From contig NC_087377.1 in assembly GCF_963675165.1 (NCBI RefSeq), positions 12,200,632-12,264,631 of the forward strand: 64,000 nucleotides of DNA, written 5' to 3'. This DNA is from Halichondria panicea. Its lineage: Eukaryota > Porifera > Demospongiae > Suberitida > Halichondriidae. Of this stretch, positions 1 through 64,000 are shown piece by piece; the stretch's first letter is position 1; every line of letters starts with the position of its first letter. A program made the position numbers and the translations under genes. Under the pieces are notes generated by a model. It saw only the letters and a list, made by a program, of their open reading frames with translations. It was not told where the DNA came from and searched no databases.

Positions 1-3000
1 TTCCTGTCCCTCCTCCCTCTCTGCTGCTAGTGGTGTGGTCATTGTCCAGATACCCAGTGTACCGACTGTGGGCTCCACACTGACCTTCACTTGTTTTGAA
101 AGTAATCAAATGATACCCTCTACCTGTGGCAGTGATGGACAGTGGAGTCCTAACCCTGAGGATTTCATGTGCCCAACAATAGGTGAGTATAATTATAGAT
201 GTGCAGTTTGCTTGCATTCAAGTTATGCATGGTATTTGACTGTATTGTTAAATACCAATAATTATAGTGACATGTGATGTTCCTGCGGCCCCCTCTATGG
301 GTAGTGTGAACACTAATGGTCAGTCTTACACAGAGGGGTCACAGGTAACTTATCAGTGCAATGATGGACTGTTCCCCATGTGTGTTCTGACTGCCACTTG
401 CACAAGAGATGGACAAAATGGAGTGTGGGAGCCTGATCCTAGTGTTGTGGTGTGCAGGACATCTCCAGGTAATGTAATTCTTCTCTAAACAAGATGTTCA
501 TAGAGCATTCACTCCATGCGTTAAGCTTCATTGCGCAGCGGCAAAACGGATACTTTATAATATTATGGGTGAATCTATAAAGCAACAATTAGAAAACAGT
601 GTTTTTGTCGCATTCGAAGATCGCCTACTATAATTATGAACTAGCCTATTATTTTTCAATTATTGTCTCATTAGCAGCCAGTCCAGTTCGCTCACACAGC
701 TCATTTTTATGTCCACACACACACCAATCACTTTACCCCTGCTCCGCACGCACGGGGTAATTTATAATTAACTATGTGTATGCATGCACTGTCACAGTTA
801 ACTGCTTTCTACCTGAGGAGCCCTCAAACAGAACTATAGTAAACTATGAAAGGTTGAATGTAACAGTGTTGGAGGGAACAGTGCTGACTTACCAGTGTGA
901 CAATGGACTCTCACTGACTGGACCCAACACCATCACTTGCACTAATGCTGGAGTCTGGAGCACTGAGCCTGAGGCAATCAAGTGTGTGTCACCAACTGAA
1001 GGTGAGAGTATAATTAACCTGAGGCACGTAGGCAACCACAGGAGTTATGGTAATCCCTTGGTTTGTTTGTGTGTGTATTTTAAGTATGCTCACCTGCATA
1101 TGGCTGCCATAGCGCCTTCGTTTACAGCATGGATATGTAATTATAATAGCCTCAACAAGTTATAATTATTTAAGCGGTAGATTTTGTAGCTTTGGATTAA
1201 AAGCAAGCAAAAAAAAGCTAAGAGAAGCTTATAACCTTAGGTACAATAATGTACGTGGCTTTAATTTTGGGTACGCCATTATACACATGCACGATATACA
1301 TCCATGTGGAGCCTTAGTTTTTCATGAGAAGAATTAATGGTCCGGGACTCCCAGAGCATGCCAGATGCCCCCATTTTCAGGGTGTGGCTTAGCAGGTGAT
1401 ATTTCACCTGCTTAAAATGTTCTAATATGTCCCACTTGGAGCATGTACATTTAGCACCTATATAAATTACCCCCTCACCCCCTCAACATTTGCACTATAT
1501 ACTTAATTAAAACTATTACTTTCATCGCGTCTACTATCCTTGGAGGTGGTTCCAAAGCTACATAACATAAAGCTACTAATAGCTAGCTTTTATACACCAT
1601 AATTATCATGATGAATTTTATTAGTCACAATTAATACTAGAGCACTGAAGTGCAAACCCTCGGCTGGTGACATGATTATAAAGAAACCAGAAGAGTGATA
1701 TAATGCAATGCATGTAGTGATGTATGACTGGCACAGCAACTCAGGAGCAATGAAACTAAACCAGACTAGAGGCATGCAGTGGTAATGAGGCATGCCCAGT
1801 GGACTAGGATCACAGCAAAGATGCCTGGAGTCTCAGAGAAGTATGATATGACTCCTGGGATCCTGGAGTCAGCTAACAGAGCAACAAACAAGTCACAATT
1901 CTAGCTTTCTATTGTAGTGACCCTTTTCCACTGTATTTGGTACGGGATCACTTCAGCTGTAAATACGGAGGATACCTCGAATAAAGGCCGCGTGTAGTTA
2001 GCTAACTAGCTAGCTGCCAATGTGCAAGTTCAAGCTTCTTAGTTCAACAAAGCTCTAACATCGAAATCTACTATTGTTAAAACTAATAGCTTATTATGTG
2101 AAGGCTATCCATGCTATAAACGCAGTGCTGTGGCAGCCAGGTGAGCAGATCCTGAAATTACAAACAGACAAACCAAACGACTACTATACCCGTGGCCGCC
2201 CACGCGCCTCGGGTAATAATACTACATTGTATAGATCTACTATAGCTGGTACATTGTATACGGTACTATATGCAATGTCACATGCTCCAGGGTTTGCAGC
2301 AAGATATTGATCGAAGTTACCCCATTTTTGTCTGAAAAATCATTCTCATTCAAAGTAACATTTTTCGGGGGGGATGCAAGCAAAACGTTCTATGCTAGCT
2401 AATCAACCATAATTATGTCACCCGCTTGAGTAAATTAAATCTGAAATAAATCCTGGCAGTGCATGTCTGACCACGCTCCACCATCTACCGTGGTGTCTAG
2501 TGGCACCACGATCGTTTTCAAAGCCATAAAGTCTAATAAGGTATATAAATAATTATAGTTTAATTCATTGCACTCTATTATTTGCTATGATTATATGTTT
2601 CCATATGCATGTTCAGACATACCTGGAAAATTTGGTGGGTGCTTTAATTTAGAAAATCGATATATAGACACAACGTCATTGTAGCAGTATATATAGCCAT
2701 GCCTGAGACATCAAATTAAAAACCGCCAATTACGTTCAAATGCTTATAGGTGCCAACTGTCCCAGATTTAGCACCCTTGTCCCGAAAGGAAACTGCTATT
2801 TACCTCAGATGTCCCGGTTGCTGCTTCTGAGCTGGCCATGGGTTACTAAGCTCCAACAAAGCTTTAATATCAAGCCTGGAACAGCTTGGAACTAGTCTCG
2901 AATACCCGCCTCAACCTAAAAGCTTGATTGAGTCTGGTCAAACTCATATTGAGGTTTGGTTCAAGTGTGTCCAGGAATTTCTTGGACATTTAATTGACCA

Positions 3001-4049
3001 CAAGTGGGTGTGAAGCATGAATAAAATTATAGTCTACATGAATATCATTATAGCTAACCGCCACGGAAAATTCATGGAGAGAGTTGTAAGGATGTGATAC
3101 TAGAACTCTCCAGACTAGCAACAGGACCTTTGGAACACCTTGTCGAAATTAACAGCCTAAATGCTCATTTATGTGAATGTGACCGTCAACCATGGTTTCA
3201 TGGCCCTCTAGCTCTGTGCAATGATGGCTTCAAGCTCAGTGTTTTTTTCTCGTAGGCTTTCAACTCCTAGCCTTAATTGATACACTGTCTGATATAGCCC
3301 TCTGTGTATGTTCTGTCCCTAACATGCGGTGGCTTGTGGCTTTATCACTATGCTTGTGGGCGTGTAGCCCACTTGACTTTGCTGACTGTGCAGAACAAAG
3401 TTCATATGTGAGTTTGACCAGACTCAAGCTTTTAGGTTGAGGCGGGTATTCGAGACTAGCTTGGAACTACTGCTAGAATCTTCTAACAGTCTTTATCGTG
3501 ACAAAATAACTTAGCTATAGCATCCAATAAGCTAGTGGGCACCATGTTTTGTCCCTGAAATTTGGTTGGGGAAGTTGGCACCTATATAATTTATATAATT
3601 ATATGTTTTTCTGCTGATTTGGTTCACCCGCAAAATATTCAGTAACAGTACAACACTGACAGTATACTCTTGGGTGTGATATACAATTTGCTAAGGCTTA
3701 ATTCAGCAGACTTAAGCTTGACAGCTAGTGCTCTAGTTGTACATGTTATCCCATTAATAATTATTGCTGCCAATCTTTCACAGCTCCGACTGCTGCCACC
3801 CTATCAACTGATGTAACTGTTGCCATTGGTGTTACTATTACTTTCATCGCGTCTACTATCCTTGGATTTCTCGTTGGACTCCTAGTGATGTACTCGTTTA
3901 CGCGTAAGAAGGCAGTGTACTACACCAGAAAAACAGCATTATCTGTTGTAGAACCCACTAAACCAGTTGGTCCTGTTTACGAGGAGGTGTCACCCAAAGA
4001 GGAGATTGAACTGAACACTAACCAAGCGTATGGACCAGTAGGACTGTGA
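1..4049 (+). CDS. R1: CCP/sushi receptor gene, 5'-truncated by window edge
   Basis: This is the 3' part of a single-pass membrane receptor; its signal peptide, Ig and FN3 exons lie left of the window. Exons seen: 1-182 (CCP1), 268-468 (CCP2), 798-1001 (CCP3) and 3784-4049 (membrane segment plus tail, TGA at 4047-4049). All visible introns are phase 1 with GT-AG ends, and the exon lengths keep one frame. CCP3 carries the family sequence TYQCDNGLSLTGPNTITCTN. The last exon gives a hydrophobic helix (VAIGVTITFIASTILGFLVG), a basic stop-transfer RKK, then the tail motifs PVYEEVSPKEE and NQAYGPVGL. The last intron is 2.8 kb and holds a Mutator-like element and a scrap of the membrane exon. Closest relative in the window is R7, whose last intron is also long and similar at its 5' end. 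The receptor role is inferred. Confidence 0.85.
1639..2225. repeat. Segmental direct repeat, copy 1
   Basis: About 590 bp aligns in the same orientation with 4491-5108, starting near CTAGAGCACTGAAGTGCAAA and ending near GCGCCTCGGGTAATA, with scattered substitutions and small indels. One copy lies in the R1 last intron and the other just 3' of R1. No open frame is conserved between the two, so it is treated as a non-coding repeat. Confidence 0.8.
2893..3458. mobile_element. Mutator-like non-autonomous element with 9-bp target duplication
   Basis: Terminal inverted repeats of about 55 bp (2893-2949 and 3403-3458) begin TAGTCTCGAATACCCGCC. The flanking direct repeat GCTTGGAAC occurs at 2884-2892 and 3459-3467. 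The boundary is ambiguous by one or two bases, so the duplication could be read as 7-11 bp, but 9 bp gives ends starting TAG like the other elements here. No transposase frame is visible inside. It lies in the last intron of R1. Confidence 0.75.
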
Positions 4050-4490
4050 AACTTCGTGCTATTATATGATAATTATTATTTTCTAGCCAGTATTATGTAG
4101 CTAGTGTTCATCTATATATAGATTGGTAATGATTTGTTTGAAAATAATAATTATAAACAATAATAATTATAGCACATTCATTAATAATATCAACAAAGAA
4201 ACGAGTACACATTGTTCAGTTACTGTTCTGTCAACCTATATACATACAGTTAAAAGGAAGTGCATCATAGCATAAGAAAAAATAAGCAATTGCAATGTAC
4301 TTGTATAAGCTACACACATGTAGACAGTCTGCCATTACGCAAAGATTCACGTTGGATTGTGTTGTTACAGGGTGAGGTGAGACAGCTCGTCCACTCCAGC
4401 AGACTGTACCAGGGCATTGTCACTGCTCTGTATAGGCACTCCTGCATGGTATAGGTGTGTGTATGTTAGGGGGGGGGGAGACATGTAAAC

Positions 4491-5108
4491 TAGAGCATTG
4501 AAGTGCAAACCCTCGGCTGGTAACATGATTATAAAGAAACCAGAAGAGTGGTATAATGCAGTGCATGTAGTAATGTATGTCTAGCAACTCAGGAGCAATA
4601 AAACAAATCAGACTGGCCGGAGGCATGCATGCTGAAACATTTAAGAACAGAGCTTTAGTGGTACATAAGACATGCACTGTGGACTAGGTCCTAGTCTAGG
4701 ATCACAGTAAAGAAGCCTGGAGTCTTAGAGAAGTATGGCTGCTGGAGTAGGATCCCCATGCAGAGTCAGCTAACAGAGAATCAACAAACCAGTCACAATT
4801 CTAGCTTTCTATTGTAGTGACCCTTTTCCACTGTTCCTGGTACAGGATCACTTCAGCTGTAAATACGTAGGGTACCTCGAATAAAGGCCACGTACAGTTA
4901 GCTAGCTGCACCGTGCAAGTTCAAGCTTCTCGCTTTTATTCTACAACAAAACTATAACATCGAAATCTGCCACTATTAACTTGTGTGTGGAGGCTATCCA
5001 TGCTGTAGACACAGTGCTATGGCATCTAGGTGAGTAGACTCACCAAACAGACAAAGAAACCAACGTACCACTATACCTATGGCCGCCCACGCGCGCCTCG
5101 GGTAATAA
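4491..5108. repeat. Segmental direct repeat, copy 2
   Basis: This is the partner of 1639-2225. It interrupts the minus-strand HEAT-gene fragment, separating an exon scrap at 4325-4450 from the remaining exons at 5439-6655. Confidence 0.75.
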
Positions 5109-5141
5109 GTGGAGTATGCAGATCTACAATGTACATTATCA

Positions 5142-5362
5142 AAACCGTATAGCGGGTATATTTCGAGGGTATAAATTTTCGCGGATGTGCCTTTAGAAAG
5201 ATTTTTGCGGATTTAATTTTCGTGGAATAGCGCCTTTTTTGCAGCATGCATGCATGCATGGAATATTAAATTCACGGTTATAAATGTTCGCGGTTCATGC
5301 CTAATCCGCGGCGAAAACCACAAACATTTTTATACTCTCAAAATATACCCTCTATACGGTTT
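5142..5362. mobile_element. MITE with AAACCGTATAGCGGGTATAT ends
   Basis: About 35 bp at the left end matches the reverse complement of the right end (ending TATACCCTCTATACGGTTT). The interior is AT-rich with TTTTCGCGG-type blocks and no open frame. Related ends occur at 12768 and 13035-13208. Confidence 0.7.
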
Positions 5363-6999
5363 GAAATAGTTGTAGGAAACAAGGACACAAACTGTTTTGG
5401 AGCATAATTATGGCTTCTACACATTCCTAACAACTTACCAGGATAGAGTTCAGGAATAGATCGACGTGTCTCTTGAACACTCTCTTACCCAGCGACTTGG
5501 CAAACACTTTAAAGCTGTGGGAGAAGAATGAGGGGTGAGGTTGTGTGATGTGTGTGGATGTGCTGTGTGATTGAGGGTGTAATGGGGTATGGGATAAAGG
5601 TACGTTGTGTAGATTGGGTATACTTTGTACATGTGCATGTGGTATAAATATCCAACTGTGGACAGAGAGAGAGAGAAAGTGTTAGAGCAACATTGAACAC
5701 ATGCACTCAAGATACCGTATAGCCACAACACATAATACAACACAAATACTGTACAAGCATTGCATGTTCTGTGGAATGCACTTCTTACAGTGTCAACTTT
5801 TGAGGACATTAATCTGTTTAGCGAAGAACTGGTGTCTAAGAAATTTCAACCCATACACTATCCCTAAAGAAACTGGAGAGCTACTTTCATATATCTTACT
5901 CATCTCACCAGTTTGAGCAGTGACTCCAGGAGGTTGATGTGTTGAGGGTAGTGTCTGTGTTGTAGTGTCTCAGCACAGAGGAGGGAGGACACTCGGTCAC
6001 CACATCCACTCACACCACTCAGCTCTCCAAGCACAATAATAAAACTGGAGAGGGGGGTACAAAATTAGTAAAACTGCCTCAATTTACATCACACAACACA
6101 TTCACAACCCTTGGATCCACCACATTTATACCACATGCACATGTACAAAGTACCTTATCAAACACATCTTTGTACATGATCAGTACACCTAATCTACACA
6201 ACATCAACATACCTTTATCCCATACCCCACTACACCCTCAATCACATAGCATATCCACACATATCACACACCCTCACTCTTCTCCCACAGCTCTCCCGGC
6301 TTGTGATAGTGTGAGTCCATACATCCTCCCCTCCTCATTTTGGGGGCCAATGAACCACACCGGTACATCTGCTGGTCTGGGTTGTCATGAATACGATGCA
6401 CCACGCCAAATACAGCCGGTCCATGATCAATATCAGAGGAGCTGAGGAATGGGGAGGAAGAACAGTAATTGAATTGCTTCTAATCCCAAAACGTATACTG
6501 CATGACTATAATTATACACATACTCAAGATCACCAGCCTCAGGAGTTCCTTTGCCATGCAGTTGATCCTATCTTACATAGTCTGCCAGCTCCTCTAGGTT
6601 AATTAATTGGTCTTCCAGAGTAATTAACTCTTCATCATCCATTAATAGTCAATCAAGCAAGCAAGCAACTGCAATGAGACAAAACAGAGGGTAAAGATCC
6701 ACTACACAATAAACATCAAGTGAGACAGGGATATAGCTCTGATAAAGGGTCATGCAATCTATAACCATTATTTGATGGACATAAATGATAAAGGGTCATG
6801 CAATGTACATAATCATTACTGGTTGGCTGGTCTCTGGGAGGAACTCCCTCATAACCACGGAGGCTGACATACACAAAAATGGTAGTGGGCTCATGTAAAT
6901 TGTATCTAGAAAGTGAAAGCACTAAGAGAATGCAGTGATGTCATTGTAATGATGTAATAAAACGTCTCACGCTTCACATGGAGGCTATAGGTATCACTG

Positions 7000-7690
7000 G
7001 TCAACTATAGACATGGTTCAAACACTAATAGACAACACTTCATGACAATTGGTAGAAGAGCTTCCTCCCCTCTACCAGTTGTATCTGGCGTTTCTCAAGG
7101 AAGCATCTTGGGGCCTATGCTTTTCTTAGTCTATATCAATGATCTACCAGAACAATTAACTTCGCAACTTGTTACCCTGTTTGCAGATGATGCCAAACTA
7201 ATTACCCCAATATCGTCTTGCAATGACCATACAATATACTATTTTCATTTATCTATGGTCCGTCCAACGAAGGGCAACCAAGTTTATCCTAGGAGACTAC
7301 ACCAGAACTACAGACTATACAAAACTCGCCTCACTAAACTCAATATGCTCCCACTATATCTATGGTTTGAGCTCCAAGACATCGTGTTCTTAGTAAAGTG
7401 TCTTAAATAACCGCCAGACAATGTACAGAGCTGAGTACACATCTATAGGTAAACTCTCAACCACCAGAGCTGCTTCCACTGGTAAGAAGTTCAACCACAA
7501 AAGGAGCAGAACTACCAAGGCTATTGTTACAATCGTAGACTCTGCTCTATATATTGATCTAACATCGCCCCTAATACAGTGTATCAAAGGGAAACTACGA
7601 GCGTACTTATGGAACTACTTTGTGGTAACACTTGACCGTAGCTGGTGAAACTTGCTCATACCATTTAGTATGCCCCTGTGGAATAATTAG
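7000..7690 (+). pseudogene. Non-LTR retrotransposon reverse-transcriptase remnant
   Basis: The frame at 7042-7410 contains SGVSQGSILGPMLFLVYIND and LFADDAKL, the reverse-transcriptase core with the catalytic F-A-D-D box of CR1/Jockey-like LINEs. About 30 residues later the frame jumps to typical C-terminal sequence (RLTKLNMLPLYLWFELQDIV form). Further 3' sequence to about 7690 resembles the tail of such elements but has stops. No endonuclease domain or 5' end is present, so this is a 5'-truncated, internally deleted relic. Confidence 0.85.
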
Positions 7691-8316
7691 TATGTACATC
7701 TAGGTCAACAACTCCTTCAATGAATTTAGTCTGTCAGCACTAAACTCTTCCACAATGTCATGCGAAACTGCATGTATCACACTGTGCATAACTGCTGTAA
7801 AGCTCAAATAATAGTAATAATCCTTTCCCAGCGAACCTGGAAAAGTTCTGTCACTTTAGTTTGCATTTGTGGTTGAAAAGGTCAGCCCAACTCACCAAAT
7901 TATCGCCGCCCCAATGAAGTGGCCATGGCTTAGAGATGGGTGCGAGTCAATGGTTGTGCACACTAACCAGTTGATTTTATGCCTTACTGCTGCCTTGACG
8001 GAAGCATGTGTAGCCTTTAAAAGCTGCACTCGGTCAACTAAGCTGCTTAGCAAGCATGTCGACTTGTGCAGTGCCCGTGTACACAAATGGCTTGCTACTT
8101 CGTCTTTATTCTAGTCAGGAAAGTCTACCAATGAGTCCTACAGGCTGTATAGATGGTTTTTGAAGTGTCCTAAATGAATATAGCTCAGAAAAACTTCAAA
8201 GCATGCACATTCATGACACTATCCAATCTACCACAGAATCCAATATCAACATTGATACTTGTTGTTGTACAATTTACAACAATTTTGACCAGTAGAGGAA
8301 TAATACAGGGAACCTC

Positions 8317-8370
8317 TAGCCTCAACTCAGGTCTTTTGTATTGGTGTATTGCGGTCTGGAATCGAGGCTA
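8317..8370. mobile_element. 54-bp remnant of TAGCCTCGA-type element with near-perfect TSD
   Basis: Ends TAGCCTCAACTCAGG and TCTGGAATCGAGGCTA are inverted relative to one another and match the ends of the 19809-20405 and 25828-26607 elements. Flanks GGGAACCTC (8308-8316) and GAGAACCTC (8371-8379) look like a 9-bp target duplication with one mismatch. A paralogous site at about 17404 lacks the insert. Confidence 0.65.
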
Positions 8371-8539
8371 GAGAACCTCAGTGACTGTAATAAAGAGGTG
8401 AGGCTTTGGGCTGGTCAATCTGGCTGTATGAAAATAGGGACCGCGAATAAGCTAACTTCCATGCAGAGATTCCAATCTGGACAAAGTCCACATTATGCAC
8501 AATGCATTATTGCTTTATATATATAGTGGTCAAGACAAA

Positions 8540-9985
8540 GTGTGTTTATCGTAGATAGAACTTACTGTTCTTATTAAAGTTTCCTTTCTCAACTTTTCGG
8601 TTCTTAGCTCCTTATAGTTTCGAGCACGGTCTCTCGTAATACTGTTTTGTTTTGTTTTCTCTATAGGTGCCTCAATTTTCCCATAAAAAGCACAGTGACA
8701 GGATCGAGCGATTACTGTTACTCAATTTACTGTGCTACAATTATAATATCCATAATTATCACTGAAATTAAGATAAACTACCCCGACCACTACAAACAGA
8801 CAATCATCTTCCTATAATAATATTATTATAAAACTGCTGTATAGCCCGACATTTTTAAGGCACTTAAGGGTTGACTACTTTACCCTTGCACGTTATAGCA
8901 GATAATTTTAATTACACAATTTTCGTGTATTGTTAAACCCACGAAAATAAGCCCGTTCAAGATGTCATGCTATATACGGTATCCCAAAGAATGAAAAACA
9001 ACTAGTAAAAACATTTCAATGCACACGTGCACACCACCCTGACTACATATTTAAAAGATTTGGTTCGGACATCGATCTGCAGAGCTGGCCTGCTCCTAAA
9101 TTACAATCAAAATTCTGGACAGAAGAAGCTCTCAGCCAGTGTTAGGTAGAAATGTGAGCTATTACTTAGAAAGTTAACTTTCTCTAATGAATGCCCTTAC
9201 CGTCAAATATATGGTTACTCCCATCATGGGTAAATGAATCCACTTGAAGTGTCTACACAGCCAGAGGCTATAACACCCATTAGAAACCATAAAACCGAAA
9301 GAACTGAAAGATAAATGTCTGAAGTTGAGTACTAAAATTCAATTCAGATACACGGATACACAAATGATATTCATGATCTGATTGACGTCAAGCTTTGCTA
9401 TGGAAACACCAATCAGTGAGTAGACCGTAATCACAAGGGCTCCCCAGTGAATTCCAGACACACCCAATAATAAGAGGAAGTGACATAAGCAGACAGGAAA
9501 TGACAGGAAATCCTCAATCAAGTGTTTCTCTACTAGCTATTATCTGATATAGGCCATAAATTATGCAAGAAATCACACAATCAATCCATGGAAACAACTA
9601 GATATCAATCCATAATTATACCAACACCATGCATGACGTAATGAATCAGATCATTCTATACATGCAAGTAGTGGATACATGCATATCTACTGTATTATAA
9701 TAACAAATATCCAGAGGACGCTTCCTATATAGAGCTACAAAATGATACAGGAGCAGATTATCGTAATTTGAGGTTTCATTAATGACTTATGGAACACACT
9801 GATCAGTGAAATCATAGATATATTATCCTCCATTATCTAATTTATTCATGATTCGACACGCACATCCTGACTATAATGACGTATAGGCAAATCAGCACTG
9901 AAGTGTTTCTTATCAGTTTTAATAATCTAGATGCGTTATTAATCCTTGAGACTAGCTATAGGCTGATATTATATTTCATAAATCC
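8540..9985. other. No gene recognised
   Basis: AT-rich intergenic DNA upstream of R2. A stretch at 9040-9140 (containing SWPAP in one frame) resembles 11843-11945 (containing IAWPAPELKP), so a decayed shared repeat or gene scrap is possible. No splice-bounded exons or open frames convince. Confidence 0.5.
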
Positions 9986-11606
9986 ATGCCAATGCCAATG
10001 GTAAGAGTCCTATATGATTATATAGCATACTATAACCAACTGTCTGTATGGTTTATAGGGATCAGTGATTTGGTCAGTTCTCCTTCTAGGAGGATGTCTG
10101 ATTGTAAATGTGTCTGGTCAGACAACCATTAGGTCTTCTCTGCAATCAACAAACAGAATGTATGTTTGTCCAGGAGAGATTGTTACCTATATGTGCAGTG
10201 GAACTGGAAACACAATTAGGCTAACAGCACCACCATATGTTCCTTTGGCCAATCCTTTGTCGTATGCGCGTGGAGACACTCTGGGATCAGGATAGCTAGG
10301 AATAGGAGGTGGCCCTATCGTATCAAATCTAATATCAACTGATTCACTTTTGATGGTAGCAGACTTGATAGTGCAAAATTCTTCATTGCCAGAGTTTTCT
10401 GTTCGTTGCACTGTTCTTTCACCTTCTGATGAAGCTGTAGCTCAGCACAAACCTTCAGGTACTAGGTATAAATTATGATTGACTCAGTCAGTTTTTAAGT
10501 TACTCGCCATCCTCTCGGAGATGATTGATAAGTGTGGTGTACTAAGCAATTAAATAATCACGCTATCATCATTGATTTCTTTACCATAGGTCCTCCTTTA
10601 GATGTGATTTCTCCTATGATTGGATATTTTTCCCCACCAAACGAAGGTACGGCTGGTGTGCGAGTTAACTGGACACCTAATGATGGAAACTATGACCCTA
10701 GTCACTTCACGATCCAGGTGTTTGACAGTAACACTAACACTGCAATTAAATCCATCGCTATTTCTGCAGAAAGCAATAGTTTTGAAGCAATACTTGCTGT
10801 ACCCTTTAGTGCTCCCATGGATGTCTACGCATGTGTAACAGTGACGTCCAAGTGTAACCAGACAACCGATGGAGTTATGACGGACTCCATTCGGATCAAT
10901 AAAAGTTAGTGGCTATAAAGTAGGTAACTGTGAAAAACATTCAGGAGCATACTTATAATTATAAGAAGTGTTTAGCAAGTAGACCCTGGCCAATTATAGC
11001 TCAAAAATCCAATACAGCCCCCAATTAGGTGTACGTATACATCCCTGGAAATCAACAAGCAGATAACTTTGGCATATACATTGAACTGAGCGTTAATTAG
11101 CAAACAATATCTGTAATTTCACTTTTTTTTATTGCTAATTTCATTATCAAATACTCTTCAATGGCGCTGCGATGGACTAATGGACGTATGTACAGATCTA
11201 ATGTATGTGTATTTATATAGACTCTATTTTTAGACTGTGAATCTCAGATAAGTCTGAGCCACATGTTTTGTTTTTTTGTCAGTTCTCTCAATTTATTGAT
11301 TTTATATGAGAGTTCTCAACGATAGACACTGAAAATATAGGCCGTTGCTAGTCTAGCCTATCAGTCTATCACAGGCACATTCTCAAGCATTTCTAAAAAA
11401 TATGTGAATCATCTAATTCTATTCATGCAGGTATAAAGACAGCATACGTGTTCTGGGTACTCTTTTCAGCTGCAACAGTTGTCCTAACAATAATCTATGC
11501 CTGTGAACAATTTACAGGTATATACTAGTAAGACTTAGTGTATATCTATTCCAGTATTGTACTGTCAGTAGCTGATGCTTTTTATGCAGGAAATAATTTT
11601 CTGTGA
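9986..11606 (+). pseudogene. R2: short Ig-FN3 membrane protein with in-frame stop
   Basis: Five exons: 9986-10000, 10059-10458, 10590-10904, 11431-11517, 11590-11606. The 15-bp first exon (MPMPM) splices in phase 0 to a signal peptide (GSVIWSVLLLGGCLIVNVSG). Next come an Ig-like domain with the family motif CPGEIVTYMC, an FN3-like domain with several possible N-glycosylation sites, a membrane helix (VFWVLFSAATVVLTIIYA), and a nine-residue tail (CEQFTGNNFL type) without tyrosines. The exon lengths sum to 277 codons in one frame. However, TAG at 10293-10295 interrupts the Ig domain (codon 84), and the frame continues cleanly to a second cysteine (FSVRCTV) and a good donor. It is therefore a recent pseudogene, a polymorphic null or a sequence error. 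A poly(A) signal AATAAA is at 11725-11730. If expressed it would be a non-signalling relative of the array receptors. Confidence 0.7.
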
Positions 11607-11747
11607 TGTCCAAGATTCTAATAATTACAGCAGTAGTTTAGGACTGACTAGAGGCTAGATTTATAAGCAATTAAACTCTTATAATCGCTAAATTTATAAT
11701 TACATGTTTATCTCTGTATTCTGTAATAAAGATCATTACCAAGCACG

Positions 11748-12360
11748 TTGTCGACAGAGTCGATTATAGCATGCATTGCAATTCTATATAATCGTTGGAC
11801 AGTGCATGATAACCCTAACTATGGCAAAGATTTAGAGCGGGACATTCATGGAATTGCATGGCCTGCTCCTGAACTCAAACCTATAACTTCATTACATGCC
11901 ATGCAGATTCTTCCAAAGAGATCCCATGCAACCATTGTTGGTTAGAAACGTGAAAATCCATACTATACTTAGAAGTATAATAGTGAATGTCATTAAAATA
12001 TTATATTATACTCCCCCTCTCACAGGCCAATAAATATGCTTAAAGTGTTTACAGCTTCACCCATTAGTTGCACTGTTATACTATTATTATTACTACAAAC
12101 ACAGCCTAATAAAGGAGGGAAAACAACTATAGACATCACATGTGCAGTGATCGAATTTCATTTACTCTGACGCTGTATACAAACTGCTTCCACACCAAGA
12201 AATGGTTAACCACGCAATTAAATCCACCTACGCACTAATGAACAGTTAATATACCAGGCTCTAATACCCAAAGGCCTGGATCGGAGTCAAGCATAGGTCA
12301 TCCTTTAGATGTAATAATTTACATCACACAACACATTCACAAGCTGTACTTAACCACTAG
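11748..12360. other. No gene recognised; decayed repeats
   Basis: Contains a stretch similar to 9040-9140 and another (about 12010-12060) similar to 63750-63830. Both look like dispersed repeat remnants. No exon is supported. Confidence 0.45.
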
Positions 12361-12499
12361 TGACCACCACATTTATACCACATGCACATCTGCAAAGTAC
12401 CCTTATCACACACATCTTTGTACATAATCAGTATACACCTAATCTACACAACATCAACATACCTTTATCCCATACCCACTGTACACCCTCAATCACATA

Positions 12500-12740
12500 C
12501 ATGTAGCATACTCACACCTTTACCCTTCACTCTTCTCCCACGGTTCTCCTGGGTTGTGATAGTGTGAGTCCATACATCCTCCCCTCCTCATTTTGGGGTC
12601 ACTGAACCACACGAGTACATCTGCTGGCCTGTGTGGGCCGGGTCGTCATGGATATGAGATGCACCACAGCTGGTGACAGGTCCAGGATCAATACCAGAAG
12701 AGCTGAGGAAGGGGGAGGATGAACAGTAGTAAAATAATTC
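12500..12740 (-). pseudogene. Isolated exon of the HEAT-repeat gene
   Basis: Minus-strand copy of the exon carrying SSSGIDPGP and QQMYSCGSVTPK, with changes that break the frame between them. Its downstream intron sequence (12361-12500) matches the same intron in the other copies. No neighbouring exons of the gene are present. Confidence 0.65.
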
Positions 12741-13034
12741 ATATAATTTGCTTCTTAAAACACAATACTGTATAGCGGGTGATTTTCGTGAGGTAAAAAT
12801 GTCGTTCAACTCGAAAACGGTGATGTTTATTAGTAAAAATTTCGTTTGATTTCACTGCTTGCACTGCATTACATGCGTTCCGGTAAGCCACGCCTAAGTT
12901 TTCGAGGGGAAAAATTTCGTGGAGGTCAGTGTATTCTTGTAGCTTATGTAACAGCTAGGGTTTCACAATGTTGTGTGGCCAGATTATGGGATTACGTTAA
13001 AGTTTGGTTGGTTTGAAACAACTAAAATGAAAGG

Positions 13035-13208
13035 TACTGTATAGCAGGTAATTTTCGTTGGTGCAAATTTTCATACAAACTACCCATTTGCATTCGTGCA
13101 GGTCAGGATGGTGACGTTGAACATAAGAATTATTATTGTGCCAGAAAAAGTTTACAGTTTTAATTTTCGTCCACTGATACGAAAACCGCTATATACCCAC
13201 TATACGGT
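13035..13208. mobile_element. MITE of the TACTGTATAGC family
   Basis: Left end TACTGTATAGCAGGTAATTT is inverted relative to the right end (CCGCTATATACCCACTATACGGTA). The 173-bp interior is TTTTCG-rich with no coding content. A one-ended relative lies at 12768-12930. Confidence 0.65.
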
Positions 13209-13599
13209 AATCATGGCAGAAGTTATGCTCTATGAAGCATATGTAGGTGGAGTCACCAACATTTTAGTGAATTTTGAAGGACTCGTAAATAAAAAGCCAT
13301 AATTATGATACATGGGGCTAAGGTGTTAGTATGTATGCCAAGTTTCGTTGAAATCTAAGGGGGTGCTCATTTTTTGTGGTGACTAAATTGAGGAATGTCC
13401 CATAAACGAAGTAAGTACTCTAAGTGACACAAATTCACACAATGTACGTGGATTTTTAGTCAAGCTGAGTGCATGGGTTTGGCTGCATGTGAGTTGAGGG
13501 TGACACAGAATGGCACAATAAACATACGTGGGTACAGTAGCAATCGTCCTGTATAAGGAAAGTCAGACTTAAGCCTATGTCATGCCATACAGTGCTACC

Positions 13600-16500
13600 A
13601 TATTATTACGCAAAGACTCACGTTAGATTATGTTGTTCTATTCTCCCTCTGAGGATTATTCTCCCCAGCAGCTGACAGAGTGAGGTGAGACAGTCCACTC
13701 CAGCAGACTGCACCAGGGTATTGTCACTGCTCTGTGGGTGTGGTGGAGGGGGGTACGGTACATGTAAATAACTGGAGTATGTAAATCAACATTATCAATA
13801 TTGGAAACAGTGTTTTGGAGCAAACCTATGATATTGAAAGTAATGGCTCCTACACAGTCCCAATAACTCACCAGTCCATAGAAGATACAACTCTAGGTGT
13901 CTCTTGAACATTCTCTCACCCAGTAACTTGGCAAACACTGGCAACTGTGGACAGAGAAAGAGAGAGAGCAACATCGAACACACTCAAAAAAAATCAAGAT
14001 AAAATTTTAAGGGAACTGGAGGAGGGAAGTTAATCCAGTGTATTATACGTTAGCCTCAATTTACATCATACGCTGTACTCAACACTTGTGGACACTTGGA
14101 TCCTTGTGTATCACTATAGTGACTACCACCACATTTATACCACATGCACATCTACAAAAGTACCCTTATCACACACATCTTTGTACATGATCAATACACC
14201 TAATCTACACAACGTACCTTTATCCCATACCCCACTACACCCTCAATCACATAGCATATCCACACACAACACACCCTCACCCTTCACTCTTCTCCCACAG
14301 CTCTCCCAGCTTGTGATAGTGTGAGTCCATACATCCTCCCCTCCTCATTTTGGGGGCCAGTGAATCACACGAGTACATCTACTGGTCTGGGTTGTTATGG
14401 ATGATGCACCACCTTAAATACACCCGGTCCAGGATCAATACCAGTGGAGCTGAGGAAGGAGGGGGAAGAACGAATATAATTTGCTTCTTATCAAAGTGTA
14501 TTGCACAATCTTTCAAACAGCTGTTCAGGTAGTGAAACAGTCGAAAGAGCTTTAAGCGCTCAATGTACAACAGTATTGATTATGAAGCAGCAGCTTACAA
14601 GGTTAGAGAAAGAGATAGAGAAACTTTAAGTGCTGTACAAGTGAAGTACAAGATGGAGATAAGACAAGGAATGTAGTGGTCACCCACAACTTGATGATCT
14701 GTTACAGAACACAAAGACAAAACAAAAAAATACACTTCATACTAGCTAAACTGTAACAGGATTACAAAATACAACCACAGCCAGTTAGGTTCCATAATAC
14801 AGTGCATGCAGCTAGTATCTTCAAAGGTTTCTTAATGGGGCTTTCATACTTGTAGTGTTGTTTTCACACGTCAGCTAGTGAATAAAGAGCACGACTATTC
14901 TCCACATACAATGAAAAGGTAATGAGCTGAGCATGCAAATAAACTTGACAGTATACACCTCAAATTATCAGCACCCGGCCTATAGTCTGTACAGTATCTC
15001 ACCATAGGCTTTGGTGACGCTGGTGAGAGCAGTAGCTGTCCCTTGTCTAACTGAGGGTATGCTGTCTTCAAGATTGGCAAGGAACAGTGGGAACAGTTCA
15101 TCCAGCTACGATCTGAGGAGAGGGGGAAATACTAAAAGTACAACTGATCAGAGTTAAAAAAATACCAGAAGGTAAGTGCTTGATCCAATTGAAACTGATG
15201 GATATTGTCACAAGTATATACACATGCACATGTAGTTTAATAGTTAGGGTATGTAATTCTTACCTGCACTCATCTGGGAAGCATCCCAAGAAGTTACCAC
15301 AGGCCAGACAGGCGGCAAAGGGGTGAGTAAAATAAAGAATAGATGATTTACTTGACTGACACTAACCATCTCTCACGGGCTGGCCAGTTATCGTCATGGA
15401 AACACTCTAACAGTATACTCTAACAGTACACCTGCATACAGTCTAAGACAATCCTTGCTCATCTGTGTGTGGGGGAGGGTGGATTCCTAAATATGCTTGG
15501 GTACAAGTGAGAAATAACGACAAGGTACATGTAGTTCGAGTTTAGGGGATATGCAAATCTCAAATCAATCAAACAGCTCGTTATTCAGCCAGAGTTTCAT
15601 CTAGTGGGGGGGGGGGGGGGCTGGGGTGAACCTTACCCCCCAAAATGTGTGTATAATAATAACATCATCACAATAGTACTGTCTATGATGTGCAATATGT
15701 AACTAGATCTACTGTGATGTACTAGCATGTAATAGGGGGTGTGGTAAACAAATGTGGGAGTGGCCAGACATTTTGCGGCGTGGTAAACCTTCCCCCCCAA
15801 ACTTTTAATCCTAGATGAAACCCTGTCAGCCAGTACGTAGGTTACTCACCTTAGTGCCCAGCTCTGCAGTGCAGATGCAGGCTGCCTCTCTCACTGCATG
15901 GTTGGCCGCCTGGCTCTGGGAGATGTAGAAGTCCACCTGCACACACACACACATCAACATCATGCACAACAAGATTGGGACTGCTTTAATATTATACATA
16001 GAATTGCTTCAATATTGAACATTGTGAGCTAACCTGCTACTAAATATTGCACTGCCAGAATCGATCTTAAAATACAGCTACATGTATTTGACCACCAAAG
16101 AGTGTCGCTCTAAACATAATAACTGGTAGATTTGGTAAAGATTGCAGAATGGATAAGCAATAATCACACTGAGTCCAAACAGACGGTAAAGACCCACTAT
16201 ACAATAAGTGATATACAGCTTTGGTAAGGTCATACCATTATTTGACAGACATAACCAAGAGCATGCAGAGCATTTTGGGGCGAGTGTGTATCGGAGTTAT
16301 ACGCTGTATAATGTATATGATTTCAATGCTAGCCATTTCAATTACAGCAGTATGCTAAGAATTGAGTGCAGAGGCCAACAGGAGGAGCAAGGTTATCACA
16401 AGAACTCTTGCTGGATCCAAGTACAAGCAGAACAATAAATTGTTGATGAAAAAACTTCCGAGCATGCCTGTGTGACCTCATGAAATTATTATTGATGATA

Positions 16501-17000
16501 AAACAATCTTCTACTTACTAGGAGTTCTAGCAAGTCATCTGCTGCAGGTGGCCTCAAGAGTCTTAGTTGTGTCTTGTCTGAGCTTCATTGTAGCTAGCTA
16601 TAGTTGTGCCCATGCACAGCAATTCACGTAAAGTTGGTAAAAGGTCGTGAGTACAAAAAACAAATATCATGCCGGTCCATGATCATGACAGACAGACAGA
16701 CAAAATTGCAACGTTGAGCACTATAGGTAGGGACTCGTTTTGCTCGCCCCAATTATTTACCGGTTGGGAGTGTTTCAAAACAAATAGGTGACTGTTTTTA
16801 TAGCAGTACTACAATTCCATCAACCCACATCATCATATGCACTGATTGCTACTAGCTCACCTGCAATCTCGTAGCTGGTCTTAAGTTCCTTTGCCAGTTG
16901 CTCTTCTCTGATCTTATACAGAGATGATCAGCCAGCTCCCTCCAGGTTGGTCGTCCAGAGCAACTATTCATCATCCATTAATCAATCACTTCAGTCAAGC
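13600..17000 (-). pseudogene. HEAT-repeat gene fragment M2 (best exon coverage, disrupted)
   Basis: Minus-strand exon remnants, 5' to 3': 16862-16990 (N-terminal exon ending KIREEQLAKELKTSYEIA, with a stop near its start); 15855-15938 (VDFYISQSQAANHAVREAAC); 15366-15470 (LLECFHDDNWPARE, with a 13-bp tandem duplication that shifts frame); about 15275-15323 (AACLACGNFLGCFPDE); 15000-15115 (a helix pair resembling LRSWLDELF and IPSVRQGAAAALTS); 14290-14455 (PKMRRGGCMDSH type); 13870-13950 (LPVFAKLLGERMFKRHLELY); 13640-13735 (LVQSAGVDCLTSLCQLLGR). The motifs alternate hydrophobic and charged residues as in HEAT repeats, and VRQGAA-type turns support that class. The LLPLCAETLQ exon is absent here. 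The original is probably a large scaffold protein; this copy is not functional. Confidence 0.7.
15590..15825. mobile_element. MITE with CAGGGTTTCATCTAG ends and 5-bp TSD, copy 1
   Basis: Left end CAGAGTTTCATCTAG is inverted relative to right end CTAGATGAAACCCTG. The direct repeat TCAGC flanks it (15585-15589 and 15826-15830). The interior contains opposed G and C runs and no open frame. A second copy is at 39611-39828. It sits in an intron of HEAT fragment M2. Confidence 0.8.
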
Positions 17001-17149
17001 AATTAGAATTGTCATTAATCTTCAATCTAGTGGAGAAAATGAGATATAATTGAGTGGGTAGTATGATTAAAAACAACATAACGGCACATGTATCTTATGA
17101 AACCACTAAAAGTAGGTAATGAAATGAGTCACCACTTTAGATAAAGACT

Positions 17150-17590
17150 CTAGAGTGGACAAGTAATAATCACATGCACTGAGCCAAACAACACAGACGG
17201 TAAAGATCTGCTAGGCAATAAACACTACAATAAAAGGTCGTAGCTTTGATAAAGGGTCATACCATTATTTGATGGACATAATTATTACCAAATGGCTGGT
17301 TAGCAGTGTGGGTAGGTGTGGTTGTCTCTCCTCTGGAGAGAGGTGGACCAGGAACTCCCTTGTAGCTACAGGGGGAGGGGATATAACAGGTGGATATACA
17401 TGTCTCAATGCTTGACACAGTGGATCGAACCTCTAGACTAACAGTGACTGTAATAAAGAGGTGGTTGAAGTACATGTTTTGGGGGCTTTGGGCTGGTCAA
17501 CCCGGCTGTATGAAAATGGGTGACCACAAAACTGAATGCTGTGAACTTTATCAGAGCATGAAATACACCTCAGCTATGCATTATTAAACG
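17150..17590. repeat. Dispersed 5'-flank repeat of the HEAT gene family
   Basis: Sequence with CAGACGGTAAAGATC and AAAGGGTCATACCATTATTTGA recurs at about 6690-6900, 16140-16260, 49200-49270, 61700-61800 and 62520-62720, usually upstream (on the minus strand) of the N-terminal HEAT exon. It includes the uninterrupted version of the insertion site occupied at 8317 and 62778. Confidence 0.6.
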
Positions 17591-17599
17591 TTAATGGTA

Positions 17600-18490
17600 T
17601 ACACATCTATGAAACATTGCAAGGCATGTACATGTGTGTGCGTGGGAGGGGGATTAGTATTAACTCAGTCAATAGATAGGAACGACAACTTAAAAATAAA
17701 ACCAAGGATGATTCATGCATGCAGGTGAATCTTACTGGACATGTACTCTACTGTGGTGCTTACGTAGATGTACGTACATGTATGCTTGAATAAAAGTTTT
17801 TATACAGTCTCACTTACTCATTAGGACTCCAACTTAGAATTTAATTTCCCATCCTGGATTCTCAGAATTTTGATGAGGACAATATCCATTATAATGATAT
17901 AATGTACGTAACAAGAGGCCTAGATTCAAGGCTATAATGATTAACTGATATTAGAGTAAATAATAATGGAGTAAAACGTTACCGAGGTTAATAGAGTAGG
18001 CTACAGAATTTCGTTAGATGTCAATAATCGTTAGTTAAAAGTGCATATAATGCACAAACAAAACGAGATTGATTCTAACTGCCTGCACACACCAATAGGT
18101 GGCTAAGGGACTACTAACCAGCGAACATTTAGATGGGCCAAGTTACTTCCAGTTGGAGCTGTGATAGCTAGAAAAAACTGTCCAATCATTCGATTTTCGG
18201 CGAGTGTAATCTATTTCTGTTTTTGGCAGAACTAGAGCTAACTGACACATAGCTACTGGGCTCAATCTAGATAGAATACAGTACATGGTGGAGCAATTGC
18301 AGAGTCAGTAAACCTGAGCTAGAGTAGTTTGTGCCTGACGAATGTGAAGTGCTGAGTCAGCATACATTCATATATAGTAACACATGCTTGATCAGATGGT
18401 GCAAAATATACATTTTTATCACTGCTTGTTTCCTTAGAATGAGTGTCTGAACATACATTGTGTCTGATTATAGATGCCTTACTCTAGCTG
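17600..18490. other. No gene recognised
   Basis: AT-rich DNA. The stretch 17690-17800 closely matches 61915-62030 (TGAATCTTACTGGACATGTA), so it belongs to the duplicated HEAT-gene upstream region. Confidence 0.5.
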
Positions 18491-18494
18491 ACTG

Positions 18495-18590
18495 CATACT
18501 CACCAGCCTCAGGACTTCCTTTGCCTGTTGCTATTCTCCATCTTACTGAGATGGTCCACTACCTCCCTCAGCTCAATAGCAGCATATCAT
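18495..18590 (-). pseudogene. Orphan N-terminal exon of the HEAT gene
   Basis: The minus-strand frame reads ELREVVDHLSKMENSNRQRK then a stop, matching the N-terminal exons at 16862-16990 and 62395-62500. No other exon of that gene lies upstream of it in the expected order. Confidence 0.55.
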
Positions 18591-19319
18591 AGGTACGAGA
18601 AACTTTTCCATTGGCACGGTGACAATCCAACAGCTGATGCAAATAAAAAACAAAGGGTAAAGACCCAATACACAATAAACATTAACTGAACAAGGGTACT
18701 GCAACGGTGGAAGTCGGCAAGGATCATGAGTCCCAAAAGCAAATCATTGTGCCGGTCCATGACATAATTATGGCATACAGACAAAATTGCAACGTTGAAG
18801 ACTAGGTAGGGACTCGCTTCGCTCGCCCCAATAATAATGGGTTGTATAGTAGGTTGCTTACTCCCTTCATGTACTCCAGATCTACAGTTTGCAAGCTTGC
18901 TAAAATTAATTCCTATAAAATTGGTATCTATGTATCTGTCAGTTTCAACTTTCAACACTGGCATAAATATATAGGTATCAATAATATTATTGACAACAAG
19001 CGCACAATAATTATTATTAATAAGGCTGATATCACACAAGTCTTCTTTTGTCAATGATAGTGACCGAATCTTTCATTTTTAAGGCAAGGTATATCACATC
19101 AGTTTGTGGGTGCAAATACAATGACTTCACACCTCACTGCATGACAAGTTCAGTTTGTAATTTGGGAGACCACATTTCTGGACGATAAGATAAATAAATA
19201 GATAGTTGCATGGCTGATTTTCCTAATCCCAAAATAAATGTCATGTCATAAAATAATTATTCATAACACCAAGATAATTATATCAAAATGACAAATACCG
19301 GGTGGTAAAGTACAGATAA

Positions 19320-19638
19320 CTATAAATAATAATAATTACTAACTTCCAAAGAGACATCTCCTGCCACCAGTCTTAGTCGCATAGCTGCAAATAAAATTCA
19401 TGAACGTACATGCATCATGTGATATGAACATTTGGTTTGACTGCATACTTGCGATGTTCTTTACTCTATTCTGTGAGGCTTCCTTTGCTTTTTTCTATAA
19501 CATGTTTGCAATCACGTAATTATTATACAGCATTGTCAAGTAATCACTCACCTTTTTTAGTATTAGGGCAATTACACTAATGAAGGCTAAACCGGCAAGA
19601 AAAATTACAATAATGGTGATCCCCCAGTAGCCCAGTGC
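19320..19638 (-). CDS. 3' end of an unidentified single-pass membrane protein
   Basis: Three minus-strand exons join in frame. 19552-19638 (29 codons, phase 0) gives one hydrophobic helix (WGITIIVIFLAGLAFISVIA) followed by LKK. 19449-19494 continues KKAKEASQNRVKNIA. 19320-19384 ends TMRLRLVAGDVSLEV then a short tail to TAG at 19320-19322. The splice sites are good (GTGAGT, GTATGC donors; CTACAG, TTATAG, TTGCAG acceptors). The upstream ectodomain exons are not identified; candidates are the disrupted exons at 22168-22605 and 23510-23850. Family unknown. Confidence 0.4.
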
Positions 19639-19808
19639 CTGTAGAAAAGGTGTGCACTATGCATAATCATCAAAAATTGAGATTATCTTGTTTGAGAAGA
19701 AAAAAGCTGTGAAGCTGATACCGCACCAGATAGATTACAAGGTATGTTTCTCTTTATGTGTCAAGTTAGTTTCTGCATAGCTCCTTTCTATTTTTGCTAG
19801 CCGTCGTG

Positions 19809-20405
19809 TAGCGATTCCAGGCCGATTAAAATACGGCCTGGTACCTATTGCAGGGGTGATAGTGCGCATGCGTTAGTTTATTCACCAAAATCTGGGGAAT
19901 CCCCTTTTCTTCCCTCATCTATTTTCTATCTTTGTAAACATCAGGTTAGCTCTCTATTGCGTTGTTCCAGAAGGCTTTCACACTAGTCTGAAGCCAGGAG
20001 AGGCTCTCATCTACCTCTATGACGGTTGTATGGTCAGGATGTCTTACCATGGATCTGTACAGGCTATGGGAAGTGTATGGTGCCTCAAACTGCTACTCGT
20101 GAAGACAACCCGGCTATAGGACAGTCCTAGACGTAGATGAGAGCATCTTTTGTCTTAAAACTAGTGTTCAAGCCTTCTAGACCAACGCAATAGACGGCAT
20201 AAGCCACAGCTTCACAAAACTCAGTCATAGAGATAAAATATTACGGAACATATTCTTAGTAAACGGACTAATTTCCGGTATAATTTACTAAGGTTTTACG
20301 TTCGTAGTACGATTACCCATATTCTGGGTAATTTGAAGCGCATGCGCACTATCACCCCTGCAATAGGTACCAGGCCGTATTTTAATCGGCCTTGAATCGA
20401 GGCTA
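19809..20405. mobile_element. Mutator-like foldback element with exact 9-bp TSD
   Basis: The ends are inverted over about 60 bp (19819-19872 against 20339-20392), containing AGGCCGATTAAAATACGGCC. The outer bases read TAGCGATTCC and GAATCGAGGCTA. The direct repeat GCCGTCGTG flanks it at 19800-19808 and 20406-20414. A second, inner inverted pair (ATTGCGTTG near 19957 and CAACGCAAT near 20184) makes a nested hairpin. No coding frame. Confidence 0.85.
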
Positions 20406-20977
20406 GCCGTCGTGCTAAATCGTCCGGATTTTCATGTAGCTTGAATTTCCATGCTTTACTCTACATGCATAATTATAGCCAAGGTTTTATATAGCAATAT
20501 AGCAACTTTATATTCAATCATCGTGTCTGTTGTTTTGTAAACAAAATAATGATATTAACACTTGAGAACTGAATGTAAACAGTAGCAAATCTCAACCATC
20601 ACAACAATTAATATTTATATGCAATATTATTAATGGTTATCGTTCTGTTAAAATGTGTTCAGCATTTATGATTATAGTATAATGTATAATTATATACAGC
20701 ACATGCAGTCAAGGAGTATAATTAACATGAATTATAATGTTGTTTGTTAAATGTCTCCATGCACATGCTGATAATTGCAGCAAGGGTTGAACACACATGC
20801 ATGCATGCACAGATCTAGAGCACAGTACATTGGGAACCTTCTTTTATACAAAGTTAAGTAACTTCTAGCCAGTTCTAGGTCGATTGTTCTGGATCATTAC
20901 AGTTCCAGTGGATTACTCCACCCTTAGATGAAAGATTCATCTGCATGGGAATTGATATATGTTCCAGTTGTCTATAA

Positions 20978-21130
20978 TTATATGTGACCTTTAGTAGACC
21001 GTCTGAAAGGCTCTTGAGGTTGAAGTTGCTCTTCCTGGTGTTGTGACTCTTCTAGCTGAGCTGGAGATGCATGAGGGTATAATGTCTGTCTCATTGGCAT
21101 TTCTTCTTCAGTTTGGGGTGAAGACGAGAC
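20978..21130 (-). CDS. C-terminal tail exon of an unidentified gene
   Basis: A minus-strand exon of 51 codons behind a CCAG acceptor and ending TAA at 20978-20980. It reads VSSSPQTEEEMPMRQTLYPH, then a glutamine/glutamate-rich stretch, and ends RRSTKGHI. The composition suits a cytoplasmic tail. No membrane exon was found immediately upstream, so the assignment rests on one open exon and one acceptor. Confidence 0.3.
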   Translation of the reverse strand, partial: VSSSPQTEEEMPMRQTLYPHASPAQLEESQHQEEQLQPQEPFRRSTKGHI

Positions 21131-21139
21131 CTGGAATAA

Positions 21140-22160
21140 TAATTATGATTCGCATGCATGTCTAATATACAAGTAGGAAGAAGTGCTCTTATTTTCTTTA
21201 TTCTACCCGGCTATAATTATACTATATCAGGGGGCATGATTGTAATTCAGTATATATGGATGCATGATCCCAGAGCCACTTTGTAGACTTCAATGTAAAA
21301 CATCACGTGAATCGCTGTTTTTATGATAATTATATAGGTCAACCGTCCCGGATTAGTGAGGCTCTACGTGTGCCGCCTATTTATACCTGAAATGTCCCGG
21401 ATTTTTAAGGTTGCTGCTCCAGAGCTGGGACAATATAGTCCAAAGAAGCTCATAGCACTGAGGAGACTATTATTATAGCTGCCTATTGATATTTGTAACC
21501 AGATAACGGTGGAAATGAAAGGGTGTGTCTCTAAATTTGGCGCAATCATCCCTAAGCTCCTAGCTACCTAAGCTATTTCTACGACCCTGTATGCAATGCA
21601 TGAACAACTGACGTTGTTGTAACCGTGATTATATTATAGGCCATGCAGAGAAGCAGGAAACTCGTGAAGTCAATACATTTGGAGCCATCTTAGTAGCATG
21701 CAGCTGTTGTATAATTATGGAGCTATTTTGTATTCAACCAAGCTACAAAGAAGCATGGGTAAAAAGATTATGAGCTTGTAAGCTGCATATGCTACATGAT
21801 CTGAGGCTAAAAGAATGCACGTCGACAATGAATTTCTTGGTGACGAGGCAATTCATTGCCTACAACTAAAATAATATTAGTGAATTGCCTGGAAGTTTGA
21901 AAATTCCTGGTTATTGTATGGTGGCCTTAAAGTGTATAGATACTGGCACTGCTATATATGAGTTTCCCGTGATTATGCCTGCATGCATACAATAAGTAAA
22001 AATTAATATTCAGCATGATATCATGTGTGTGTATATTAGCAATAAGTTTAGTAGCTTTATATTTATGTTATATATAGCTTTGACACGTACATGTTGAGGC
22101 CGCAGGCAGCGCTTTCATTACAAAAGTTCTCAGTAAAGATTTAATCTTTTATTCCTTCAC
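21140..22160. other. No gene recognised
   Basis: AT-rich intergenic or intronic sequence. Around 21340-21430 it shares a dispersed repeat with 2755-2850 (GTCCCGG and TTGCTGCT blocks). No exon is supported. Confidence 0.5.
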
Positions 22161-22167
22161 AATCACT

Positions 22168-22605
22168 TCAACTGATGTATATTTCTATGAGTTGAAGTCC
22201 AATATTAGCGTGTACACTGGGATTATAGAAGCACATTCGTAGCTCAATGTCATCAGTAGTTGGAGTTGATAGAGTTTTCGTAAACCACAGAGGATTGTTG
22301 TTATTGTAACACGTGTTGAGGCTCGACTGACCATCCCACAACGCATTATCGGGATGCAAACGAAACGGGTGTACATTATAGATGTGGCCACACTATCACA
22401 AAAGTAGTCATTTCCGACAAATGGAGGAGAACCAAAAGTGTTCCCCTCATCACAAGGACAGCGCACGTGAGCGTCAGTATCACCACTGGTTCCATTAAAA
22501 TAACCACTAGCAAACGTCCAGATATGTGTGCGTGGAGATTGTCCATGCGTGACACTGCATGAGTCCATCGACATATGCAACATCGATAGTATTCCTACCT
22601 GCTAT
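22168..22605 (-). pseudogene. Secreted-domain exon (HIWTFA...PPFVGNDYFC type) with frameshifts
   Basis: Minus-strand sequence contains, in order, VAYVDG, SVTHGQSPRTHIWTFASG, CPCDEG, PPFVGNDYFCDS, NALWDGQSSLNTC, LWFTKTLSTPTTDDIELRMC and an end IGLQLIEIYIS then stop. These are hallmark blocks of a cysteine-rich domain common in cnidarian, sponge and mollusc extracellular proteins. The blocks occupy different frames: a shift lies near 22545 (after VAYVDG) and another near 22375 (after YFCDS). A splice acceptor is visible near 22600. The order is complete, so the exon was intact recently. The domain recognition is from memory of the family, not a search. Confidence 0.65.
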
Positions 22606-22784
22606 TAACTACTATTCTGATGAAAAGGCTGAAATGGCATTCCAAGTAAGCAAAACTAGGCATAACTCGAGAACGAAGCATTATTTGCAAATCAGAGTGA
22701 CCAATCCCAAATCCAAGAAAACATGACTAAAAGCCTATAGAAACTCTTACTTGCACTTTATTGATCCTTGAGCAGCTGTAGCAG

Positions 22785-23412
<628 letters not shown>

Positions 23413-23509
23413 TACTACCGTATACCTCGCTTGCGCATGCGCACCGAGGCATAATAATTTTTACAGTAACAGTATATTCAAGACAATTCACTCACCCAGG
23501 TTAGGCTCA

Positions 23510-23850
23510 GACAGGGTCATATCTCCTCCATGTAGTTAGTACAGTACAACAGTAGGACCCGGTTGGAGTGAGCTAGGGGTTGGTCACTCTGTAGTTTAGT
23601 CTGATGATCTGAGAACCATTCCTGTTAATGTAGAACTGGTGTCCTGGTTCACCACCATTGTTCAGTATCACACACCCACCATGCAGGATATGTCCACTGT
23701 CCTAATAGTCCATTACCAATGTTGTCAGCACCATTTCTACAGAAGGTAGTGAGGTCAGTGCGACAGGTGAGAGAAGGGAGACCACCAATGATTATGTAAC
23801 TCTCTCCAGTGTCAGTGATGAAGATCTAAGTCTAGGACCATATCCCATGC
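23510..23850 (-). pseudogene. Ig-like ectodomain exon remnant
   Basis: The minus-strand translation has TDTGESYIIIGGLPSLTC, GLLGQWTYP, then after a frame change VILNNGGEPGHQFYINRNGS, QIIRLNYRV and TPTGSYCCTV. The layout (first cysteine, W-x-Y-P, then G-x-Y-C-C) matches Ig-like domains of sponge receptors. A frame change near 23680 and in-frame stops (for example after RVTNP) disable it. A possible signal-peptide exon lies at 23930-23970 but also has a stop. It differs in sequence from the plus-strand array's Ig domain. Confidence 0.55.
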
Positions 23851-24043
23851 AGATCAGGTAGACTGTTCAGTGATTTATAGCTTCTACCACAGGATTACCT
23901 TGCTGTCCCAAACAGGTGGACAGTCACACAACACACAGTAGCAACACCTTGAGTATCCTCCATTGCATGCTGCAGCCTTTATATCTGTTTGGAAGTTTTT
24001 CCATTAATGATCCTTACCCACCCAGAGCCAGTCTAGCCTAGAA

Positions 24044-24075
24044 TCCAGGCCGATTAAAATACCTTTTCTCAGAGG
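24044..24075. mobile_element. Single left end of the TAGCCTCGA-type element
   Basis: TAGCCTAGAATCCAGGCCGA, followed by TTAAAATACC, matches the ends of the 19809 and 25828 elements. No matching right end with a target duplication was found nearby, so this is a solo end or a truncated copy. Confidence 0.45.
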
Positions 24076-24527
24076 GGGGAGGGGGAAGACCGCCCTTGAT
24101 TTTTCCCCCGAGCTATTAAGTCTGGCCCCCAGACCAGCCCAGAGCACGCAGCAAAATCTTGGTCCACACCACTCCTCTGAGTCCTCAGAGACACCATCAC
24201 TGTCCCTCACCCGTTGTCCTACAGGTGGTATCTCCATGCACGGCAGCTCAGGCTCCGCCGGATTGGTTTAATAGGTCGGAATTGTCCTCTTGTGATTTGT
24301 CTCATTCATGCGCATCTTCATAATCATGGCATTCTTACACAAACAATAGCAATAGAAGTATATAGTGGTACACAGCAGATCTTTGAACCTGCAAAAATTA
24401 ATGCTGAAAAAATAAAACTCGTGAATATTTATTTGTGAGGGACCACAATACGCTTAAATATAATGCTCACTGAAGCATGTAACAATGCATGGAGAATTCA
24501 AATTTTAGCCCAGTGACAGGAGAAGTC

Positions 24528-25589
24528 CCGGTGTCATAAAATTTTAGGCCCCCCCCGGGCCTAGAATGTTAACAGTTTAGGCCCCCCAGGGGGTCCAATC
24601 TGTTAAAATTCTAGGCCCCCCTCTTCTGCTATCCTTTTCTGCACGATAGAACGAAGTCAAAGAGATATGGTAAGGTTAGCTCTATTAGTTGACAAAGCAT
24701 CAAAGAGACTGCATGCATGCAAAGACTCTGTATCAAAGTAGTAAAAATGTTTGCATTATTATTCTATCATGGAATTCAAAGTGAAGGAAGATTTACCTTT
24801 CAAGTTACTCTAGCCTCGAGTTACTCATGCTTATACCTATAAGAGTTAAATGCTTTGATGCAGCTCTGCAATGTTGGATCTGCCTGTAAGACAATCGATG
24901 TTGTGCATAGCTATCGCCATATTTGCAACTTCGTGCTTACTTTCTCAGCCAAATTTCAGGACAAAACATGGCGGCGTTACCCCCAAGCGGCTGGCCGCCA
25001 AAGGAGGCAAAATTTTGTGAATTCACAATAAAGTATAAAGCACACAATTTTCAGTGCAAAGACAACAATTCATATCTTCCTCCATGTTCCTCCATAGAAG
25101 ATGTAAATTGTTGTGGGGATGCTCCAATAGCATCACTGGCTCAGCTCTCAAGTAATGTGGAATCATAGATAGAAGTCAAGAGAGAAACTGTTGTATCTAT
25201 GGTGGAATCACAAGCAGTTTCCTTTCGGGACAAGGGTAATCTTGGACAGTCCTGACCAATTTGGGACAGTTGGCACCTATACGTGCTTTGTGCTGCATGA
25301 GGCCTGATTCATAGAATGACATGGTGCAGTGTGATGGCTGTGAGACCAGTGGTATACTACTGTACATGCATGAAATGATGAAATGTGTGTGTGTGAGGAG
25401 AGCTGCATTCAGTAACTGGCACTGCATAGACTGTGAATACCATCAAAGACTGTATTGGTGTATTTTGAGAATGCACTGTCACATAATGTTACCGCTGTTG
25501 CGCTGTTAATGGGGGACCTAAACTTTTAAGAGGGGGCCTAAAATGTTAAAATTCTAGGCCCGGGGGGGCCTAAAATTTTATGGCACCGG
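24528..25589. mobile_element. 1.06-kb TIR element with possible PHD-finger remnant
   Basis: Left end CCGGTGTCATAAAATTTTAG, followed by a C run, is inverted relative to the right end (CTAAAATTTTATGGCACCGG, 25570-25589). Inside, the frame at 25321-25509 reads MVQCDGCE, later MHEMMKC and NWHCIDC, which resembles the zinc ligands of a PHD finger, as found in some transposon proteins. A second frame (24923-25168, NMAALPPSGWPPKEAKF) is unrecognised. No transposase core is seen and the target duplication is unclear. Confidence 0.55.
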
Positions 25590-25827
25590 CTTAGAGGCAG
25601 GCGGGAGCACGACTGCATGGACATCGCTGCTAACGGTGTTTGTGGTACATTTTTAAATCAGAAGCTGGTGCAGTGATCACAATGTTGTACAGCTGGGAGT
25701 GTGAGGAAGAAGTCAGACTGCTCATTTCCTTGACGGCCAGTAGAGCTCATTTCTGAACTGCTGACTAGACACAATAATAATAGCGCCGACTCAGCACATT
25801 TATAGCTTCTCTGTGTCAGCGCGGCAG

Positions 25828-26607
25828 TAGCCTCGAATCCAGGCTGATTAAAATACCGTATATCTTCTAATTTATCGGAACTTCTAATTACCCCGACACT
25901 CTTTTGGGAAATATTCGTTGTTCTAATAACCGACACTCCAGTACTTTAATATTACATTTGTTCTAAATATCCGGACAATACCTTGAAAAGTTGAGTTTAC
26001 CATTCATAGACGGCAAGTAAGACTTGGAGTGCTGCAGTTAGATAGCTTTGAGTACCGTACTTATTCGATTTAAAGCGATACTTTTAAATAATTACAAAGC
26101 CAGAGGTCGTTTCTTTTGGAGGTTGAAAAATTATGTTGAAGTCCTGGTGTCGCATATTTAGAGGGTCGCATCTAATTGGAGGTTATTCTACTGTCCTCGA
26201 TTATAGGCCGCTTAAATTACATTGTTTCTTGCGCCCTGGAATCGAGGCTGTGGTTTGACCTCTATTTAGGACGCGACATAAAAAAATAATTGTGAACGCT
26301 GCAGTCGCTATTTTTAGAGGTCAGAATATTGGAAAAGATCGAGGGTGTCGCATATTTGGAGGGTCGCTTTAAATCGAATAAGTGCGGTACCTAGTTTTAG
26401 ATAGTTAGTGCAACTATTCAGTGTACCTTGTTCTATTAAAGCTCGCATGCAGCTGCTTGCTTGTTCTAATTATTCCGGACACTCGCATGCTCTATAAAAA
26501 ATCTGTTCCAATTATACCTGGACAATTTCCAAAATAATTATTTTTTGCTGTCCGATAAATTAGAAGATATACGGTACCGTATTTTAATCGGCCTGGTCTC
26601 GAGGCTA
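25828..26607. mobile_element. Mutator-like element abutting the R3 start
   Basis: Ends TAGCCTCGAATCCAGG and CCTGGTCTCGAGGCTA enclose inverted blocks (TATCTTCTAATTTATCGG near 25860 against its complement near 26555). The flanks are GCGCGGCAG (25819-25827) and GCGTGGCAG (26608-26616), a 9-bp duplication with one mismatch. The interior has further inverted blocks (GGGTCGCATATTTAGAGGG near 26150 and a relative near 26345). It ends 28 bp before the R3 ATG and so must form much of that gene's promoter or 5' UTR. Confidence 0.8.
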
Positions 26608-26635
26608 GCGTGGCAGCTACACCGACCTTGAGCTA

Positions 26636-28842
26636 ATGATGGAATTTCTTGTCCAAAGATGTCTCCTGCTTTGTCTCTACACAACATCAGCTCTAGGTGT
26701 TGCAAGTAAGTTCATGTGGTTGTGTATGAGGCTATAGAGCTGAGGCCTAGACTCTCAGTTATGTATAGGTTTAGGCTCAGCATGCAGTCAGCACTAATCA
26801 ACCACAAAATATATTTAAGAAATATGATTCTTATACCAATCATTCTTGTGTGGATATAAGCTGGCAATCTAACAGTAAACTGTTTTGTTTTCAAGGTATC
26901 TATTTAATTTTCAGTCTCAGTCTATTGATTTCTACTAAGTTCAGAATCTACTGAGTAATGTATGCATGTGCTATAGATCTATGCAGATATGGTGTGTTTA
27001 GCTATTAAACTAATTGAACAAAGAGGGCAAGCTTTTTATCACACATGCTGTTATCGTCTATTTTTGCAGCCATTCAGTTGACATCCAGCACTGGTGATGG
27101 TGCGGCATGTCCAAATGACCCTGTTGTCTTCACCTGCTCTGTGAGTGGAACTGTTTTACGATGGATAGCTGATCCTCCACCTGGCTATGTCATATCTGGG
27201 CAGGTGACACAACTTTTATTTTCTACTATTACTGTTAATCTCCTGCCTGCTGGAGTTGAAGGATTCATGTTTCAAGCTGCTGTAACGAATACAAGTAATG
27301 GTACTCTTACCTCCACTCTCACCACCATCACTGAGGTGTCCTTGCTGAATGGCAGTGTTGTCACCTGTTCCAGCGGTGGAACAATGGAGTCACGATCAAT
27401 TACAGTGGCCAGTCAGTGAGCCAAAACAAAACACTGCATGTATATTATTGCATCTCAAACAGACTCTCCATCGTCTCCATCAACTCCAATATTGGCTTCA
27501 CAACATAATGTAGTCAGTTCCACTATTATCACTCTGGACTGGGAATCTCCCTCTTCTACTGGTGGTGTGTCACTCAGCTATGTCCTCATAATCTCCCCAA
27601 CACCTCTCTCCGGGTCAACAGTCACTGTGGAGACCACCTCAGCACAGATCATTACTTCTTACAATATTCTCTACACTGTGGCCATCAGAGCTGTAAACTG
27701 TGCTGGATTTAGTAGTGATATTATGATGACGATGATTCCTTCTATTGGTAATTAGTTGCTATACACTAGCTAACCTTGTGTTATTTATTTTCTGCTTGCT
27801 GCAGTTATCTGCCCCTCTAACCCAACACCTGCAAACAGAGTGACCATCAATGGTGCTCCACCACTGCCTGCACTAGTAGGATCAACACTAAGCTTCACTT
27901 GCAATGGACAGATGGTACTAGCAACCTGTGAGAGTGATGGACGATGGTCACCTGACTCCACCACATATAACTGTCCCTCAGGTTAGATAGATCACTTTCA
28001 TGACTGTTACTATTTGCCCCCTTCCTTAGAGGTCACCTGTGGGCCTCCTGTCACACCTTCCAGAGGCAGTGTGGACGTTCAGGGCCAGACATCACCCTTT
28101 TTGATGGACTCAGTGATAAACTTTCGTTGTGACAAGGGACTTTTCCCAGCTGGTGATATGTCCAGTACATGTGACAGTGTAGGAGGAGTGGGAATTTGGA
28201 GACCAGACACTAATATAATTTGCAGAGACATACCTGGTGAGCATGCCGTTAACTATAGTGTGCATCATAACTATAATTATGTTGCATTCACCACAGTCAA
28301 CTGCTCTCTACCCAAGGAACCATCCAAGGGTATTATTATAGTGGACTATGAGCTGTTGAATGAGACAGTGTTCGCGGGAACAATGCTGACTTACCAGTGT
28401 GACAATGGACTCTCACTGGCTGGACCCAACACCATCACTTGCACTAATGCTGGAGTCTGGAGCACTGAGCCTGAGGCAATCATGTGTGTGTCCCCAACTG
28501 AAGGTGAAGGCCATCATGTGTGTACTTGAATGTGAGTTATGGTTCGTAATCTCATAATACCTCGATTTTACAGGTCCTACTGCCACCTCCCTATCCATTG
28601 GTGCAGTTGCTGCTATCAGCGTAATTATTACTTTCTTTGTGGCTGCCATTCTTGGATTCCTCACTGGACTCATAGTGATGCACCTTTGCTCTCGTAAGAA
28701 GGCGGTGTACTCTCTAGCAGCTAAAGGACAAGCTAACGTAGGACCCACAGCACAGCCAGCTGGTCCTGTTTATGAGGAGGTGTCACCTAAAGAGGAGATG
28801 GAACTGAACACTAACCAGGCGTATGGACCAGTAGGACTGTGA
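26636..28842 (+). CDS. R3: Ig-FN3-CCP3 receptor with tyrosine-motif tail (complete)
   Basis: Seven exons: 26636-26705, 27070-27411, 27463-27747, 27805-27981, 28030-28236, 28297-28503, 28574-28842; all introns phase 1, total 518 residues. Residues 1-23 are a signal peptide (MMEFLVQRCLLLCLYTTSAL). 24-137 is an Ig-like domain (ACPNDPVVFTCSVSG, then RWIADPPP and VVTCSS). 138-232 is an FN3 domain (TLDWESPSS, SYVLIISPTPLSGS, YTVAIRAVNC). 233-291, 292-360 and 361-429 are CCP-like modules. 430-518 holds one membrane helix, RKK, and a tail with PVYEEVSPKEE and NQAYGPVGL. The start was chosen because the first of two adjacent ATGs gives the signal peptide. AATAAA lies at 28984-28989. CCP1 is short (59 residues). 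Inferred role: cell-surface recognition with tyrosine-based signalling or endocytosis. Confidence 0.93.
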
Positions 28843-28983
28843 ACCGTGCATTTTGTTTTCCACCCAACGTACATTGTCATTCAGAATACATGTATAATTA
28901 TAGCTAGCTTTAAGGTATAGTTGAGTTACGTATTATGCATCTGTTCATTATAAAACCATCACATGTTTTGTATCAGTATTATC

Positions 28984-28989
28984 AATAAA
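28984..28989 (+). promoter_or_regulatory. Poly(A) signal of R3
   Basis: AATAAA about 140 bp after the R3 stop codon, in AT-rich sequence shared with the 3' flank of R8. Confidence 0.55.
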
Positions 28990-29249
28990 ATAAGCAACAA
29001 TTAAGAGAAGTCAAACTTGTCCTAAAGGAAATGAATCACAGCACATACATAAATATTGGTACTGAAACAGCATAATAATTATTATCATGAGGTTAGGATA
29101 ATAAGTGACTGTATGTAGATCTATGTACAGTGAAACCTCCACTGGCACACGATAGTATTTGTTTTTGGGACTCGAGATCCGGAAATTCCGGCTACGTGAT
29201 TTTATTACGCATGCATGTGCACAATCAGCGCTATAAATATTATGTTAAA

Positions 29250-30090
29250 TGAAAGTAAAATTTTGGATCTGAGTAAGCCAGTGTATAATTATATATTCCT
29301 CAGAGGGCTCTGCTGCTGTGTGTCCCACACCATATCATGTGTTTAACCATCACCAACATACCTCCTGTCACGATCCAGGATCCATGCTCACCTTCATTCA
29401 CTTGCCATGGAGACAGAAATGAAGAACCTCGGCAGTTACTGTAGCAGGTGGTCCCTTAACACTGGGACTTTTAATTCACTGCTACATGATCATCTATTCA
29501 GCTCTAGGTGGCAGGGCTGCTGCCTTTGGACCTACAGTATAGCTATATAGTTGGCCGTTGGAGGTGTTGTTGGCGGTCTGTGTGCATGTGCATGGTGGTA
29601 CTGATTGTTGTAGTGCTTATAGTTTCACCAAGAAAAGAGTTTATGTACGTTTTACGATACCTTTCAATTGTCATTATGACAAGTGAGACAATGATCTGTC
29701 GAAGTGATTGAGATTGTGTAAAGACTATCTTGTCCTAAAGAGGCCACAATGATGATCGAGTTGCAGTCGAATCAGGTTTATGAGAATCAAATATCAGGTA
29801 GAGAGTAGCTATAAAGCATTAGCTAGCTACTTGATTGCACTGAACTGTTTGTTTGCATTCATCTCTATAGTCAACAGTTTGTATCCTTTTTATGATTACA
29901 GCAGCTGGCTAAACCAACACCAACAGGTTACTTTTCTTCTCAGCCTATAAAGTAAGCAATTTAGCAAATGTTTCCTTAACGATCATGACTGATGCAGGAC
30001 CAAAGCTGCAGGGCAACACCAGAGACAACTCCATATTGGAAGTCTGGGACAAATTAACTGCACCATACTCTTCAATCTATATGGGTAAAC
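29250..30090 (+). pseudogene. R4: decayed receptor copy with alternative tail
   Basis: Pieces in order: the end of an FN3 exon and donor (about 29262-29275); a CCP1-type exon (29318-29482) that aligns with R5 exon 4 but has indels and stops; a possible membrane exon (29550-29600, AVGGVVGGLCACAWWY); a tail exon ending at 29797 (IELQSNQVYENQIS, good donor); a segment near 29873-29924 (YPFYDYSSWLNQHQQ); and an exon at 29998-30084 (GPKLQGNTRDNSILEVWDKL, then YSSIYM). The last three are open and in family phase. The signal peptide, Ig and most FN3 are absent, so no complete gene remains. The tail has YEN (Grb2-type SH2 consensus) and NxxY and differs from the YEEV tail. R6 is its duplicate. Confidence 0.6.
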
Positions 30091-30365
30091 ATTGCTTTTA
30101 GATCTTTTAGTGCCCATATTAATTTATACTGACAATAAACCCACTGTTCTGGTACGTACCATGGCTCGAGAGGTATATATCTAATCTAGATCTAGTGTAT
30201 GTCACATTTGCTTATGCACTTTTTTGCCATGTTAAATATTGCGGTGATCAAGATTTACCGAAGATCGCCAAATCAAATTTAAAAACCGTCAAATTAAAGT
30301 TTTCCGGTGGACACAACGTCATTGCAGTAGCCACGCCTGAGACACCGAATTAAGAAATACCAAGT

Positions 30366-30650
30366 GCAGGGTGTCATACAGTATATGAAGTAGAGGGAGG
30401 GAATACAGACACGTGCAGGAGCGGATCCAGGAATTTTAAACGGGAGCCGGAGGGGTCTAAATCAAAAACATTTGTAAAAGGTAAACTGTTTTTGAAGACC
30501 ATGTCATAATAATTATAAACATGACCTGGGCCAACAATTGTTCTGATGGGTTTTGGAGTTGCCTAAGCATTCTCATCATGCAAGTAGTACCTGAATACAA
30601 ATGTTAGGGGGGGGGGTATCCCCCTTCCCTTTCTGTATGACACCCTGCCA
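30366..30650. mobile_element. MITE with CAGGGTGTCATACAG ends
   Basis: Left end CAGGGTGTCATACAG is the reverse complement of the right end CTGTATGACACCCTG. Possible flanking repeat CCAAGT on both sides. The interior includes a second repeat beginning GCAGGAGCGGATCCAGGA, suggesting nesting. No coding content. Confidence 0.6.
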
Positions 30651-31205
30651 AGTCAGTTCAAATGGCTCATTAATTCATAATACCCGCCAAATTTTCCAGT
30701 TTACGATGGTTACTCCTGCCGCTATTGTCATTGAATTCCTCGCTCGGCTCCTAGTTAAACACTTTTGCTGTCGTAATTTAATTTTCTCCTTGGCATTCAT
30801 TAATAGATAGAGTCATGTGGCCATTATTTATAGTTTGATGGTTATACACAGTGTGCGATGATATTGCGTCTATGTTGTGCTTTAGAGGAATAGTGTGGGA
30901 ATAAGAGGCAATTTGAAAAGGCTGTTTTTAACTTGAGCATAAAAGAATAGTATAAATAGGTAATATCTCGAGTATAATCTACCACCAACCCCTAACTGTA
31001 CAATCATGTACAGCCGCACCTGGTAGCTAATAGATTTGGCAAATCTAATTATGTGGTTTCGAACAAGTTAACACCATGCACTAACCACCAATGCAAACAG
31101 TCATTTCAACATTATAATAATCAACATTCTGGAACACACATTTTTCTGGCTTTTCATCATAGCTAGGTCATCAATAAGTGTTGTACCAGCTAGCTAGCTC
31201 CTGCA

Positions 31206-33440
31206 ATGCAAGTACAGACAGTTATTATTATCAGCATCCAGCTGTTTTCTCTTGCTGCAGGTAAGTTATAATACATCATGTACATGCATGTTCACTGGAA
31301 CACACATTTTTTACAGCCACTTTGACATCCAACTCCACTGTGGCTTACCCTGATGACACTGTCACCTTCACCTGCACTCTGCCTGGTAGTCTCATACGAT
31401 GGATGGCTTCACAAGGCCAAGTGCAGTTGTTCAGAATCGATTTGACCGTCAGCAACACTGATGAGACGCGAGGTAATCCAGCATTCTGTGGTGTTCTCAC
31501 TGATTCCAGTAGAGGAATGCTCACTGCCACTCTCACGTCACTGTCTGAGGCCTCCATTGTAGAGGGTATTATGGTGGATTGTGTGGGAGAGAGCTCACGA
31601 GAGGGTCCTCTCACCATCACTGTGGCTGGTGAGTTCTTTGTTTGTAACATAACACTGTGGAAAGTGGTTCATACACCCACATGCAGATCCACCCTCCCCT
31701 CCACTGAACCCAAGAGTATCCTCCACTCTAAATCAACCCAGCTCCTCTAATATCACTCTGGACTGGGACTCCCCCTCCTCTACTGGTGGTGTGTCTGTCA
31801 GTTATGTCCTCACCATCTCCCCAACACCTCTCTCCGGGTCACCAGTCACCATGGATACCACCTCCACACAGATCACCATCTCGTACAACACTACCTACAA
31901 TGTGACTATCAGAGCTGTCAACTGTGTTGGAATGAGTCAAGAAACTTCAATTGTTGATTTGAGTAAGCCATTATTTGCCTTGGGAATGTCGTCATTGATT
32001 GTATTTGGCTGCATTTTTATAGTTCATAAAACATACGTACTTGTCTTATCATACTATTAAATCAACGCAGTGGTGTGCCCCACACCGTCTACTGCTGCTG
32101 GTGTGACCATCACCAACGCACCTCCTGTCACTATTGGTGGATCCATGCTCACCTTCACTTGCAGTGGAGACAGTGAAGTGACCTCAACCTGTGGCAGTAT
32201 ACATAGTGGATGGTCTCCTGACCCTGGGACCTTCGACTGCAGCAGTCCAGTTACAGGTATCATACATGAGGAATTAACTCTCTAAAGGGAATGTTGATCT
32301 CGTGCAGTAGATCCCCCAGTCAGTTGTGGTTCTCCTGCTATACCATCTAGAGGCAGTGTGGACATCAATGGTGGGACACCACCCTTCTCACTGAGTTCAC
32401 AAGTCATCTATCGCTGTGATGAGGGACTGTTCCCCCCTGATGTGAGGACCAGCACATGCACTGATGTGGGGGATAGGGGAGAGTGGGTGGAGAATCCTGG
32501 GAGCTTGGTGTGCAGAGAGAGGCCAGGTGAATTGTAGTTGGGCCAAGCCAACTTCTAGGCAGGCCGGTAAAAAAAAATCTGGAGAGTGGGAGTTTTTAGA
32601 CTTAAATTGTTAGGCTTTCTACACCACACTGAGTTGTGGTAACCAAATAAGTGTTATGGAGTGGGTGGTTGTAGGTGTTTTTTTACCAAAAAGTGACTCG
32701 CTTGCATTCGTGAAGTGTGTAATTAAGTTGGCTTGGCCTTGTTCAGAGGGTTTTTGATTTCCTTCATTCTATAATTTCTGTGAATTGTATTAGTTTATGT
32801 ACACCGTTCGTTTCACACTTTCTTAGTATTCAATGGCAGGTTATTGGATGCTCGTGTTCATATTACAAACATGTACTCATAAAGTCATTTTTTGACCGTC
32901 CCTATAGTCAACTGCACTGTACCTGCTGAGCCTTGCAATGGTGCTATAGTTGAGTATGAGAGGTTGAACGAGACAGTGTTGGAGGGAACAGTGATGACCT
33001 ACCAGTGTGACAATGGATTCTCACTGACTGGACCCAACATCATCGCTTGCACTAATGCTGGAGTCTGGAGCACTGAGCCAGAGGAAATCATGTGTGTACT
33101 TACAACTGAAGGTGATGGATGAGCTTTGTAATTGTTTGCTTATCTACTACCGGTATTCCATCTCATAGTTTATACTGTCGCTCCTTTGTTCTCCACTTCT
33201 GCAACTGTCACTATCAATGTGGTCATCACTTTCATTGTCACTCTAGTCATTGGATTCCTCACTGGGCTCCTAGTGATGCATGTTTCCTCTCGTAAGAAGG
33301 CAGTAGTATACTCCCCGGCAACTGAAGGACAAGCTAACGTAGGACCCACTGCACCAGCTGTTCCTGTTTATGAAGAGGTGTCACCCAAAGAAGAGATTAA
33401 ACTCAACACAAACCAGGCGTATGGACCATTTGGACTGTAA
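31206..33440 (+). CDS. R5: Ig-FN3-CCP3 receptor with tyrosine-motif tail (complete)
   Basis: Seven exons: 31206-31260, 31317-31628, 31687-31962, 32071-32256, 32308-32526, 32908-33111, 33169-33440; all introns phase 1, 507 residues. Residues 1-18 are the signal peptide (MQVQTVIIISIQLFSLAA). 19-122 is the Ig-like domain (YPDDTVTFTCTLPGSLIRWM): the first of the usual two N-terminal cysteines is replaced by tyrosine, and the domain is 10 residues shorter than in R3 and R7. 123-214 is FN3 (TLDWDSPSSTGGVSVSYVLT). 215-276, 277-349 and 350-417 are CCP modules. 418-507 holds the membrane helix (VVITFIVTLVIGFLTGLLVM), RKK, and a tail with PVYEEVSPKEE and NQAYGPFGL. Intron 5 contains a small inverted-repeat element. 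Inferred role as for R3. Confidence 0.93.
32541..32740. mobile_element. Small MITE inside R5 intron 5
   Basis: GGCCAAGCCAACTT near 32541 is the reverse complement of AAGTTGGCTTGGCC near 32726. The 200-bp insert makes this intron 381 bp, against about 50-60 bp for the same intron in R3 and R7. Confidence 0.6.
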
Positions 33441-34270
33441 AACTCATTCACTATAATATTCAATAGCATTCAACAGGTTACACAGGAAAAATATCTAAAT
33501 TTCCTATACTTTCAGGATAGTACAAAATTTCCTGTAGACTTTCCTTTATGAATCTTACACATGTCCTGAACTTCTTCAGGAATAGTAAAGGAAACTAGTT
33601 GTACAGGAAACGTTGCACTATCCTTTGTAAGTAGGTTGCAGGACACTTGCAGGACACCTGCCATTTTTCAGGAAATGTGCAGATTTTATGGGCTGCACTG
33701 TAGCAGGACTGTAGCAAATATTTTCCCTGTGTTAATTGTGTTATTCTGCCATTGCATTTGTTTTATAGGCCATGTAGACTCGCTACGTGTTTCATCTTGC
33801 CTGGAGATTGTCTCAATTGCATTCCCTATATAATACATCAGAGGAGGTTATTTTAACTGTAAAATTTGCCATTGTTATAACGTATTAAAGTGGTGTGCTT
33901 CTTTTGAACCAAGTGATCAAACTCGACAGTTATTATAATTATGGCTCGGCGTGTGGTAGTATGTGCATTACACCCTAGCTTTCAGCTATTGTTTTCCTTG
34001 CAACTTTCATTATTCAGCATCGGATATAAATGTATATGTATACGTAATATTATTCATTGAGAACAATGTAAACAATAGCACTGCATCTGTTCACATACTT
34101 AAACTGATCGATATGCACAATCATGTATGTATTGAAAAAAACAACAATAAGAGAATATTAATTATACAAATGTACCTGGAACTGCCCTTGAGCTTGAGAC
34201 AGTGTGTATACTGTTCTGTCCAACTTGCCCAGATTCCTGCAGAGTTTGTTAATTGAACACACTCAAAAAA

Positions 34271-34389
<119 letters not shown>

Positions 34390-34399
34390 TCAGAGTTCT

Positions 34400-35045
34400 G
34401 AAGACATAATAGTCTGTTTCAGTGAGGCACTGGTGTCTCAACCCATACACTATCACTAGAGTTACTTTCATATCTTACTCATCTCACCAGTTTGAGCAGT
34501 GTATGTCTAACCAGGAGGTTGATGTGTTGAGGGTAGTGTCTGTGTTGTAGTGTCTCAGCACAGAGGGGGAGGAGGGAGGACACTCGGTCACCACACACAC
34601 TCACACCACTTAGCTCTCCAAGCAGGAGAAAAGGAAACTGTCGGGTGTGCAAGAGATTCAGTCAATTAAAACTGCCATTACAGTACTCAACACTTGAACA
34701 CTTAGATCCTAGTGAAACATTTATACGACATGCACATCAACAAAAGTACCCTAGCCTTATTACACACATCTTTGTACATGCATGCATCATCAGTACGCAT
34801 ATAATCTACACAACACATACATGTACCTTTATCCCATACTCACATATATCATCCACACACATAACACACCCTTACCCGCTTGTGATAGTGTGAGTCTATA
34901 CATCCTCCCCTCATTTTGGGGGCCAGTGAATCACATGAGTATACACCTGCTAGTTTCTGTGGGTTGGGTCGTCATGGATACAACGCACAACCCCAATTCT
35001 GATACATCATCAATCAGAGGAGCTGAGAAAATGGGGAGAAGGTGA
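34400..35045 (-). pseudogene. HEAT-repeat gene fragment M3
   Basis: Two minus-strand exon remnants: 34480-34625 (LGELSGVSVCGDRVSSLLPL, then CAETLQHRHYPQHINLL) and 34870-35040 (the PGP...CMDSH exon, degraded). The connecting intron matches other copies. No other exons are nearby. Confidence 0.65.
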
Positions 35046-35069
35046 ACAACTTCAACATCCAGTCATGAT

Positions 35070-36030
35070 AATTTTATTGTTACTCTGGACTGGGACCTCC
35101 TTCCTGAAAGTCTGTTAAACAGCCAACTATAATTATGTCCTCATCTCCCTAACACCTCTCTCTAAGTCACCAGTCACTGTGGAGACCATCTCGGCACAGA
35201 TCACTATCTCCTACAACACTCCCTACAACGTGACCATCAGAGCTGAGAGCTGCATGTACTATAATGTTGAATAGAAGTCAAATTTTGAATCTGAGTAAGC
35301 CAGTATAATTATCATTTTCCTCTTTACTGCCGGCTGCTGTGTGTCACCAACATACCTCCTGTCATGATTCATGGATCCATACTCATCCTAATTCAGTCAC
35401 TTGCAATGGAGACATGCACAGGAATGAAGAACCTCAGCATTCAGCAGTATAGCGGGTAGTCTCCTAACACTGGGACTTTTGATTCACTGCCACATATGAT
35501 AATCTATTATTCAGCTCTAGGTAGCAGGGCTGCTGCCTTTGGACCTAGCTATAATTATAGTTGGCTGTTGGAGGTGTTGTGTTGGTGTTCTGTTTGTTTT
35601 TGATTGTTTTTGATTGTTGTAGAGCTCATAGTTGTTTGTTTCACCAAGAACTTGAAAAGTGGAGGTTATGGAAGGATGCATGTTTACGATTGTACAAATC
35701 AATTTTGTTTATGAGAAGTGAGACAATGGAGATTTTGTAATGACTAACTTGCTCTGGAGGCCACATTGAGTTGCAGTCGAATCAGGCTTATATTTTGGAG
35801 AAATCAAATAATTATAATATTATGCTACTTGATCTTGATTGTGAACTGTTTGTTTACTTATCAATAATGGTCATGATTGCATTCATCTTTATTGTCAACA
35901 GAACAGTATCCTTTATGATCACAACAGCTGGCTAAACAAACACTAACAGGTTACTCAGCCCACAGCTATTTACTGAAGTCAGCAATTTAGCAAATGTTTC
36001 ATTAACGATATTTACTTTTTGAAAACTTCT
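35070..36030 (+). pseudogene. R6: decayed receptor copy, duplicate of R4
   Basis: Pieces in order: an FN3 exon (35070-35290; TLDWDL-like start, SPVTVETISAQITISYNTPY recognisable, with frame breaks); a CCP1-type exon (35337-35490) with the same rearrangements as R4; a membrane-like segment near 35575-35640 (AVGGVVLVFCLFLIVFDCC); a tail segment near 35765 (IELQSNQAY); and a match to the R4 YSSWLN exon near 35925 with a stop. The shared lesions show R4 and R6 were duplicated after some decay. It sits directly upstream of R7, as R4 sits upstream of R5. Confidence 0.6.
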
Positions 36031-36095
36031 TCAGGACAACTCTACTGGTCCAGGAGCTAGGTTAACGAGGCTCAGCATAGAATTAGAACTGGATA

Positions 36096-39000
36096 ATGAC
36101 TTTCAACATTATGTGTGCAGTGCTAGCAGTATTATTTCTGGATGCGAAAGTCACAGAAGGTGACTATTTTAGCTATCTTAAATTATATCTAGACCACCAT
36201 ACATAATTCTCTAGTCTATTATTAAAGCTCTTCTGTATACTTTGTAGGCACTCTGACATTCACCCCAACTGTGGCCTGTCCTGATGACACTGTCATCTTC
36301 ACCTGTATTGCGACTAGTGATGTGGATGTGGCATTTAGGTGGACATTAACTCCACCACCGGAACTGAATGTGGCCATTGTCTCAATAACAGCGACGAACA
36401 CTGCTAGAAGTATTACGAGTAGTGGTGATGGGTTCATTTTCCGTGCTGATTACTTTGGACTGGATGAAGGCATAGTCACATCTACAGTCACCACCCTCAC
36501 TACGGTGACAGTGCTTGCTGGAACCAGGGCACAGTGTGATGTAATAGGAGCAGGAGGAGGAGGGGGTCCAATACCGATCATTGTGGCGGGTGAGTAAATT
36601 TTGCAGAGGCATTTTATGTAGGGCACTATCTTTAACTCAGACGTCCCCTCCCCTCCACTGAATCCAAGAGCATCCTCCTCTCAGAACCAACCAAGTTCGT
36701 TCATAGCCACTCTGGACTGGGACCTTCCTTCCTCTACTGGTGGTGTGTCTGTAAACTATGTCCTCGCCATCTCCCCAACACCTCTTTCTGGATCACCAGT
36801 CACCGTGGAGACCACCTCCACACAGATCAATGCATCTTACAACACACCCTACAATGTGACCATTAGAGCTGATAACTGTGTTGGACTGATGAGCAATGCC
36901 TCAATACTGTTTACTATACCGTCCCTAGGTCAGTTGCACCACTATAATTAGTGTTTCCTGCGCACACAGCTGGCAACTATTAAATTTGTCCACATTATAG
37001 TTGCCTGTCCCTTTTCCCTCACTGCTGCTAGTGGGGTGGTAAACATCCAGAGACCAAGTGTCCCAACTGTGGGCTCCAAACTGATATTCACTTGTTCTGG
37101 AGATGATCAGATGAGAACCTCTACCTGTGGTACTGATGGATGGTGGAATCCTGACCCTGAAAATGTTATATGTCCAACGATGGGTGAGTTAATGACAGTA
37201 CGTTTGCAATTGCATTAACCAACCATTTCTCTTACAGAACCCCCAGTGACCTGTCCAGTTCCCAGGGCCCCCTCTATGGGTAGTGTGAACACTAGTGGTC
37301 AGTCTTACACAGAGCAGTCACAGGTCACATATCAGTGCAATGAGGGACTCTTTCCAATGGGTGTTCTGACTGCCACTTGCGCAAGAGATGGACAAAATGG
37401 AATATGGAAGCCTGATCCAAGTACTGTGTTGTGCAGGACTTCGCCAGGTAGTGCTGTAATGGTCAATCACTTTATTTGCTGTTGTCTACACAGTCAACTG
37501 CACTGTACCTGTTGAGCCCTCCAACATAAGTATAGTGGACTATGAGAGGTTGAACGAGACAGTGTTGGAGGGAACAGTGCTGACTTACCAGTGTGACAAT
37601 GGACTCTCACTGACTGGACCCAACACCATTACTTGCACTAATACTGGAGTCTGGAGCACTGAGCCTGAGGCCATCATGTGTGTGTCACCAACTGAAGGTG
37701 AGGGAAATTAACCCGAAGCACGTAGGCGGCCACGGGTTATATATAGTATATAGTCTGTTGATTTGTTTGTCCGTTTGTCTGTCTGGGTATTTTGAGTCTG
37801 CTCACCAGGTTGCCCTAGCGCTTCGTTTACAGTATAGATAGCCTCAACACACAAAAAATAATGTTTTTAGTGTGACTTTGTTGGAAAGTGAGCAAAAGCT
37901 AAGAAGCTTACCTTGCACCTTTAGCAGTGGCGTAGGAAGTAGGGTGGGCTCCAAGGGCTGGAGCCTCCCCTTGTTGGAGAGCACTGTTTAGCTTGAACTG
38001 TTGAGCTAGCTTATATAGCTACAGCATGCTGGCTACATGCAGCCAGCTAGCTATTATACGTAAGATCCAATGATGGGCTAGGTTTTAAAAGTCTAAAGTG
38101 TAAATGATAGATGTACCACATGCATGCTGAGCCCCCCCCCCTTGTAAAAAGTCTTCCTACGCCTCGATCTGTTTAGGTATACAATCTATATACATAATTT
38201 ATAGCCAAAACACGGCTTTCATTTGAGGCATGCCATTACACATGTATGATTGTGCACTGACTATACCACCTATATATGGAGCAAATTTTTTTAATGGGAA
38301 GACTTTTTTGCTGCACGGCTAGTGAGCCTACTGTGGTCCCACTGCATGTCAGGTGTCCTACTTGTAACACTATAGGCCTCGATCTTTGCTAGCTCTGCTG
38401 TGATCCTAACGGTCTGGGACTCGACTAGTGCATGTCAGATACCCAAAAATTGCATTCATCCCAGCTGGCGCCTAAAGTATACACTGTTAAAAATGGCGCG
38501 CTACTTTACACGTTTTTCATGTGTTGGTATGACTGTTTAAGTTTTACACACACAAAGTGTGGTAAAAACACACCTATGACGATGTGTTATCTAACCCATT
38601 TCAAGAGTGTTCAGGGACACTGCTGTGGTGCGCTCTACTGCACATAATGAATGTAAAGTAACACCCTTAGTGTGCTAGCCTTACATGCCAAATCGTCCCT
38701 ATATGCATGGCATGCATTTAACAATTACACAATCATCTGATAAATAAAAATACTAGCAGTGATGAAACAGTGGAGTACACGTATGTCACAAGAAAAAAAC
38801 GATATAACGTACGTACATAATTATTATATATAGAATGCATCTAAGCTGTAAATCTATTTCAAAGTCACTTGAAACTTTCTTAATTTGCTGAAGCAGTCTG
38901 ACAGATACCATGCATATGCTGACTTCATGGGGCTTGTCATGGGATCTTCATGTTTGTCTCCACATTCTCGTCAGCCTGGATGAATACATTCATAGCTATT

Positions 39001-40377
39001 ATAGTAATAATTTGACAGAGAATTATTCAGTATGTGTATATATACTCACATCAAGAATTGTCATTGTTCTTATCCACTGGCATATAGACATGTAGACGAG
39101 CTCCTGTGTAAAAAGATGAAGATAAACCTTTATTAAGCTATAGTGTATAACAAATGACTTACATGCATGGCTGCTATATCAGGAGTATACTCCTGGCTAT
39201 ATATGTATAGCTGTCTTGCTTTGATACACTTGCATGTGTCATCGTCCTTGGGTGCTGGATTGATCTCTCTGTGACTACATGGTGACGCTAATGTTCTACA
39301 TAATTATAGTATAGACATTTAACGGTACAGCTCAGTATATATAGCTAGCTAGCAAGTGAAACTGAGCTAGACCACAGCCCATTCAGTAGTGTGATGGAAT
39401 GGATGTCTAAGCCTTTTTATAAGCGCCAGAAAAAATAATTATGCTGATCCTGACGTGGCACTGTAATTACATCAATTACGGTACATTGGATCTACTTCAT
39501 GTATAGCTGGTACATTTGTACAATGTCACATGCTCACAAAAATTCCTGAAATAAACCCTAGCTGATTCGTATAATATTATAACATTCCGGACTTCTTTTC
39601 CTGTCTCTGCCAGGGTTTCATCTATAGTGGGGGGGGGGGGCTGGGGTGAACCTTCCCCCCAAAAATGTTGTAGAATAACGACATCATCACATTAGTACTA
39701 CATGGCATCATCATATTTAGTGTGATTAACTAAGGCAGTGATGCGTTAGACTAAGCATGTAATGAGCGTAGCCAAACATTTTGCGGCAAATCTTCCCCCC
39801 AATATTTTTGATCCTAGATGAAACCCTGTCTGCTGTGATCCTAGTCCCATGCATGCAGTGCATGTCTGATCCTGCACCACCTTGGTGCCACGTTTTCAAA
39901 GCTGTTATAATAGGGTACAAATCATTGTGTTCTGCAATCATGTACATAGTTTAATTCATTGCCCTCTATTACTTGCTGCTCCATGTTCATACATATACTT
40001 GCTTATTATACAACACAGTAAGTACTTATACAACTGCCTATACAGGCTTCAGCTAGTTCTCTAGTTGTTAGCCCTATATACAATAATCTTTCGAATTCAC
40101 AGCTCCGACTGTAGCAACCACGACAGCTGCCACCCTATCAACCGGTGTAACTGTTGCCATCGGTGTTACTATTTTCATTGTGTCTACTATCCTTGGATTT
40201 CTCGCTGGACTCTTAGTGATGTACTCGTTCATGCATAAGAAGGCAGCGTACTCCACAAGAAAAACAGCATTATCTGTTGTAGAACCCACTAAACCAGTTG
40301 GTCCTGTTTATGAGGAGGTGTCGCGTACCAAAGAGGAGATTGAACTCAACACTAACCAGGCGTATGGACCATTATAG
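36096..40377 (+). CDS. R7: Ig-FN3-CCP3 receptor with tyrosine-motif tail (complete)
   Basis: Seven exons: 36096-36159, 36248-36589, 36641-36928, 37001-37183, 37238-37447, 37494-37697, 40103-40377; all introns phase 1, 521 residues. Residues 1-21 are a signal peptide (MTFNIMCAVLAVLFLDAKVT). 22-135 is the Ig-like domain (ACPDDTVIFTCIATSDVDVA, FRWTLTPPPE). 136-231 is FN3 (TLDWDLPSS, SPTPLSGSPVTVETTS). 232-292, 293-362 and 363-430 are CCP modules. 431-521 holds the membrane helix, a KK stop-transfer, and a tail with PVYEEVSRTKEE and NQAYGPL; TAG at 40375-40377 ends the protein two residues earlier than in R1. The last intron is 2.4 kb with two MITEs, and its 5' part resembles that of R1. An 18-bp-arm hairpin with AATAAA follows the gene. 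Confidence 0.92.
37925..38166. mobile_element. MITE with CAGTGGCGTAGGAAG end, in R7 last intron
   Basis: Left end CAGTGGCGTAGGAAG; right end CTTCCTACGCC. About 240 bp, non-coding. The same end motif bounds a shorter element at 41365-41476 and its duplicate at 56958-57067. Confidence 0.6.
39611..39828. mobile_element. MITE with CAGGGTTTCATCTA ends and 5-bp TSD, copy 2
   Basis: Ends CAGGGTTTCATCTA and TAGATGAAACCCTG are inverted. TCTGC flanks both sides (39606-39610 and 39829-39833). The interior is similar to the copy at 15590-15825. It lies in the last intron of R7. Confidence 0.8.
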
Positions 40378-40500
40378 GACTGTGAAACTCGTTCACTCTT
40401 CATTATTAGTATTCAACAAGTTAATTGCAATAATTTTATCATTTTGGTACTTTGTTTGTTATAGACTCAGTGTTTTTTATTTTATATAGATATAGCGATA

Positions 40501-40555
40501 ACCAGGAGCCCATAAATAAATTACAAGGATTCTCTTATATTTATGGGCTCCTGGT
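40501..40555 (+). promoter_or_regulatory. Hairpin containing poly(A) signal, 3' of R7
   Basis: Arms 40501-40518 (ACCAGGAGCCCATAAATA) and 40538-40555 are exact reverse complements separated by 19 nt. AATAAA at 40515-40520 overlaps the end of the left arm. It could be a 3'-UTR or 3'-end structure for R7, or a tiny foldback element; it is not seen after the other copies. Confidence 0.5.
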
Positions 40556-40599
40556 ATTATAGCTATAGATAAAATTATTTAATGATGTATCTGGTTCAT

Positions 40600-41600
40600 T
40601 TTTTGCTATAAAACCTATAATTATAATAATTATGTGGTTTTTCTGACTTTCCTCAATCAGAAAATTAATTATTACATGTTTTAGTACACGTGTTTTTTCT
40701 TCATGAACCAAGTGATCGATTAAGCTCTGCAGTTAGTAATTATGCCTCGGTGTGCGGTAATTAATAATTATTATTATGTGCATTATATAATTATACCACC
40801 CTAGCTTTCAGTATAATTATAAATCTGTTAATAATTGTTTTCCTTTCAATTTTCATAAATAATGGCATGTTTACAGGCATCTGTAAACTGATACTGTAAA
40901 CAAAGCTAGAGTACCCATGCATATAATTATAATGTATTTGTAAGAAAAACAACAATTAAGAGAAGCTACATAATTATACATTGTACACTGTTCTGTCAGA
41001 CTTGTCCAGAATCCTGCAGCATATACAGAGTACATAAAGTATCTGGCATGAAGTTAGGATATCAATAATAAATATTATGGGACTGCACAATAAGTGCTGG
41101 GAAGAAAGGGGCCTGCATGGGGTATAGTGAGAGATTGTCACTGATAGTGGAGGAAAAAGGGGGGAGTGGGGGATCGACTGTGGGAAACAGTGGAGAGATG
41201 CCATTATGGGGTGGGATTGTGGAGGTAAAAGAGGGGAGAGTGAGAGATTGTGGGAAATAGAGTAAGTGGCTGAAGTGACTGAAGGTACATAGGTATAAAG
41301 TCGTCCTAAGCCTAAGCTTAATGAGCAGGGCTTTGAGTTAATGTTCATAAAAACTTTTATATAGCAGTGGCGTAGGAAACAATTTTTCAATAGGGGGCTC
41401 TAGTTTTTTGAATAGACAAAAAGTACTGTTATCTACATATAGTGAAGCCCTTGGAGCCCTCCTTCCTACGTCATTGTATAGCAAACTATAGACATTACGC
41501 AAAGACTCACATTGGATTATGTTGTTCTGTTCTCTCTCTCTGAGGATCATTCTCCCCAGCAGCTGACAGAGACAGTCCACTCCAGCAGACTGCACCAGGC
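40600..41600. repeat. Segmental duplication, copy 1 (partner 56236-57200)
   Basis: About 1 kb 3' of R7, including a MITE (41365-41476, TSD TATAG) and part of a HEAT-gene exon, is repeated in the same orientation at 56236-57200. The shared MITE insertion shows that it preceded the duplication. A frame in the middle (40974-41390, minus) is not conserved in coding sense. Confidence 0.8.
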
Positions 41601-42360
41601 ATTGTCACTGCTCTGTGAGGGAGCGGGGTACATGTAAATAAGTGGAGTATGTAGATCTCGTTACAATAGGAAACAAGGACACAATAATTATGTTTTCGAG
41701 CAGACCTATGCTATTGAAAGTATAGTGGCTCCTACACAGTCTAATAACTCACCAGTCAATAGAAGACACAGCTCGAGGTGTCTCTTGAACACTCTCTTAC
41801 CTAGTAACTTGGCAGCAAACACTGGCAACTGTGGACAGAGAAAGGAAGAGAAAATATTAGAGCAACATATTGAACACACACAAAAAGAAGTGAGAGAGAG
41901 AATTTCAAGCAGGAGAAGGAAAGTGGATTTAAATCATAAAACACATTCACAAGCTGTATACTCAACACTTGGACATGCAGCATCACTAGTGACCACCACA
42001 TTTATACCATGTACATCTAGCTACAAAGTACCCCACACATTATTGTACATGATCAATACACCTAATCTACATAACAACAACACCTTTATCTCATATACCC
42101 CACTACACCCTCAATCACATAGCATATCACATATCACATCACATACCCTCACTCTTCTCCCTCCCACGGCTCTCCTGGCTTGTGATAGTGTGAGTCCATA
42201 CATCCTCTCCTCCTCATTTTGGATCACTGATTACTGAACCACACGAGTACATCTGTTGGTCTGTCACGATGGGCTGGGTCGTCATGGATACAATGCACCA
42301 CCCAAATACAGCTGGTCCAGCATGAATACCAGAGGAACTAAGAGCGAGAGGATGAACAAT
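41480..42360 (-). pseudogene. HEAT-repeat gene fragment (three 3' exons)
   Basis: Minus-strand exons: about 42170-42345 (PGP...CMDSH exon, degraded), 41765-41830 (LPVFAAKLLGKRVFKRHLEL-like, with an inserted codon) and 41490-41615 (QSAGVDCLCQLLGRMI, missing the LTSL residues by deletion). All upstream exons are lacking. Confidence 0.65.
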
Positions 42361-43570
42361 AATTATAATAAGGCTATGTATATAGGCTTGACCAATTATG
42401 CTAATATGTATACTGGTATATATTAATATTATATATACACTGAGAATAATTCTAGAATAACAGGCCTAGGATACACAGTTATATTAGGGGAGGTTCAATC
42501 TTTATTCTAGATCTACGATGACACGTAATAATTATGATAAAAACCCTAATTGGGCCAAGGCATGCAAGAAGAAATTATTACTCCTATACCATTGAATCCT
42601 TTTTCTGATAGACAAGAACGTTCTATGAGAGACTATAATTATGATTCAAATGCTTATAATCGTGTATTTCATGAGCACAATTACACATGCTGGCAAAAAA
42701 CCATGAGCATGCATGAATAGAATAGACGCTTTTTTTTAGCAAAGCCTAAATTAGGCTGGCCATGCACCAGATATCATTGGACATGGTCTCTCCAGAAAGT
42801 GCGACCCACAGAAAAAGATGCTCTCAGAATTTTTGCCCACAAGTCCCTTAGCAAATCATACCCGTGCCACACAGGGAAAGAGAAAAGTTAACATAGAGTG
42901 GTTCAAGCAAAAATTCGAAAACAGAGTAAATACCTCCCAGCCCCTGAGTGATCGCTAGTGGATAGGATAGCTAGAGACAGCCACAGAACGGTTAACCATG
43001 AAAACATTCGTAATCGCTAAATTATAACGCGGAGTGTTAATTTCAACCATTACACAGGGAGGCTCGGTCGTTTCCAATCCCTGTAATTTTCAATCTATCT
43101 ATGCCTAAAAACATGCAGTTCACAATAATTGAGACAATAAAGGCAGTTCAAAAAATAGGCAAACTAAACATACAATAGGAATGTAAAATCATAAGGGAAT
43201 TAATTTCAACACAGTACGTGTTGTGTATGATGAAAGTGGAGGGGCTCACCAGACTGTGATCTAGATGAGAAAAACAAACTCTATCAGCACATCTCTCTCA
43301 CTACTCTACACACACAATGGGGGGGGGGCAATAATGACCTCTGACCTCTGTCTCTATATCATACACTCACAGTCACAGCATGACTAGCCTCCTCCATGCA
43401 ATAGGCACAGCATGGTTACCTTGGTAACTTCCTCATTAACAAACGAGAATGGTAGCCTGCATGTACATACACAAAGATTAGTCAGTACACATGCACCACA
43501 GGGGTCAAAGGTGAGTCAGTACATAACAGTGAGTTCAGCTAGCTAGCTAGAGGTGATATTTCTACTTTTT
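42360..43570. other. No gene recognised
   Basis: AT-rich intergenic sequence with a G run at 43320. No splice-bounded frame, RNA gene or clear inverted-repeat element was seen. Confidence 0.5.
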
Positions 43571-43572
43571 CA

Positions 43573-43979
43573 TATACTGTATGTACTTGATTAAACGCCC
43601 GGGCGTTTATTTCCTAACAGCATCTGTAGAGGGGGTGTTTAAACGAGATGGGTGCTTATTCGAAACGGGCGTTTATTGTTTTGTATACTTTAAACTCTTG
43701 CTCATCAGCAGTTATTATGCTCTTTTTGGCTGCTGCCACAGCTCACAGCTTCAATCTTAAGTCGTAGGAGTGGTGTTTTTCTCCCTCTGTGTCGTCTCTG
43801 CCATCATAAATAGTATCTATGCTGCCATTGTTTCAGTTAGTTCCATGTGCTAATTCAGCTCCACCCACAGTGCCACGCCCCATACATGGGCGATTATTTA
43901 AGAGGGGCGTTTATTGACAAAGACAGCTTTTACCATGGGCGTTTAAACGAGATGGGTGTTTAATCAAGTAAATATGGTA
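43573..43979. mobile_element. MITE with TACTTGATTAAACGCCC ends
   Basis: Left end (TACTTGATTAAACGCCCG within 43573-43601) is inverted relative to the right end (GTGTTTAATCAAGTA within 43951-43979). Internal GGGCGTTTATT blocks recur in both orientations. About 400 bp, no coding frame. Confidence 0.7.
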
Positions 43980-45447
43980 ATACTACCCTACCTTGCTCTA
44001 TAATAATTATAGTGTATTTTGAGGGGCGTAAATAAGAAGCCATGTGATTGGGGCTAAAATTGAGTGTGGTTTAATAACACGTGGTAAGGTATAATTTATG
44101 TATATGCCAAGTTTCGTTGAAATCTGAGGAGGTACTCATTTTTGACATGGAATGTCCCATAAACGAAGTAAGTACTTAAGTGACACAATTAGTAAGTGTC
44201 ATGTACGTACTATAACACACAATGAACATAATTATGTGGGTACATTAACAATCGTCCTGTATAAGGATTTAAGCCTATGTCATACTATACGTGCTATCAT
44301 ATAATTATAGACAGAAACTAGACATTACGCAAGTACTCACATTGGATTGTATTGTTCTATTCTCCCTCTGAGGATCATTCTCCCCAGCAGCTGACAGAGT
44401 GAGGTGAGACAGTCCACTCCAGAAGACTGCACCACCAGGCATTGTCACTGCTCTGTACGTATAGGTGTTGTGCATGTGTGTGTATTGGGGGGGGGGGGGT
44501 TCTAGTTCATACATGTAGAAGATGGAGTCCATGCAGGAACAGCTCGAGGTGTCTCTAGATCTTAAACACTCTCTTACCCAGAGACTTGGAAAACACTGGT
44601 AGCTGTGGACAATGAGAATTAATTAGTGCAACATTGAACATAACTAACAAGTCATGATACTCAAGAAGTTAGATAGTGTAGTCATGTCACAGTACAACAC
44701 AAAATTATACAAGCAATTAAATGTTCTGTTGTTTGTGGAATCCACTTCGAAAGTTTCTTACAGTGTCAGCTTTTGAAGACACTAGCCTGTTTCAATGAAA
44801 CCCTGGATCTAAGAATCCATACACTCACTAAAGCAACTGGAGAGCTACTTTCATATATTCTATATAACATCTCACCAGTTTTAGCAGTGTCTCCAGGAGG
44901 TTGAGGTGTTGAGGGTAGTGTCTGTGTCGCTCAGCACAGAGGGGGAGGAGGGAGGACACTCGGTCACCACGCCCACTCACACTGTGACTCAGGCTCTCCA
45001 AGCAGGAGAATGGAACTGGAGGGAGGGTACAAGATTAGATTCAGATAATATAAAAACTGCCATTATATATATACTCCTCAATTTACATCACACAACACAT
45101 CAACACTTGGACTCACAGTGTATCACAATAAATATATACTCCACTTGGGGTCTGTATCATAGCAACTGATTTTAGTACTAGATCTACACAGCCAAAAAGA
45201 AGCTAGACACTTGTTGACAAGGGCAGGACATATGGGTGGGGCTCACTAAACACCAGGAAGGCTGGAGGAAGGGTGGGGCTCACTACTTGATATTGACAAG
45301 TTAGTTCGTAGAGCTAGAAGCTTAGCACTGGCTACAAGCTATACGCACAAGCTTTTTGTTCGTTCTAAATAGTTTTTGAGACTGTTAGCTAGTTGCATCC
45401 AAGGTGAGGTAGCTTAGATAGCAAGTACTTTTCATTCAAGTGGGTAT

Positions 45448-45573
45448 ATAACACTTATTGTCCACTACACTCGAATTTATGGCAAACGTAAACCATCCTT
45501 GGCCTCGGGGCTTCGCCCTCGTCCTCGGAGGTTTACTGCCATAAATGCTGATGTAGTGGACAATAAGTATAAC
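45448..45573. mobile_element. 126-bp near-palindromic MITE
   Basis: ATAACACTTATTGTCCACTA at the left is inverted relative to TAGTGGACAATAAGTATAAC at the right. Inner blocks TTTATGGCAAACGTAAACC and GGTTTACTGCCATAAAT also pair, leaving a loop of GGCTTCGCC type. The whole unit would fold as one stem-loop. Confidence 0.75.
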
Positions 45574-46423
45574 GTGAACACCACATAATTATACCACATG
45601 GACATAATTATCACATCTATAAAAAGTACCCTTATCCCACACATATTAGTACACCTAATCTACACAACATCAACATACCTTTATCCCATACCCCACTACA
45701 CCCTCAATCACATAGCATATCCACACACACAACACACCCTCACCCCTTATTCTTCTCTCTCCCAGGCTTGTGTTAGTGTGAATCCATACATCCTCCCCTC
45801 CTCATTTTGCAGGCTAGTGAACTACATGAGTACATCTGCTGGTTAGTGGGCCAGGTCGTCATGGATACGATGCACCACCTCAAATATAGCCGGTCCAGGA
45901 TCAATACCAGAGGAGCTGAGGAAGGAGGAGGATGAACGATAGTGAAATAATGCATCTAATTTGCCACAATATCAAAGCATATTACATAAAACACAATCTT
46001 TCTTTCAGGTAGTAACACAGTGGATAGAGCTTTAAGAGCTCAATGTACAACAATATTGATTGCCAAGCAGCACCTTACAAGGTTAGAGAAAAGAGCCAGA
46101 TAGAGAAACTTTATAGCATAATTGTACAAGTGAAGTACAAGATGGAGATAAGACAAGGAATGTTACAGTAGTGGTCACCCACAACTTGGTGATCTGTTGA
46201 TACACTCCATACTAGCTAATAACAGAATTGCAAAATGAGCCATGAGTAGTGCTTTTTGAAATCAATCAATTAATATGCGAAAATTAGTTACGTGTTTTCT
46301 CACCTGCACTCTTCTAGCTAGGAAGCATCCCCGACTAAAGGAGGGGGCGGGATATAAAACAATGGTAGCTATAGCTAGACTAACAGCCAGCGTCTCTCAC
46401 TAGCCAGCTATCATCATGGAAAC

Positions 46424-47192
46424 TAGACTCGCAAGCCACTCCCTTTTCTCTGATTGGACGGGGACAGGACGAGACTGGTGACTCTGGGCTACACGTACAG
46501 CTTCTGTCTCTACCAGAATTTGGGTAGAGATTATTCATTGGTTCTTCCACGCGATCCAACAATTGCGTGAGGTTAAGTACAATTGCGTAACCTGCAAAAT
46601 TGCTTGCGGGCTTCTTAGCTACAGTTTGAGAATGGATGCTAGTGCTAGAAAAGTGAAGTAATAACAACATTAGGCATTCAGCTAGGATATAGTCATCTAA
46701 GAGACCAGCAGAGATTAGCTGTGTTTCAGTTTTATGATGAGAACTGGCAGCAGAAAGTCAGTGTGCTATTGGTTGCCCAAGGCTTTTGATAACCTGTACA
46801 ATACAAGACAGATAATGGCAGAGGATAGCAGTTGAATTGAGACAGTCATAGAGAGTAGTTGTCAGACTTGTAAAAGCTCTTAAAATCGCTGCCACTCCTC
46901 CATTCAAAGAAGGACTGCCAAGATTTCTATGTTCATCAGCTGTTCCATGCTAATCCACAAGTTGTGGCACAACAGACACTGCGGTACAAAGATCTAAAGG
47001 CTGGCTAGATAGATCTGTGTACTTGTCTTTAACTTTGACTCTGCTTTGACGCGTCAGAATAAATTGCATAATTTGCACATGACATTCTTACCTAATAGCA
47101 TTCCTGAAATACAGAAGCTGTAGCCCAGAGTCGTTAGTCTCTTTTCTCCCGCCTCCGTCTAATCAGAGAAAAGGGAGTGGCTTTCGAGTCTA
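46424..47192. mobile_element. Mutator-like element inserted in a HEAT-gene exon, exact 9-bp TSD
   Basis: Terminal inverted repeats of about 85 bp start TAGACTCGCAAGCCACTCCC (right complement TAGACTCGAAAGCCACTCCC) and continue through TTTTCTCTGATT and CTCTGGGCTACA. CATGGAAAC is duplicated at 46415-46423 and 47193-47201. No transposase frame in the 600-bp interior. Confidence 0.9.
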
Positions 47193-47247
47193 CATGGAAA
47201 CACTCCAACAGTAGTCATCTCGTGTAAGGTCTCAGACAATCCTTGTT

Positions 47248-47251
<4 letters not shown>

Positions 47252-47288
<37 letters not shown>
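47252..47288. repeat. (GT)n microsatellite
   Basis: Pure GT tract in an intron of the HEAT-gene fragment, at the position occupied by a GT tract at 60906-60975 in another copy. Confidence 0.95.
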
Positions 47289-47289
<1 letters not shown>

Positions 47290-47928
47290 GGAGGGGTTGA
47301 AACAAAAAAAATAAATTGTGAGAAACTGCCTTATCTGACCGTAGAATTGGGTAACCACCTCTCCTATTTTCATTAAATATTGCTTATAAAAATTGACAAA
47401 TGGTTGCAGGAATAACTCTTACTGTAGTTAATTAGCTATCTATACTGGTAGGCTTCTTTTATATATTCAGACATCATAGAAAAACACACAGACACAAACC
47501 ACAAACAGAAAAGAAAAGGCAAACAGAGCCCGGCCTTGAGAGCCAAGAATGATGGTTTAAAGAGTCTTTCACGGTGCACCAACACTCCCCATTCATCTGT
47601 TGCATCCAGAAACACATACAACTAGCACACTGAATAAGCTATTCACTTGGGGCCATGCTGAATAATTATTGTATAAGCTATTTACATTTGAGGTATATTA
47701 AATGCTGACATAAATTATAGGACTTATCTTAGACTTGATATTGGCTGCTGCAGTACCTCAACTTAGCTTGCATGGCTGTGTACATTTTGTGTAAACTAAA
47801 TCAGACCTTGAGGGAGGCTTAGTTAGGTACAGGCTGTATTGGTTTGTGGTGGTAGTATCTGATAATGGGGATGGGTCTATGTGGCAAGCACAAAACAATC
47901 ATTAACCTCTAATTTTGGTTCTTAGAAT

Positions 47929-48500
47929 TAGGCCACAACAAGAGGTAGTTCTGTTTCTGGTCCATCCGCCGCTCAATATTTCACTGGGCTGTTTTTTCAG
48001 CAACACATCTAATGCGCATGCGCAAACCACACCCACTCACTTTAGGTTGAGTGGGTGTTGCAATAATTACATGTACAGCACCTACAACACTTCAATAATT
48101 ATTCAGTAAGCTAGTGCTTGTATCTTGTATTAATGTATATACTATCTGCAATGAAAGATGTTATTATGCTAACACAATAATTATGTGGTCTCATTTTGCT
48201 TTTTTGCTTTGATACAGAGCGAGCACGTACAATGGCTCAAGCTAGTGCAATGACATAATTATATAGGTGTTTGATATAGAGACAATTCTCAGTTCAATGT
48301 TCTGGTTGCCAAAGCCTAAAATACCTCTTCCTGTATGTTATTTAGATGTTATTATTGTGTTGTAAACCGTTTTTAAAGACAAACTGAACAAGTTGTGACA
48401 CTGCAAATATGTGTGGCTCAGTTGCTGTTGTCCCTCCTGGCCTCACGTAATCAGGGAAGCAACCTGACCAGAAACAGAACTACCTCTTGTTGTGGCCTTA
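47929..48500. mobile_element. TIR element with TAAGGCCACAACAAGAGG ends
   Basis: About 34 bp at 47929-47964 (GGCCACAACAAGAGGTAGTT onward) is inverted relative to 48466-48500. About 570 bp, no coding frame, target duplication not clear. Confidence 0.7.
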
Positions 48501-48532
48501 GCACTAGGCATTTGTCAAAATAAATAGATGGT

Positions 48533-48541
48533 AGTGTGTGT

Positions 48542-48584
<43 letters not shown>

Positions 48585-48624
48585 CGTGTACGTGCGTGTG
48601 TGTGTGTGTGTGTGGGGGGGGGGG
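48533..48624. repeat. Interrupted (GT)n tract with G run
   Basis: GT repeats with TATG, CGCG and GTACG interruptions end in a run of Gs. Confidence 0.9.
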
Positions 48625-49271
48625 AAGGTTGGATTGCTGAGCTGCAATATTAATCTGCTACTAAATTATTGGACTTTCAGAGCTATTTGACCAGCCAAAG
48701 AGTTCGGTTCTATGTCCATGGAAACACTCTACCGTACCGGTAATTTACGGGGGTCAAAACATTCGTATATTTAGGTGATATTTAGGTGGACACATTCAAT
48801 AGAACTATAGTGGCCTAATTCGGTTGCTGTAAACTGACTTCAAAGTTGAAAAAAGTGTTATTAATAGTGATTGTACTTGTACTAAAGACATCAGCTCAAT
48901 CGTGATCGTTCTGACTATCAGCTACAATTTAAATTGACAATTTGAGACATTTACCTATAAAAAAACCTTCTGACACACCTCAACATTAGTGAATGTGATG
49001 AATACGCGTAGCGAAGTTGCACTACAGTGTATCCATAGTTACAATCTGCCCTCTCTACCATGTATTAAGTAGTAAGAAACCTGCTGTAAAGATCAATAAG
49101 CAATAAAGTACACAGGACTTGCAAGACTTGCAAATGGTAAGCATCAGCCAACTAACAAACACATTCTGTACAAGGGGGGGGGGGGGGGTTGATTTGGTAA
49201 AGGCTTCAGAATGGATAAGCAATAATCAATCTGATCCAAAAGAGCCGGTAAAGACCCACTATACAATAAGT

Positions 49272-50512
49272 ATTAGTTATTGCCCAGCCAGAGTGCAACA
49301 TGCCATATATTGCACTGGAGCAATATAATGCCCGAGGGCATTATGTCATCCAGTGCAATATATGGCATGTTGCACGAGGGCGCCGGCAATAACTAACTTG
49401 TTGCCCAATGACGTTAAACTCGTCTGACTGGTCATATAAATCGTAATAAAAGACATGTGTTTTGAAGGAATTTAGTGTATTCATTAGTTTTGCTGAATTC
49501 CATAGTAAATTTTTTAGGTTTTCTTCCCACTAGTAGTTGTAATGGTAGTAGCCTATAAAAGGGACCAACTGAGTGTTGGGTGGGATGGAATGGTGGGGCA
49601 TAAGTCCTAAATGGATATCTCTTAAAGAAATCTACTGCATTTACACACAGTGCAAGTGCATATATATGAAACGCCACCTGGGTCAAAAATAGAGTATCAG
49701 CAATCAGTGATTCCAGGAAATCGATGTACTAGCAATCAGTGATTGAGGAAATGGGTGGGGCCTGCAACATCTAGACCTAGTGAATCGATGCGCCAGCAAC
49801 TGATTCCAGGTAACTGATGCATGCACCCAGCAAACCAGTGATTTCAGGTAATCGGTGCTCCTCCAGTCATGGGCCTCATGGCAGATTAGTCTAGTCACAT
49901 GACAAAGTTATTGCAAGACAAGCCACGGCCACGTGGCAGTTGCTCGGTTCTACCCTACAACAACAATGTCCTTCACAGAAGACCAAGCAAAAAAGCTGCA
50001 GGAAGGGATTTCTGTGTTAAGTAGTATCCTGTCAACATATGACCTTGGCAATGGGTCACGTGACTGCAAAGCTGCAAGCATTGCGACATCACTAGCCACT
50101 GCCGGTGCAGGTGTGCATCGATTACAGGATCACAGTACTGTACTGGTAATCAATTGCAGGCCCATCCATTTCCTAGAATCACTGATTGCTGGATCGGTTT
50201 CCTGGAATCACTGATTGGTAGTACATGATTTCCTAGAATCACTGATTGCTAGTACATCGATTTCCTAGAATCACTGATTGCTAGTACATCGATTTCCTGG
50301 AATCACTGATTGCTGACAGTCTGGTCCTTGATGCTGATACTCTATTTTTGACCCAGGTGGCGTTCCATACATATAATCCAGTGCAAGTGCATATAATCCA
50401 GTGCATTATGCCATATAATGCAGTGCAATATATGGTAGCCATGGCAGTGATGCAACATGCTATATACTGAGCACTGGATTGCTTTGATCTGCCCACTCAC
50501 TGGGCAACAAGT
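49272..50512. mobile_element. 1.2-kb foldback element with inverted minisatellite arms
   Basis: Inner arms at about 49648-49745 and 50269-50400 are inverted copies (sharing CAGTGCAAGTGCATAT and GGGTCAAAAATAGAGTATCA). Both include several units of a roughly 33-bp repeat containing TTTCCTAGAATCACTGATTG (50154-50315) or its complement (49692-49870). Outer sequences TTGCCCAG(C/T)CA-like occur near both ends, and a local palindrome around TGCAACATGCCATATATTGC lies at 49291-49373. The unpaired centre (about 49890-50150) carries a short open frame. Confidence 0.7.
49966..50107 (+). other. Possible captured exon in foldback centre
   Basis: From ATG at 49966 the frame reads MSFTEDQAKKLQEGISVLSS, then ILSTYDLGNGSRDCKAAS to a possible donor (GTGCAG) near 50108. 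It is amphipathic and protein-like, but no family is recognised and no downstream exon was found. Confidence 0.25.
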
Positions 50513-50519
50513 GATATAT

Positions 50520-51865
50520 ATATATACAGCTTTGGTAAAGGACTAAAACTATTAATTTTAACTATTACAATTCAATCAACCCTATTATCATGTGCACTGG
50601 CATACTCACCTGCAATCTCGTAGTTCCTATTTTAGCCAATAGCGATGAATATCATTTATTAAAGTAGGTGTTGAATTGCTCAGTCAATCCAATGTGTGCA
50701 AAATTCACATGTGGTAAAGTTGAGTGGGTGTGATCAATCCCCTTGAGATACTGCAATCTGATTGGAGCTGGTGGAGTTGGTGGAATTCCAACAACAAGTG
50801 TGGATAGGCTTGATTCCCGACCTCCTTCCGGGCAACGGTAGAGGGTGGTTAATTTATGAGACTATGTTTCTGCACGGTTTCTGTCGCTGAATCTGTTGAC
50901 TTGCATATGGCTACGCCGCCCCGGAGTATTACGGCTACTTAATGGCCCAAGAGCGTAACTACTGACATACGAGTGCATATAGATGTTGGCATGGAGATTG
51001 TCCTGGGAACAGCAAGACACCGAGGCATAATAAAATATCTGTCACCTACTAGTATTCACTCTCATTTTGCCTATACCCATGCAGCCAAAGAAAGTGGTAT
51101 AGATTATAGATGATTATTGCAACATAATATGGACGAGGAACCTGGGTATCCAAAAAGTCCATTCTTTGGGTACAGAAGAGGTTTCCTGAGATGGTCTGCC
51201 ACTGCTCGATCCAGTCGAGAACATGCACATCTCTAAGGTTAACATGTACAACACTGCTGGTGAGATAGCCACATATTTGTAGTCACTTTAAAGCATCTCC
51301 TCTCCTTTGTACTACTGATTTTTACTGGTATGCAATAATGTAATTGAGACAGTGCTGTGATGGTTGAGGAAGATGGAAAGTAGCCAATAACATTAGATTT
51401 TCCAATACGTACCAATATGTACCAACACGGATTTTTACTCCAAATGGTGTTGGGACGACCAAACATCTTAATTACGCCATTATAGTACAGAGTCAGACAG
51501 TTTGAAAGTACTATAATTATACGTAACTTTCAGGTAGACTTGGTCACACAAGGAGTTTGTGATTATCAGATTTTGAGATTCATGTATCATGTATTATGGG
51601 TGGATATAACCTTCTGTATGGTAATCATTGAATGTCGAATACTAAGAATTATTGAATATTGACTTCTAAGATTAGTGAATATCAAATACTAAGAACTTAT
51701 GAAATTCTACTTTCAACTCAACCTTTCTCTTACGTACAAATTGCACGTTCTAATGTTATGCTTAGCCATGAATAAAATTATGAAGGAATCTAGTGTATAT
51801 ATAAAGATCAGTATCAGTACCTATTTGTCATTCAATCTGTAACGTAAAATTGAAGTGAAAGGTCA
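50520..51865. other. No gene recognised
   Basis: Intergenic sequence between the foldback element and the 51871 gene. It includes a possible upstream region with TATATATAAAG at about 51797-51807, roughly 65-75 bp before the start codon, which could serve as a promoter box. No exon is supported. Confidence 0.45.
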
Positions 51866-51870
51866 CAAAT

Positions 51871-53000
51871 ATGACAACTGTAAAGGTAAGTTAATTGTCA
51901 CTCTCTCTAATAATGCAGCAAGCTAAACTTATTCACAGAAATTCAGAAATAAAGACTACAACGAGTTGATTTTTATCTGGTTGTTGCTTGCAAACTTACT
52001 TTATACTGGAATCAGAGATGCTCTTCATGTTTTAGACAGGTTTGATGCACCATTGGGTGAAGCAATTGGAAACTTAACTGTCTTCTTCATAATGGGGCTG
52101 GTCGCTTGTATTCCTGGAATAATTGAATCAGTTCGTCTGTATCCTAAGAAAGAGTTGAATCAGCAAAGAGCTTGGTTGATTATGAAAACATGGATCCAAC
52201 TTGTTTGCATATCATTATGTTATTTTATTGGAGATAATTTGTACCAAACACTTAGTGTCCATGGCGAGCCTATAGGATGTGGTGATCGTTGCTTAACTAC
52301 TAGTCGAATCGCTTCACTAGCATGCTTAGGCATAGCAGCTGTATCCGTGTACTTAACACCCAGTTTGTTCAAAGAGATTGAAAGTGCTGCAAAATTTGAA
52401 GAGAAAAAGGAGGAAGAAAGCGAGAGAAACAGTGATCTGCTGCACATATTGCTGAAGCTGTTTGTTGAAGGAGTAAAAGTTGATATAATGTACACAACAC
52501 TACTTGGATTTGGTATGTCGTATGGGTTTGATTTTGACACAAAAAAAATGCAATATTGTGAAAACGGGAGCAAAGCATATGGCCTGCTAATCATTGTTAG
52601 TTGCTACTTGATTGCCATAGTTATTGCATTTATACAATATCGTAGCACTTTAATAAAATGTCAAGCCTGCAATCATGAAAAAAGAAAAAAATGGAGAAAG
52701 ATAGTTTCTGACATATGTACGTGGGACCGAATGCTTGCTATCTGCTGTTGCCTTTTTTTCCTTTTTTTTCTTGTCATGTTCACACTTGCCGACAATCCCC
52801 TACCGTTAGAATACGAACTTTGCAATTATAACTCCTCTTCCCCAGAATATCGCCTTACCAAGCAACGTATCTTTCAAGTGAAAAGTGCTTTGAGTTTCAT
52901 ATGCTTTCTATTGGTATTAGTACCCGTATTTGCTCTCTTTTGCATTAATTTTATTAATTCACTGTTCTACGCTCTAATAACACATGTGCGAATGCATTAA
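51871..53000 (+). CDS. Unidentified multi-pass membrane protein (about eight helices)
   Basis: Two exons: 51871-51885 (MTTVK) and 51939-53000, joined in phase 0 across a 53-bp intron (GTAAGT...TTCACAG), 358 residues with TAA at 52998-53000. The long exon lacks an ATG at its start, so the short first exon supplies it. Hydrophobic segments, approximate residues: 14-31 (LIFIWLLLANLLYTG), 48-68 (LTVFFIMGLVACIPGIIE), 84-105 (IQLVCISLCYFIGDNL), 125-145 (ASLACLGIAAVSVYL), 180-200 (VDIMYTTLLGFGMSYGF), 215-237 (LLIIVSCYLIAIVIAFI), 265-285 (LAICCCLFFLFFLVMFTL), 320-348 (SFICFLLVLVPVFALFCINF). A charged linker (FEEKKEEESERNS) separates helices 4 and 5. Cysteines are frequent in the helices. No family was recognised. 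It is the only intact non-receptor gene seen, and its 15-bp first exon and phase-0 intron resemble those of R2. Confidence 0.85.
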
Positions 53001-53640
53001 GTAAAAATTAGGAATTAGACACATTCTACTTTACTGTTTTTATAGAACCATTTTTTAACATCTAAAGAAGGTATATACCCATTTTGAAACAAATCAATTG
53101 AGTATTATTTTGTTATACAGAATTCAGTTAGAAAGCATACAAGTAAAACAATAGACAGTTGCACTAACACTCTATTTAACGTCCTGATTGCTATGACCTT
53201 TGACCTAATTATAATTAACATGTAACAATTATGTAGGAAGTGGTAAGAATGATTTCCCCAAAAATTCCAAGAAGCCATCCTGCTTACAAATCATGTACTA
53301 CAATGTGTTGAACTTTTAAAGCTTCATATTTCAAAACCGGAAATGTGTCAATTCCTAATTTTTACTTGATGCATTCACATAATTATATATATACTCGTCG
53401 ACTTTTCCTTGTTTACAATACATGTGTGAAAACGTGTGTACATTATTATTTTTATAGCTATTTAAGAAAAAAGTGCTCTTATTTTTATTTTTTCATGTGT
53501 ACCATTTTATATTTTTATTGGTATGAAATCTATGGCCACGCAGATTCACCTAATTGTGTACCGGTGTAGAAGCAATATGGGGCTTCCCCCGATTTTGGGG
53601 CCCCCCCCATAGCCCTATTTCACTAGCGCTTTGAGGACCT
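53001..53640. other. No gene recognised
   Basis: AT-rich 3' flank of the multi-pass gene, ending in a G/C run region (53580-53610) before R8. Ig and FN3 exons expected upstream of R8 are not present here. Confidence 0.55.
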
Positions 53641-53645
53641 TCCAG

Positions 53646-54413
53646 TAATATGGGGCCCTTGGACAAGTGTCCAGCAGATTGCCAGGATCCACAGTAACCA
53701 TCCAGTGTGATGCTGGGTATGTGTCTGCGATTACAATGGTGACATGTGAGGGTACTCTGATGTGGAGTCCAGACCCTGAGGCTATTGAGTGTACATCACT
53801 AACCACACCTACTCCCACAACTCGTGAGTTAAGCTCGTGGCTGTGTATGGATAATTAATGTGTTCAATATTAATTCTTCACACAGTCCCCCCTCCAATGA
53901 ACTGCACAGCTTCACTACTCCCACCACGGGATGGCACCATCAGTAATTATTCAGTACCAGCTATTCCCGGTACTCATGTGACTTTCCAGTGTGACAATGG
54001 ACTGTTCCCTGGGGGGGTAATGACTGCCACCTGTCTAGCTACGGGAGAGTGGGACAGGAACACGAGGGAGATTGTCTGCAGAGGCAAGCGTATTCATTAC
54101 TTGAATACACTTGTAATCATAATTCTCTCTTGAACCACCTACAGCTGCTCTTTGTAATTGTGCCAGCCTATCTGCAGCTGTCTCCATCAGTGTGGTTGTC
54201 ACGGCAGCTCTATTTACAATCATTGGATTGTTGATAGGACTCTTGATAATGCATTTGTTCATACATAAGAAGGCAGTGTACTCCCCGTCAGCTAAAGAGC
54301 AAGCTAATGTAGGACCCACTGTACCAGCTGGTCCTGTTTATGAAGAGGTGTTACCCAAAGAGGAGACTAACCAGGCTTATGGACCATTAGTAATTTCATC
54401 AACAGTTAATTAA
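53646..54413 (+). pseudogene. R8: truncated receptor copy (two CCP modules plus tail)
   Basis: Exons: about 53646-53823 (CCP, 178 nt, so one base off the multiple of three required of a phase 1-1 exon; first cysteine not found, later GSTVTIQCDAGY and VTCEGTLMWSPDPEAIEC intact), 53886-54083 (CCP, CQ/CDNGLFPGGVMTATC) and 54145-54413 (membrane helix and tail). The donor at 54084 is GC (AGAG|GCAAGC), a recognised minor donor class. The tail has PVYEEVLPKEE, lacks the IELN segment by deletion, then NQAYGPL and a novel extension VISSTVN. No signal peptide, Ig or FN3 exon lies upstream. Probably a pseudogene; the last two exons alone remain open. Confidence 0.75.
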
Positions 54414-54639
54414 TGTAGATGTACATAGCACTATACATCCGTTCATTATCAACAACCTAGCTAAGAACAATGTAAACAATAACATTGTTCATTAAAAAGC
54501 CACTACATGTTTTGTATCAAAAGAAGTAATTCAAAGAAGCTATAATAATAATATGCAGTTCAATATATGTACCTGCAGCCAATGAAAATGATAATAGCAT
54601 GTGGCATAAAGTTAAAAAAATTAGGCAGCTGTATATAAC

Positions 54640-55140
54640 TAAAATTAATAACAGACACTGTTTAGTGTCTATGCGTACGATGGGGTTTTAGAAGCCTTAG
54701 AATCGTAAAGGCACTGCTGTATATAGTATCCTTAGTGCGGTAAAGGTGGCACAACAAGTGCCTGGGGTGTTTTAAATCCCATAGACACCAATACTAGTAT
54801 ATGCGTGCGCAATCTCTCTACATGGCTTCTATAGAAACCGTGATAAAAGCAAGCATACTGTAAACGCTATGTCAAACCTTTAAGAAACTCCACACAATCT
54901 CAACGTGCAACTATTAAAACAGCCACTCCCACTCTCTATATGCAGTACACGCTTATACCACCTCTGAGGCACTTCTCACATGTAGATCATATAAAAGTTA
55001 GACACTGTTTTGGAGGTGTCTATGGGATATAGAAAGAAGCCCAAAGGCACTGTTTTAGTATCCCGAGCGTAGCGAGGGTACTACAAGTGGCTGAGGGCTT
55101 CTAAATCACGTCGACACCGACAAAACAATGTCTCTAGATA
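54640..55140. repeat. Cluster of related palindromic repeats
   Basis: Units near 54652-54795 and 55001-55135 share GACACTGTTT and GTGTCTATGGGAT blocks and contain inverted segments (TCCCGAGCGTAGCGAGGGTA). No coding frame. Probably two or more decayed MITEs. Confidence 0.5.
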
Positions 55141-55424
55141 CTAGTACGCATGCGCAAACCTTGACTACAATACAGCAAATTTATTTTGCTTGACAACAGG
55201 ATACTAAGTACGTAAGTTGCGGGTATACTAAGTCCCACAGTATACCTTCTCTGAGGTACTTTTCCATGTACTTCACATGTACAGTTAAGTACGTCTTATC
55301 CTAACGTCTAATATGCACACGTACAAAGGAATCCTGAAAGACACTATATGATTTGACAGTTGTCTTATAGGCTTTGAGTTGTTGGCCTAAGTCATGTAGC
55401 TACGTATATATAGATATTATTCAA

Positions 55425-55560
55425 AGACTGACATTGGATTGTGTTGTTTTATTCACACTCTGAAGATCATTCTCCCCAGCAGCTGACAGAGTGAGGTGAG
55501 ACAGTCCACTCCAGCAGACTGCACCAGGCATTGTCACTGCTCTGTGAGGGGGAGTACTCG
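55425..55560 (-). pseudogene. Lone 3' exon of the HEAT gene
   Basis: Minus-strand copy of the QSAGVDCLTSLCQLLG exon with a few bases changed. Neighbouring sequence to 55730 resembles the following introns, but other exons are missing. Confidence 0.6.
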
Positions 55561-56235
55561 TAACAAGTGGAGTATGCAGATCTCATATCTTGAAATAGCT
55601 TAAATGTAGGAAACAAGGACAGAGCAACATTGAAGAAGTTAGATACATGTAGTACGTCACAGTACAATTACATAAATACAAGAAAATGTTCTGTGGAATC
55701 TACTTAGAAAGTTTCTTACAGTGTCAGAAAATTTAGGTGATCTCAACCCAACCTATCGATAGTACAACATACATCACAAAAGTAACTTTACTTTGAGAGC
55801 ATAGGGTCACCAGAGGACGTCCGACATGTGTTCACGAATAATTACTACAAGTGCTAGTGTATTTTTTGGATCACGCAATGACATCAATGCACTGGTCATA
55901 TTTTTGCAGAATGCCCAAAAAATAAATTAGTGGTCCAGGTCAGAGGTCAAAATAGCCACGTGATCTAGCAAAATGTTGTAATATTTTTCTAAAGTGACTT
56001 TTGTGGTGTGTTGTTGTGACTTCGTTTGTGGTTTTATACATCCTTTTTTTGCCTGCCACCCTGGTCTGTTTTTGGGGATTAAAAGTACGTGAAACATAAG
56101 ATCAATTTGGTGTGGCCTAGATGAGCAATATTTAGTGGGATGCATTTTCGTGGCTTTGAGATATGTAAGCCTACCTGCACAGACACATCACCTTAACAAA
56201 CAAGATACCGTATATGCTCAATCAGAGGCCGCTCT

Positions 56236-57200
56236 TTTGCTATAAAACCTATATAATTATAATAATTATGTGGTTTTTCTGACTTTCCTCAATAATTATT
56301 ACATGTTTAGTACACGTGTTTTTTTCTTCATGAACCAAGTGATCGATTAAGCTCTGCAGTTATTAATTATGCCTCGATGTGCGGTAATTAATAATATTTG
56401 CAATTAATAATACTTGCAACTTTCATAAATAATGGGCCGGCGGCGGCATGTTTACAGGCATCTGTAAACTGATACTGTAAACAAAGCTGGAGTACACAAA
56501 CTTTCATAAATAATGGCATGTTTACAGGCATCTGTAAACTGATACTGTAAACAAAGCTGGAGTACACATGCATGTATTTATAAGAAAAAACAACAATTAA
56601 GAGAAGCTACATAATTATACATTGTACACTGTTCTGTCAGACTTGAATCCTGCAGCACATACAGAGTACATAAAGTATCTGGTATGAAGTTAGGATATCA
56701 ATAATAAATATTCAATAAGTGCTGGGAAGAAGGGCCTGGGGTATAGTGAGATGGTGAGAGATTGTCACTGATAGTGGAGGAAAAAGGGGGGAGTGGGGGA
56801 TCGATTGTGGGAAACAGTGGAGAAATGCCATTATGGGGTGGGATTGTGGGAAATAGATAAAGTGGCTGAAGTGACTGAAGGTCATAGGTAAAGTCGTCCT
56901 AAGCCTAAGCTTAATGAGCAGGGCTTTGAGTTAATTTTCATAAAAACTTTTATATAGCAGTGGCGTAGGAAACAATTTTTCAATGGGGGGCTCTAGTTTT
57001 TTGAATGGACAAAAAGCACTGTTATCTACATAGTGAAACCCTTGGAGCCCCCCTTCCTACGCCATTGTATAGCAAACTATAGACATTACGCAAAGACTCA
57101 CATTGCATGGATTATATATGTTGTTCTGTTCTCCCTCTGAGGATCATTCTCCCCAGCAGCTGATAGAGACAGTCCACTCCAGCAGACTGCACCAGGCGCA
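56236..57200. repeat. Segmental duplication, copy 2 (partner 40600-41600)
   Basis: Same order as 40600-41600, including the small MITE (56958-57067) and a HEAT-exon scrap (57070-57195). It contains an extra tandem duplication of about 90 bp around 56410-56575 (ATGTTTACAGGCATCTGTAA twice), absent from the other copy. Confidence 0.8.
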
Positions 57201-57435
57201 TACTATGTAATAACACAATAATAATACGATTTGAGACGGTTATATGCAGTCGTCATCTTAGGCTTTAAGTTGTTGCCCTAAGTCATGTAGCTACGTAGAT
57301 ATTATTCAAAGACTCACATTGGATTGTTTTGTTCTATTCTCCCTCTGAGGATCATTCTCCCCAGCAGCTGACAGAGTGAGGTGAGACAGTCCACTCCAGC
57401 AGACTGCACCAGGAAACTGTCACTACACTCTCTGG

Positions 57436-57494
57436 GTGTGTGCGTATGTGTGTGTGTGTATGTGTGTGTGTGTGTGTGTGTATGGGGGGGGGGG
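57436..57494. repeat. (GT)n tract with G run
   Basis: Imperfect GT repeat followed by about 15 Gs, in an intron of the HEAT composite locus. Confidence 0.9.
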
Positions 57495-60400
57495 GGGGTA
57501 CATCTAAATACCTGGAGTACATTATTCAATGTTGAAATTGCAACAAAGTACACAAACAGATATTTTGGAGCAAACTTAGCTTGTATGATTTTGTAAATAA
57601 TGGCTTCTACAAATAACTCACCAGTCCAGGAACAGCTCGAGGTGTCCCTTGAACACTCGATCTCTTACCCAGCAACTTGGTAAGCACTGGCAACTGTGGA
57701 CATGCAGAGAAAGAGCACCCTCAGGATAGCGTAGTCACAGTACAACACAAATTCAATGTTCTGTGGAATCCATTTTGAAAGTTTCTTACAGTGTAAGCTT
57801 TTAAGTACCCTGTTTCAGTGAAGCACTGGTGTCTAAGAAATTTCAACCCATACACTAGCTATCACTAAAGCAACTGGAGAGTTACTTTCATATGTCTTAC
57901 TCATCTCACTGGAGCAGTGTCTTCAGGAGGTTGATGTGTTGAGGGTAGTGTCTGTGTTGTAGTGTCTCAGCACAAAGGGGGAGGAGGGAGGACACTCGGT
58001 CACCACACCCACTCAGTTCTCCAAGCAGGAGAAGGGAACTGGAGGGGAGGGGAGGTGCACATGATTAGGTTCAGTCAATTACATTCACGAGCTGTACTCA
58101 ACACTTAGACACTTGGATCCTTGTGTATCACTAGTGACCACTACATTTATACCACATGCACCCTTTAAAAGTACCCTTATCACACACATCTTTGTACATG
58201 ATCAGTACACCTAATCTACACAACATCAACATACCTTTATCCCATACCCCACTACACCCTCAATCACCAGAGGAGGTAGGACATGCATCACATGCGCCTC
58301 AGTAATTAACAATCCAGGTTTAACCCCAAAGATTTACAGAAGGATTTGTGCATGAAAAATGCGGATCTTCAAGTAGCCAAAACAGCAGCGATCCCACGGT
58401 AATTTTCTCAGCTATCATGTAGGTAAAGGATAGCACTAACTTTTGAATCAGCGATCCCAGTGGGAATCCCAGCTCAATAGCTTGAAACTCACCATCAAAC
58501 CTACTGTATATAAGCTACTACAGAGAGCAGTCTAGGGAAGTTAACTCAGGTTGGTTGCCGTCTTCCATAACCATTTACAATACTCAAGATTACTAAAAGG
58601 TGATGTAAACATTGTATGCCACACATTCCTTTGCCATACGACTGATGACACATGTTCCACCTCCTCTGCTCAATCAGGTAGCATATTCACACACATCACA
58701 TGCACACCCTCACCCCTCACTCTTCTCCTGGCTTGTGATACGGTAGTGTGAGTCTATACATCCTCCCCTTCTCATTTTGGAGACCAGTGAACCACACGAG
58801 TACACCTGCTGGTCAGTGCGGTCCGGGTTGTCATGGATACGACCCCCCCTAAGTACAGCTGGTCCAGGATCAATATACCAAAGGAGCTGAGGAAGGGGGA
58901 GGATGAAGTAGTAAAATAAGCTGGTTTCTTAAAACACAATCGTCTATTAACATTAATTTACATCAAACACAATCTTGCAGACAGCTGTTCAGGTATAGTA
59001 ACACAGTCGATAGAGCTTTAAGCGCTCACAATATTGATTGCCAAACAGCAGCTCACAAGGTTAGAGAGAAACTTTGAGTGCTGTACAAGTGAAATACAAG
59101 ATGGAGATAAGACAAGGAATGTAGTGGTCACCCACAACTTGATGATCTGTTACAGAACACAAAGGATTCAGAAGGTAATACACTCCATACTAATACAACC
59201 ACAGCCAGCTACATGTAGGTACCATATAATACAGTGCAACTAGTATATTCATAATGGGGCTTTCATATATACTTGTAGTGTTGTTTTCACACTGTCAGCT
59301 AGTGAACAAAGAGCACGACTATTCTACACATACTATGAAAAGGTATAAATGAACTGAACACAAATACATTTTACTATCTCAGTACACGTCAAATTATCAG
59401 CACAGTCTATAGTCTGTACAGTGTCTCACCATAGGCCTTGGTGACGCTGGTGAGAGCAGCAGCTGCCCCTTGTCTAACTGAGGGTATGCTGTGCCCAAGG
59501 TTGGCAAAGAACAGTGTGAACAGTTCATCTAGCCACGATCTGAGGAGACCAGCAGTCACTCAGTTATAAGTCACTAACAAAGCTCCAAATCAAAAACAAT
59601 TAATGCAATATAATTATAGTGTAGTGATATCGTACAGATAAAGGAAGTGAGAGCACAGTGCCATACACTTGATTGAATAAAAGTTGACAGATAAGCTTTT
59701 TGGATTGTCTAATCAATTAACATGGCAATTGTACTAAATTAGTTACAGTGTTTTTCTCTTCTTGGAAGCATTCCAGGAAGTTACCACAGGCGACTAAAGA
59801 AGGGGGCGGGATATGAACTGATTTAAGTTGTTGGCCTAAGTCATAATTATTATATTTATACAAGCCTAAGTCATGTAGCTACGTATTATTATAGTCAAAG
59901 ACTCACATTGGATTGTGTTCTATTCTCCCTCTGAGGATCATTCTCCCCAGTAGCTGACAGAGTGAGGTGAGACAGTCCACTCCAGCAGACTGCACCACCA
60001 GGGCATTGTCACTGCTCTGTGAGGGTGGGGGGTACTTGTAATAACTGGAGTATGCAGATCTCATTATCCATGAAATAGCGGAAACAAGGACAGAGCAACA
60101 TCGAACACACTCAAAGAAGTTAGATACGTGTAGTCACAGTACAATTACACAAATACAAGAAAATGTTCTGTGGAACCTACTTCAAAAGTTTCTGACAGTG
60201 TCAGCTTTTGAGGAAATTTAGGTGATCTAGCTGGCTAAGAAATTTCAACCCACGCTAGCTATCGATAGTACAACATGCATCACTAAATTAATTTTATAGA
60301 CTTAAGAGAGTATATATATAGGGTCACCACAAGAGGATGTCCGATATACGTGCGCCTGGATATTATCACACAATGACATCAATGTACTGAACTTATAGTG

Positions 60401-60903
60401 ATTCGTGCACGCATACTGGGGTCATACTGAATGACAAAATGAGTATATCACAAAACATAATTCAACTACTTTTATATCTTTCTCATTTCACCAGTTTGAG
60501 CAGAGTCTCCAAGAGGTTGATGTGTTGTAGTGTCTCAGCACAGAGGGGGAGAAGGGAGGACACCCGGTCAACATACCTACAAGTAGTAGAATGAAACTGG
60601 AGGGGGTGTAAAATATTAGATTTGGTTAAAATTGCTACTACGTAAACTCTGCAGTGCCTCGATTTACACCACACAAAGCATTCACAGCTCACCTATGTAT
60701 ATAAAAAATCTCTTGTGTACATTGGCATATCTACCACAACATCACAAAAGCATGTATGTACCCTTATCACAAACACTTATGTACATAATAAGGTAGCATA
60801 CCTTTATCCCATACCCCACTACACCATAAAGTTTCAAACATTGTCATGGAGACACTACAACAGTATGCTCACCAGTAGTCTCACGTGCGGTTTCAGACAA
60901 TCC

Positions 60904-60905
<2 letters not shown>

Positions 60906-60974
<69 letters not shown>

Positions 60975-60975
60975 G
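60906..60975. repeat. (GT)n microsatellite
   Basis: Nearly pure GT tract of about 70 bp in the intron next to the DCLKPHV exon. Confidence 0.95.
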
Positions 60976-62777
60976 TTGAAGCTGTAATGTGTAAACATAC
61001 TGATTATATCTGCTATTAATACTAAACACATGATACCGGACTTTAGGGGATATGGTTACACAGGCACAACTATCACATGACCACCCACCAACCTGAGTGC
61101 CCAGCTCTGCAGTACAGATGCAGGCTGCCTCTCTCACTGCATGGTTGGACGCCTGGCTCTGGGAGATGTAGAAGTCAACCTGGTTTGGATTACTGAGCTC
61201 TGTATATATTTTTATATGTGTGCTACTGAATACCCCATATAATATAAAGTAGTATTTTCCTACACAAATGTGGCTCTCAATTTAGTTATTATAGATTTGG
61301 CTAGCTCGCCTAATATTTTGTTCTAAACACAGAAACTCACCACTTTATCGATGTGCTGCTCGACAAGTTGCACTCCCCTGGTCTGTGTGACCACCCTCCA
61401 GGTCTCCTGAGAGTAGAGCCTCACACCATCAGCCACATAGTACCTGAGGGGGAGGGAGAGATAGTGAAATACAGTGGAACAATAAACAAAGACCCTTCAG
61501 AGAAAAGGGACACTGTAATAATAAAATAATAAGGACAGTGCTTCCGTTCCCGAAATTTCCTATACTCAAAAACTATACCCTCCAAATAAAAGGAAAACCT
61601 CTCTCTATCACATTAAGTGCCAGTAAACATAGACAGTATGAAAAGTTTATAAATGGTAAGCATCAGTCAACCAACAAACACATTCTGTACTAGGGTGGAT
61701 AGATTTGGTAAAGACTTCAGAACAGATAAGCAACAATCACTCTGAGCCCAAACAGACGGTAAAGACCCACTCTACAATAAACATGAAGTGAGACAACAGT
61801 TAAGCAGATATCTGTGCTTGTGTGTGTGTGCCCCCCCTCCCCCCACACCAAGCACAGTTATCAGAGCTACAACCGTTAGTTTTAAAACAGTCAATAGATG
61901 CATTTAAAGGGAATGACAACTTAAAATGAAATCAGGGATGATTCATGCATGCAGGTGAATCTTACTGGACATGTACTCTACTGTGGTGCTTACGTAGATG
62001 TACGTACATGTATGCTTGAAAGAAAGTTTCAGTCTCACTTACTCATTACATTATGCACTATCCCCTCCCCCCCCCCCCCAGGACATACAGGGGATTTTGA
62101 CTCTAATTTGACTTGAAATGTTACTCCATACTGGGGGATTTGACCTGGCTTTGCGTAGTAATTATAAAGACTGCTTTTATAACCTGTTTGCAACTGCTTG
62201 GTGCTCAAACTGACTGGGGATTTGAACACAGAATCCTTCCTCCCACCAGTATGGTCAAATCCCCCATGTTAGCCCGACCCCTCCCAAGGGGGAGAGGGAG
62301 AGTGGGGCGAAACATTGATAGGTGCATTACCACTAGATCTATCACATGCCAATATCTACTAAACGTACTGATGCATACTCACCAGCTAGCAGCAGCCTCA
62401 TGAATTCCTTTGCCAGTTGCTCCTCCTAAGATAATTATGGTCTGCCAGCTCCCTCCATGTTGGTCGTCCAGAGCAACTCTTCCATCCCTCCATTAGTCAA
62501 CCACTTCAGTACAGCAGCTGAGACAAAACAGACGGTAAAGATCCACTACACAATAAACATCAAGTGAGACAAGTTCTGATAAAGGGTCATGCATTCTATA
62601 ACCATTATTTAATGGACACATAAAGGGTCATACAATCTACAACCGCGGATGTACATAATCATTACTGGTTGGCTGGTGGCAGTCTCTCCTCTGGGAGGAA
62701 CTCCCTCGTAACCATAGAGGCTGACATACACAATAAACAATAAAACGTCTCATGCTTGACATGATACAGGGAACCTC

Positions 62778-62811
62778 TTGCCTCGATTCCAGCAGCCTGG
62801 AATCGAGGCTA
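62778..62811. mobile_element. 34-bp remnant of TAGCCTCGA-type element
   Basis: GCCTCGATTCCAG and CCTGGAATCGAGGCTA face each other with almost no interior. Flanks are GGGAACCTC and GAGAACCTT. It lies in the same paralogous sequence as the 8317-8370 remnant. Confidence 0.6.
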
Positions 62812-62909
62812 GAGAACCTTGAGACAGTAATAAAGAGGTGGATGGTAATTGAAGCGTTTGGGCTGGTAAATCTGGCTATAGGAAAATGGTGATCGTAATT
62901 GTCTCTCAC

Positions 62910-63290
62910 AAATGTTCGCTTCATTTGCTAGGAAAAGGATTGGCTATGGATTTTAAGAAAGCTTTGTCCTAAAGCTATGCACGCAGTGGAACATGGGAAT
63001 TACAGGCTCCTTGTGGTATACTGGTTTAATTAGCTCTTATCTATATCGAACAGACATCATTTTTTGTACTGGTCGATCAGCACTTCTTCCTGTTCGTTCA
63101 GGTGTACCACTTGTTTACAATAACGATTAATTACCTGAACAGATCAACTATGCCTCGTGTTACGTTTTGCAAACGATACCAATTATAAGCTTATTAAATC
63201 AATTTCAAGCTTAAATGATGGCCTGCTAATGCAATCGGATGTTGCATCATTTTTTTGTTGTGGTCTGACAGTATCTTGCACCATGTTATA
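62910..63290 (+). pseudogene. Second reverse-transcriptase remnant
   Basis: Across three frames the plus strand reads MDFKKAL, NMGITGSLWYTGLISSYLYR, LPVRSGVPL, then LPEQINYASCYVLQTIP and NQFQA-type sequence. These match the DFKKAFD, GVPQGS and F-A-D-D-region spacing of LINE reverse transcriptases with many lesions; the catalytic box is lost. It is older than the 7000-7690 copy. Confidence 0.6.
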
Positions 63291-63299
63291 ATTTATTGT

Positions 63300-64000
63300 A
63301 TCACTTAATTGCTGAAATCGTTGATGGTATACGGGTATGAGCACACACGACACCCTTGCCAAAATAATCCATCTTGTGTTCACGAGTGAATATGTACATA
63401 CTTGAGACACTAATTAAGGTGTTGACTTCGAAGCTGATTAGGTAAACATAGTAAACCATCTTACAACCTTGTCCACATTTAAACATCACACATAATTACA
63501 TTGCTAAACTAGTGATTCTTACCACAAGCCAATGGAATAGATGAATAGCCACGAGCAGGTAAGGCACAATGTATTATTGCCTTATGATATGGTAAAGTCA
63601 GAGTGTGTAGCATTTTCAACTTTTCCCGTCCCTCTCTAAACTTTTGTTATCACAGTCACTCATTTGTGTTTTGTTTTCTCTTGTGCCCATAAAGGTCACT
63701 ATGACTGGAGCATATACGGTATAATTTTTTTTATAGAGTTACTCCCTCTCATGGGCAAATAAATACACTTAAAGTGTTGACAGTTTAGACTAACATTAAA
63801 AACCACCAATTAGTTGCTATAGTATTATAGATAAACTAAGCCATCTACAGCAGTTTTAAGCACCTTTGCAACACACACACACAAATGGGTGAACCACAAT
63901 GTTAACCCACAATGTAAACATGGACTAAAGTCTATTTGTGTTGAGTTTGACCTTCATAAAGTTGTCATAACTTTGTCATACTTTACTGAAATTCAAAGTT
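63300..64000. other. No gene recognised
   Basis: AT-rich sequence. The block at 63750-63830 resembles 12010-12060. Nothing coding is supported to the window end. Confidence 0.45.

What the first reader, a model, noticed from the sequence alone, without database searches (positions are those of the whole stretch)
1..54413. Tandem family of Ig-FN3-CCP receptors with a shared tyrosine-motif tail
At least eight plus-strand copies (three complete) share one architecture: signal peptide, Ig, FN3, three CCP-like modules, one helix, and a tail with PVYEEV and a C-terminal NQAYGP. Seen directly: exon order, phase-1 introns, motifs. Known: Ig, FN3 and CCP domains are adhesion and immune-recognition modules; YxxV and NxxY sequences can bind SH2 or PTB proteins or endocytic adaptors. 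Inferred: a lineage-specific recognition receptor cluster, perhaps for microbes or allorecognition. I know of no described family with this exact combination.
Basis: partly seen in the sequence, partly recalled or inferred. Interest (0 to 1): 0.9.

Follow-up and report, generated by a model that had tools for sequence, protein, structure and literature searches.

The report
Giant sponge antibody-like receptor gene cluster
A sponge chromosome carries a multi-megabase block of well over a hundred copies of one kind of cell-surface receptor gene, each with a different antibody-like tip above a shared signalling motif, which makes it a strong candidate for how sponges tell self or microbes from other things, although that function is untested.

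The parts
2..4049 (+). Gene G01, 3' part: CCP (about 5-172), CCP (268-468), CCP (798-1001), type-A TM/tail exon (3784-4049). An alpha Ig exon lies upstream of the window at C1:12198807.
10101..10906 (+). Divergent relative: Ig-like start (10101-10241) and FN3-like exon (10586-10906; fn3 only 13 bits in Pfam); no CCP or tail detected; a stop codon follows in the Ig frame
27070..28842 (+). Gene G02 (alpha, tail B): Ig 27070-27411, FN3 27463-27747, CCP 27805-27981, 28030-28236, 28297-28503, TM/tail 28574-28842. Signal-peptide exon not assigned.
   Evidence: duplicated 85.7 kb downstream at 97.9% DNA identity
31206..33440 (+). Gene G03 (alpha, tail B, 507 aa): SP 31206-31260, Ig 31317-31628, FN3 31687-31962, CCP 32071-32256, 32308-32526, 32908-33111, TM/tail 33169-33440
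35125..35256 (+). Lone FN3 fragment of the family
36096..40377 (+). Gene G04 (alpha, tail A, 521 aa): SP 36096-36159, Ig 36248-36589, FN3 36641-36928, CCP 37001-37183, 37238-37447, 37494-37697, TM/tail 40103-40377
53664..54413 (+). Gene G05, 3' fragment (beta-type CCPs, tail B): CCP about 53664-53792, CCP 53886-54089, TM/tail 54145-54413; no Ig or FN3 found upstream

Best explanation
This is a very large, recently duplicating family of single-pass cell-surface recognition receptors in a demosponge. Each gene carries a V-set Ig domain at its N-terminal tip on an FN3 plus two or three CCP stalk, and ends in a TM helix with a short tail (about 45 residues) carrying PVYEEV. Ligand contact is proposed to be by the V-domain loops, which differ from gene to gene while the framework stays similar. 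Signalling is proposed to be shared: the tail tyrosine would be phosphorylated by a Src-type or receptor tyrosine kinase and recruit an SH2 protein, since pYEEV resembles the pYEEI that Src-family SH2 domains prefer (recalled). Segmental duplication and exchange of exons between subfamilies would keep joining new tips to a common output. The most likely use is self/non-self or microbe discrimination. Shown: gene anatomy, copy number, predicted V-set fold, concentration of variation in the loops of beta genes, invariance of PVYEEV in the tails aligned, one tail clade with both ectodomain types, kinase exons behind a cousin ectodomain. Inferred: ligand binding, phosphorylation, immune role.
Against: No expression, ligand, polymorphism or signalling data. 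Ig as a whole has omega 0.58 and 0.60, no higher than FN3 (0.58, 0.58); a first pN/pS contrast did not survive. Loop omega 1.12 in five beta genes fell to 0.82 with 45, and the two FG columns kept give 0.33. In alpha genes the contrast is weaker: C to D segment 0.54 versus 0.38 for the rest. I fixed the loop mask after seeing the entropy string, guided by the model's strands; framework strings also vary (37 of 45 distinct, against 42 of 45 for loops). Apart from the motif the tail is not specially conserved: mean identity 0.68, omega 0.63 (alpha) and 1.03 (five beta genes) for its cytoplasmic part. PVYEEV fits no strict ITIM, ITSM or ITAM.
Confidence: 0.62

Rival explanations
1. A narrower form of the best reading: the sponge allorecognition complex. 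Alleles or haplotypes of these V-set receptors would decide graft fusion or rejection, as Alr does in Hydractinia and the fuhc locus in Botryllus.
For: Same general design as Botryllus FcoR: variable-type Ig, sushi, two C2 Ig, TM, tail that can hold a core YxxI/L/V motif, 520-610 aa, 53 loci so far (PMC12065747 passages). Alr is an IgSF family of at least 41 loci with V-set and I-set domains (passages). One chromosomal block; variation in V loops.
Against: 179 or more copies is well above those loci; no polymorphism or genetic data; no ITIM or ITAM in 20 readable tails, whereas both other systems are reported to have such motifs. From recall, sponge allorecognition has been tied to aggregation factors.
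Confidence: 0.3
2. Another narrower form: microbe-sensing receptors, a broad germline repertoire used by a filter feeder to tell food, symbionts and pathogens apart.
For: Large paralogue number and recent duplication. Other sponge receptor families are similarly large (over 600 SRCR genes in Halichondria panicea), and Sushi-, FN3- or Ig-containing genes respond to microbial ligands in other sponges (PMC8242945 and PMC6208332 passages).
Against: No microbial ligand or response data for this family.
Confidence: 0.3
3. Kinase-less partners of receptor tyrosine kinases: they would share ectodomain ligands with the C6 kinases, which would phosphorylate the YEEV tail in a joint complex, with a role in adhesion or development rather than immunity.
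For: Ig-FN3-CCP-CCP-TM order followed by tyrosine-kinase exons on C6, with 7 kinase-exon copies in 2.310-2.366 Mb.
Against: Only two Ig matches were found at C6, 38% identical to the alpha query; loop variability and large copy number are not what I would expect of developmental receptors.
Confidence: 0.13
4. Part of the copy number is an assembly effect: uncollapsed haplotypes inflate the count.
For: Several pairs with equal match scores at fixed offsets (234, 567, 717 kb, 1.43 Mb; one pair is 100% identical to the same query) and one copy on a small contig, C32.
Against: The window plus 200 kb downstream hold 0 N and 24 tails (29 pieces merged by me); the 17 tails aligned to the first share 53-84% with it. 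The 85.7-kb-spaced duplicate lies inside that gap-free stretch and differs by 2.1% in DNA.
Confidence: 0.15

Closest known systems
Botryllus schlosseri fester co-receptors (FcoR, fuhc locus)
   Different: Modules differ: V, sushi, C2, C2 there; V, FN3, CCP2-3 here. FcoR tails can carry ITIM or hemITAM; none in 20 tails here. 53 loci there, at least 179 Ig exons here
Hydractinia allorecognition complex, Alr family
   Same: Duplicated, divergent single-pass IgSF receptors in one chromosomal interval, assigned to the IgSF with the help of structure prediction (PMC11067881 passages; V-set noted in PMC11999971)
   Different: Alr ectodomains hold V-set and I-set domains; here one V-set plus FN3 and CCP. 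Control of fusion is established there, untested here
Sponge receptor tyrosine kinases with Ig ectodomains (Geodia cydonium RTK)
   Same: Ig-bearing sponge receptors; in this genome a locus with the same ectodomain order is followed by kinase exons
   Different: No kinase exon was found in 264 kb of the cluster. The Geodia RTK is known to me only from a citation in PMC12018476 and recall
Sponge Ig-TIR receptors and SRCR/Sushi/FN3 receptors
   Same: Immune-type sponge receptors using some of the same modules (passages)
   Different: No TIR or SRCR domain was reported by Pfam in the four receptors scanned

Membership tests
Immunoglobulin superfamily, V-set | V-set beta-sandwich fold | tested here: met
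Immunoglobulin superfamily, V-set | Conserved B-strand Cys, C-strand Trp, F-strand Cys | tested here: met
   C19, W28, C88 invariant in 16 of 16 aligned Ig exons; two of the 18 listed were left out, one identical duplicate and one spanning two stretches
Immunoglobulin superfamily, V-set | Pfam Ig-family model over its cut-off | tested here: not met
   No Ig family at E 0.05 in four receptors; at E 1 the best of three single Ig exons is Ig_2, 14.3 bits against a cut-off of 27
FN3 and Sushi/CCP domain families | Pfam fn3 and Sushi over cut-off | tested here: met
   Sushi over cut-off in 4 of 4 receptors; fn3 in 3 of 4, the fourth 23.0 bits against 25
Botryllus FcoR | V-type Ig, sushi, two C2-type Ig, TM | tested here: not met
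   V-set, FN3, 2-3 CCP, TM in the gene models
Botryllus FcoR | Core Y-x-x-I/L/V cytoplasmic motif | tested here: met
   YEEV in 20 of 21 modelled genes; in the 21st (G15) the tail frame is broken
ITIM/ITAM receptors | ITIM [ILVS]xYxx[ILV], ITSM TxYxx[VI] or ITAM in the tail (patterns from recall) | tested here: not met
   No match in 20 of 20 readable tails
[quoted passage not shown]
   One Ig exon per gene model, followed by FN3 and CCP
Allorecognition locus | Alleles determine fusion or rejection | not testable with these tools
   One assembly, no phenotypes
Receptor tyrosine kinase | Intracellular tyrosine kinase domain | tested here: not met
   No hit of six kinase-exon profiles (each from one C6 sequence, E 0.01) in the 264 kb; the C6 cousin has kinase exons

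The most novel reading that the evidence does not exclude
This block is the histocompatibility or immune-receptor complex of sponges: a germline repertoire of V-set receptors with antibody-like variable loops above a shared tyrosine-signalling motif. It would then share its design with the Botryllus and Hydractinia allorecognition loci, and might have arisen by joining a receptor-kinase ectodomain to a kinase-less tail.
Probability: 0.28. Interest if true: 0.95.

Novelty: new variant of a known kind. Interest (0 to 1): 0.77.

Why it matters
Which genes let sponges tell self from non-self is, to my knowledge, still open (recall; PMC12065747, passages, says that candidates in sponges, cnidarians and ascidians are not conserved). 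A mappable block of V-set receptors with variable loops in a demosponge would make the question testable by linkage, population resequencing and binding assays. It would also add a sponge case to the pattern of V-set tips on tyrosine-motif tails seen in tunicate and hydroid allorecognition loci, which bears on whether that design is ancestral or convergent.

Tried and rejected
Elevated selection on the whole Ig exon: suggested by pN/pS, not supported by codon maximum likelihood. Positive selection in the loops: omega 1.12 in five beta genes, 0.82 with 45, so not claimed; alpha FG omega 3.67 rests on 7 codons and is not used. ITIM/ITAM reading of the tail: rejected. Species: the Rfam rRNA search failed twice; COX1 gave one nuclear fragment with two in-frame TGA. 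Of five cathepsin-like stretches read, two show CGSSYAF (L077, L078), two show the ordinary CGSCW (L075, L076) and one shows neither (L079); I read the first two as silicateins, hence a demosponge, species unknown. Kinase inside the cluster: none in the 264 kb; a broken piece at C1:11377534. The C7 copy has a broken Ig exon. Foldseek gave no hit under E 0.001 for the alpha model (not listed for beta). A PDB profile search gave only weak antibody V hits, best 2.8e-4. Not resolved: whether far-apart equal-scoring pairs are alleles.
Full report
The window is C1:12200632-12264631 of a 131.5-Mb assembly in 39 contigs. Two of five cathepsin-like stretches read show CGSSYAF, with serine where cathepsin L has its catalytic cysteine. 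From recall this is the mark of silicateins; I therefore take the animal as a demosponge, species unknown.

Anatomy. In the window, five TM/tail exons with PVYEEV start at 3784, 28574, 33169, 40103 and 54145. Three genes are complete. My exon finder allowed only phase-1 GT-AG sites, so that feature is checked for consistency, not discovered; the frames do run through, and I read the first gene's sites by eye. Signal-peptide exons at 31206-31260 and 36096-36159 give proteins of 507 and 521 aa. Over the window plus 200 kb downstream (no N) profile searches found 29 tail pieces, which I merge to 24 tails, and 28 Ig pieces. Of 21 gene chains modelled, 14 have an uninterrupted Ig-to-tail frame, one of them (G25) with a damaged-looking CCP and one (G10) a near-copy of G02; the other seven are cut, partial or broken. 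Part of the cluster is therefore pseudogene or fragment.

Size. A tail query scored 150 of 299 candidates: 149 on C1, one on C7; 127 of 150 on the + strand; some matches are partial or hold stops. An alpha Ig query gave 126 rows and a beta Ig query 121. Two rows just over 70% were among those left out, so 179 is a lower bound for that reason and because the searches are capped. Recent duplication is evident: two blocks of 4.7 and 2.2 kb around G02 recur about 85 kb away at 97.9% and 97.1% DNA identity inside gap-free sequence.

Variation. The Ig exon is the least conserved exon between paralogues: mean identity 0.41 (alpha) and 0.58 (beta), against 0.50-0.81 and 0.68-0.84 for the others. Synonymous divergence is also higher in Ig than in the rest in 38 of 45 alpha pairs and 15 of 21 beta pairs, and codon-model omega is not higher in Ig. 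So the contrast partly reflects exchange or homogenisation of the downstream exons rather than selection on Ig. Inside the V domain the picture is sharper. I took 45 beta Ig exons: 40 fetched (+ strand, equal-scoring pairs taken once, from the 72 rows) and 5 from the 264 kb. Of 85 kept columns, the 30 in the BC, C-C'-C''-D and FG segments average 1.17 bits against 0.26 for the other 55; of 85 rotations of the mask only the true one is as high; omega is 0.81 against 0.34 (FN3 0.60, on the 41 of 45 FN3 exons that were long enough); 42 of 45 loop strings and 37 of 45 framework strings are distinct. Only two FG columns were kept because that loop varies in length. The mask was fixed after I had seen the entropy string, guided by the model's strands. 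In alpha genes the contrast is weaker. Positive selection is not shown.

The tail. PVYEEV is identical in 18 of 18 aligned tails (of the 20 listed, one identical duplicate and one spanning two stretches were left out). NQAY is less constant: G12 and G19 depart from NQAYGP. PVYEEV fits YxxPhi and the 'core motif' YxxI/L/V, but not ITIM, ITSM or ITAM. Outside the motif the tail is not specially conserved. Tails come in two types. Type A sits 0.9-2.8 kb behind the last CCP in six genes of the 264 kb but 0.1-0.6 kb behind it in three other loci; type B usually follows within 0.2 kb, with two longer gaps where a CCP exon was not modelled. FN3 exons (11 alpha, 9 beta) split on one long branch at 100/100. 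Type-A tails form one clade at 100/100 with 4 alpha and 4 beta rows, and alpha as one tail clade is rejected at p = 7.8e-8 (21 rows). One of the beta rows is the C7 copy with a broken Ig exon, and one (L006) is called beta from its CCPs alone. I infer that tail exons, or ectodomains, have been exchanged between two old lineages.

The cousin. On C6, an Ig-FN3-CCP-CCP-TM order is followed by tyrosine-kinase exons in the same orientation; Pfam names PK_Tyr_Ser-Thr in three of three kinase exons, fn3 and Sushi there, and nothing in the Ig exon. Seven kinase-exon copies lie in C6:2.310-2.366 Mb, two Ig matches beside them. That this is one transcript is inferred. The cluster has no kinase exon in the 264 kb. 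Which came first is not shown.

Comparison. The nearest described design is the Botryllus FcoR family: V-type Ig, sushi, two C2 Ig, TM, tail that can hold ITIM, hemITAM or a core YxxI/L/V, 520-610 aa, 53 loci so far (passages of PMC12065747). Hydractinia Alr is an IgSF family of at least 41 loci (passages of PMC11067881; V-set and I-set noted in PMC11999971). Neither has this module set, so it is not a member of either; it may work like them. [quoted passage not shown] I found no paper describing this architecture or cluster in nine searches, which cover open-licence PMC papers only; I read passages of nine papers, none in full.

Verdict. A real, very large and recently duplicating receptor cluster with V-set tips whose loops vary and an invariant tyrosine motif. 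The recognition role is the best reading (0.62); allorecognition and microbe sensing remain about equal.

Noticed in passing
window 22788-23408: A perfect (AC)n run of about 310 units, 100% identical by TRF.
   Followed up: no
window 51927-53000: A 357-aa open frame rich in hydrophobic segments between family members; no Pfam family over its cut-off.
   Followed up: partly
window 6991-7410: Reverse-transcriptase fragment, below Pfam's cut-off (26.6 against 29.6 bits).
   Followed up: no
window 10101-10906; L012:3405-4228; about 134.7 kb (L016) and 207.0 kb (L023) from the window start: A third, divergent Ig/FN3-like type recurs: pairs at 10.1-10.9 and 97.4-98.2 kb, and a related Ig start with a signal-peptide-like stretch at two further places, one with a stop.
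   Followed up: partly
upstream of beta genes G07, G08, G16, G21 (L009, L010, L018, L025): A shared 25-27-bp minisatellite (ATGGTGATGTTGGTGTGTGTACACTGT) ends about 0.4 kb upstream of the signal-peptide exon in 4 of 9 beta genes or fragments checked and 0 of 9 alpha genes; it might mark duplication or recombination sites.
   Followed up: partly
G000: C12 4.55-5.57 Mb, C1 3.85-4.49 Mb, C11, C5, C6: Clusters of related receptor-tyrosine-kinase exons (81 rows at E <= 1e-8).
   Followed up: partly
L009:7832-8143 and the matching gene G16: In two beta genes with tail A the distal block around NQAYGP is tandemly doubled.
   Followed up: no
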